Source: Cinclus cinclus
Lineage: Eukaryota > Chordata > Aves > Passeriformes > Cinclidae
Assembly (NCBI RefSeq): GCF_963662255.1
Contig: NC_085060.1
Coordinates: forward strand, 14,293,925-14,357,924
DNA: 64,000 bases
Direction of reading: 5' to 3'
Positions 1 through 64,000 of the stretch are shown here, in pieces. The position numbers were made by a program, and so were the translations under genes. Within the stretch, counting starts at the first letter, position 1, and each line of letters starts with the position of its first letter. The notes under the pieces were generated by a model. It did no database searches and was not told the origin of the DNA. It saw nothing but the letters and a program-made list of their open reading frames with translations.

Positions 1-1527
1 CAGCAAAGGCCACTCTCATCCCGAAGCCACCACATGAGAGATGATTCCCAGCCCTTGGTGCCAGGGCACGAGCTCTTCTCACACCCTGTGGCCAAGCCAT
101 CCCAGGAGTGACCTCAGTGCAGGACGTTCCCCGTGGAGAGACATGAGAAGTCCGTCAAAGAGATGCAGAATTGTCTCAAAAATTGGATGGAGACAAGGGA
201 GTGCCTCAGAAGTGTCCAAAATGAGCTGCAAACTGTCCTCGGTCTCCCAGGCTGGAGGAGACCAGCTTCAGGCTGGGACAGTCCAGCACAGGGCTGGGAG
301 GTCACAGTGTCCCTGTCCCCAGGACATTTCGGGGGACTCAGCAGCCTCTCGCTCCACAGTGGGACAGGAAACACGAAGCAAAGGCTCCTGAAATTCAGGG
401 CTTGTGTTGTGCAGGTGGAGCGGGCTGGGATGGCCCTCTGGTGACTCTGGGAATGGCACGGGACCAAGATCCCACTGGATGAAGGACAGGGAGGGAACGC
501 TGATTTGTGGGGTGCTGTCATGAAGCATCTTGATTTAAGGCGTAAGCAGGCAAAGATCATTAAGGGTGACTGTGCTCACACATGAATTTTGAGGAATTTT
601 AAAGCAGGGTTGAAACAAAAGCAGAGAGAGAAGGAAAAGTGGTGGCTGGGAAAGCTGGAATGGGCTTTGCCCTGTGGACTCACACATCCCACAGTGCTAT
701 TTTATCCTTCCCCTACTTTGTGTCATGTATTCCCTCCCTATTGCCTTACAAAACATATTCTCTGTATTCAGATTTGTTGAAATTAGTTGTAGTTCACACC
801 CCTGGCTTGGGTTCCTGTTAAGTGTGGGCAGCACTTTTCCTCCACTCTCAGAAAATCCTCCTTTGTCATCAAAAAGCTGCCCTGGGAAGACACACCAGAA
901 TTCTGGAGTAACACAGGATGAGATTTATTTCTGTGATGTTTTCCTAGATTTTTCATTTATCATATTCTCTAAATATTCTGCAGTAATAATACCGAAGCTG
1001 CTCTTTAGCAGCTCTCTCTGGAGTTAGTAAAGAAGCACTTTCTTTTTTCAGGGAAAAGGGAAAATATTCCTCTTGTCTCAGTGTTTGTATCACTGACTGA
1101 TAGTTCAGTAGGATCCAAGAAGCTTTCATCTGGATAGACCAAATTTCCTGAAAATGTTGAAAACATATTGGTTCCAAACCTCCCCCGAAACCACGTGTTC
1201 TAGATTAGGCATGTGTTTGGGAGCTAACATCCCTCTTTCCCCAATCCACTAGAATCTGGCATTAATAATGCTGCATTTAAAAATATTTGAAAAGCTTTAC
1301 ATTTCTCCTAGCCATGGGAATGAAGTGAATGTCACTGTGCTAGTGCTGGAAAGGCAGCTGGAGGGTTCTGGAGGTTTCTTGTTCATTCTTGTCAGGGAAA
1401 ACTGACATCCCAGGTGGCAGGAGGTTCACCATCACCTGGAATCTCAAGGAACACCCAAGCTGCCCTTTCCACTTTTGGTATTGGTCAAATAGGGATAGAG
1501 GGGTTGGTTGATGGGTAGACTCCTTGA

Positions 1528-1660
1528 GGTTGGAAATGCCCTTCAAGATCATCCAGTCCAAGCTGTGATCCCCACATTGTCACCAGCCCAGAGCACTGAG
1601 TGCCACATCCAGGCCTTCCTTGGACACCTCCAGGGATAGGCTCTCCACCACTTCCAGTGT
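1528..1660 (-). mobile_element. CR1 LINE fragment (3' end, reverse orientation)
   Basis: The complement of a typical CR1 3' segment is seen: a fragment around 'atcatccagtccaagc' followed by 'cacctccaggg' further on. It abuts a second CR1 piece in the opposite orientation, so this is an inverted or nested pair. Confidence 0.75.
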
Positions 1661-1664
1661 TTGA

Positions 1665-1984
1665 AAGGACCTACAAGGAAGCCAGAGAGGGGATCCTTAT
1701 CAGGAATAGTAGTGACAGGGCAAGGAGAAATGGGTGCAAACTGAAAGAGGGGCAATTTAAGTTGGACATATGGAAGGAATTCTTCTCTGTAAGGTTGGTG
1801 AGGGCCTGGAATGGATTTCTCAGAGAAGCTGTGGCTGCCCCTGGATCCCTGGAATTGTCCAAGGCCAGGCTGGACGGGGCTTGGAACAGCCTGGGCTAGT
1901 GGGAGGTGTTCCTGCCCATGGCAGGGGGTGGCACTGGATGAGCTTTAAGGTCCCTTCCAACCCAAACCATTCCATGATTCTGTG
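1665..1984 (+). mobile_element. CR1 LINE 3' fragment
   Basis: About 320 bp of CR1 3' end in forward orientation. It contains the hallmark phrases 'gaagctgtggctgcccc', 'ccaaggccaggctggac' and 'aaggtcccttccaaccca', and ends with 'ccatgattctgtga'. It is 5'-truncated and carries no intact reading frame. Confidence 0.9.
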
Positions 1985-2333
1985 ACTTAATGATTTGATG
2001 TTTATTTTACGGAAGAGTAAGAAGTGATGTGGTGTTTCTGGAGGACACCAACATCTCGTTAATCAGCAGGATTTTGTCTCTACTCTGTAACTTGGGATGA
2101 GGATAATTCCTCAGCACCTCCATCCTCTCACCTCCCAGGGTGGAGGGAAGATGGAAACACGGAGGTGGCTCAGTTGAATTACCTGGTCTTACATGTCCCC
2201 AAAACAGTGTCACACTTAGGGAAGAAGATTGAGAATGTTCCGTAGTAACTCAGTGCTAGGAAGTAGGAGGAGGATCAGTAATTCCCAGTGAATGCTGAAA
2301 ACAGGTTGGCACAGTCTCTGAAGGATGGATTGG

Positions 2334-2386
2334 TGGATGGATGGATGGATGGATGGATGGATGGATGGATGGATGGATGGATGGAT
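2334..2386. repeat. (GGAT)n microsatellite
   Basis: About 13 perfect tetranucleotide units. The apparent repetitive open frames on both strands are products of the repeat. Confidence 0.97.
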
Positions 2387-5057
2387 ACCCAAAACTGGTG
2401 GCTGCTGCCATGTACCTTTCCCAAACTGGGTGAACACCTTAAAGACATCACTTGGTGTCATGTCCTGAATCAAATGATGCTGCTAAAACATGGTTGTGGC
2501 ATTTCATGGCTTTTTCCTGCTCTTGGCAACTGGGAATTCCAGCATGTTCAGCACCTCCTTAGGTGTATCCTTTATTTGGCTGATTCCTGTAATGGTCAAC
2601 CTTTTATAGGTTTGATATAAAATCAGCATAATTACAAAGATCTGTTCCCATCCATAAAACCAGTTGGAACTGTTTGGCAGGAATTTAAACTATTTCTTGT
2701 TAATCCACACACACAGCTAATAAGGGAAGGCAGGGGTTTTTTAATATCCTATTTATATCAGCAGATGTCCTAAAGAAGTTTGGGATATTTGTGTATTTAT
2801 AGTAAATCATAGCAGTGTGTAGCGTGCAGAAAGAGAGATTGGAGGGGGGGCAAAGTCAACTCTATTAATCTTGCTGAGAGCAAACATGTCACATGTAATA
2901 TCCTTGAGTTGCATCACCATCTGGGATTTTTCTGAAGGCCTTGGAATTGATCCAGCAGATGGTAGGGCTGCAGGAGCTGGGGCTGGAACCTGCTCCCTGA
3001 AGCATGGAGAGATGTCTTCTGCTGCTGGCTGGGCCACAGCTGGGGGTTTGCACACCAAAAATTCATCTCTTCCAAGTGTTTCTCTCAGCTTCTATGGAGA
3101 TATTTGTATGAAGCCCAAGTGATTCCGCTAGAAGGGAAATGGAATTGTTTCGAGTGGCTTGGAATGGTTTGGAGCTTTCTACATGGGGTGGTTCTGTTTG
3201 GGTTGAGTTCTTTTGTCATCATATAGAGATGTATTTCCTTCTTGTGCCTTTCCCTCTAGGTTTACCCCTCCTGCAGGTTTGACATTCCCTCCTTTTCTGA
3301 TGTCCTCCCCTTCTATTTTCCCCAGCAGTTGCGGAAAATCAGCTTTTGGAGTGGTCTAGCTCTGGAGTGGTGCTCACAGCCAGGGTGTCCAGAGCCCAGT
3401 GTTCAGCATTCCTGCTCCCATCTTTCCTGAGGGAATCCTGTGATGAGAAATTCAGCTGGTCCCAGTTACTGCAGCAGAGTCAGGGGCTTTTCTGACAGGG
3501 AAAGGGAAATTGGTGGTAGGAATAGACAGGCAGCTGCAATGTTTCCAGCAGCAGCTTCAGTAGCGATGGCTTTGGTGGCTAAGCAAAAATAATCCCAAAA
3601 GTAACATTCCAGAGGGACTGGCAGACTTCAGAGAAACTTTCCAGAGGTGACCTGTGACACAGGAGGGCTCACTCTGAGACAGAAGATCTCCTGCAGACCC
3701 GTGCTTCTCCTTGGAAGCCTTCTCATTCCCAACTCAATGGTCTAAGGGAGCAATTTGGGAGCAAAATGTGCCAGCACTGTTCTTGAAGCCCTACAGGTCT
3801 TCTCCTTCTTTAGCCTTTCCCAGTGCTGCTGGCCACCAAGGCGAGCTCACTTGCCCACTTCTTGCCTTTCTGTGGAATTCTTCTTGTTTCAATTCATCTT
3901 TCTGTATCAGATGATCAGGATTGACTTCACTGTTCCCAGGATTTCCTCAGCCCTTCACTAAGGCAGTGGATTTCCCCATGTTTTCCAGAGTTACTCCCAT
4001 TTTAGGATTGTGTTTCTGCCTTGCCTGGCTGAGCAGCAGCAGCTGAGCACGTGCAGGTGTCCTCCAGCATCCACCAGAACACTTTATTATTTCCCATATA
4101 TATATATTTTATAGGACTGTATATTTTGTATGACTGAATCTCATTCCATGCTTATTATCCTTCAAAGCCATCCAGCCTATCCTGCTCTCCCAGTCCTTTT
4201 CTGTATTAACAGTTCTGGCCAACTTCCCTCCCCCTAAACAAGGGGGTGAACAGAGCTGACAACTCCTTCAAGGGGGGATCAGAGTTTAAACATATTTAAT
4301 TCCATTTGAAAGATGGAAAAGTAGAAGGGGGTGGACTTCCCGAGGTCTGGACCTGGTTTGACCTCAATGGAGAGACAGGATGTGGAAAGGGAAAGGTGGG
4401 ATTAGTGAGAAGAAGGACAGCAGTTGGGAAGAATAACTGTGCTTGGGTGGCTGTCACATTCCGTGCTGGCAGCTGGGACCACCTGGATCTCTAGGACATT
4501 CCTGAAGGATGTGGAAAAGGATTCATGAGGAGCAGAAAAGTGCACTCATAAAGGTGCACACTTCTAAAGAAGGGATAAGGGGTGCCAGGGAACAGCTGAG
4601 AGGTTGGGTTGCTCTTAGATCCCATTGAGACTGGAATAAATCCTGCAGCATGGTAAAGTCCCTGAAATCAGGTATGGGAGACACTGATCAAGAAATTCTT
4701 CAAGTCAAACCAATATCCTTCTCTACGAAAGTGGCAGGTCTGTAGACTCTGGAGCAGCAGAAGTTATCCTGTAATTTGGTTTTTTATGCTCCTGTACGGT
4801 GAAGGAACACAGTGGATGCACCTGTGAGCCACATCTTGGAGTGGAAAAAAACAGTTTTGTCTTAGGCCATCCTTGGAATCAAGGCCTGCATGAAACTGCA
4901 CTAAATAAATGTGGATTGGGTAACAGGCTTTGAGTTCTGGAGCCTCTCCATGGGAGGAATGGGATGGGGAGGTGGGATTGGCAGTGTGGGAAAGACTTAG
5001 GTTTGCATAGCTTGTAGGTGTTTAACCATCAATGAAGAGGTGACCAGTGGGTCAGAT

Positions 5058-5205
5058 ATATCCTGGAATCCCAGACTGGTTTGGGTGGGAAGGATCTTAA
5101 AGCTTTTCTCATTCCCCTGCCATTGACAGGGACACCTTCCCCTATCCCATGCTGCTCCAAGCCCTGTCCAACCTGGCCTTGGACACTTCCAGGGATGGGG
5201 CATCC
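5058..5205 (-). mobile_element. CR1 LINE 3' fragment
   Basis: Reverse-oriented CR1 3' end, from 'atcctggaatcccag' through 'ccaagccctgtccaacctgg' to the 'acacttccagggatgggg' segment. About 150 bp, truncated. Confidence 0.85.
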
Positions 5206-6307
5206 ATTAGATTATAATGATATTGTCTGTGTGTTCAACCATTGCATTTAACAAGTCTAAATATTTTGAAAAGTATTTTTAAATATTTTAACAAGTTGTA
5301 TGTTTAAATATTGGGTTGTGGCCTCTGAAAACCCTGGCAGAAAGGATTTTTTAATTACCATTTTTCTCCTCTGCACATCAATGTTGGGACAACATCCATC
5401 AAGCCAAGTTTTCAAGCCTTATGCCTCAACACCTCAGCATCTGAGAGGAATATTGATCTGAAATTTTGGTGGCTCTCAGCTTAGACTCAGTAATTTATTA
5501 CCATTTTAGCCTAAATGGAGCAGTAACTCATGAACTTCCCATTTTGAGCAGAACCAAGGGAAATTCTGCTGTATCAGAAGCTTCAGCTCCGCGCTCCAAT
5601 TAAACAACCCCCCCCTGCTCTCGAGAGGCAAACAGATGCAAACCCCAGAAAGACTCAGAAGCTCCAAAGCTTAATAATCCTGGAGTTTTTGGTTGGTTTT
5701 TTTTTTTTTTTCCCCTCGTGTCAGGAATATTTTTGTGTCTGTCGAAAGCTCCACTTGCAGATCCGTAACATCTCTCTCTGCCGTGCCTGGAACAGATGCG
5801 TGTGTTGTAATATAGACTGTGAACATTGACATCCCATGTGGTTCTCATTCCTCCCAGTCATCTTTGAAGCTAATTGGATCCAGCCAGCCCAAATGTGTCT
5901 GGCTGGCCACAGCTATTTGTACTTTCACTCTGGTTCTGGTGCTAATGGTGGGATCTATGGAACATGAAATAAACTCTCGTGACTCCGAGTGCTGCCGAGG
6001 CACAGCCGCTCGCGTCTCGCTGGGTTGGGATGGGCTGGGATCTTTAAATGGGATTTTTTTTTTTTTTTTTCCTCTCTAGTGTTGTTCAGTGGCTGGTGGC
6101 TACAGTGAGGACTGGTGGGGCTCAGAAGTGCAGAATCGTGAGCCTGGTTGTCCAGCCTAAAATGTTTTGCAGACTGGTGTGGCTTCCTAGTGAGATACTG
6201 GGATGGCATCGTTAGGAATCCATGTGTTGTCCAACCCGTGACTATTACTAAAATATTGTACAGAACTGTTATTAAAAATAGTGAATTAGCAGAAATTGTC
6301 ATTTAGA

Positions 6308-6475
6308 TAGAAGGACCTTAAAGCTCACTAACCCCATGGGGAGGGATACCTTCCACTAGCCCAGGTTGCTCCAAGCCCTGTCCTGCCTGGCCTTGGGCAC
6401 TTCAGGGGTTGGGGCAACCACATCTTCTCTGGGCAGCCTGTGCCAGGGCCTTACAGGGAATAATTTCTCCTTAAA
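6308..6475 (-). mobile_element. CR1 LINE 3' fragment
   Basis: Reverse-oriented CR1 piece containing 'gaaggaccttaaagctca', 'cccaggttgctccaagccc' and 'gcctgtgccagggcc'. Truncated inside EDA intronic DNA. Confidence 0.85.
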
Positions 6476-7082
6476 AATATATATACCCCCATTTATAGAG
6501 AATGTCTTTTATAGATAATGCCTTTTGTAGATAATACCATCATGTTCCCATAACCCAACAACACAATGTAGGAAAACCAATATTCCTGTTGGAAAGGCAT
6601 CAGTAAAGTTGATGATTGAATTTCTCTGGTCCTTTTCCTGTCTTTCCTTTAACAAACTAACTTTCCTCCTAACTTTTCATGGGAAAAAGGCTCTTCTGTC
6701 TGGAATTTACTTTTCCCCACCCCCTCATATTCAAAGCAATCTCATTACCTTCAGTTGGTTACAATTTTATCTCAGTTAAAGGTGATTTCAGTCACTGCTG
6801 TGCTAAACCCCAGGTTTTAGAGGGATTTCCCTGATGAATCATGAGGGAATATTTGGGAATTTTTGCAGTTCATTCCCATACATGATGAATTCTTGGGGAA
6901 GCAGTGGAACATGTTTCACACTTCAGCCTCTGTTCACAAAGTCCTGTCATTTCTCAGCTTCACTGTAAATATTTTCTCTCCATGCTTGGGAGGTTTGGAT
7001 TCCCATTGTTTCAAACAGCCAGTTCAGAATAATTCTTTGCTTTTGTGGTTTTTTAGTGTTTTATTCTTATTTTTAAACAACT

Positions 7083-7165
7083 TGGCTCGCAAGGAGTCAG
7101 CAGGGAGTTGGACCAGATGATCTTTAAAGGTCCCTTCCAACCCCAACCACTCTCTGATGCTCTGA
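7083..7165 (+). mobile_element. Short CR1 LINE 3' fragment
   Basis: Only the last ~80 bp of a CR1 remain ('ggaccagatgatctttaaag', then 'gtcccttccaaccccaacca'). It ends about 160 bp before the EDA exon at 7325. Confidence 0.8.
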
Positions 7166-7324
7166 AATTTGGGTTACTGCTCTCAGCTGAGACCATTCCT
7201 GGGCTGCTGCATGGGCCACAAATACGTCCATTGTCCACTTGGAAATTAAAATGGCAATGGGGATTTTCTCTGATGAAATGATCCCTGAATTTCACTAGTT
7301 TTCTCTTTTGTTCCCCCTTTGTAG

Positions 7325-15442
<8,118 letters not shown>

Positions 15443-15642
15443 NNNNNNNNNNNNNNNNNNNNNNNNNNNNNNNNNNNNNNNNNNNNNNNNNNNNNNNNNN
15501 NNNNNNNNNNNNNNNNNNNNNNNNNNNNNNNNNNNNNNNNNNNNNNNNNNNNNNNNNNNNNNNNNNNNNNNNNNNNNNNNNNNNNNNNNNNNNNNNNNNN
15601 NNNNNNNNNNNNNNNNNNNNNNNNNNNNNNNNNNNNNNNNNN
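15443..15642. other. Assembly gap (200 N)
   Basis: A run of exactly 200 N directly follows the EDA codons for CTRS. Its round size suggests a placeholder. The missing DNA must include the C-terminal strands of the EDA TNF domain and the stop codon. Confidence 0.99.
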
Positions 15643-15735
15643 GTTTTGGTTGTTTTTTTGTTTTTTTTTTTTTGTTTTGTTTGTTTGTTTTTTTGTTGTT
15701 TTTTTTGTGGGGGGGGTTGTTTTGTTCTTTTTAAT
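15643..15735. repeat. T/G-rich low-complexity tract beside gap
   Basis: Immediately after the gap the sequence is a long T-rich tract with G interruptions, which probably caused the gap. Open frames that run through the N block here are artefacts. Confidence 0.9.
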
Positions 15736-15838
15736 TAATATTTTGCAAACCAGAACACATTTCTACAGGCTTCACCGAGCCACGTAGAGCAGCCTCAAGT
15801 ACTTGTGACAACATTCGGAGGAAGTTTGTTATGTTAAG

Positions 15839-15844
15839 AATAAA
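15839..15844 (+). terminator. EDA: Candidate poly(A) signal for EDA
   Basis: AATAAA about 200 bp 3' of the gap on the EDA strand. It could end a short EDA 3'UTR, but mammalian EDA transcripts have long 3'UTRs, so assignment is tentative. Confidence 0.4.
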
Positions 15845-16384
15845 ATATTCAAACAGGATTTTTTTTTCTGTTTTAATAGCAACTGTCCTGCTTTTAGATG
15901 TGGCTTTTAGCCTTCCTTCCCCCACCCCTTTCCTTTTGGCATCGTCCTACCTAAAATAAGTGGTGATGGAGACTTTAGCAAAGGAAAAAAAATGGGATTT
16001 TAAAATCCGGTCCAGCATGAAGTCACCACTTTTTCTTTTCTCTGAGCCCTGCTGAGTCTAGTCATAACTCGATTTCTGGTGACTAATAAGAGGAGCTGGG
16101 ACACTATTGTTTCTTTTGGCTTCTTGAGCAACTCTGTCCCATTACCTCCCCTCAGCTGGGGAGACCTAAAGCCATAAGATGCTCTGGAGCTGAGGCAGAG
16201 GCACAAATTGCTCTGTTGTCTCAGCCCTTGGCTCACACTCACTCAGCTTGGTTGGGGGTTTGTTTCCCTGTGTTTCTTTCCAGAGTCTGTTTGTGCTTTC
16301 AGGAGGGAAGTTGCAGCCTGTGTAGAAATGGGGCAAATCCCAAAGTGACATCTTCAGCCTGGAGCAGGGAAGGTTTTTGGGACC

Positions 16385-16705
16385 TCGGGGCCTAAAGGGG
16401 CTGCAGGAGAGCTGGAGAGGGACTTGGAGCAAGGGCCTGGAGTGACAGGACAAGGGGAAATGGCTCCCCACTGCCAGAGGGCAGGGTGAGATGGGATATT
16501 GGGAAGGAATCTTTCCCAGCGATGGTGCTGAGGCCCTGGAGAAGCTGTGGCTGCCCCTGGATCCCTGGAAGTGTCCAAGGCCAGGCTGGATGGGGCTTGG
16601 AGCACCCTGGGCGAGTGGAAGGTGTCTCTGCCCATGGCATGGGGTGGAACTGTTTGATCCGTAAGATCCCTCCCAGCCCAGCCCTGCGGTTCCATGATTT
16701 TGGTG
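16385..16705 (+). mobile_element. CR1 LINE 3' fragment
   Basis: Forward CR1: 'gagagctggagagggact', 'gaagctgtggctgcccc', 'ccaaggccaggctggatg', ending near 'gttccatgattt'. Confidence 0.88.
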
Positions 16706-18509
16706 CTGGCTCCATGCAGAGGTGGCTGATGGTCACCTGCAGGGTGTGGGAGGGGTGTGCCCTGTCTGGAGCATTCCTGGCTCCATCCCTAGCGAGTGAT
16801 GTCCCTTGCCAAGTGCTGCAGTTATTGGGAGACAAAAATTCCTCGGGGCAGCAGCGTTGGCCGCGGCCTCGCTATTCACAGGAGCCGTGCACTTCGGGAA
16901 ACAACTGCGTGACAAATGGGCTGCTCTGGCTTTTTAGTGGCTTCTCCTCCCTTCAGCCTCGGCATGTGGGATGGGCAAGAGCCTTGGGGGCTCTTCACTG
17001 GGCTTTGTGGTTTTCTTTCCTTTCAAACGGATTAAGAGGGACATGTTCCTGTGACAAGAATGAAGCGGGACAACTGTGTACAGCGAGAACATGAAGCAAA
17101 TCGTTAACAGCATTGCTTTAGAACAGGCCTGAGCAGCAAGGCTGGGGGCAGCCATAAATAACAGGGGTTTGGGAAGAGCCGGGGATGGAGTCTGCATTCC
17201 TTGTCCCCCACTGGTGTGATCTGGGATGTGCTCCATGGTTGTGGGCAGGGGGGAGGCAGAGGGAGAATCCCTTTGCTCTGTAAAAGTCTGGAGTGTTGCT
17301 GTCCCCTCTGGTGTTGGAGGAGAGCAGGAGAAAGCAATTCTTGCATGGAAGTTCTTTCTGGTGCGTGCTTGGGATGCAGGAGGAGGGCAGGAGGGAGCAA
17401 TTCCTTCATGGAATGTGTTAACAGGCTTTTTCTGGTGCTCACGCTAGCCAAAGTGTGTGTTGGAGACATGGAATTGGAGCTGGCTGCAGGTGACCTTGGC
17501 AGATACAGCTTTTTCCTGCTCCAGGTGTTCCTGGTGGGATGTCCCACCCCAGCAGCTCCCATAGAAGGCCTGCATGGCCACAGCAGAGTGTTGGCTTTGT
17601 GAGGGGACAGCTCCATCCTTCGGGGTGGGAGAGGCACCGTCCCCTCACTGGGGTCAGAGCTGCTCGGGAGTCACCTTCCCAATGCCCTGGGAATGCATGG
17701 AGAGAGGGGCAGATCCAAAGGACTTGGATAACCAGGTGCTCCCAAACAGCCAGGCTGGAGCCCATCACCCACAGCACGATGTGACCTGGGCAGGTGGTTC
17801 TGTCCCTGCTTCCTCCTCAACTCAGTCCTGCTGCTCCTTCCTCACATCCTTTGGAGACTTCTCCCACAAAAACCTCAGGGGGAGCAGGGAATCTCTCCCA
17901 CAGATCCTGCTGGAGCCCCGGGGCCAGCATGGAGGGCAGGAAAAAGTACAGGATAGCTGGTTTCAGAGCAGATCTCTGCCTGTTCAGGCTGCGTGGCTCA
18001 CTCTGCCTTCATCGTGATCCAAGAAAAGCCTCTCTGTGTTTGCCGGGCCTGATCCGCATGTGGTGCTCCCACAAAGGGAGTTCACAGCCTTGGGATGCAA
18101 ATGCCCAGGGATTCTCTGCAGAAGTCCCTGATCCAAATCAGGGACTTTTCAGCTGCCAACAGGGGCTGTGTCACCGTGCAGACCCATGGCCAGCAGTTGG
18201 GGTGCAGGGGGACAGGCTGGGCTTCCCCGGGTGTGCCTGGGGCCAGTTCCGTTTTTGGGAGGGCCAGGGGGTTATCCAGAGGTCAGTGTTTCCTTGGCAG
18301 GAGCTCACATCTGCCCAGATGTGCTGTGTGCTCACAGCTGCCTCCAGCCCTGCATTCAGCCCAAAATGCTGTCCCTGGCCTGTCACTGCTGTCCTGCCTG
18401 CCTTGGATGCTGGGGACAGGGGGCCAGCTCAAGGCTGAGTCACATCCTGAGGTGACAAAGTGTCCCCCACCACGCCAGCTATCAGAGGGTGAGGGGTAAC
18501 TCAGATGTG

Positions 18510-18592
18510 TAACTATATATACATGTGTATATATATAAAAATCTATATTTATTTATTTATTTTATGTCTATATATTATTTTTTTCCTGCCAG
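18510..18592. repeat. AT-rich low-complexity tract
   Basis: TATATA and TTTA runs of about 80 bp in intergenic DNA. No function is evident. Confidence 0.8.
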
Positions 18593-19470
18593 GATTAGAG
18601 CACAAGCTCTGCAGCTGAAACTTCGCATCCTTGGTCAACCCCTCAGCAGCCTAAGTTGCTCCTTCAGATGGAATTGGCCACACTGAGCCAAACTGTGCAT
18701 TTTGGAGAGTGCCCCATGAAACATGAGGGGCTTGTCCCCAAGGGGAGTGTCAGCACTAGGTGTGGCACAAGGACACGGAGATGCCACCACAAACGAAACA
18801 GTCCCTGTGGTGGGGACAGCTCCGTGTGCGCAGATCCCACCTGCAGTTGCCGCAGGGACAGTTCCCTTCTGGTTCCTGCCCTGGGCGAGGAGGTGACCCG
18901 GCAGCCCAGGGAGGGAGCCGGGGTGTGACAGCGAGGAGCCCAGCGCTTGCACTGGGGAGGGAGAGAAGGAGGAGGAGGAGGGAGGAAATTCCAGCTCTGC
19001 ACATCCCGCTGGGAAGGGACGGTGAGCACTGGAAGCTTTGTTTCTCGAGAGGGACAGAGTCCCCTCGGCTGGCTGTGCTGGGATGGGATGAGATGGGGAG
19101 GGAATGTCGCTGCCTGGGTGTGACAGTCAGGTGATCCCACAGCCAGGAGCTGTCCCTGGCTCAGGATGACTGCAGAGTCCTCTCCAGCTCTGGTGTCCCG
19201 GGAGCTGGCACATCCTGTCCCTGACACAGGGAAACTCCCCCAGACCCTCTCAGCTTTCCTACGTGCCACCTCTGCCTCTTGGCATTTGATGTCCCAGGGG
19301 GTCCAGCTGGTCACCTGAGCTTCCTCCTTCCCCATCCTGCCGTTTCTCTTTCCCTTCCCTGTGGCTTTGTGCCGTTTTTCCCCTCTGCGAGCTGATGTCT
19401 TTCTTTTCCCACTTCCGTAGCTACGAACACCCACATGCCTTATCTCCTTCCCCCATCCCATCCTGAAGCC

Positions 19471-19478
19471 TATTTATA
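19471..19478 (+). promoter_or_regulatory. TATA-like box of GARP-like gene
   Basis: TATTTATA lies 76-83 bp upstream of the ATG at 19554, followed by a GC-rich leader, which is a suitable position for a TATA promoter with a short 5'UTR. Confidence 0.6.
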
Positions 19479-19553
19479 CAGAGCCTGGCTCCTGCCCAGC
19501 CTGCCAGCGACGCCGCAGGAGCGGGACGGGGCTGGCAGCTCCCGCAGCCCAAC

Positions 19554-22155
19554 ATGCTCTGGGCTGCACGGGGATGTTTCCTGCTCTGGCTGCTCCCGTC
19601 CATCCTCAGAGCCCGGGCTAGCCCGGAGACGAGGCCCAGCTCCCCGCTGTGCCAGCAGGTAAGGCTGTTTTCCAAGGAGCACCCGGGCTGGGATGGCTCC
19701 AGCAGCGTGGCTGGCGCTGCCAGCATCCCTCTGGATCTCCTTCCTATGGCTTTCACCTCCCTCCAGCCTCCATCTCTTTAACTTTCCCAGCTTTTCCTCT
19801 GTTATCCCGCCTTGGAGCTTGTGTCCCGTGAGGTGGTCCCTGGCATCCAGCTGCTCCCATGTCTCTGCCATGCCTGAGGTGCTCAGAGGATGGAGTGCGG
19901 GGATTCCAATAAGGCAGTTGGGAGCCAGGATGGGGAACAGCAGGTTTCTGTCGCCCCAGAAAAAAAAATCAGCTGCTCCTGGATCAGTTGGATCCAGGTT
20001 CCCAACTCCAGAGGAAACCGGAGAGAGAGGAGAGGTGAAGCCTACACAGCACCCTTCCTCTGTCTAAACAGGGATGCTCTGGACCAGCTGGCCTTGGGAA
20101 GGGGGAGCAGTGCTTATTCCCACTTCTCATGCCCATCTTGGACAGCAGCTGGCTTGCCTGGAGCTGCGGTTTGTAGCCCCCTTCATTCACTCCTCTCCTG
20201 TCTCTCCACAGAGCCCCACGAAGGTGTCTTGCAAAGGAGTTGGCCTGCGGAAATTTCCCAAGGAGCTTGGCCAAGGAATTAAGTACCTTGAACTCTCCAA
20301 CAACTTTATCCAAAACCTGTCAGGTAGCAACATGCCAGGATTGGGGCAGCTGGAGTACCTGGATGTGTGCTTCAACCAGCTGGAAGCCGTGTCAGCCACC
20401 GCCCTGGCTCAGCTGCCTCGGCTGCGCTCGCTCCTCCTGGCATCGAACCACCTGGACCAGAATTACTTGGCTAATGGGGAAGCTTTCCATATGCTCAGGA
20501 ATATAGAGGTCCTGGACCTGTCTATGAACAACCTGGAGAGCCACATGGCCAGCTGGTACATCAGCAACCTCACCAGCCTGAGGGTGCTGTATCTCTCTGG
20601 GAACAGGATGACCAAGCTGCTGGCAGGGACCTTCCGGAACTCTCCGCAGCTAAGCCAGCTCGACCTAAGCAACAACTACATCTTGGAGATCCAGGAGGGA
20701 GTTTTTGAGCCTCTGGAAGAGCTAGAGGTGCTGAACTTGGCTTTGAATTCCCTCCACTGTATCTCTGGCTTCAGCCTCATGCAGCTGCGAGTTCTAAATC
20801 TCAGCCACAACGCCCTGGAGCTCTTCTCCTCCGAGGAGGGAGTGGAGCCCTACCTGCTCCGAGTGCTTGACTTGAGCCATAATAGACTCCTCTCTTTTCC
20901 AGAGCTCCCCAGAGCCCATGATCTCACACACTTAAACCTCTCCAATAACCTCATTGCTTCCCTGCTGCCAGGCTCACCCCATCCCAGGGAGTTAGTCCTG
21001 CTTTACAAGGAGATGCAGAGGTTCAACAGGACCGTGCGTCCCGTGGCCGCTCTGACACGTGTGGCTGACCTGGATCTCAGCAATAACCGCCTGGAGCTGT
21101 TCCCATTTTCCTTCTTCCACAGACTGAGTTCCCTGCACAGGCTCAGCCTGGCAAGGAACTGCCTCCAGGACGTGGCCAGGGGGTCTGTCTCCAATGGCAC
21201 GGAGCTGTCTGTGCGCTCATTGGACCTCCACAGCAACGCCCTCCGTGTGCTGCCACGCTGGTTCTTCGATTCCCTGCCTCACCTGGAATCCATGGATCTG
21301 GGCTCCAACAGCCTCCAGCCTTGTGAGAGCCAGGGAAGTGACCAGGGAAAGGATTTAGGGAGGGATTCTCACACATCAGCCCCCGCAGTCACCTGCACCC
21401 CCTTCTACAGCGTGCCTCGCTTGAAGCACCTGAGCCTGTCCAAGAACAGCATCTCCAGACTGCAGCCCCATGCCTTCAACCAGACCCCCCTGCTCTCCCT
21501 GGACCTGTCAGGAAACAGGGACTTGGCCATGGCCACAGGAGCACTGGGGGGGCTGGAGCTGTCCCTGCAGGAGCTCTCTCTGAGGGACAACCAGATGGAC
21601 GAGGGCCATGCAGCGCTGCCCTGCCTGGGCACGCTCCGAGTGCTGGACCTGTCGGGCAACCGCCTGAACCTGCTGCCCACGGGGCTTTCCTGCTCCCCAC
21701 TGGAGAGCCTGGACATTCGGAATAACAGCCTGCAGAGCCTGGTATCAGTCAGGAGCTGGTCTCACAGCCTGAGGGCTGTGTCTGTGGCTGGGAACCCCTG
21801 GAGCTGCTGCTCGCTGGGCTGGCTGGACACGCTGCGCGCGGCCGGCGTGGCCGTGCCGGACCTGCACCAAGCCCGCTGTGTTTTCCAGGAGCATGGCCGG
21901 AATATCTCGGCCAGCATCACCGGCACTCCCGGCTGGATCTGTCCCCAGCCCGAGGGCACTGCCTCCCTGGCTCTGCTGGTGGCCTTGATTGGCCTTTCCC
22001 TCCTCGGTGCCTGGGCTTTCTGCCTCCTGAGGAAAGGGAGGAAGGCTCCGGGATGTGCGGGACTCGAGAGAAACAGGGTGGGAATCTCCCAACCCCACCC
22101 CAAAGGAGAGGGGCCAGCCGAGGAGAGGCCACCTGACAGCATCACCAAAGTGTAG
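19554..22155 (+). CDS. LRRC32-like: GARP-like leucine-rich repeat receptor (LRRC32 family)
   Basis: Two exons, 19554-19658 (35 residues, signal peptide) and 20212-22155, join in phase 0 to give 682 residues; mammalian LRRC32 has 662. The protein has an N-terminal signal, about 20 leucine-rich repeats, a cysteine-rich LRR cap (WSCCSLGWL), one membrane helix (about residues 617-640) and a short cytoplasmic tail. GARP and its relative NRROS display latent TGF-beta on the cell surface through disulfides to the prodomain. The two GARP cysteines used (human C211 and C350) have counterparts here at C218 (NSLHCISGF) and C352 (ARNCLQD). The ATGALGGLE and LHCISGFSLMQLRVL stretches favour LRRC32 over NRROS. 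Neighbouring WNT11 and DGAT2 paralogues mirror LRRC32's human neighbourhood. Function is inferred; orthology to LRRC32 itself is doubtful, and a separate paralogue is more likely. Confidence 0.9.
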
Positions 22156-23210
22156 CCCAGATCTGCAGCCATCGGTCAGAACTCTAATTATTATTAATAA
22201 TATTAATAATGTTACTGTGGTTTAGATCTCACTGGTACCTGCGTGATTTGTGACCCCAGTGACAGGATTGTGGTGGGTGCTGGGCTCTGAGCCACCTCCT
22301 CTTCTCCCATCCTCTCTGATCCCTGACAGAAATTGAACATGGAATTTGGGGTGCCATCACACATTCCCATCAGTGAGCACAGGAAACCAGGTCCTGGGCT
22401 GGCTGCATTGAACACCCCCCTTTCTCTACATCACACTCAGCTGGATAAGAATTGTCTCCATTTGAGCTTCCCAGCTTGCCTAGCAGCCCCTTTAAGAAGG
22501 TTTTAAAGCTCTGCTAAGGCCCTGCAGCTGTTCCTGAGGCATTCCCTAATCCAGGAAGAAGCAGGAGGGATTGGGTATAGCGCTTGGTGGTGGCTTACAG
22601 TGCTAGGGTGGGGATGGGCTTTCTGTGGGACCCTGCCCATCTCTCTGCTGAATTCCCTTGCTGCGGATGCTGGGAGGAATTCCGCCCTGTCCTCCCTCAC
22701 TGGGATAGTGGGAGTGGGAGAAATAGGGGTCTGTGCTGTCCCTGGCTGGCACAAGATGCCCCATACTTGGTGCCAGGACTGTCAAGGTGATGGTGGCAGA
22801 GACAGCTGGTGCCAGCATGAGGTAAGTGCTGCCCAGGTCATGATCCTGGATGAATTTGGCACCCTCTGAGCATCCCCCAAAGCCAGGGATGATCCAGGGG
22901 CTCAGACCCCAGCTCAGGAAGGCAGCTGGAGGAGGTGTTGAGTGAGATTGTCACTGTGTGGTCATGTCCATCTCTCCCTTGAGTCACCTATCCGGTTTCC
23001 CAGGGCAGAGTGAGAGCACCTGAAGGGCTGGGCCAACTCCAGGAAGTATAAAACTGAAGCTGCAGTGAAACCTTTAATGTTTCACATCCATTTGGTTCTG
23101 CATTGGAAGTCCCCAGCTGGGCCCAGTCACCTCCACACACCTGGTGGGTTGGACCTCTGGGAACAAAAGGACTTGGAAGTTACTTAAAATCCCAATTGCT
23201 TAATTTTCTT

Positions 23211-23212
<2 letters not shown>

Positions 23213-23254
<42 letters not shown>
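23213..23254. repeat. Poly-T run (42 nt)
   Basis: Uninterrupted T tract in intergenic DNA; its length is prone to assembly error. Confidence 0.98.
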
Positions 23255-23255
<1 letters not shown>

Positions 23256-24442
23256 TCTTTCAAGCTTATGGTTTTACTGGGAAGCAAAAAGGACATTTTT
23301 GTTGTAAAATATGTCAGGGTTTCATCTTCCTGTCCTTTGCTGGACCTAAAGCTCCAGGACCCCTTGTGACTTTGGTGGCCCCCACATTTCCACCGCTGCC
23401 TCAGTTTCCCTCTGATGCAGAGCTCTGTACCCTGTCACAATGAGTGGCTGTGGCAGGGGAGCTTGTCACTGTGTGTCACCACCCTGCAGGACCTTGGGGA
23501 CAGGACGAAACCCAGCCTCCCACTCCAGGGCTGGCGTTTGCTGGATCTCCTGCTCCCACGCACCCCCTTCCCCTTGGAGCTCCTGTTCCCATGTCCCTCT
23601 CAGGTCACAATGTCCCCGTGCCACAGCCACCACAACCTTTATGTTCTCCCATCCAGGTGCTTCCCGGCTCCATCCCCAGTGCTGTTCCCAGCTGATGCCC
23701 CTGGGGAGCCACAGCCAGCTGGGCTTTGGGAATGGAGTGCCCCAGGAGTTGCTGTGCCCACCTGGGGCTTCTCCCCAGCATTGTCCCCTGTCCCTGGGTG
23801 ACACCTGAGCTCCCTGGGGCAGGCACCTGCTTTCCCAGTGTCCACAGGTGAGTTCAGACTGTCCCTGGGGCAGGGATTTACTTTTCCAGTGCCCAGCAAG
23901 TGGGTGAGCTCAGCAGTGCCGTGCCACCCTCCTGCCCCAGCGCTCAGTGACATTGCAGGGACACTTCAGGACCCGAAATGCCATCACTGGGTACTTCTGG
24001 AACATTTTTGTGGCCACTGCTCCTCGTTTAACCCCTTCCCAGGCTGTGCTTCCCACTCGTGTCACCAGGAGGTGTCCTGGTTTTGTGCTGCCGCTCCCAC
24101 CAGCTCCTTCCTGGCGTTGAGCTCGGAGCTGGGGACGGGTGGGGACACTGGGGACGGGCGGGGACACCACGTACCACCGGGTGCTCAGGGACACCATGTG
24201 CTGCCGGCACTCGGTGCCAGGCACTGCCTCGGGCATCCTGAGTGTCCCCAGCCGTGTTTATCCAGTGTCGTGTCCCTGCCGAGCAGCAGCTGGCAGGGGT
24301 TGACCCCTTCAGGGCAGTGGCACTTGGGGACAGTGGCTGCTGATCCTCAAGTCTCTCTGGGGATTGAGGCATCTGATGGAAAATGCACTAAAAATAGAGG
24401 GGAGTGAATCCTGGGGCTGGTTTTACCCCACGGAAAAATAAC

Positions 24443-24490
24443 TAGACTTGATCTCAGAGGATTTTTCCAACCCTAAGGATTCTGTAAAGC
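24443..24490 (+). mobile_element. Short CR1 3' remnant
   Basis: The phrases 'gacttgatctcagagg' and 'ccaaccctaaggattctgt' match a diverged CR1 3' terminus. Only about 50 bp remain. Confidence 0.55.
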
Positions 24491-27400
24491 CCAGGATAAG
24501 GGGGGACCAGGGAGAACTTCCCAGGCTGAGGAGATGCTGTGAAGGTGTGGAAAATGAGCCAGGGCAGTGGTATTGGGTTATCACCATTATTGATGTCCGT
24601 GTGCTTTCCTGACTCAAAGAAAAACGGGATTCCAGGTTGTGCTGTCATGGATTTGCCAAGTATTGAGTCAGAGAGCAATGTCCCCTTCTCACAGCCCCAG
24701 GAACAGCTTGGCCAGGAGCAGGACATGGGATGAGCCTGTGCAGGCCCAGGGGACAACAAAGTGGCACCAAACAATGTTTGTGTCCCCAGAACCAGCACGA
24801 GGCCAAAAGAAACCCGGGGTCTGTCCTGAGTTCTGCAACGCTCCTCATCCGGAGCTTCCCGTGCTGTAGGGGAAATGGTTTCCCTATCCCAGGCATGTCT
24901 TGGCATCTCCAGTGTTTTCTTGATCCAAAAGGAGGGCAAAAGATCTGTAGAATATTAAATTTTGAACAAATAAAGCGGCGAAGCCAAAAATGTTGCATTT
25001 TCATGTCAGGCTGGAAGGCGGCAAGAGTGTAAATTTTGGTCTGACAAAAAAAGCAGCAGTGATTAAAATGTTGTGACCATTGACAAATTTTCTAGAGAAG
25101 TGGTTGAGAAATCCAGAAAAACTCATTCTTTCCAGTGGAAAGCCTTCACATTTCCCTGGACCTGCATTTTCAAAGAAGAATAGATTTTTATCAAAAATTC
25201 CACCGAGCTGTTTCACTAACCCAGACGGAAATTACCTTCCTTCAGCTCCCTTCAATTACAGCAGTTTTTCTTTTCCCCTTTTGCTTCTTTTTTCCCCCCC
25301 TTTTCCATATTTTTTCCCTTTTTTTTTATTTTTATTTTTTTCATGATACAGAGCTTCATCTGCTGCAGAAGCTGAAGGATATCCTGGAAAGTGCCTGTCA
25401 GATCTCTCTCCTCAGGCCACCCCAGCTGGGCAGAGAGCATTTCTCCTCCTCTGTGTTCAGACAGAGCCTAAATTAACCTAAATCTCCCCAGTCCTGATAA
25501 GATAAGGAAGATAACGAGTCCTTTCACCCAGCTGAAGGTAAATCCCCTTCCAGAGGGGCAGCTGGAGGTACCATTTCTTTTATTTTCCCTATATTTCTGC
25601 AGCACCCATTCCTGAATCTTTCTTATCTCATCGAGGCCCGTCCTGACGCCGTGTTCTGGCTGCCTGGGATGTTCTCCTGCTGAATGTGGCGCTTTCTCTG
25701 TGGCTTTGGGATGGTACAAGAGGCTGGTGGCACCTCCGGGACACCGCCCTGTGTCCCTCCCATCCTTAGGGCTGCTTCCCATTATCCCTCCCTGCCACAG
25801 CCCCTCCGTGACTGGCACAGCTCCCCTGGCAGCTCTCACCAGCCCGTGGGGAAGGCCGGGCGTGTCGTTCGTGATGCTTTTCCTCCTCTCCAGGGGCTCT
25901 GGCCGGGCTGGGACCTCCATCCCGAGGTGCCTCGGGGTGTGGCAGATGCGGAGCGTGTCCCCCCGGATCCCCCCTGCCTTGCAGAGCCCTGCGCTGCCTC
26001 TGCAGCATCACCAGATGTTGCCACATGTTCTGCAGCTGGATCCTCCCTCCCAGCTGCGCCCGGGCTGCGTGCACGGGGGCACTGCCGTGGGCACAGGCAG
26101 CTCTGGCACAGGGCTCTGTCACCCCGTGTTGTATCCTCACAGCAGGTGCAGATCTGCTGTCCCCACTCTCAGATTTGGGGCGCTGTGGGGAGAGGTGGCT
26201 CTGCAGGATCAGGCCCCTGCCACCCCCAGCCTGTTCTCTCCTGTGCTTTCTGCAAAGGTTTCCCTGAAGGAAAGCTGAGCTCCCTGGCAGGAAGGGCTCC
26301 TGCCACCCGGGGTGACTGTCCCACTGTCCCCAGCCTCTCTGGATGCTCCCAGTGTCCACCAGCAGCAGGAATCTCATCGCCAGCCCCTGGGGCCGTGGCA
26401 GGAGCTGCAGTGTCAGTGCCCCATGACAACGTGCCACCACCCCCTGCGTCACTGTCACAGCCACCACGCAAAGGGATGTGGCTCCTCACTGGTTCGGCAG
26501 GTGAGGGTGGGGTGGGGAGCCGAGGTCACTGGGGCCTGAGGGGACAGTTTGATGGCAGGGGAATCCCTGGAAGGTCCCTGGATCTGCCCCTGCTGAGCCT
26601 GGGCCAGAGAGGCCATTGGAAGCTGGGACAGTGCATGGGGACACCGTGTGCTCACACGGGGTCACAAACCAATCACAGGTGTTTGCTTTGGCCCCTGAGT
26701 CCCAGCAGTGACGGGCACCAACCTTTGCCCCTCCCAGGACAACTCTTTTCTGTTCCTCCACTGAAGCCTCATCCCTGGAGCTCTGACCCAGCACCAGCTC
26801 TGCCCCTTTAGCCTCTCCTGGAGCTGTCCCCTCCTTGTGTCGCCGGGGTGGCCAAAATCGGGGGGGGGGGAACCTTTCCCAATGTTCTCCTGGCTCCTTT
26901 TGTCTCCCCCCTGCCAGTGAAGCCCCAGCTGGGGAAGGGAAGCCTCTCCTGAGCTGGGAATCCCCTCTTGCCTCCCTCCTTCCCACAGAGCCAGCCCAGC
27001 TTGGAAGGGGAAGGAAGGGGTATTTTTAGCACTCACCCTCCGGTTGTTCCAAGGATTGAGCTAAAAAGAGGAATTGACGTTCAAAGGAGGGCTGGCTTGG
27101 CTTTAAAAGGAAGGGTTTGTGCTTTTCCTACTACTCAGTCATTGCAAAACTTTCCTGTGAAGAGGGATTGGTAAAAATACCTCGGGTGGGAGGTGGCACC
27201 CTGTGACATCGGTGCACAGTTCCCTGTGCTGGCACTGCTTTCATTGCCCAGTTCCCAGGGTGAACTCCCACCCCAAAGGAAGGGATGGGGTGGGACTAAA
27301 CCCCCCCTGTCCTGGTGCTCATCACAGCGCCCATCACCTGTGAAAGAAATTCCCTCTTGCCAGCCCACCTCTGCATTCCTGCTCTCCAGCGGCTTTTCCT

Positions 27401-28384
27401 GACCATTCGCACGGCTTTGGAAACCCCTGGGAACTCAGGTGCCTTCCCAGCTGCCATCCAACCCCAGTGTTGTCCTGGCAACACCCTGGAGATCCTCCAG
27501 GTCCCAAAACAAGACACCATCCACACCCTGAGGAGTTCAGCTGTAAGCCACAAGGGACAGAATCCAAATCACGGGTGTTTAGGGAATACAGACTTGGGTT
27601 ACCCCTGTGTTCCTCCTTTTCTCTCTGCCCTTAAACCAATCTCCTTGTAACCGCTTGGGATTTGGGAGTGACCTGGGACCCGTCCTCAAGGGACGTTGCT
27701 CCAGCACAATGAGCTGTGGCATTTGTATCCCAAGGGAATCTTTTGGGAAGGAGGATGACTCAAGCCGAGTGTCCTGGTTTTAGTGATCCCAAGTCAAATG
27801 AAGGTCACAAGGGGACAAAAATCAACCATCCAGGCATGTCCTGTCAAGGTGAGAGGTCACAGGGCGGAGGGATGATGACAACCAACCCCCAGTTCGGTTC
27901 TGTCAAGGAAAAGCACCTTCCAGCAAGAGGGGAAGTAGCCCAGCCAAGGAGAAAGTGAAAGCCTAAAAAGTGGGTTTTAACCTGTGACCCTTTCCAAAAC
28001 CTGGGGACAGCTGGGCTTCTGTCAAATGTCACCTCCCACTGTGGGAAAATCCCAGCCTACCTGGTTCCTCACGGGCTCCAAGCAGCACTTTTGGTTTTGT
28101 ACTTGTAGGAGGCAGAGATCCCGAGAAATGCACCTTGTGACAGGCATGTGCCAGCCCTGGTGCCCTGCCATGGCACCTTGGGCAGCCCCTGCTGGCACTT
28201 CAGGGCTGGTGCCTGTGCCAGCTCAGGGATGTGCACTCCCCTGGGTCAAGGAAATTGTGCTTTTACAAGCTTTTTGTAAAGAAAATTTTTAAAATAGAAA
28301 TTATGAGCCTGTGCTGACCCTAAAGGAGGGTGCAACCAGGGGTTTTGGGCTCTGTTCTCAGGGGACAAGGGACAGGAGGACACG

Positions 28385-28560
28385 GCTTCCAGCTGTGCCA
28401 GGGAAGGTTAACTTGGGTATTAGGGAAAATTTCTCATGGAAAGAGCTGCCCAGGGCAATGGTGGAATCACACCCCTGCAGTGATTTAAAATCCGTGCGGA
28501 TGTGGCACTTTGGTGACATGGTCAGTGGTGGCCTTAGCAGTGCTGGGGGGAACACCGTGC
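28385..28560 (+). mobile_element. CR1 LINE fragment, different subfamily
   Basis: Contains 'tattagggaaaatttctc', 'catggaaagagctgccca' and 'gatgtggcactttggtgac', typical of another CR1 subfamily. It ends about 160 bp upstream of the WNT11B TATA box. Confidence 0.75.
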
Positions 28561-28718
28561 ACCTCATCCCTCAACCCCCTCCCAGGTGCTGTTTGGGGAC
28601 GGTCACTGCTAATGACAGCTGGCCCTCCCTCCAGCCCCCCTTGTCCCTAACCCTGTGAATGGCACCGAAACCGCCTTTGTTCCCCTCCCCGGGGGGCAGG
28701 ACCCGCCACCACCGCTGC

Positions 28719-28726
28719 TATAAAAG
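28719..28726 (+). promoter_or_regulatory. WNT11B: TATA box of WNT11B
   Basis: A perfect TATAAAAG 94-101 bp upstream of the WNT11B ATG, preceded by a GC-rich stretch. Spacing suits a short 5'UTR. Confidence 0.8.
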
Positions 28727-28819
28727 GGGTGGTGGGGCCGAGCGGCCCCAGCCCTGCTCCCAGTCCCTGTCCCAGTCCCATCTCAGCTCCCAATCCCCAT
28801 CCCAACCCCATTCCCGGCC

Positions 28820-31796
28820 ATGGGCCGCCCCGCCGCCGCTGCCACCGCGCTGCTGTGCCAGCTGAGCCTCTCCGCAGCCATCCAGTGGCTGTGAGTAGGG
28901 ATCTCTCCTTCCAGAGCCCCTCTTGGCGGTCCCTCGGGGCTCTGTGGCCCCTCCAGTGACCCCCACCTCTCCCCACAGCGGGCTGGCGGGCAGCAGGGTG
29001 GCGTGGAACGAGAGCCAGCACTGCCGGCTGCTGGTGCCGGAGCAGCTGCAGCTGTGCCGCCGGCATCTGGAGGCGATGCCCAGCATCGTCCGGGCCGCCC
29101 GCCGGACGCAGGAGCTGTGCCAGCAGAGCTTTGCAGACATGAGATGGAACTGCTCCTCCATCCAGAGTGCCCCCAGCTTCGGCCCCGAGCTGCTCACAGG
29201 TAAGGGGTGCTCCTCCCGCCGAGTCGCTGCTCCCGCTCTGCCCCCAGGAGCATCCCGTTCCAGGCTCGTTTCTGCCTTGGATTTCTGTTTTAGAGTAAAT
29301 ATCCTGCCTTTACGTGGTGTTAATCCCGTGCAAGTTCCGTCTGGGGGAGGTGACAGACTGTAACTTCCATTTCAAACGGCTGCCAGAGGCTCCCAAAAAA
29401 GCGGGGGGAAGAGGTGGGAATACAGGTTGGACAAGGGCAGTATTACACAGGGCGCAGGTTAAAACGCAAAAATTGAGAGGTCTTTGGTTTATCCCCCTGC
29501 AAGACGAAATAAAGAAACTCTTTGCGCTGTGAGATGTGCAAGAGGAGAAGACTGGCTGGGCAGGGAGGAAGGAAATATTCCTGTTTTCTCCTCAGGAACA
29601 CGGGAAGCCGCCTTCGTGCACGCCCTGGCAGCGGCGGCCGTGGCCCAGGGCATCGCCCGCTCCTGCTCCTCCGGAGAGCTCCCGCTGTGTTCCTGCGGCC
29701 CCGGCCCCTCCGAGCCCCCCGCGCCCGGCTCCCGCTGGGGTGGCTGCGGGGACAACCTGAGCCACGGCCTCCAGCTCGGAGCAGCCTTCACCGACGGCTC
29801 CGCCAGAATCGGCGCTGGGAGCACGCCCGGGCTCAGGGCTGTGAACCGGCACAACGGAGCAGTGGGACGGGCGGTGGGTGCGGGACCCCCGGGATCTGCA
29901 GGTTGGGATGGGGAATACAGAGCCCACCAGGTCTGCTGCGGTGTGGGATGGGGTGTGTGAGCCCCCTGGGACTCTGCAGTGGGTCATACCGTGGGGCTGA
30001 GCCCCCCCCAGGACTGCCCAGGGGTGACACAGTGGGTGCGAGCCCCTGGGACAGATGGAGCCCAGCATCCCTCACAGCAGGGGAAGAGGTCCCTAACTTC
30101 AGGCAGCAAATGCCAGCCAGGTTTTTGGGACGTCCTGAACACCGGGAGGCCACAAAATGGCTAAAATGTGTGTAAGCAGACACCCTCCACACACACTGCT
30201 GCCCACACCCAGACATCCCTTTCCACAGCCAGCACGTCCAACACTTCACACCAGTATTCCCAGTTGTCTGATGTTTCACACCAGTACTCCCAGTGCTTCT
30301 TTCCACCCTTCTCACTGGAAACTGAGCTCGTCCTGTCCTGTTCCAGTTGGGCTCCCCAGCCCATCCTGCCTTTATGCTTTCATCCACTCCTGTTCCCCAG
30401 GTGAGGCTTGGGAAGCCTCCAGCCCCGCTGAAGGCTCCTCTGGGAAGTTCCCCAAGGATCAGGTTCTTATCAGAAGGGACTGAAGTAGGGCTGAGTCACT
30501 GTTTGTCCCATTATATTCAGCTCTGAGCTCTTTCATCCCTTGAACTTCCCATGGATGCCCTTGCCAGTCAGTCCCTGGGGTGGTACCAGGAGCGAGCAAA
30601 CTCACCTGTTTCCCTGTGCTCTGCAGGTGCTCAGTGACTCCCTGGATACCAGATGTAAATGCCACGGGGTTTCAGGCTCCTGCTCAATGAAGACCTGCTG
30701 GAAAGGACTGCCAGACCTGGGTGAAATAGCTTCTGACCTCAAATCCAGGTACCTGGCAGCCCTCAAGGTGACTCATCGGCTCGTGGGGCCCAGGAAGCAG
30801 CTGATCCCCAAGGAAAAGGATGCCAGGCCAGTGACAGAGATGGATCTGGTTTATCTCATCAACTCTCCTGACTACTGCACCCCAAATCCCCAGCTGGGCT
30901 CTCTGGGGACACAGGACAGGTAGGAAGAACTCTGCCTCTGATTCCAGGCTTGCTGTACCACTGGGTTTGAGTGTCCTGGGAAGCTGATGTGAATGGGCTG
31001 GGCTGAGCTTGCAGCAGGTCCCTGAATCCCTGTCTTTTGAGACCCCATCTGCACTGCTGCATCCAGATCTGGGGTCGCCAGCACAAGACAGGCATGGGCT
31101 CATTCAACAAGTCCCTGTTTGGCCATGGAGATGCTCTGAGGGCTGAGCCTCTCTGCTCTGGAGCCAGGCTGGGAGAGTGGGGGGTGCTCACCTGGAGAAG
31201 AGAAGGATCCAGGGAGACCTCTGAGCCCCTTCCAGTATTTAAAGGGGCTCCAGGAGAGCTGGAGAGGGACTTGGGACAAGGGATGGAGGGACAGAACACA
31301 GGGAATGGCTTCCCACTGCCAGGGATAGGTGGGATATTGGAAAAGAATTCTTTCCTGTGAGAACCTGGCACAGGGTGCCCAGAGAAGCTGTGGCTTCCCC
31401 ACCCCTGGAAGTGCCCAAGGTCAGGCTGGATGGGGCTTGGAGCAACTTGGGCTAGTAGAAGGTGTCCCTGCTCATGGCAGGGGTGGCACAGGATGATCTT
31501 TAAGGTCCTTTCATCCATTCCATGAGTCTACGATCCTGCTGCCTCCTGCTCTGAGCACACCAACTCTGGGAGAGGCCAGCGCCTGGGAGGGCAGGACCCC
31601 AGGCCCCACATCTCTCCACAGGCCATGCAACAGGAGCTCGCTGGGCAGTGGCAGCTGTGACCTGCTGTGCTGTGGCCGTGGCTACAACACCTACACGGAG
31701 GAGGTGCAGGAGCGCTGCCACTGCCGGTACCGCTGGTGCTGCTCCGTGGTGTGCAGGCGCTGCCGGCGCAGCCTGGAGAGACACGTCTGCAAATAA
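28820..31796 (+). CDS. WNT11B: WNT11-type secreted signalling protein (WNT11B)
   Basis: Five exons: 28820-28890, 28979-29199, 29596-29873, 30627-30919 and 31622-31796. Phases agree and give 345 residues (WNT11 is about 354). There is an N-terminal signal peptide, the ADMRWNCSS motif, the lipid-attachment block CHGVSGSC (palmitoleoylated serine, here S206) and a C-terminal cysteine-rich half ending ERHVCK. All 24 Wnt cysteines are present. It is secreted and would act through Frizzled receptors, in WNT11's case mainly in planar polarity and convergent-extension signalling. The protein is noticeably diverged from WNT11 (for example the residues after WGGC), as expected for the second vertebrate copy, Wnt11b, known from chicken, frog and fish and absent from placental mammals. 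A TATA box precedes it and a poly(A) signal follows at 32680. Confidence 0.95.
31190..31540 (+). mobile_element. CR1 LINE 3' fragment in last WNT11B intron
   Basis: About 350 bp of forward CR1 ('gagagctggagagggact', 'gaagctgtggcttcccc', 'gatctttaaggtcctttc') inside the intron between 30919 and 31622. Confidence 0.9.
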
Positions 31797-32679
31797 GGAG
31801 GAGAACCCGTGTTGGCACCCACCAGGCGTGGCTGGACACCAGGAGCCGGTCCCAAGGGATGCCCCCAGCAAGGAGGAGGCTGTGCAAGAAGCCTGCTATC
31901 TCATGGGAAGGCTCAGACTGAGAGATTTTGGGAAGCCTTCGGTCCCTTCCAACCCAGAGCTCGGGGCAGGACAAAGAGCTGCCCTTCTGCAGCTGGTCAG
32001 CAGCCAGCCCTTTGTCTCCAGCTGGGAAAAGCTATTGATCATTCCACAGGCCCCTTTCTCCAGGGAGAACAGGCACCCTGGGCTGCCATTGTCCCTTTGC
32101 AGGAGGATTCTGACAGCAGCCTGAAAGCCAGGAGTGATGGATGGAAGGGGGTAGAGTTATCCACTGGGAGAAGGCTGCAGGGATGGAACGCTGCTGCTTT
32201 GGGTGAGCGGGTCATGGGCAGCTCCTTTGGGAGCAGGATTCTGCTGTGGGCTCATCCAGGACGCTCCTCCTCAGGGGAAAGCACTGCTCCAGGGCCCTTG
32301 GCAGCGTCCCAGTACAGGCCTTTTGCATGGAGATGGTGCTGTTCTCACTGATGGCAGAGACACCAGGGACAGGAGAGGTCGTGCAGCATGGCGAACCCAT
32401 CCCTGACTGTGTGTTAACAACCCAGCCATGGCATCACTGTAGCTTCTGTCCCCATGTCAGAAGTGGAAGTCCACTCTATATGTGAAATTCTCATGGCTTG
32501 TCCTTCCTGCCCCTCCTTCTGGCACACTGAGGTCTTCAGCCCACTCCTTCCACCCTTTGGAACCAGGAGTGTTGGAATTCTGGACCGGAGAGGGGACACA
32601 ACTCCAGGGCCTTGGGGAAGCAAGAAAAAACCTTGTGTTTCTGTATGTCCTGTAGGTGGAATTTTGGTGTCTGTTTTTA
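31797..32679 (+). other. WNT11B: Probable WNT11B 3'UTR
   Basis: About 880 bp between the stop codon and the AATAAA at 32680. No other feature is seen. Confidence 0.6.
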
Positions 32680-32685
32680 AATAAA
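32680..32685 (+). terminator. WNT11B: Poly(A) signal, probably WNT11B
   Basis: Canonical AATAAA followed within 30 bp by TG/T-rich sequence ('ctctgtgcgttgttttc'), the usual downstream element. Confidence 0.75.
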
Positions 32686-33874
32686 TGTTATAACTCTCTG
32701 TGCGTTGTTTTCTAGGACAATCTTTCCTGCACGTCCTTCCGAGCTGGTCGTGGAGAAAGACGCTGTAAAGAGAGCCTTGTGTCCATAAATCCCCATGTCC
32801 ATTCTTTTCCTTTCACACATCTGAGGACCAGCTCACTTTCAACTCTTTCTGCTTCCCACTGGCCCAGATTTGCCTTAAATTACAGATGCCTGCTTTCCTT
32901 CACTCCTGTTTTATTCCCTGCATCCTCAGGTCTCCAGCTGCCTGGGATTGAGGGCTGGTGCTGGAAATTGAGGCAGTCCAGATTTATTTTCTGATCCTTG
33001 GGAATGTGGGCTGAATGAGCCAAGGGTGTGTGTGAACAGCAAGGCTTTGGGATACAGGGATGGGGGGCTCCCACATTTCCCTTAGCACAGAATCTGGCCA
33101 AGTGCTTGGATGACATGAGATTCCCGCTGTTGCAAACCTGGGAGAGAAAGAATGAGTCCAAACAGGTGCTGGAGAGGCTGCACAGCACCGGGAGGACAGG
33201 TAAATGGCGTGGGAATCCTCGGGTGGATTCCTGCAGCTCCCAGCATTGCCTGGAGGCTCCAGCAGCTTCACTTTATTTTTGGTTCCCATTGACTGGAGTT
33301 GGCCGCGCTCAGCCCGAGCCCAGCTGGACGATTACTCATTTCCATATCCATTCCATCATTTTTAATGGTCTCTGCTGGGTCACGGAATCAATTAATGAGC
33401 TTTTCTTGTAAAACATCCCCTCCCCTTAATGTGCTCCAGGTTTCTGTGTGAACAGGGAAGGAATCAGAGGTGGCTCGGGAGAATGCAGGGGCTGGAAGTT
33501 GAGCCCGATCTCGGTGAGTGCCAGGAGTGAGTTAACCCTCGTTATCAGTTGTTAATGTGCCATTGACTGGCTCTGCCTGCTGCCATCTCTCTCCCGAGAG
33601 CGCCTGGAAAACCGCAGCTGTCCAAGGTCAAAAGCTATCTCGAGTTTTCCTTTTAAAATGCAATTAGGGGTCATTGCCCGGCATTCCTCCGAAAAAGGAG
33701 TTTCAGCTGCCAGAACAGCCGCAGTTTCTGTGTGCGGAGGGCTGCAGGTACGAAATTAGGATTGCTTCAGTGCCTTCCCTCCATCCACTTCCCAGAGCGT
33801 CCCAGATCACAGGGAGGTGACACCGGGAGGGACTGCTAGCATTGCAAAACGAGCTGGTGAGAGGGAAAGAAAAC

Positions 33875-33893
33875 AAAAAAAAAAAAAAAAAAA
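33875..33893. repeat. Poly-A run (19 nt)
   Basis: Simple A tract in intergenic DNA. Confidence 0.95.
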
Positions 33894-34368
33894 GGAAGGA
33901 TCTTTTGGAGTGAGAACTCCAGCCAGGAGGGTGGGAAATGTGATTTGCATTTGGTAACTACAAACACACATCGCCTGGGGGAGAGGAGAGGAGCCACAAT
34001 AGCAAGGAATGCCCAGGGGAACTGTCGGGATCCCTCCTAGAGAGGTCCCGTTGAAATTTCTGCCTGGGAAAAGGCAGGGCCAAGTGCTGAATATGCAGAA
34101 CCCACTCCTCCTCTCCTTCCTTGACTCCAAGCTCGACAGGGAAGAGCTGGGAAAAGACTGGAGGGGTCACAGTGCAGCCGGAATCCTGCGGGAAAGAGGA
34201 AGGGGCCGGAATTAGCTGGAGAGTGCAAAGGGTCAGGCTGGCAGGGGGTGACAGCTCCGCGACAACCCTCTCAGTGGGAGCTGCTGGAATCCGGGTCCAC
34301 ACCTGGAATTGGCAGGAATGTGAGATCTGCAGGGCTTGGGAGCATCCCCCAGGAACCGAGAGCCTGAG

Positions 34369-34445
34369 GATGGATGGATGGATGGATGGATGGATGGATG
34401 GATGGATGGATGGATGGATGGATGGATGGATGGATGGATGGATGG
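34369..34445. repeat. (GGAT)n microsatellite
   Basis: About 19 perfect units, the same motif as at 2334-2386. Confidence 0.97.
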
Positions 34446-34869
34446 AGCAGGAATGATCCCTGTGTTGGTCCCCAGGGGTTTTAAAAGAGTAACGTTGGTG
34501 TGAACGTGGTTATTTGTTGCTGGTCAAATTTGTGCAAACAATAAAGTCTGGGGGAAGGCGAGTGCTTTTCATGGAATATGTTAAAACATGGATTTATTTT
34601 TCCTTTTATTTCCTTGTTCATTGAGGGATTCTGCATAACTCATTCCAGGAGGATAATATGAGCAAGGGCAATAAACTGTTGGTAATTAAGTTTTTGGAAG
34701 AAGGATGACTCTCTGCTCACGGATATGTTGGGGCATTTCTTCTGCACAGTTCTGGAGTGCAGATCCCACTGGAATGTGGATCAGGACCTGCACCTGCTTT
34801 TCCTTATGCTGCTCACATAGTTGAGCCAGAAGCAGGAGAAAGCCCAGGATAGGGCTCAGCTGTGGATCA

Positions 34870-35002
34870 ACATCTCACAGAATCAGGGAATCCTGGAATG
34901 GTTTGGGTTGAAGGGACCTTAAAGCTCATCCAGTTCCACTTCCTGGCGTGAGCAGGGAACCTTCTCCTAGCCCAGGTTGCTCCAAGCCCTGTCCAACCAG
35001 CG
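34870..35002 (-). mobile_element. CR1 LINE 3' fragment
   Basis: Reverse CR1: 'tcctggaatggtttgggttg', then 'gggaccttaaagctcatcca', ending at 'ccaagccctgtccaacc'. Confidence 0.88.
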
Positions 35003-35377
35003 CTGCTGGGAATATCTGGGGGATGTTGCTGTGACCTTTGGGGTGGTTGGTCTAATCACCGTCAACCACAAGTAAATGAGTATATCACACCACATGAGTA
35101 AATGCTTGTATACAAGGAAAAACCCTTCCCTCTCTGTTCTCCTTTATTCCCGGGGTGGTCAGCAGTGTCGTGGTGCTCTAAGGATGACAAACAAAAACAG
35201 GGATTGTCCGAGTGGGGATCTTCAGCTGAGGGACAGGGACAAACAGGGCTGAGTAAGAGACACAAGATCCGAGGAGGAACCAGCTGCAGCCTGAGGGATT
35301 TTGGGTGTAGCTGGAAGCTCAGTTCTGGCAGGGGCTGTAGGGGGTTCAGAGGGAAGCAGCTCTCCGTCCCTTGGAAT

Positions 35378-35600
35378 CATGGAATTCTTGGATGGTTTGG
35401 TAGAAGGGACCTTAAAGCCCATCTGGTTCCATCCTCTGCCCTGGGCACTGACACCTTCCCCTGTGCCAGGTTGCTCCAAGCCCCATCCAAGCTGGACTTG
35501 GACACTTCCAGGGATGAGGCAGCCACAGCTTCTCTGGGAAATCCATTCCAGGGCCTCCTCATCCTCACAGGGAAGGATCTGATTTCTCCCAGACTGGCCA
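35378..35600 (-). mobile_element. CR1 LINE 3' fragment
   Basis: Reverse CR1: 'catggaattcttggatggtt', 'gaccttaaagcccatctgg', 'gcagccacagcttctctggg'. Confidence 0.88.
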
Positions 35601-36269
35601 ACCATTCCAGCAGGATGGGAGCCTTGGGGACTCCCTCTTCTGCAGGACAGACACTGATGTGGCCATGAACCACCCCAGGGCTGCCATCCCACTGGGAATA
35701 TCTGGGACATCCTCCCATCAGCGCAAACCTGGGGCCAGACAGATTTTGAGGACTCACAGCACTCCTGGGCTCTGTGACTAATAATTCATTGCACAATCTG
35801 ACAGGGGCATGAGGAAAACAAACAGAATAAATCATACACTGAGTCATCCTCAGAGGTGGAGTTAGAATTACTCAGGAGTAAGGAGCAGTAGTAGTGGTTG
35901 CTACATCCATACTTTGCTCACAGACAGGTCAATCACCTATATTTCTAAGGGAAATAACCTGCTCCTAAAAGCACAGATTTAACCCTAACCTGTCTGATGC
36001 CTGGTTGATTTTTAGAGATTTTAGGAACAAAACAAATGAAAGGGAAAAAAAAAAAGAGAGAGAAAGTTCGCATGTCCCACTTGTACTGTAGAAAAAATAG
36101 AGAAGAATAGGAAGGTGCTGTGCTTAAACAAATAAATTTATATTATTGACATACAGTACTGCGCTATCAAGGATCTCCACTGTGCACCCCTTTTGTACAG
36201 CGGGAAAACGGATGTTTTCTGCCAATTTATCTAATTGTCCACATTTTTTTCCACTTTCCCAGACTGCAT

Positions 36270-36686
36270 CTCAGCGCTCCCTGCCAGGACCCCTGCGGGC
36301 CGGTGCGCCAGGCAGGACCTAGCAGGGAAAAGTGTGAAGGCACTGGAGGTCTCTGAGCGCCCCCGGCCGCGTCGAGCCGCTCCAGCCCGCGGTGCCCGCC
36401 CGCCTCGGGGGTCCCGGGGGGCTCCAGGGCCGCGGGGCGAGCACGGGGCCATCACGGCACCCACCGGGGCCGCTCCCCTCAGCCTGCCCTCACCAGCATG
36501 GAGGCACCCGCGCCCCGGCTGTATCTGTGCCCTCCCCAAGATGGCGCCCGCCGTACTACAGCCGTGACCTCCCCAGGGTGTCGCCCTACGTTGTGGCTAT
36601 GGAAATGACCTCCCCAAGATGGCGGCCGAGATGGGTACGGTCGCACCGAACCGCGCCGGAAGTGGGGACGGCGCCGTTCCCGGCCC
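36270..36686 (+). promoter_or_regulatory. IGBP1: IGBP1 CpG-island promoter with YY1 and ETS motifs
   Basis: A CpG-dense, TATA-less region directly before the IGBP1 start. It carries two YY1-type motifs, AAGATGGCGCC (36538-36548) and AAGATGGCGGC (36616-36626), and an ETS/GABP site GCCGGAAGTG (36655-36664), 23 bp before the ATG. The phrase 'gacctcccca' recurs at about 36567 and 36607 beside the second YY1 site, suggesting local duplication. This combination is typical of housekeeping promoters. Confidence 0.8.
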
Positions 36687-39600
36687 ATGATGGCGGAGGC
36701 GGGCGCGGGCGGCCCCCGGCTGCCGGAGCTGCTGGCGTTGGGGCAGCGGCTGTGGGATGAGCTGGAGTCCAGCACCGAGCCCTCCTCGGGAGCCCCGGCC
36801 GTGCAGGACAAGGTGCGGCAGGGGCTGGACGCGCTGCAGCGGGCGGCGGCCATGGTGGCGCAGCTGGAGCTGTTCAGGTCAGCGCAGGGGACGCGTCTGA
36901 GGGGACAGGGAGGGTCCCCGGGCAGGGCAGAGGTGGGACGGGAGCGGGACAGAATCCCAGAATCACTGAGGTTGAACAAGATCTCCTAGGCCATCGAGTC
37001 CAGCCTGTGACCGATCAGTGATTGTCATCAGCCCAGAGCACCGAGTGCCACGGCTGGGCGTTCCTTGGACACCTCCAGGGGTGGAGACTCCACCAGCTCT
37101 CCGGGCAGCCCCTTCCCAGGCATGAGCACCCTTTCCATGAAGAAATTCCTTCTGATGTGCCATCCTGGTCCGGCCTGAGGCCGTTCCCTCTCCTCCTGTC
37201 CCTGTTCCCTGGGAGCAGAGCCCGATTCCCCGGCTGTCCCCTCCTGTCAGGGAGCTGTGCAGGGCCACAAGGTCCCCCCCGAGCCTCCTTTTCTCCAGGG
37301 TGAGCATCCGCAGCTCCCTCAGCCGCCCCTTACAGGATGACTCCAACCCCTTTCCCATCTCAATTCCGGACTCCCTGCTCTCTCCCTCGCAGTGAAAACG
37401 AGGAGCTGGAGGAAATCGCCTCAGCCGACCTGAAATTCATGCTGCTGCCGGCGCTGCTGGGAGGCCTCACGCTGAAGCAGGTGGATCTGAGCAGGAGAAG
37501 GGAGCACCTGGAGAGTGCCCGGGAGCATTTCCTGCGCTTCCTCAAGCTCTGCAGGAACTATGGGCTGGGATCTTTCCAGCTACCCCCAGGCACTGCCGGA
37601 GAGGAGAAAGCCGAGAGCCCCTCGGTCCCCCAGGACCCTACCCAGCCCAATCTGGTGGCCATGGCCATGAGCAGGACGGCCAAAATTGAAAGGTGGGCTC
37701 TGTGCTGTGGGAAGGGCTTTGGGAATTACTGTGGGAGGAGCAGGAACCTGAGGCAGTGCAGGGTTGGACAGGGAAGAGCTTCCCTGGACATTGGAATAAT
37801 TTGGTCATAAAATGCTTATTTTAAGAGTTGTGGCTCACTGTTTAATGGGTAGGGCTTGGGAGGGGCGTTTGTGTCTCCAGTCTCTGGTTTCTGAGGAAAA
37901 ACTGCTCAAAAACTTACTACAACCTCTCTAATCTTTCATAATTAAACTTACATTTAGTTCTTTAATCACTGCTGGTAGCATAAAAACTTCCAAACTGAAA
38001 GTTTCCTACCAGTGGGTTCATTAGAGCTTGAAAAAAGGTGGCTGGTGCCTTTGGTGCTCTGGTTGGGATTTTGGCTACCAAGTTGCTCATTGTGGCATCA
38101 CTGAAAGGTCCAAGCTAGGCTGGACTTGGTTAAATTGTGTAGAAAAACATAGAAAATATACAATTTATATTCTAATTGGAAAGGGTTTCTTTTTTAGAAT
38201 AATTATTTTATGCTCCTTGTCCTCTCAGCTCTCAAAGGTTTCTTTGCTATTACTGTTCATTCTTCAGGTGACAATAAGTGAGGGAAGGAGGACACAAGGA
38301 TTTAGTTTGGCAGTGTTTTATGTGAGTAGTTTCCCCTTTAATAACGAATTCCTGAAAACATAAAAATAAATTTGCCCTGGAAGTTTATTATATAGGGAGT
38401 TCTTCCCTGTAATAATTAATTCCTGAATAGGTCAAAAAGTCCAAAAAGCCAAAATTATATTTTAAAAAAGCCTGCACACACAAAAGCCACCTGAGACAGA
38501 AGTTGGAAAAACATTTGTGTGACATGGAATCAGCTCAAATCAGCCATTCCATTGTTTTTCTCAGTTCTGCTTTTTTCCAGGAGACTGATGTTTCCAGTCT
38601 TGCCTTATTTTACCAGGAAGGCTTCAGTTTCCAAAGGTTCATCAGTGTTTAGGAGAAGAATAAAATCACTGAGGCCCCTCTGAATTAAATGTCATTTTAC
38701 AGCTGCTTTTAACAGATAGGAGAGGCTGAAATTCCAACAGGAATCAGTGGAACTTCCATTAAATTTGGTTGATCCCCTTAGAAAAGGTGGTAAAGGCACC
38801 AGGGCTGGGCTGCAAAAAATGATTCAGTGATCTGATTGTGCTGTGTTTGAGCTAGGTACAAACAGAAGAAGGAGCTGGAAAACAAATTGGCCTCCATGAG
38901 TAGCTCCGTGGAGAGTGGAACAGCAGATGAGGATCAGATCCGGGAATTTTACACCCTCCAGATCCAGAAATGGATCGGCACCAGCCTGGAGGAGATTGAG
39001 AGCATCGACCAGGAGCTGGTGATCCTGAGGAGCAGGGATGCAGCCAGGCAGGTGAGGGATGCAGGTGCTGTGGGATGGGCATGGGGGGATGAATCCCAGA
39101 GGAATTCAGCAGCAGAGTTTTAATCAGTGACTCCCCAGTTGGAACTGAGCTCAGTCACAGCATGAGCTGATGGGGTTTCATTCATTCTGAATTCTGAGCT
39201 TTGGGTTGGGCTCTGCTGCCACACGTTCCCCACAATCCCAGCCTGTGGAATGCTGGAGCTTGGGATATCAGAGCTGAACTGGGCTGGGCAAAGGCTTTTT
39301 TGCAGATCCCCAATTCTGAAGAACAACTGGATTTGGAAATTAAAATAAGAGCCTTATGGTTTCTGTCAAGACCCTTGTGTTTTCTGCAGCATGTCCCATC
39401 CGGGTGTTATCAGCCCATTTGGAATGATAGAACATTCCCACAGACCTGCAATCCCTATGCAGAGCATTGTGTCCAGGATTTCTGTGAGCTGGGATGTCTG
39501 CTGGGAACAGCAGCTCCTGGTGTGCTGGCACAGCCTCCTGGCTGTGGGGGGTCATTTTTTAGCACTGTAGGACTCAGCTCCTCCGAGGTGTCCTGGAGAT

Positions 39601-41283
39601 GCCCTGGAATGATGGGCTCAGAATGTTCCACTGGAACAATAAAAAACATCTCCTGCTTTGCTCTGAGCTCAGCTCTGGCAGCTCTGCTCTGACCCCAGCA
39701 GGTGGCACAGAGGCGCAGGAAGTGATTCCGGTACAGGCACAGTTGGAATTCCTGATTTAAACCAAATTCAGGCCTGGATTCTCCATCCTGTGGCGTTGCT
39801 CTGACAGCTGAGGTGTTTCTCCTCTACAAGGCCTTTAATAACTTCAGGATGGGAAGCAGAGGGGGAATTCTCGTCCCCTCAATTCCCTGGTGACTGTTGT
39901 TTGCATCCCCAGGCTCCAGCAGGTCCCCGTGGCCCTTCCCGGCCTGCCAGAACTCCAATGAAACCCTTCATCCTCACCCGGGATGCTGCTCAAGCCAGGT
40001 ATGGATTGGGATGATCCAACTACACTTTGGGGCAGTGCTCTCATGTCAAGCCTAAAATATTCCTTCAAGTGAAGAAATCCAGTGCACTTGGGTTTGTGGC
40101 CCCCTGAAACCTGTGCAGGAATTTTGGCACCTAAAGCACAGAATGGGATAAAAAACGGATTTCCTATCATGCCTGGGGCGTGATTTATGCTGAGTTTTCC
40201 ATGTATCAGCTTCAGTTCCCAGGGGTGTCCTGGGGCTACCTTCCCCTATCCCAGGGTGCTCCAAGCCCTGTCCAACCTGGCCTTGGACACTTCCAGGGAT
40301 CCAGGGGCAGCCACAGCTTCTCTGGGCACCCTGTGCCAGGGCCTGCCCCCCCTCACAGGGGAGAATTCCTTCCCAGTATCCCATCTAACCCTGTCCTCTG
40401 GCAGTGGGAAGCCATTCCCTGTATCCAGCCACTCCAGGCCCCCTCCATCTTTCCCTTGGGCACTGGAAGGCTACAACTGGGTCACCTCAAAGCCTTCCTC
40501 AAGCCCACCTTGTGATATCCTTGGATATTGGAGATTGGATCATGGAACAGCCCTGTGCCTCTTGCCTGTGTTCCTGCTCATCCCAGAGGATTTCACTGCC
40601 TGGTTTTGGCTGGTTTTGTCCCCCTGCAGGGTGTTTGGAGCTGGCTATCCCGGGCTGCCCACCATGACTGTGGACGACTGGTATGAGCAACGCCGGAAGC
40701 AGGGGATTGTGTCCACCCCACAGAGGGTTCCAGGTATGGAACAGGGATGGGAGCAGGGGATTTGAGAAGCCTCTTGAGGGGGGTGGGTGAAGAGGGAAGT
40801 GTGTGCAGGGTATGGAACAGCCCTGACTATGGAGTAATCCAAGCTTTATTAGGGACACAACTGGGTTAGACTGTGCTTGGCCTATCCAAGGCCAGGTTGG
40901 ACGGGGCTGGAGCAACCTGGGACAGCAGAAGGTGGCACTGGGTGGGCTTTAAGGTCCCAAGGCCAGGTTGGATGGTGCTGGAACAACCTGGGACAGCAGA
41001 AGGTGGCATTGGGTGGGCTTTAAGGTCCCTTCCAACCCAGTCCATCCCCAGGTTCTCACTCCTGCTGTCTGGCAAGCCCAGCTCCCAGCAGGGCTTTGGA
41101 GAACCTGGATCTTCTCCCTGTCCCTCTCCTCCAGCAGGTAAAAGTGATGAGGAGTTGCAGAAGCAGCAGCAGAAGACAGAGGAGGAGGAGGAGGATGAGG
41201 AAGCTCTTCGGAAAGCTCGGGACTGGGACGACTGGAAGGACACACACCCCCGGGGCTATGGCAACAGGCACAACATGGGCTGA
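36687..41283 (+). CDS. IGBP1: Immunoglobulin-binding protein 1 (alpha4, PP2A regulator)
   Basis: Six exons: 36687-36877, 37393-37692, 38856-39051, 39913-39998, 40630-40733 and 41138-41283. Phases agree and give 340 residues (human 339). Alpha4 binds the catalytic subunits of PP2A, PP4 and PP6, protects them from degradation and links them to TOR signalling and the MID1 ubiquitin ligase. Recognisable blocks are RLPELL near the start, [26 protein letters not shown] ([12 protein letters not shown]), [19 protein letters not shown], and the acidic tail followed by [22 protein letters not shown]. The ATG at 36687 is followed by a second Met codon; either may be used. The last exon has a NAGNAG acceptor (41131-41137) that adds or drops one residue. 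Introns carry CR1 insertions. A poly(A) signal lies at 41633. Confidence 0.98.
36948..37335 (-). mobile_element. CR1 LINE fragment in IGBP1 intron 1
   Basis: About 390 bp of a different CR1 subfamily, in reverse: 'atcagcccagagcac', 'ttccttggacacctccag', 'gaagaaattccttctgatg'. It fills most of intron 1. Confidence 0.88.
37693..38855 (+). other. IGBP1 intron 2
   Basis: About 1.2 kb of AT-rich, apparently unique sequence. No element is recognised. Confidence 0.65.
39052..39912 (+). other. IGBP1 intron 3
   Basis: About 860 bp of unique sequence; no CR1 copy or exon is supported. Confidence 0.65.
40225..40500 (-). mobile_element. CR1 LINE 3' fragment in IGBP1 intron 4
   Basis: Reverse CR1: 'ccaagccctgtccaacctgg', 'gcagccacagcttctctggg', ending in 'gggcactggaaggctac'. 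Confidence 0.88.
40885..41045 (+). repeat. Tandemly duplicated CR1 3' end in IGBP1 intron 5
   Basis: A CR1 3' piece of about 77 bp occurs twice head to tail. Each copy starts at 'aaggccaggttgga' and includes 'caacctgggacagcagaagg' and 'gggtgggctttaaggtccc'. Only the second copy continues into 'ttccaaccca'. The copies differ at a few bases. Confidence 0.9.
41131..41137 (+). other. IGBP1: NAGNAG splice acceptor of IGBP1 exon 6
   Basis: 'ccagcag' offers two in-frame acceptors 3 nt apart. Using the first inserts one extra residue before the Gly-Lys-Ser. Confidence 0.7.
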
Positions 41284-41632
41284 TGCTCTGGCTGCCAGCA
41301 GGGCCTGGAGATCCTGGGAGAACAGCCTGGAGAGGGAGGAGGGAATACAGTGTACATAGGTGGAGCATCCGGGAATTCCTTGGATGAGCAGGGGACAGGA
41401 TGGCAGGAGGACACATGGCCCCTTGCTTTGGTTCGCATTCCGTGAACACCAGACTGGGGACACTGGTCATGTTTAGGGGGTGCCCCAGAACTCTGAGGGG
41501 CAGCTCCATGAGGGTCAGGCTCCCTCTGCCCTCCCAGGTGGAGGCAGCCTCCAAGGGGAGCTCCATGAATTTGAAAACTGCTCTTTGTATTGTGGGTGGA
41601 TATATTTATTTTTTCCTCTCTATTTTAAGCAA

Positions 41633-41638
41633 AATAAA
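41633..41638 (+). terminator. IGBP1: Poly(A) signal of IGBP1
   Basis: AATAAA 350 bp after the IGBP1 stop, in an AT-rich context followed by 'ctctttgtgctgcctg'. Confidence 0.85.
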
Positions 41639-41659
41639 CTCTCTTTGTGCTGCCTGATT

Positions 41660-43000
41660 CTTGCTGTGAAGTTCTCTTCATCCTGGGCTTTTCCACGGGG
41701 GTGAACCCTGGATGCTCTCATGGAGCCCACAAGGGACAGAACTGGGACATATGGTGCTATATTCTAAGACATATTAGTCAGTGTGCTTAGAAACCCTCTA
41801 GAACAATCCCTGAGAGGGGGAAGACTCTGAATCCCTTTGGTACCATTCCTGAGTGACAAAGAAGAGGACGCACCTGGCACTGAGCTAGCACAGAGCAGGT
41901 GTGTGCAGGAAGGTGAGGAATCACAGCTGGAACCTCTGGAAGTGCCCAGTGAGGGCTGGTAGCAGTGGAGGGACTTGTTCCAAACCTGCTAAAATACTGG
42001 GATGGAAAAGCAAAGCATGGCTGGCACTTTGTGTCACTTGGAGCAGTGTCACCTGCATGATGCTTCCTTACCCTGGGACAGTGGGATTCTGTAGAAGTTT
42101 GGTGTTTTTTCTTTCTATTAGCAGGATTTGGGCACAGCTGGGCTGCAGGAGTTGTGATGTTTTCCGTGCAGCAATCCCTGTCCTCAGAACTGATCCACAC
42201 CCAGGAAGCCTGCAGGATCTGTGGTTCTCTCTCACAGGTTCTGAGTCCCTACAATTCACAGGAGGGATTTACGGGTTCCAAATCTCCCAGGAAACGTCTC
42301 TAACTGCCACCACAATCCTGCAGGTGTGTTTATCTCTTTCCTATACTGATGTTAGCCAACACTTCCTAGGAGCACGTCTGTACAGCTGGATCCTGAGGAG
42401 TGGCTTCAGGCATATATTCCCTGTGGATTCTCACTGTTCTTGGGCTGTTGGCCTGAGGCCCCACCTCAGTGCTTGACTCCCTGCTGCTCCTATTTCCCTT
42501 TTTTGTCATTTTCCCCCTCAATCCTTTCCAGACAGCTCTCCAGGCTCCCTGGGCTGGAGGCAGAGTGCCCATCCTGGGGCTGGGAGCAGCAGGAATTGTC
42601 TGGTGGCTGTGGAGCTTCAGGATGATATTTTTGTGTGGCTCTGGGGATGTCACACGGCAGTGTTTGTGACATTCCCCCAGCGTGGACGCTACCATTCCCA
42701 GGGGAATGCAGCAAGAACCATTCCCAGAGGAATTCAGCCCCTACCAGCACCGACAGCAGGGACTTTGCAAGAGGCAGCAACCTCCCAGCACAGCCACAGT
42801 GCCCCACCCTCTGTGTGACCCTTCCAGGACCACCAGCTCCTCTCCATGTTCCTAATCCCAGCTGGAGCAGGTCCCCTCCCCTCAGCAGGGCTGGTGTCCC
42901 TCTGGTCACCTGGTCACACACGCCTCTGGACACACAGCCCGGCGCCCTGTGATTGCCAAACTCACCTTTCCACCCACGGCACCACGGAGCTCCTGCCACC
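41660..43000. other. Region between IGBP1 and the DGAT2-like gene
   Basis: About 1.3 kb. No gene, TATA box or CR1 copy is supported. A short doubled phrase 'accattccca' with neighbouring bases occurs near 42689-42735. The promoter of the DGAT2-like gene must lie here but shows no distinctive core motif. Confidence 0.6.
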
Positions 43001-46000
43001 ATGAAAACCATCATAGCAGCCTGCTCCCAGAATCTCAGTGGTAAGACATTCCCAAAATGGGTTGGGATGGTTCCTGGTTCTCCAGCAATGTGAGGAGCTG
43101 GTGGTTGTCACTGTTGTCTGCTTGCTTGGGAGTGCTGAGGAGAAAAAGGGGGTGTTGGGAGCGATTTGAGGATAACTCCACAGGAAAAAGCACAGTTGCT
43201 TCACAGGGATGAAATTTTGGGAATGTTACACACAAGATGCTCCTGCAAATGCCAAATGTTGGCTTTGGAAAGGCTCCTAGTGCTGTGGATGGGGCTGACA
43301 GCAGAGCCCTGGGGGGTTCTCTGTGTCTGTGGTGTGGACATTGACGGGGCTTTTGGAACAGGAGCTAGGAAAAGGATGTTAAAAAGCAACTGTTTGGTGG
43401 GCACAAGTTAGCTGGGAAGAGCTCTGTGTCTTCCCTGGGAAAAAGAAGGGTCTGGGTTCTGCAGGTGGCTGGGATTTTGGGGATGTGTGGTGGGTGGAAG
43501 GGATTACTCAGAGCTTAGCATGCTGCATGGGAGAAAAGGACAAAAATTCTCCACTGGAAAAATCCCCCATGGGATCCCCCACAGGCCAGAGATGGCTTCA
43601 GTGTTTTATTTATTTTTCTTGTCCCATTCCTGGTTTGGATTGAGCTGGGAAGAACTGAACCAGGGGTTGGTGGCCCTCTTCTGACTCGGGCATTCCTGGC
43701 TTGGGGAGCCACATGGACAGGACTGGTCCTGTGTCCCCCTGATGGTCTCTCTGGCCAACATGCAGATTTGGGAATGTTTTCCCAAGGAAACAAGGCTTTG
43801 TGATGCTGGGGTGGCTCTCTGGGGTGGTCTAAGCATGGGGAACTTTGGCTAGGAGCACTACAGTGGCAGGGCTGGTGCCTCAGGCCTGTTTTGGGGAGCA
43901 GGGATGGGACCAGGCTTGGAGTTTGGATCCTGGCTTCCAGCCCGGGGAGGTTAATGGTTCACCAGGATCGGCTGGAGGGAAGGGGTGGCAGGGGGAGTGG
44001 AGTGGCCGCGCTGCCAGAGGCGTGGGACAGAGTGGGAGAGCCACCCCCAGCCACCCTGGCTCGGTCTTGCTGCTGGCCTTGGCACTTGCTGGGGCTGGTG
44101 CCTCCCTGCTGTGCCAGCTGAGAAGTCCCCAAATCCCCTGTGAGCCTGAGCCTGAGCCTGCCAAGGAGGGCACGGAATGGCACATGGAGCGAGTGGGATG
44201 TGCCGCTGCTCTTGGCCCTGCTGGTGCACAGAGCTTTTGGACTTGGTGCTCCCTGCTCTGGGGACAGCCCTGATTGCCCAGGGCCACCTCTGACATGGTC
44301 CAGAGCTCCCTGGAGATGAGCCCCCTCTGTACTACACTCCCATCCCATCCCATCCCATCCCATCCCATCCCATCCCATCCCATCCCATCCCATCCCATCC
44401 CATCCCATCCCATCCCATCCCATCCCATCCCATCCCATCCCATCCCATCCCATCCCATCCCTTCCCTCCTCCCTCAGCTGCCCATCCTTGCTATCCCACC
44501 TCCTGCCGGTGTCCCTGGGTGTCCCCCGGTAGTCTGGTGACCCCACCCACACACCAGCCGTGTTGTTTTGGGCGGGGGCCGCGTCCCCCTCTCTGCAGGC
44601 AGCCGGGCCAGCATCCAGACTGCCCTGAGGACGCTGCTGGCCATCCCCTGGCCCTCGCAGCGCGACGTCGGCTCCGTGCTCCAGCTCCTGGCCGTGCTGC
44701 AGTGGGTGCTCAGCTTCCTGCTGCTGGGTGAGTGAGTAGGGGGCTGCGGGGGATCCCGAGAGGGCCACAAAGCCGCTCACCTCCTGCCCCGCTCCCGCAG
44801 GAATTGTCAGCCTCGTACTGCTCATCTACCTGCTGTTCACCAGCCTCTGGCTCATCCCCGTGCTCTACCTGGCCTGGATCATCTTCGACTGGGACACGCC
44901 GGAGAAAGGTGTGCTTGCCGTGTCACTGCTTCCTCCATTCTTGCAGCAGAATGGGAGTGGGGTACCCCTTTCTCCATGTCTCTCCCAGAATATGGGGAGC
45001 TCTACATGCCCCCTGCCCCTTCCCTCCGCTCCCCCCATCATCAGCACCACGGTGGGAAGCGGGATGCAGCGGGTCCGCGGGAAGCTTTTCCCTTGGATCC
45101 TGCGGCCCGCTGCGCTGGGCTGGGCTGGGCTGGGCTGGGCTGGCTGTCATCTCCTGGGGCCCCTCCCGGCTTTGCAGGAGGCAGGAGGCTCCCGTGCCTG
45201 CGGCGATGGACCGTGTGGAAGCACTTTCGGGATTATTTCCCGGTGAAGGTACGGCGCCGAGACGGGGTGAGACCATCCAAAAGGAGGTGCCACCGTCACG
45301 TTCCCGTGACTCCTTTTGTCCCCGCAGCTGGTGAAGACACACGACCTGTCCCCCAGCCACAACTACATCATCGGCTCGCATCCCCACGGCATCCTCTGCG
45401 TCGGCGCCTTCTGCAACTTCATCACGGGCTCCACGGGCTTCGAGGAGCTGTTCCCGGGCATCCGTTCCTCCCTCACCACGCTGGCCGGGAATTTCCGCCT
45501 GCCCGTGTTTCGGGAGTACCTGATGAGCGGGGGTGAGCGGCGCCTGCCCTGCCCGGCTCGGGTGGGGCTCCGAGAGGGCCCTTGATCCCTCTGAGGGAAA
45601 CACGGCAGGGATGCCGCTCTGCTTGCATTGTGCCTGAGCGACAGCTTTACCTCGCACCCTGAGTGAGCTGCACTTTCACCTTGCTCGCACCTCGCCTACA
45701 CCCTGTCTGTACGGCTCCTACGCCTTGCCTGCTCCTTGTCTACGCCCTGCTGTACCCTCCACCCTCGCTGCCCCCACCCTGCCCTCACCGCACCCTGCCC
45801 GCGCCCTTGCCACCCCCTGCCCGCTCCCTGCCCGCAGCAGAGGGAGCCCTTGCACTGTCCTTGCCCTGGTCCCACCAGGTGCCATCGCTCGGGGGGGACC
45901 CTCGGCGGTCCCGGTCGGGTGCCCGGGCACTGCAGTGCCACAGTCCCGATGCTCCGTCCCGCCGCAGGGCTGTTCCCGGTGACCCGCCGCGCCATCGGGT

Positions 46001-46706
46001 ACCTGCTGTCCCAGAAAGGCACCGGCAACGCGGTGGCCATCGTCATCGGCGGCGCGGCCGAGTCGCTGTCCTGCCGGCCCGGCGTCACCACGCTCATCCT
46101 CAAGAACCGCAAGGGCTTCGTCCGCATGGCCCTGCGGCACGGGTGGGTCACCAGCACCGCCACCCCCGCGGGTCCCGGCGGTCCCCAGCGCCCCGTCACC
46201 ACCCAGCGTGTCCCCTCCTCAGGGCCTTCCTCGTCCCCTCCTTCTCCTTTGGGGAGAACGACCTGTTCCGCCAGGTGGTCTTTGAGGAGGGCAGCTGGAT
46301 GAGGAGCATCCAGCGGCGCTTCCAGAAGATGATGGGCTTCGCTCCCTGCCTGTTCTACGGCCGCGGCCTCACCTCCTGCCGGTCCCGCGGCTTCCTGCCC
46401 TACGCCAGGCCCATCACCACCGTGGGTGAGCAGCGGGGCTGCGGGTCCCCAGGGTGGGGGGTAAGGGGACGCTCCCGGCGGGTGGTGCAGGGTTGTGTCC
46501 CCAGCGAGCCGAGCGTGTCGCCACCGCGCTGACCCCGTCCCCTGCCGGCAGTGGGGGAGCCGCTGGCGGTGCCCAAGGTGGAGAACCCGAGCCGGGAGCT
46601 GGTGGATCGGTACCACGAGCTCTACATCCGTGCCCTGCTCAAGCTCTTCAATGAGAACAAGACTAAGTATGGGCTGTCCGAGTCAGACGAGCTGCACATC
46701 CTCTGA
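43001..46706 (+). CDS. DGAT2L6: DGAT2-family acyltransferase (DGAT2L6/AWAT-like)
   Basis: Eight exons: 43001-43040, 44599-44727, 44801-44908, 45178-45248, 45328-45532, 45968-46142, 46223-46425 and 46552-46706. Phases agree and give 361 residues. The ATG has a full GCCACC Kozak context and the N-terminus (MKTIIAA) resembles DGAT2. Two closely spaced membrane helices (about residues 40-90) precede the catalytic HPHG box at 134-137. Further family blocks are [43 protein letters not shown] and SFGENDLF. These ER enzymes transfer acyl groups from acyl-CoA to diacylglycerol, monoacylglycerol or fatty alcohol; substrate cannot be read from sequence. Position between IGBP1 and P2RY4 matches mammalian DGAT2L6 and AWAT1 on Xq13. 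A wax-synthase role in the preen gland is possible but inferred. No AATAAA was found close downstream. Confidence 0.94.
43041..44598 (+). other. Intron 1 of DGAT2-like gene
   Basis: About 1.6 kb, the largest intron of the gene. Apart from the pentanucleotide repeat at 44341-44460, nothing is recognised. Confidence 0.65.
44341..44460. repeat. (CATCC)24 pentanucleotide repeat
   Basis: Twenty-four perfect CATCC units, 138 bp before exon 2 of the DGAT2-like gene. On the minus strand it reads as an artificial Met-Gly-Trp-Asp-Gly repeat frame. Confidence 0.98.
45115..45143. repeat. (GGGCT)n short repeat
   Basis: About five to six units of GGGCT, 35 bp before exon 4 of the DGAT2-like gene. Confidence 0.9.
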
Positions 46707-48026
46707 GTGCCACCAGCACCGGCCCCGTCCTGGCTCATGAGGGCTCTTGCAGGGGGAATTTCAGCCAGCCTGGCATGGGGGACACGCAGGGGACAGTCCC
46801 CACTCTGGCCCTCTGTTTCTCCGACCTGAAGGGAGGTGGGAGGACAGGGGGAAGCAAAGGGAAGATTGGAAAAGGCTCCCCCTTGCAAAGGGTTTGGAGG
46901 GGCTGTGGGTGACACTGACACAGCTGTTCCCTGCAAGGGGCTGGTGTGGGGCTGGGGCCAGCAATGGGCACGGTCCCCATGGGATAACCAGATCACCACA
47001 AGCTGAGGGAGGGGTGTCATGGGAGGAGGGATTGACATGGGGTTTTTGGGGTGGCATCCTGATGACTAGTGGGACCAGCCTTTGGGGACAACCCACCCTG
47101 GGGTGGAAGGAGGACACTCCTGGACTGGGGTACCTGTGGATGTGGCCTGAGCCAGGACCATGTGGCCCCAGATGAGCCTTTCCTGCCATCTCCATACCCA
47201 ATACAGATTTGCAACCTCCCAACACCTGTTTGTGTGTGTTCCAGAGGCTGGGATTGGCAGTACTGTGGCGATACCCCTGCACTGCCCATGTGGGTGCCCT
47301 TGCCACCCAGTATGTCCCCTTCCTAGCAGTTCCATCTCCAGCTGGGGCAGTTTGGCAGAGCCCCTTGCACCACACAGGTGCAGCCAAACAGCCCCCAGGT
47401 GCAGCTGGGCCACCTTAGATATAATGGGAGGTGAGGGGCAGCTCTTAACTGGTTTAACTGGGCTCAGGAGGGAGGTCTCCTGCTCTCTCTGCTCTTGGCT
47501 CAGTGGTGAGTGAGGGTCTCTCTGGGTGGGACAGGGGTGTGGGGCTGGGATGGGCCATCTCTGGGGCCCTCTCCTTCCTCTGTGCAGCTCCTGTGGGACG
47601 TGGCTGTGTGTGACTACTGTGGTGGCTGGGGTATAACACCCCAGTGACACTCTGGGTGTCCCTTTCTTAGGCATGTGCTGGCAGGACTTGCTGAGAGTGA
47701 TGGGGACAGCCCCTCCTGGGGCTCTTGAAGTGGGGACAGCCCTGTCCCATCCCTGCCAGGCTGGCGTGGGAGAGTCAACAGCACTGATACCAATCTCAGA
47801 GCACTGCTCTGCACAGGCACTTGGTCAAACAAAAGGGCCGAGTAAACATTTGAGGAGCAAACACCCATAAAGGGAAATTCCCAAGAACCTTCCTGTCACC
47901 ACTGGAGCTCCGGCTCATCCCTGCAGACCTGTCACAGTGGATTTTCTCTGGGGTGAGGGTGATTGTCTTGTCCCTCTTCCTTATGCTGCAAGTAGAAACA
48001 ATCCTGAGTGCAGAGAGGGGAGGGAC
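46707..48026. other. Convergent region between DGAT2-like and P2RY4 3' ends
   Basis: Contains the 3'UTR of the DGAT2-like gene (length unknown, no canonical poly(A) signal seen) and then unique sequence up to the P2RY4 poly(A) signal. No other gene is supported. Confidence 0.6.
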
Positions 48027-48032
48027 TTTATT
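48027..48032 (-). terminator. P2RY4: Poly(A) signal of P2RY4
   Basis: TTTATT on the plus strand, i.e. AATAAA on the P2RY4 strand, about 485 bp after the P2RY4 stop. Confidence 0.75.
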
Positions 48033-48515
48033 GGGGGCCATGGGCAGCAAATGCCCCAGGCCACATCACTCCCCCTCTGCCAAGGCCAGCAGTGTGACAG
48101 GGACATCTCTGAGCCCACCCAACATGGGCTCTGTCCCCAGGTACAGTCTGATCCCCACATGTCACCACTGAGTCATCTGGAAGAGCTGTGTCTGCCCAGG
48201 GAGGCACCAGTGTCCCTTCTCTTTCGTGACTTGTCAGCCCCATGTGTCTCCAAGAGTTCCAGTGATGGAACAGCAGCCTGCTGCCCCAAAAGAGCCTCCT
48301 CAGTGTCCTTCCCATTCCCACAAGTGCCCGGTGGCTCTCCTGCCCCGACCAGCACCAGCACTCTCCTCCCACAGCCTCCCAGGGCAAGGCTGGGACAAAC
48401 CTTGGTCCCGCAGGGCTGGGCAGGGTCAGCTCAGGTCTGGAGACTTGGGAGTGCCCGCACAGATCCCTGAGAGGCTGCAGCTCCTGGAGCCCAGGGCTGA
48501 GGCTACGGAACCCCC

Positions 48516-49640
48516 TCAGCACCCGCCTCCGCTGCGTGCAGTCCCGGTCCCTCGGGTGACACTGGCCACGTGGCTGCCGTCCATGGCATTTTCTGTGAAG
48601 GGTGACACCAGCGCCAGATCCAGCGTGGGCATGGGCCGGAGGCGCTGGGCAGCCCCACGGCGCAGCCGCCCCCGGTACTTGTCCCCAGCCATGAAGTACA
48701 GGATGGGATCCAGGCAGCTGTTGATGCTGGCCAGGGGCCTCGTGATCTTGTAGGTGAAGTTGATGATGTTGAGGGTCCGGCAGTCGGCCTGGAAGTAGCG
48801 GGAGGTGTAGTAGAGGGTGCGGGTGATGTGGAAGGGCACGAAGCAGATGGCGAACACGGTGAGCACCACGATGATCATCTTGATGGAGCGCTTCTTGTAG
48901 GAGGGCATCCGGAGGCTGGGGCTGGAGAAGCTGGACTTGCAGAGCCGCTTGGCCATCAGGCAGTAGCACAGGACGATGACCAGGAAGGGCACCCCAAAGA
49001 GCAGGGCCATGACGGAGGAGCTGTAGTGCACGTAGTGGTCAAACTCCTCGGGCTTGGTGGTGTCGTGGCACAGGGTGATGTTGCCCTTGGAGCTGGTGGT
49101 GACGAAGATGAGGTTGGGGATGAGGCAGATGGTGACCACGAGCCAGGCGCCCATGCAGATGATGCGGGCCTGCTTGGTCTTCACCCACTTCAGAGAGCGG
49201 ATGGGGTGGCAGATGCCCATGTAGCGGTGCACACTGATGCAGGTGAGGAAGAGGATGCTGCTGTAAAGGTTGGCGTAGAAGAGGAAGCGCACAATCTTGC
49301 AAAGCCCTGTCCCGAAGGGCCAATTATTGCGGTCGGCGTAATAATAGACCAGGGTGGGAAGGGACAGGACGTAGAGCATGTCCGAGAGGGCCAGGTTGAC
49401 CATGTAGGTGGTGGTGGCGTTCCAAGGCCTCATCCTGGAGATGAAAATCCACAGGGCCCAGGAGTTGAGGGGCAGCCCCACCACGAAGACGATGCTGTAG
49501 GAGACGGGTAGCAGGATGAACTTGAACTCTTCGTTGAAGACACACTTTGCCTCGGGTGCTGCTGTGGTGTTCCCTCCTGGCCAGGGAGCTGGTGTCGGTG
49601 TCCACAAGGAAACTGGGAACATCCTCACTGGAGTGGCCAT
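48516..49640 (-). CDS. P2RY4: P2Y purinoceptor 4 (UTP-sensitive GPCR)
   Basis: A single coding exon of 374 residues with seven membrane helices. P2RY4 is a Gq-coupled plasma-membrane receptor for extracellular UTP (and in some species ATP). Diagnostic blocks are FKFILLPVSYSIVFVVGLPLN-type TM1, YVLSLPTLVYYYA, CISVHRYMGICHP (HRY in place of DRY), CHDTTKPEEFDHYVH in the second extracellular loop, FVPFHITRT in TM6 (nucleotide-binding His and Arg), YKITRPLAS in TM7 and DPILYFMAGDKYR. The first extracellular loop reads ADRNNWPFGT and lacks the RGD found in P2RY2, supporting P2RY4. I take the ATG at 49640 (ACAACATGG context); the frame stays open upstream without an ATG. An ATG six codons further in is an alternative. 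The N-terminus has an NTT glycosylation site. Confidence 0.97.
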   Translation of the reverse strand: MATPVRMFPVSLWTPTPAPWPGGNTTAAPEAKCVFNEEFKFILLPVSYSIVFVVGLPLNSWALWIFISRMRPWNATTTYMVNLALSDMLYVLSLPTLVYYYADRNNWPFGTGLCKIVRFLFYANLYSSILFLTCISVHRYMGICHPIRSLKWVKTKQARIICMGAWLVVTICLIPNLIFVTTSSKGNITLCHDTTKPEEFDHYVHYSSSVMALLFGVPFLVIVLCYCLMAKRLCKSSFSSPSLRMPSYKKRSIKMIIVVLTVFAICFVPFHITRTLYYTSRYFQADCRTLNIINFTYKITRPLASINSCLDPILYFMAGDKYRGRLRRGAAQRLRPMPTLDLALVSPFTENAMDGSHVASVTRGTGTARSGGGC

Positions 49641-49659
49641 GTTGTGCCAGCCAGACCTA

Positions 49660-52600
49660 GGGAGCAGTTCATAAAAGCGCACTAGTCACTGATCCCGACC
49701 ACTGTCAGGCACAAAGTGTGGAAGGGAGCCAAAGCTGCCAGATTTTCTCCCCCTCCAGGAGCTCCGGCCACTTTGATGGTTCTCTGGTTTCTCTCAACTT
49801 GAAGTGGGCTCGGCAAAGCGTCCCCTCTCAACCCTTGCGCTGACACCCATTAATCACCCATTAATCACCCCCTTGGAGCCAGCACAGAGCTGGGAGTGGG
49901 CTGGGGACACAGAGGCCCGTGCTGGGGACACAGAGCCCCTCTCCGGCCCCGCCGGGCACAGCCCCACGGCCGCCGAACAATGAGACCTTGATGAGCACCA
50001 GCAGCCCCCGGCCGGGGCCAGCGCAGCCTCTTGGAAGCTGCCTCGGCATAATTGGCACCATCCTGACAATGCCGCTGCTCCCGGAGGGCTCCTTGGGAGA
50101 AGAAAGGCGGGAGGAGAAGAAAGGCTTGTCTGGGGGAATGTTGCGGCCCAGAGGAATCCTGGGGGGACTGTTAAATGAGCCTTTGGGAGAGAGTGTCCCT
50201 GGACAGCGAGGAGCCGCTGGCTGCCGGGTGTTGTCCCTAGGGAAGGGATGAGCTGAGCCCTGTGGAGAGGAGCTGGAGCTAAATCCCAGCTCAAGGCAGA
50301 GTGAGTTCACAAGGCAGACAGGACGTTCCCTCTGCACCAGGATCAAAGGCTGGGATATGTGAACTCCCAGGAGTCGGCATGAGGATGAGCTGTCAAAGAT
50401 CAGAACTCTCTTCTCAAGGGAAAAGGGGGGATTTGCCACCACCGTGATGTCCAGCAAAGGACCACTGAGGGCCTTGACCCCTCCACACCCTCCACCATCC
50501 CTGGTGAAAAAATTCCTCCAACAGAGGATGGATGCTTGGGTGAGCAACCTGAGAGCAGGAGCTGCTGGTGGAGATGAGGGTGTAGCCAAAACTGGATTTA
50601 TGGAGGGAATGCTGGAGTATCTCCTGTTCCTTTTGTCTAGAGCTCTCCCAGGAGGTGATGGGCACCAGGGCAGGGGAGGGCTCAGGGATGCGTGGAGCTG
50701 GAGCTGGTGCTACAAGGTGGAAGGACACATCCTCTCAAGGCAACTTCATCCCTTGGCTCCCTCATCATCCCCCTCCTGTTTCCCTTTGCTCAGAGGATGT
50801 GCCAGCTTCTCCCAGCAGGAATACCCCATAGGGTGGATCTGTGGGATCATCCCTGCCACACCCTGCCTGGAGAGACACCTGAAGTTGACAGAGATGTTCA
50901 TAAATGATTCAGCAGGCAGACGGGACAGCAGGGGCCCCTCCAGCCATCCTCCTGGGGCTCTGTTTGAACTGTGGGCTGAGCTCCAGGCCCACATCCAGCA
51001 CCTTGTGGCTCCTGGCCTGCCACAGCTCCCGCCTTTATTGCAGGGATGAGTTCAGAGAGCAACAGGCAGGTCCTGATCAAACATTAACAGTGGGGAGAAC
51101 TTGGTTTGTTTTCCCAGAGCCAGGAGGGAAAACAGGCAATAGGAAAACCTGAGCTTGCAAGCGAGGTGCCAGTGGTGGTCCTGGCCTGGCAGCCACATGT
51201 CCCCAAGATGCTGAGGACATGAGGGACCAGGAGATTTAGTTTCCTCTTCCAACCTCTGAGTGCAAAGAAACACAAAGTCTTGAGCCTGACCAGAGCAGAG
51301 CTGCAGGTTCATTGCCCAAAATCAGTGTCCATGACACAGGTCACCAACCAATTAAGATATGGAGAAGACAGCAAATAGAAGTTAATAATCAAGTGTGAAA
51401 AATGCATGAGGAAATATCCTCAGCAGCTGTGGACTGTGCCTGAGCACAGTCAGCAGTGGGATTTAACCATTCCCAAGCACATTCCTTTGAGGATAACCAC
51501 CAAAATACAGAAATGCAGAAGAAGATGGCATTTGGCAAATTATATCTTAACAGGTTTCTTGCTTCCTTATCTTTGTCATGACCAAAATCAGTGATTGAAA
51601 TTACTGAATCACATCAGTCTAGCCTGAAGACATATCACCACCAGCCCCACTCTTATTCTTTGCTGACATTCCCGGCAAAACTACCCTTGGCCCTGGGCTT
51701 TTGAGGAGAGATGGAGGTGCGAGCCAAGAGTTGGGACTGATGGTTGGAGCAGGAGATGGAGGCACTGCAGGGGAAGGACTGGGAGCAGGGAAATGAGACG
51801 GAAGTTGCTGCAGGAAGAGGTGATGCTCTAGTTCTGCCCATTTTGTGGATATACAAGGAATGCAGAATCCCTTGCCCACAGCAGGCACATCCCCCAGGGA
51901 TGGTGTTTATGAAGTGGGCCCCTGGTTTTCCCCAGGAAGCAGCAGGAGATCCTGGAAAATGCAGCAATATCCATAGGCCAGTGGGAAGGGGCACTGGCCA
52001 GCCATAGGCCACACATTGAGGGCACATGATACCCTTGGCAGCTTTTCCCTGGCTCCTGGTCCTGCAGATGTGCCCAGCCAGAGCTGTCCTTTGGCCCCAC
52101 TGGCAGCACCAGTCCTGGTGGGATCTGAGGGCTCCCCCAGCCCTGGAGATTCATGAAGGGCTCCAGTAAAATGAAGAAATGGGACAACACCAGAGCAGAC
52201 TCTGCCCTGGAGCCAAGATCCTGCTGGTGGGACAGAATAGGAATTGTGGCATTTGGGATCATGGAGCAGCAGGCAGAAGTTCAGACAGGGGAGGTGAGAG
52301 TGGATTTTAGAGCATTTGCCAAGGGATGGGTGAGCCTGGGACTGGCTGCTGCTGGAACATGGGAAAAACAGGGCATTTCTCTTCGCCTAAGCCCTTGGAA
52401 ATTGCAAAACAAGGAGAAATTATGCAAAACATCCTGCAGAAGGACCCTTGTCCCTAATCGCCACGTGGTTGGTGCAGCCAAAGCTCTGGCACAAGGGGAT
52501 GTGACCTAATTCCAATCCTTTCCTTGGCCTGGAAGAGCAGCCAAGGCACGCTCTGCTGGGACACCTCCCCAGGGACATCAGTGGGGTCGGGTGTTTCCCT

Positions 52601-54030
52601 TGCTGTCCACCCCATCCCCTGCCCCGAGGTGACCCTGGGCAGGGTGGGGGTGAGGGTTCTCTTCCACCCTTGCTGGGCTGTCCCTGTCCCCCACCTTGCT
52701 GGGAATGGGCAGGTGCCTAAGGTGTCAGGCTGAGCCACGGCAGCACTAGGGCAGCTTCAACCCATGAGGAGATGGAGATTTGGGGGATGGAGAGGAGGAT
52801 GAAGGAGAGGAGGGGGCTACACTAGGAAGGCTAAAGGTCCTCAGTGACAGAGGAAGGAGGTAGCATGTTAAAGAGGAGGATGTACAGAGAACTGGGGATT
52901 GAGGAGGGCAGGTGAGAACTGGCTGACCCCCACCCTGCACCCACCCAGCCCTGCAGATCCCGCCTCTCCCCCTTGTCCCCCGAGCCCAGCTGGGACTGCG
53001 TGACCATGGCGGGGCTGTCCCGGCTGTCACCAAACACGGGCTGCCCCAGCTCACCTGCAGACCTGGGTGGCTCTCAGGAGTGGGGCCCCCACGGGGAGAG
53101 CCTGTTCCCCACGCGGGACCGGGCCATGCCGGGGGGCTGCGGGTGGCCCTGGCCGTGCCCTGCCGTGCCGAATGTGCCCGCTCCCGCTTCCCGCGGCCGG
53201 GAGCAAAGTGCCCAGGGAAGGCAGGGCTGGAGGCGGGCGGAGGCGGAGGCAGGAGCTGCCGCAGGGCTCAGCCCCACTGCGCTGCCATCCCTCTGGTGCC
53301 CTCGCAGGCTTTGGGCCACCTGAAGCCCCCGGATATGGGGCATGGTGCCATCTCCTATGGAGTCACAGCCTTTTCCTCAGGAGCATCACGGCCCCTTAAC
53401 CATCAGGGCTTGGCTTCATCCATCGGCACCGTGTCCCCCCGCCCATGGCGACCGCATCTCTCCACACATAGGGACCGTGGTCACTCAACCACAAGGTCCA
53501 TAGTCCCCCACCCACGGGTTTTGTCCTTCTGCTTGGGGACCACAGTCCTTCAGCCACGGGGATCAGAGCCCCCATCCCTGGTGCCCGTGGCCCCTCGCCC
53601 GCCCAGGACAGCCTCCCTGCCCGCTGGGTGCCGGGGTCCCGCAGTGCCCCCAGCCCGCGGCGCTGTTCCGCTGCCCCCGGCCCTGCGGGGCAATCCTGAG
53701 GACAAGGGTGGCCACTGCCACCTTGAGGCCAGCCCGGGCATCGCGTTCCCAAATCCGGGGCCACCTCGCGTGTCGCACAGCCAGGACCCTGCCGGATCGG
53801 GGTGTCCCTGGGATTTTGAGGGGGTGTCTCTCTCCCTGTGCCGGGCAAAGGCTGAGACACCAGTCAGCTTTGCGATGGGCAAGGGCTCGAGGGCTGGGTT
53901 CCTATGGAACGGGAACAGGTAGGGGCAATGCCTTGGAGCGTCCAGGACACGGGGAACCGCCGTTTTCCCCACCTGTCTCGGCTATTTTTCTCCTTGCCTT
54001 TTTGCAGAACCAGGTGTGCAAACACACACC
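49660..54030. other. Region between P2RY4 and the SHIP2-like gene
   Basis: About 4.4 kb upstream of P2RY4, beyond the end of the SHIP2-like gene. The P2RY4 promoter and any 5' untranslated exon should lie here. GC-rich patches occur at 49900-50250 and 53080-53900. Open frames at 53080-53922 (+) and 50444-51049 (+) have no recognisable domain and compete with frames on the other strand, so I do not call genes. No CR1 copy is recognised. Confidence 0.6.
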
Positions 54031-54043
54031 CAGCCCCTGACAC

Positions 54044-54049
54044 TTTATT
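54044..54049 (-). terminator. INPPL1-like: Poly(A) signal of SHIP2-like gene
   Basis: TTTATT on the plus strand, AATAAA on the gene strand, 128 bp after the stop at 54177. This places the end of the transcript right after the last exon called. Confidence 0.8.
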
Positions 54050-54176
54050 CTGGATAGCGATAGCAAAGGGAACCACGGGAGCTGAAAGTCCTCCGGGAGC
54101 ACGGTCTGAGCAGGGCAGATCAGGAGGCAGCAGCTGCTGAAGGCACGAGTGTGCACAGGGCTGGGCACAGCTGTCG

Positions 54177-57100
54177 CTACATCCTGGCAGGCTGCAGGTC
54201 GGCGGGCGGAGGAGGCTGAGCTTCCAGGTCCAAAGCACCCAGAGCTCCGCGCTTCCCGAGCGGCCTCGGCGCTTCCCGGCAGGGCCGCGGTGGCGGCTCC
54301 AGGACGTGGTCCCCATGGGCAGAGGGACACAGCCTCTGGGTCTGGCGCAGCGGGACCTCCTGTCTGTCCCCCCCGCACTGCGGTGACAGCTGGTCCAGCT
54401 GGCTCAGGTGAGTAGCCACATACAGCGAGCAGTCGCCCAGCCCCACCGTGTCCCTGGTCAGGGCAGCCGACTTGGATCTCTTGCGGTGGCCCGCTCTGGA
54501 GGGGCTCTGTGGGTGCCCGCGGGACGGGCTCGGTGGCCCACAGCGGGATCGGCCAGACCACGGCTCCTCCTCTGAGGGCAACGGGACCCGCGCTCCAGCG
54601 GGGCTCCGGCACGGCTGGAGCCCGGCCGGGCCCTCTGCCTGCTTCTTGGGGGCTTCTCCGGGGGCCGGGAGCCTGGCGTTGGGGATCCCCTCGAAGATGA
54701 AGTAGGCGGGGTTGGTGTAGCCGGTGGCCGGCTCCGGGAGGCTGCGGGGGCGGCTCCTGCGAAGCAGAGAGAGAGAAGGGGTTCAGCATCCCCCCACTCC
54801 GGGGCTCCGGCACGGCTGAGCCCACCTGGGGTACCTGAGGCGCTGCGGGGGCGGCTTGGGGCGCATCGGGGGCTCTGCCGCCGGCTCAGCATCCTCCTCG
54901 AAGCTGATCCACTCTGTAAAGGCAGCGAGGTCTGGCTTCACCCCACGGCCGGGGGCCAGAGGGCGATGTGGTCCAGGATGTCCCCGAGTCCAGGGCACCG
55001 GGAGGGGGCCGTGTGTTACCGTAGAGCCTCTCGCGGGTGCCGCAGCGGCCCCGGGGGACCCGGACCCGCATCCAGCCGCGCACGGATCCCGTCTCCTCTC
55101 CACGGTGGAACAGGAAGGTCTCGAACTGCTGGGCCGTGGTGCCGATCGCTGACCTCAGGGCGAGGCAGCACTCACCTGCGGGTGCAGCGTCAACCCCCGG
55201 GGCTCGGGGGACACGGGAGCTCTCCGTGAGCAGCGGCACCCGGAGCAGGGTGAGTGCCAGGGTCCCTCCTGCCGAACTCCAGCTACCAACCTCATACCCA
55301 ACAGGTTGTAACCTGGGGAGGGGCTGTGCTTGGCACCCTCATTGCCACCATGGTGACCACAGTGTCACCATCCCCACGTACCGTAGGACTCACAGCTCTC
55401 CACGCCCTTGATGCTGAGGAGCAGGTGCTGGTCCCCCAGGTACTCCAGGTCGGGCAGGATGGGGTTCAGCTGTGCACAGAGATGGGGGGTTTGGGGGGGC
55501 TGCCACAGGGTAAGGGGCACAGGGAGGCTCTGTCCTGGGGGGTGGTGACAGCTCCAGCTGCCTTTGGGGCTCAGAGTACGGAGCCAGAGGCAGGGATGGG
55601 GATGAGGATGCTCTAGGGGTGCGCACCACAGGCAGATGCTTGGAGGACCAGCCCAGCTTGAGGAAGCCAGGAATATCACAGCTCTGGAAGGTGTTCTCCC
55701 CGCTCCGCTGCATCTCTGAGGGGAGACAGAGGGACACAGCTGGACACAGGCCCACTCACCCCACAGCCACCCCCAGCACCCCAGGCACCCCCTCACCCTC
55801 CAGGCAGTAAGAGTGGAACTCGATGTAGCACTTGCTGCGGCTCGTGGTTTTCAGGATCACCTCGATGCTCTCCCACTCGATGCAGGCCAGCACCTCGGGG
55901 CTGGAGCCAGGAGCTGCAGGCAGGTCCTGGCAGGTCAGGGTGTGCTGGGGCTCACCCCAAACCCGGCCCGAGGGGTGGCAGACCCCAGCCCTTACCCTCC
56001 TTGGGCACAAACTGCGACGTCACTCCCACCTCAAAGGTGGCAAAGACAGGCGAGTGGTCACTGGTCACGATGTCATCGGTGCAGCCTGCGTGGCAGGAGG
56101 GGGAGCTTGGGGAAGGTGCCAAAGCCCTGGGGTCCTGGGCAGCATTGGCCACCCCTGGCTGCTGTGTCCCCAAGGTCTCACTCACCGTAGGAGTTACAGA
56201 CCACGTGGGTCTCCGGGTGCGACTTCCACAGGATGCGGTCACACCACGAGGGGACATTGATCCGCATCTAGAAACAGTGAAAGCAGCTGGTTCAGTGTAT
56301 TCTCAGGTCTGGGTCCCCCTGCCCAGAAGAGCATCCCAGCACCCCAAAAAGTGACTTCCCTCCTGCCCAGACCCTGTTTTGGTAGGAAACAGGCTGATGG
56401 AGCTGTGGGGACTGAGCATCATCATGCAACTCCCTCAGCACCCTGCTGTCCCTGTCCCCAGAGATGTTCCTGTCCCCTCTGCTTGGAGAGAGGCCTCTGG
56501 AACTCACCCCCGTGGCCTTGGACTTCTGCCACACGTAGGTGTCCCGGGTGCCCCGCTCGTACCGGTAGGTGGGAGGGAAGGAGATGTCACCCTCACCTGG
56601 AATCAGGACATGCAGGTGGCACGGGGGCCATGGTCCCTGCCTGTCCCCATGGGGTATCATGGTCCCCACGGGAGGCTCACACTGATGGCTGGCACCCCCA
56701 CCTCGGTGCACACCAAGGTCCCCCAGGCTCTGGGCACTTTGTGAAGGGCTGTGCCAGGAGACGGGAGCCCCAAGAGCTGAGGGTGACATGGGGAGGGCCA
56801 TGGGGACACTGGTGCTGCTGTCTCAGCGGGAGAAGCAGCGTCCTTGTCCCACACTCACTGAACTGCAGGAACACCTTGTTCTTCTCCCGCTCCAGGTTGA
56901 GCTGGTCAACAGCCAGGAGGGTTTGAAAGTCCTTCTTGACTATGTGGGTGAGGATGTCCTGTGCCAGGGAAGGACAGTGACTTCCTGGGCTCCTCTCCCC
57001 CTGCTGTCCCCAGCCTGGCACCTGCAGGGTCCCACCTGCACGTCCATGTCCAGGCGGTAGTTGAGGTCCCCAAACCAGAAGAGGTGGCTGAAGCGCAGGG

Positions 57101-60100
57101 TGAGGTCGAAGCCCCCCAGACGTTTGTCCCCCAGGGCCAAGGAGTGCAGGATGTCACTGTAGTTCTGATTACGCCTGCAGGGGGGACAGTGGCATTGTAT
57201 AAGCCACCCCGAGGACACCTCACCCCCATTCTGTTCCTGCCACCTGGGAACAGGGGCAACCCCACAGCCTCTCAGCTCCCTGAAACATCCACCTGCCCGG
57301 GGACAGCCCCATCCTCCCCATCCCTGCATCACCTGTGGGTCTTCTCGTTCCCAGAGGCCAGGTGGCAGTTGACGAAGCCAAAGGAGGTCCCGTTGAAAAG
57401 GAAGGAGACGCCGACAGCTCCCTTGTTCCCTGCAGGGATGTGCCACCACTGAGCTCTGGGGGAGCCCAGAGGTCCTGTCCTGGCCCTCGGGCTGTCCCCT
57501 CCCTCAGGCTCATCTCCCTGCCCCATCCCCTCCCTACCCAGCGTGTTGGCGATCCCAGTTTTCACACTGGAGGTGTGGACGTGGCTGATGCGCCGCTGAT
57601 GCTCCGGCTTCACCAACACCACCATCTTGATGCTCCATAGGCACTGCAGGGCCACCTGTGGTGGGGTAGGGGGTGAGCTTGCTTGGCCCCCATCCTGCTC
57701 CACAGCCACGGAGGATGGGGCTTGACACTCAGGTAGGTCAGCAGCCCACCCCTGACTCCTGGGGATGGCTCTCACGGAGTCTGTGGGGCACAGGAGGGTC
57801 CCTGGACTGGTTTGGGGTGGGGAAGGGGCCGTGGGGCAATGGCTGCTGGTACCCAGCCCCCCAGGCCTGTTGGGGGCCTGGCTGTGCCTGCTGTTACCAC
57901 TCGATAGTCGATGGCCATGAGGGTCTTGAGGGAGGCGCAGAGGAACTCGACCCACTCGTGGTCGCCCAGGGAGTTCTCCTGGGTGCCAATGACGTAGATG
58001 TCGTGGGGGATGCAGTCTGTGGTCTCGTCCTGCGTGTGCCCCAAGCCCCTCGAGGTCAGCCAGGAGGCCAGGGAGCGGGGTGGGGTTGTGCTGCCTGTGG
58101 GCAGGGACACGGGTCACACAGAGGGGACATGCCAGGCTCCCAAGCTTCTTTCCAGCATGGCCCTGCCTGTCCCCAGGAGCTGCCGGGGGGGGGGGGGGGG
58201 GGGGGGGCGGGGGAAAGCATTGTGCTGGGCACAGGTATCAGCTGTGTGCATCACAGATTGAAAGCCCAAAACTCTCAGAATCCCTGTTCCTCTGTCTCCC
58301 CAACACCCCTCAAGTGAGTGGATCACCACAGGACAGATAAAGCCCATGGCAGCCAGACTGGGGTCTTCTCCAGCTTCCTCCTCAAACTGACAACCAGCTC
58401 AGACCTGAGATTTCCTCAGACACCTCCCAAAACCCAGCCAGCCTCACAAAGAGCCACAACAACTTCCCAGGACAAGGCCACCTTCTCCTGGCCCCTCACC
58501 CATGTTCCATGTCCCGATATACACCGAGATGATCTCAGGCTCATCCAGGTTGGAATGCTGGATCTTCATCAGCTGCAGCAGCTGGCAAAAAGCCTCTCGC
58601 TTCTGCAGGATGGTGCAGTTGTCTTAGAGAGATGGGGGGCACAGCACCCCAGGATCAGGTAGACATCAGCCCCAGGTGTAGGAGCCAGCTTGCAGGGGTA
58701 GTCTCAGTCCTGAGACCACTTATTTGCGACTCCTCATGCTCCTAAGGGCCCCGTATTCCCCCAGGACACGCTGGCGCCGCTCACCCGGGCGCTGGGGAAG
58801 ATGACATCTCTGCTCAGGCTCTTCTGGTTCTCACGGGCACACACCAGCCTCACCTTGCTCTGCACACTCTGGTACTTGATCAGCTGCAGGACTAATGATG
58901 GGGGTCAGGGGGGCGATGGTGGACCCCACCTCCCACCACAGGGCAATGTGGGATAGGGTGTGGCCCATCACTGTGGCATCAGGCCTATGGCCTGGAATCC
59001 TACAGCCCCATTGCCTGGAACCCTACAGCCCCAAAAAATCCCACAGGCAGCCAGCAGGAGCGCAGCAACCCCTTACTTCTATCGTGTGGGATCACCTCCT
59101 CCAGGGAGCCACCGCCCCGCTTGGTGATGGTCACTGTCCCCGACTCCACGTCCACCGTCAGGGCTGCACGCTGCGACTTCCCCACCTTCACCTGCACACA
59201 GGGACGTGGCTCTGCAGCTGTCCCCACACCTGCCCTGCCCAGCAGGGACACCAGGGTCCCTCTGTGTCCCCAGCCTCACCTCGAAATTCTGCATGGCCAG
59301 GGGCCTGGCAGCTGGCTGGGGGGCCACAGCCACGCTGGGCAGTGCCAGGTTGTGCTTTGTCACCAAATCCTGCAGCGATTTCAGCACCTGCCAGCGGGAC
59401 GGGAAGTGTGCTGGGGGCACTGGGCCAACTGGGAGCCCTGGGCTGCACTGCCACCACAACTTGGCTTGACAGAAGGGTTAATTTAGGGGAGGGGTAGCTG
59501 TGCCTCCCCTGCACCAGGACTGGGGTCAGGCACCTTCTTCTCCAGCGAAGAGAGGAGGTGGTTGACAGTGGAGATCTTGCTGAGGAGCAGCTCCAGGTCT
59601 GGATCGCTGCTCAGGAAACCCTGAAGGGGAGGTTAGATAATTCTGGAGTAGTGCCGTGGCACTGGTGGACTCCTCTCTGTGGCTCCGGTCTGCACCGTGA
59701 GATGTGGAGGTCCCTGGGAGCTGTGGGGGCACTCACCTGCTCCCTAGCCGAGCTGCGAGGGGACACAGGGGGGTCGAACACCTTGGCCAGGGTCTCCAGG
59801 CCCGCCAGCGTGAAGTCGATCTCACTGAAGGGGAGGAGAGAGCGGGCGAGGGGCGGTGTGGGCGTCTCCCGTGCCTTGACGCGACGCTCAGCCGCCGAAA
59901 GGGGACGGGGACAAGGTGGGTGGCCCCGGGCTGTGGCCCCGCTCCAGCCCCACCATCCCCAGGCCACTGACCCGTGCAGTGCCCGGCAGGCAGTGGCGAG
60001 TGCGGTGCTGAGGTGCTGCGGGTGCCCGTGGCACAGAGCCTGCAGGTCCTGCACGTGGTGGGTCAGGTACTCGGCCATGAAGCCCATGAAATCACTGGCC

Positions 60101-62208
60101 GGGCTGGGAGAGGGATGGGCATGAAGATCCCCTCCGAGCATCACCATCCCATCGCCCGGGGCGGGCAGGGATGCGTTACCTGCTGTGGACCTGCTCCTGC
60201 AGCCTCTGGTGCAGCTGCTGCGGGATGTGGGTCCGGCTGGAGGGGGGAGCTCCGGGACAAGGCACCGTGTGCCCCCAGCCTCGGGCATCCTCCCCGTCTG
60301 TGGGAAGAGTCACCAGCTCAGCGGGACCCTCCCCGCTCCCAGCCTGGCACTGCCCCCGACCCCTCCCCGGCTCACCCGAGTCCTCGGCCGGCCTCGGGCG
60401 GTGCACGGGGTGTAGTAGGGGGGTCACCAGCCCGTTGTTGGGGTGCTGGTAGGCGCCGATCAGCTCGGGGAGGGTGCGGAAACACTTGGCTTGGATGCCT
60501 TGGATGGTCTGGGGAGGCAGAGCAGAGGAAGCACAATCACATCCCCTCCTCTGCCAGAGCAGCTCTAGCCTGCTGTGTGTCCAGTGGGTCTGTCCCTCAA
60601 AATGTGCCCGTGGTGAGTTGGAAGGGCCAGGTGGACACCGAACCCATGGAGTGAGGAGCATGGAGACATCAGCCTCCTTCGGCAGACCGGGATTCTCTCT
60701 GTGGATAGCCGGGACACTGTTTTTAGGGGGCAGAAAGGGCAGCTGCAGAGAGCTGGGTACCAGGAGAAACCCTGAGGGGGCATCGAAGGGGGCAGGGACA
60801 GGCACCATGGGGCTCGCTCTGTGTGGCCAGGCTGTGTGGTAGGAAGGGACAGCGTCAGGATGCGCTGTGCTCTGCGGAGCCTCGCTCTGCCGGCCCCGAG
60901 CTGGAGTGACTGCAAAGCGCCCGCATCCTGCAGCTGGTGCAGAGGACAAACCACAGGTGGATACCACCTCAGCGGGGAGGAGAATGAGCACCCCAGGCCC
61001 TGCACAGCTTCATCCTGCCCACGGCCAGCTCCGAGGCACCGCCCAGGGCAGGGGGTGCACCCTCCCTGCACCCACCTGCACTGAGAGCAGCCCCTCGTCA
61101 TCGGGGAGGATGCGGTAGGTGTAGACGTGCCTCTGAAACCTGGAGAGAGCGGGTGAGGGGCCCCGTTCCGCTGCCCACGGCACTGTGGCAGTGCTGGGGG
61201 CCCAGCCCTGAGAGAAACACCCTCCATAGAAAGAGGAACTGAGTGAGCATTTCTAGATTTAAATCATCACCCTCATCTCCGGGGCTGTGGGAGGATGTGC
61301 AGTGTCCCTCTGCTTCCAAACAGGCTGGGACAGCCCTGACTCCACCAGCACTCATTGGGGTACCCACAGCGCCCTGGCTTTTTGGCCTGACAGAGCCTTT
61401 GCCATGCTGCTTGTGGGGCCACTGCACAACCCTGCCCGTGCCACCATCCTGTGCCAGCAGCCTGGATTCTGGCTCGTGCCTCACACCCCCACTGCCCAAA
61501 TTTGCAATTTGTCTCACACAAGGGCCAGGCCAGTGAAGGAAAGGGGGTGCATCCTGCCAAACCTGCCCACACAGATGTGTGACAAGTAGGCAGGAAGGGT
61601 GCAGAGCAGGAAGGATGCAGAGCAGGAAGAGTGTAGGCAGTAGGAAGGGTGCAGGCAGCAGTTCTCTCAGGGGCTGCACACCTGGTTCCAGGTGTGGGCA
61701 TGGTAAGATGCCCCATGTTGGGGGCCGTAGCCCCAAAACATCTCCCTGTGGGAGATGCTCACAGGCCAGCAGCAGCCCAAAACAGCTCAGTGTGCCCTGG
61801 ATTTGGGTTATCTGTTCAGCAGCCATGGTGCTGGGCAGGGCTGTGGGCCCAGCTTTCATCCTGCTCCCAAGGACACGGCTCCACTGCCCTGGTCCGGGGG
61901 TCACTCAAAACCCTGGTGCCAGGGAGCTGCCACCCTGCTCACCCCTCTCTCATCCATGCAGAAGGTTTTTCAAAGAGGTTTTGGCAGTGCCTGGAGCAGG
62001 GAGAGGCACAGAGGAAGGCAGGCAAGAGACAAGAGACAGAAGCCACAGGCAGAGGCAGGGCAGGGACTCACAGGAGGCACAGGGCATATGCCCCCTTCAC
62101 CGACTCGCTGTCCCGCACCAGGAAGGAGCCGTCCCGCCCAGCCTTGGCCAGCAGCTCCTCAGCCACCACCTGGCTGATATCGCGGTGGTACCACTCTGCT
62201 GCCGCCAT
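54177..62208 (-). CDS. INPPL1-like: SHIP2-type SH2 inositol 5-phosphatase lacking SAM domain
   Basis: Twenty-five exons on the minus strand, 5' to 3': 62208-62072, 61139-61076, 60508-60376, 60297-60180, 60103-59972, 59824-59737, 59620-59534, 59387-59280, 59191-59077, 58891-58785, 58602-58500, 58094-57898, 57655-57538, 57429-57333, 57174-57036, 56958-56859, 56596-56508, 56267-56186, 56085-55996, 55913-55797, 55715-55627, 55469-55382, 55175-55020, 54913-54835, 54756-54177. All phases agree: 1,070 residues. SHIP enzymes remove the 5-phosphate from PI(3,4,5)P3. An N-terminal SH2 domain (FLVR arginine R32) is followed by a PH-related region, the 5-phosphatase (TWNMG ~396, FWFGDLNYR ~567-575, PSWCDR ~650-655, TSDHSP ~679-684), a C2-like domain and an NPAY motif (893-896). 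It matches INPPL1 better than INPP5D, but ends without the SAM domain of INPPL1 (1,258 residues). Confidence 0.95.
58185..58207. repeat. Poly-G run (23 nt)
   Basis: Twenty-three consecutive G, then CGGGGG, in the intron between exons ending 58500 and starting 58094 of the SHIP2-like gene, about 90 bp before the latter. It is a candidate G-quadruplex on the plus strand (C-rich in the transcript). Confidence 0.97.
60509..61075 (-). other. SHIP2-like intron 2
   Basis: About 570 bp, no element recognised. Confidence 0.6.
61140..62071 (-). other. SHIP2-like intron 1 (within coding part)
   Basis: About 930 bp. It contains a short tandem repeat at 61588-61659; the rest is unremarkable. Confidence 0.6.
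61588..61659. repeat. Imperfect ~18-bp tandem repeat
   Basis: About four copies of a unit like 'gcaggaagggtgcaga' with substitutions. Confidence 0.8.
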
Positions 62209-62640
62209 CCTGCCGAGCTGTGTCCCCGTCCCAGCGCCACATCCAGCTCAGCAGGGGCTGCTGGCGGTCACGGGGGCTGCTGGGGCAGGTGAAGGAGGGG
62301 GTGGCGTGGGGTCACCGGGCCTCTGGTACCCGAGCGTGGTGCTGGCTGCAGGTCCCGGCGGGTGACAGGGAGCCACCGAGGTGATGCTCATGGGGACGGG
62401 GTACCCTGCGGGCAGGCAGTGTGACAGGAGCACCAGGGGGGCAGCTGGTGGAAGCTGGGGGTCCGGATGATCCTCATCCAGCCTGCAGGGAGCACAGGGG
62501 CAAATCAGCTAGCTCATCTCTCCTTGGGGGGGGGGGCGGGGAGGGGTCACAGGAAAAGTGGCCCTGGGCCACCATCCTACCGTGGTGCACAGCAAGGACA
62601 GGCCATTCTGGTGGCACCTAGGGGTGAGACCTCACCCGAC
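62209..62640 (-). other. Upstream of the SHIP2-like start codon
   Basis: The sequence just before the ATG may be 5'UTR or an intron following a non-coding first exon. A G-rich tract sits at about 62527-62545. Nothing else is seen. Confidence 0.5.
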
Positions 62641-63070
62641 ACACTCACCGTCCTTCACAGATGCCGTGCGGGACTCCCGTGCGGGGCTCTCGTGGGGCGC
62701 TGTGGGCAGCGAGCAGAGATTTTGGGGTTCAGCCGAGCCGGAGAGGAGCCGTGATGCTGCTGGGCTTCCCCCGGTGTGTCACACCGGCCCCCTGCCCGGC
62801 ACGCTGCCCATCGGGGCGGCAGCTCTGGGTCACGCAGTGCCCCCGGGATGCCCTCGGTTCCCGTCCCGCGGGCCGGCCCGTCCCGCTCGCTGCTGCTGCG
62901 CTGCTCTCTCTGCGCTCTTCCTCCTTCTGTGCGCCCCGCCAGCCTCGGGAGCGGCCTCCTCGCTCCTCCTCCAGCCCCGCTACCGGGGCAGGGCAGCGGC
63001 CACGGCACGGCGGGGACAGCGCGGACACTCCCGCAGCGCGCTCTGCCTCCACCCGCTCCCTCCACAACCT
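62640..63070 (-). promoter_or_regulatory. INPPL1-like: CpG-rich probable promoter of SHIP2-like gene
   Basis: A dense cluster of CpG dinucleotides (for example 62860-62895 and 62985-63045) lies 0.4-0.9 kb upstream of the start codon. No TATA box is seen. Assignment rests on position and composition; it might equally serve a gene beyond the window. Confidence 0.5.
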
Positions 63071-64000
63071 CCTCGGGGATGAGGGATGCGCAGAACCCTG
63101 GGAGAAGGCACTGACAGTGGTGCCCCTGAAAGAGAAAGCCCCTGAAACATGTCTGGGGCGGCGGGCAGGGCATGAGCTGCCCGCTCCTGAGGATGTGCTG
63201 CCCGCGTTGGGGCCGAGCTCTGCCCGGAGCTGCTGCGGGCACCGGCGCCCACGGCGGCACTCATGTCACCACCACACCTGTGTGTGCCCTGCCTGCAGGT
63301 GGCAGGGGATTTGGGTTCAGGGGCTTCCGGGAAGGGGTCCCGGGAAGGAGAGAGACTTTTCCCAGCAGGACTGGGCTCGGACAGCACCACAGGTCCTGGG
63401 TGCAGCCCTCGTGGTTATGACCTCGTGGCCGGGAGGGAGCTGGCCCACGCTCGTGTGGTGGCTCGAGCTGCCAGGAGGGTGATTTAGTAGCAATTAATTA
63501 CAGATGAGCAGCAACCACCGTCTGCTGTCCAAGTGTTTGGCAGCTCCAGGGCAGCTCAGGGGATAGATGGAGAAGCAGATTCCTGCTGGAAGAGGATGAG
63601 GATGAAGATGAGGATGAAGTCACATTCCTGACAGTTCCCTACCCTTGGCACCTCCGCACATCCCTGCAGCCCTGGGGCAACACTATGGGACTGTTCCCCC
63701 CCTCGTGCCCCAGCCCTCCGGCACAGAGGTGCCAAAATCCCCTGTGAGGCTTCCTCCAGTTCCCAGCCTCGAGAGGAACCTGTGGCTGGGCCAGCGAGAA
63801 GCTGGGCCAACCAGTTAGTTTTGAGCTGGTGTTCTGGTCACACAGCAGTGGGTGCAGCTCTGCCCAGCACCTGCCGTGGGGACAAAGAGAGGTGGCAGGG
63901 TTGTGTGGGACTGGAGACACCCATCCTGCTGGAGCCCCAGTGCTGCTCCCTGCCATTACTTAACAGCACGGCAGTAATTCCTGGCACGCATGGAGGTGCC
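63070..64000. other. Distal upstream region at window end
   Basis: No gene is supported. A short purine-rich 'gatgaggatgaagatgagg' tract is at about 63595-63618. The remainder is unique. Confidence 0.55.

What the first reader, a model, noticed from the sequence alone, without database searches (positions are those of the whole stretch)
19554..62208. A second copy of the human 11q13 gene block, interleaved with Xq13 genes
Reading the genes directly gives EDA, GARP-like, WNT11-like, IGBP1, DGAT2-like, P2RY4, SHIP2-like. EDA, IGBP1, DGAT2L6/AWAT and P2RY4 are the human Xq13.1 set. The other three, plus DGAT2-like and P2Y, each have their closest named relative on human 11q13 (LRRC32, WNT11, INPPL1, DGAT2, P2RY2/6). 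The simplest explanation is a block duplicated in early vertebrate genome doubling, with LRRC32-like, WNT11B and INPPL1-like kept in this bird and lost from the mammalian X.
Basis: partly seen in the sequence, partly recalled or inferred. Interest (0 to 1): 0.8.

Follow-up and report, generated by a model that had tools for sequence, protein, structure and literature searches.

The report
Third copies of GARP, SHIP, WNT11
This bird chromosome stretch is the sister of a gene block that people carry on chromosome 11, made by a very old duplication, and it still holds intact-looking extra copies of a TGF-beta anchor, a lipid phosphatase and a WNT signal that people do not have.

Summary
Confirmed, with one rewording. 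The window (own genome: contig C18) carries EDA, LRRC32-like, WNT11B, IGBP1, a DGAT2-like gene, P2RY4 and an intact 25-exon SHIP-like gene. In the same genome all five shared families have a member on contig C5: LRRC32, WNT11, DGAT2 and INPPL1 within 15.33-16.24 Mb, P2RY2/6-like genes at 1.5 Mb; four of the five also have one on C13. So nothing moved: C18, C5 and C13 form a paralogon. Human and own LRRC32 group without LRRC32-like (100/99; bird-specific origin rejected, AU p 0.003). The bird-turtle SHIP-like clade stands outside amniote INPPL1 (96/98), but AU tests of a sauropsid origin are borderline (p 0.05-0.19). WNT11B and its loss in mammals were already published. A third GARP-type and a third SHIP-type gene were not found described in the held papers. 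Both GARP cysteines that bind latent TGF-beta are kept in 120 of 120 listed LRRC32-like proteins. Fish data for these two genes, and loss in mammals other than human, are untested.

The parts
10368..15442 (+). EDA, four 3' coding exons: 10368-10550 (collagen repeat), 11510-11563, 13844-13978, about 15362-15442; last exon not found, N gap 15443-15642
   Evidence: 96-100% to recalled human EDA in the first three
19554..19658 (+). LRRC32-like exon 1, signal peptide
   Evidence: 35 of 35 residues as Catharus P0002, donor GTAAGG
20212..22155 (+). LRRC32-like exon 2: leucine-rich-repeat ectodomain, predicted membrane helix, short tail
28989..31796 (+). WNT11B, exon matches 28989-29201, 29595-29870, about 30624-30920, 31620-31793; signal-peptide exon not modelled
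36687..41283 (+). IGBP1, exon matches 36687-36875, 37391-37696, 38854-39051, 39919-40011, 40616-40705, 41158-41280
44598..46700 (+). DGAT2-like acyltransferase (position of human AWAT/DGAT2L6, recalled), exon matches from 44598 to 46700; splice sites not modelled
48516..49685 (-). P2RY4, single open frame of 389 aa
54177..62208 (-). SHIP-like SH2-containing inositol 5-phosphatase, 25 exons, 1067 aa; SH2, 5-phosphatase, C2 and NPAY present, no SAM found

Best explanation
The window is one copy of an ancestral vertebrate gene block that held LRRC32/33, WNT11, DGAT2/MOGAT, P2RY and SHIP founders. Chromosome-scale duplication, most likely the early vertebrate genome doublings, left descendants on C18 (this window, human Xq13 type), C5 (human 11q13 type) and C13. 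Shown: the same gene families recur on these contigs of one genome; LRRC32 and LRRC32-like split before birds and mammals split; the SHIP-like gene and INPPL1 coexist in birds and turtles; the LRRC32-like, P2RY4 and SHIP-like frames are open. Inferred: the split dates to the genome doublings; the human line lost LRRC32-like, SHIP-like and WNT11B from its X copy; LRRC32-like anchors latent TGF-beta on the cell surface through two disulphides as GARP and LRRC33 do; SHIP-like removes the 5-phosphate of PIP3 at SH2-recruited receptors, in this bird without the SAM tail of SHIP2.
For: Own genome, LRRC family: window copy on C18, LRRC32 at C5:15.943 Mb, LRRC33 at C13:21.559 Mb. WNT11: C5:15.642-15.656 Mb, 85-88% to recalled human WNT11. 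DGAT2 at C5:15.375-15.390 and MOGAT-like matches at C5:15.33-15.35 and C13:17.66 Mb. P2RY2-like at C5:1.502, P2RY6-like at C5:1.473, P2RY1-like at C13:0.811 Mb. INPPL1 at C5:16.235-16.238 and an INPP5D-like gene at C13:19.505-19.512 Mb. The LRRC32, WNT11 and DGAT2 members follow each other in one order on C18 and C5, with IGBP1 between on C18. Trees; AU p 0.003 for LRRC32-like. Path lengths: SHIP-like to INPPL1 1.02 against 0.19 for mammal-sauropsid INPPL1 and 0.14 for bird-turtle SHIP-like. Linkage of LRRC32-like and SHIP-like, counted by hand: same longest-contig length in 20 of 24 bird species that appear with a contig in both lists (misses Notiomystis, Tyto, Climacteris, Acanthisitta, each with a scaffold under 130 kb). 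Function: Cys211 and Cys350 of GARP (PMC9152136 passage), like Cys201 and Cys345 of LRRC33 (PMC9411592 passage), are Cys in 120 of 120 listed LRRC32-like proteins (108 of named birds, 12 without a name) and in 12 of 12 tree rows. SHIP-like keeps FWFGDLNYR, PSWCDR and NPAY (motif roles recalled). PMC7674686 (passages) derives the EDA-bearing parts of human 3, 13, 17 and X from one chromosome older than the doublings.
Against: AU tests leave a sauropsid origin of SHIP-like possible (p 0.185 on 459 columns, where a second test did not finish; 0.051, 0.049 and 0.13 on 859 columns). The long-branch warning applies to INPP5D joining SHIP-like. By identity LRRC32-like is no nearer to own LRRC32 (33.5%) than to own LRRC33 (33.2%), and the three clades have no outside root. 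No fish or amphibian member of LRRC32-like or SHIP-like was seen: the lists stop at 120 hits. On C5, P2RY2/6 lie 14 Mb away and INPPL1 lies on the far side of LRRC32, so the order is only partly kept. WNT11 has no match on C13. PMC7674686 names human 3, 13, 17 and X, not 11, as the quartet. P2RY4 with human P2Y4 is unresolved in the tree, though nearest by identity (64%).
Confidence: 0.9

Rival explanations
1. A segmental duplication within sauropsids or birds copied an 11q13-type block beside EDA.
For: AU tests for the SHIP-like gene do not clearly reject it (p 0.185, 0.051, 0.049, 0.13); among the rows placed in trees the SHIP-like gene is in birds and turtles only.
Against: For LRRC32-like it is rejected (AU p 0.003). 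WNT11B is shared with fish and frogs by the literature and the window copy groups with recalled Xenopus wnt11b. The SHIP-like to INPPL1 path is about five times the mammal-sauropsid INPPL1 path.
Confidence: 0.05
2. These are simply the bird LRRC32, WNT11 and INPPL1 genes, moved next to EDA.
For: Databases name many of the bird genes LRRC32, LRC32 or SHIP2.
Against: LRRC32, WNT11 and INPPL1 are present on C5 of the same genome. In 9 of 9 species with both SHIP copies in the tree and contig lengths for both, the lengths differ; some of these pairs may come from different assemblies.
Confidence: 0.01
3. Independent paralogues came together by chance.
For: Gene order on C5 is only partly that of C18; the families are large enough that single coincidences are cheap.
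Against: Five of five families have a member on C5, 10% of the assembly, and four of the five lie there within 0.91 Mb; four of five also have a member on C13.
Confidence: 0.02

Closest known systems
LRRC32 (GARP) and LRRC33 (NRROS), cell-surface anchors of latent TGF-beta
   Different: A separate clade, 31-42% identical to human LRRC32 or LRRC33; never assayed; two such anchors are named for human (PMC9411592 passage)
SHIP2 (INPPL1) and SHIP1 (INPP5D)
   Same: SH2, 5-phosphatase motifs, C2, NPXY
   Different: Separate clade; the window protein ends without the SAM domain that database annotation shows in ostrich, kiwi, emu and two turtle rows; a review speaks of two human paralogues (PMC11121230 passages)
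WNT11B / wnt11f2
   Same: Same gene, already described in chick, frog and fish and missing in mammals (PMC3498729 and PMC9968865 passages)
   Different: Window copy is on a long branch (0.75)
Xq13 EDA-IGBP1-DGAT2L6/AWAT-P2RY4 block of human (order recalled)
   Same: EDA, IGBP1, DGAT2-like, P2RY4 present
   Different: Adds LRRC32-like, WNT11B and SHIP-like

Membership tests
GARP family (LRRC32/LRRC33) | LRR ectodomain plus one membrane helix | tested here: met
   LRR Pfam matches; model with a helix at 582-605
GARP family (LRRC32/LRRC33) | Two cysteines that bond to the TGF-beta prodomain (Cys211, Cys350 of GARP) | tested here: met
   120 of 120 listed rows; 4 of 4 own-genome copies
GARP family (LRRC32/LRRC33) | Sequence grouping apart from other LRR proteins | tested here: met
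   four family loci score 242-485 bits, the next LRR locus in the genome 76 bits
GARP family (LRRC32/LRRC33) | Binds latent TGF-beta on the cell surface | not testable with these tools
   needs an assay
SHIP family | N-terminal SH2, catalytic 5-phosphatase motifs, C2 | tested here: met
SHIP2 (INPPL1) itself | C-terminal SAM domain | tested here: not met
   frame ends at 54177; ostrich SAM tail finds nothing in the window
SHIP2 (INPPL1) itself | Falls inside the INPPL1 clade | tested here: inconclusive
   outside it (96/91, 96/98); AU p 0.05-0.19
WNT11B | Groups with frog wnt11b, apart from WNT11 | tested here: met
   87/90, five rows, one recalled frog sequence
Early-vertebrate ohnologue block | Several families recur on three contigs | tested here: met
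   5 of 5 on C18 and C5, 4 of 5 on C13
Early-vertebrate ohnologue block | Duplication older than the bird-mammal split | tested here: met
   LRRC32-like; SHIP-like only borderline
Early-vertebrate ohnologue block | Members in fish or sharks | not tested
   no fish sequences reached for LRRC32-like or SHIP-like; WNT11B from literature only

The most novel reading that the evidence does not exclude
LRRC32-like is a third latent-TGF-beta anchor of vertebrates, kept in birds and absent from humans, so that this bird has four genes of the GARP type (LRRC32, a second LRRC32 copy, LRRC32-like, LRRC33); with the neighbouring third SHIP it would give birds an extra pair of immune brakes.
Probability: 0.6. 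Interest if true: 0.65.

Novelty: new member of a known kind. Interest (0 to 1): 0.5.

Why it matters
Ohnologues hidden under names such as LRRC32 or SHIP2 mislead orthology calls: many bird rows named LRRC32 or LRC32 are the paralogue, while LRRC32 itself sits on another contig. TGF-beta presentation and SHIP signalling both restrain immunity (general knowledge), and birds appear to hold extra members that human-based models leave out. The block also shows what the human X copy may once have held.

Tried and rejected
Reciprocal loss (birds keep LRRC32-like, mammals keep LRRC32) was a reading I favoured until one search found LRRC32 on C5. Relocation of 11q13 genes: rejected by the C5 copies. 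LRRC32 within the 200 kb fetched around WNT11 on C5: not found (5000 N); it lies 287 kb from WNT11. The Arrestin_C Pfam search for the expected ARR3/ARRB1 neighbours gave five loci on other contigs, probably arrestin-domain genes, so it tested nothing. Recalled human ARR3 and the ostrich SAM tail found nothing in the window. PDB holds no relative of the DGAT2-like protein at E 1e-5, so its subfamily was not settled. No tRNA, no Rfam match. NCBIfam gave only chance-level LRR families for LRRC32-like and nothing for SHIP-like or P2RY4. Paper searches. Searches looked for LRRC32-like, a third SHIP or the block; no title or abstract shown describes them, but lists were capped (15 of 1,887) and only open-licence papers are held.
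Full report
What is there. The window is G000:C18:14293925-14357924 of a 1.17-Gb bird assembly; its LRRC32-like protein is up to about 90% identical to songbird proteins such as that of Catharus. Reading left to right: EDA (+), LRRC32-like (+), WNT11B (+), IGBP1 (+), DGAT2-like (+), P2RY4 (-), SHIP-like (-). The SHIP-like gene was modelled fully: 25 exons, all internal junctions GT/AG, no stop, 1067 aa.

Where the other copies are. The own genome is held and was searched with each family. LRRC32: C5:15942863-15944554, 50% to human LRRC32; a second copy C5:32298788-32300479; window copy 42%; LRRC33 on C13:21558955-21560619. WNT11: C5:15642470-15655928, 85-88% to recalled human WNT11. DGAT2: C5:15375124-15389983, 67-88% to recalled human DGAT2 by exon; MOGAT-like matches C5:15.33-15.35 Mb and C13:17.66 Mb. 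P2RY: C5:1502012 (60% to window P2RY4), grouping with human P2Y2 (95/100), C5:1473010, and C13:811048, grouping with human P2Y1 (100/99). SHIP: INPPL1 at C5:16235192-16238294 (71-94% to human INPPL1 by exon), third member at C13:19504560-19512385. Names beyond the sequence match (MOGAT, P2RY6, INPP5D) are my reading. So 5 of 5 families have members on C18 and C5, and 4 of 5 also on C13; none of the 64 Wnt matches lies on C13. C5 is 117,953,103 of 1,170,691,195 bases. The figure of 1e-5 assumes one other member per family, independent families and a contig named beforehand, none of which strictly holds; the 0.91-Mb cluster on C5 is the stronger point.

Trees. LRRC family, 12 rows, 665 columns: human LRRC32 with both own LRRC32 copies 100/99; LRRC32-like clade 97/99; LRRC33 pair 100/100. 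Holding LRRC32-like with own LRRC32 costs 22.2 log units, AU p 0.003. There is no outside root, so which two of the three clades are sisters is open; by identity LRRC32-like is as far from own LRRC32 (33.5%) as from own LRRC33 (33.2%). SHIP, 47 rows and 459 columns: SHIP-like (birds, turtles, window) 99/99, INPPL1 (mammals, platypus, squamates, tuatara, turtles, birds) 96/91; 25 rows and 859 columns: 100/100 and 96/98. AU tests of a later origin: p 0.185 (a second test there did not finish), 0.051, 0.049, 0.13, so topology alone is not decisive. Path lengths help: SHIP-like to INPPL1 1.02, mammal to sauropsid INPPL1 0.19, bird to turtle SHIP-like 0.14. WNT: window with recalled Xenopus wnt11b 87/90; own WNT11 with recalled human WNT11 only 55/67.

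Linkage across birds. LRRC32-like and SHIP-like hits carry contig lengths. Of 24 species that I found, by hand, with a contig in both lists, 20 show the same length, from ostrich (29,763,035) to songbirds, with contigs as short as 174,059 bases; four differ (Notiomystis, Tyto, Climacteris, Acanthisitta), each with a scaffold under 130 kb. INPPL1 and SHIP-like lie on contigs of different length in 9 of 9 species that have both in the tree with lengths for both; some of these lengths may come from different assemblies.

What is known. The second chick Wnt11 as a vertebrate duplicate lost in mammals is in print (PMC3498729, passage; PMC9968865, passage citing Postlethwait 2019; the 2019 paper itself and Hardy 2008 are not held). 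EDA regions of human 3, 13, 17 and X are traced to one ancestral chromosome, and a TNF gene, BALM, found in tandem with EDA in some fishes and near IGBP1, is absent in mammals (PMC7674686, passages); I did not look for BALM here. A SHIP review speaks of two paralogues (PMC11121230, passages), TGF-beta work of two LRR anchors. The third GARP-type and third SHIP-type genes were not found described (capped lists, titles and abstracts). Human gene order on 11q13 and Xq13 is recalled, from no call.

Verdict.

Noticed in passing
G000:C5:32298788-32300479 (L042): A second LRRC32 frame (668 aa open, 84% identical to the C5:15.94 Mb copy), 16 Mb away; looks like a lineage-specific duplicate with both TGF-beta cysteines kept.
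   Followed up: partly
window 15443-15642: 200-N assembly gap directly after the EDA exon ending QCTRS; the last EDA exon was not found, so it may lie in the gap.
   Followed up: partly
window 54177-54756: SHIP-like tail ends without SAM; among the 120 hits SAM is listed only for ostrich, kiwi, emu and two turtle rows, which suggests loss in neognath birds.
   Followed up: partly
window 44338-44466: Pentamer array TCCCA, 25.8 copies at 99% match, 132 bases upstream of the first DGAT2-like exon match.
   Followed up: no
window, translated fragments near 1.5k, 9.5k, 13.5k, 16.4k, 31k, 35.5k, 40.3k: Recurring similar fragments that look like an interspersed repeat, perhaps CR1; identity recalled, not tested.
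   Followed up: no
G000:C18:14470787-14589407: Five further P2Y-like receptor frames 113-231 kb beyond the window, like the human Xq21 receptor cluster (recalled).
   Followed up: no
window 28989-31796 and 54177-62208: WNT11B (end branch 0.75 against 0.05 for own WNT11) and songbird SHIP-like (branch 0.087) evolve fast; the 44-64 kb part is GC-rich (0.54-0.68 per 2 kb).
   Followed up: no
Galliform birds appear in the SHIP-like list but I saw none among the 120 LRRC32-like hits; may be the rank cut-off or a loss.
   Followed up: no
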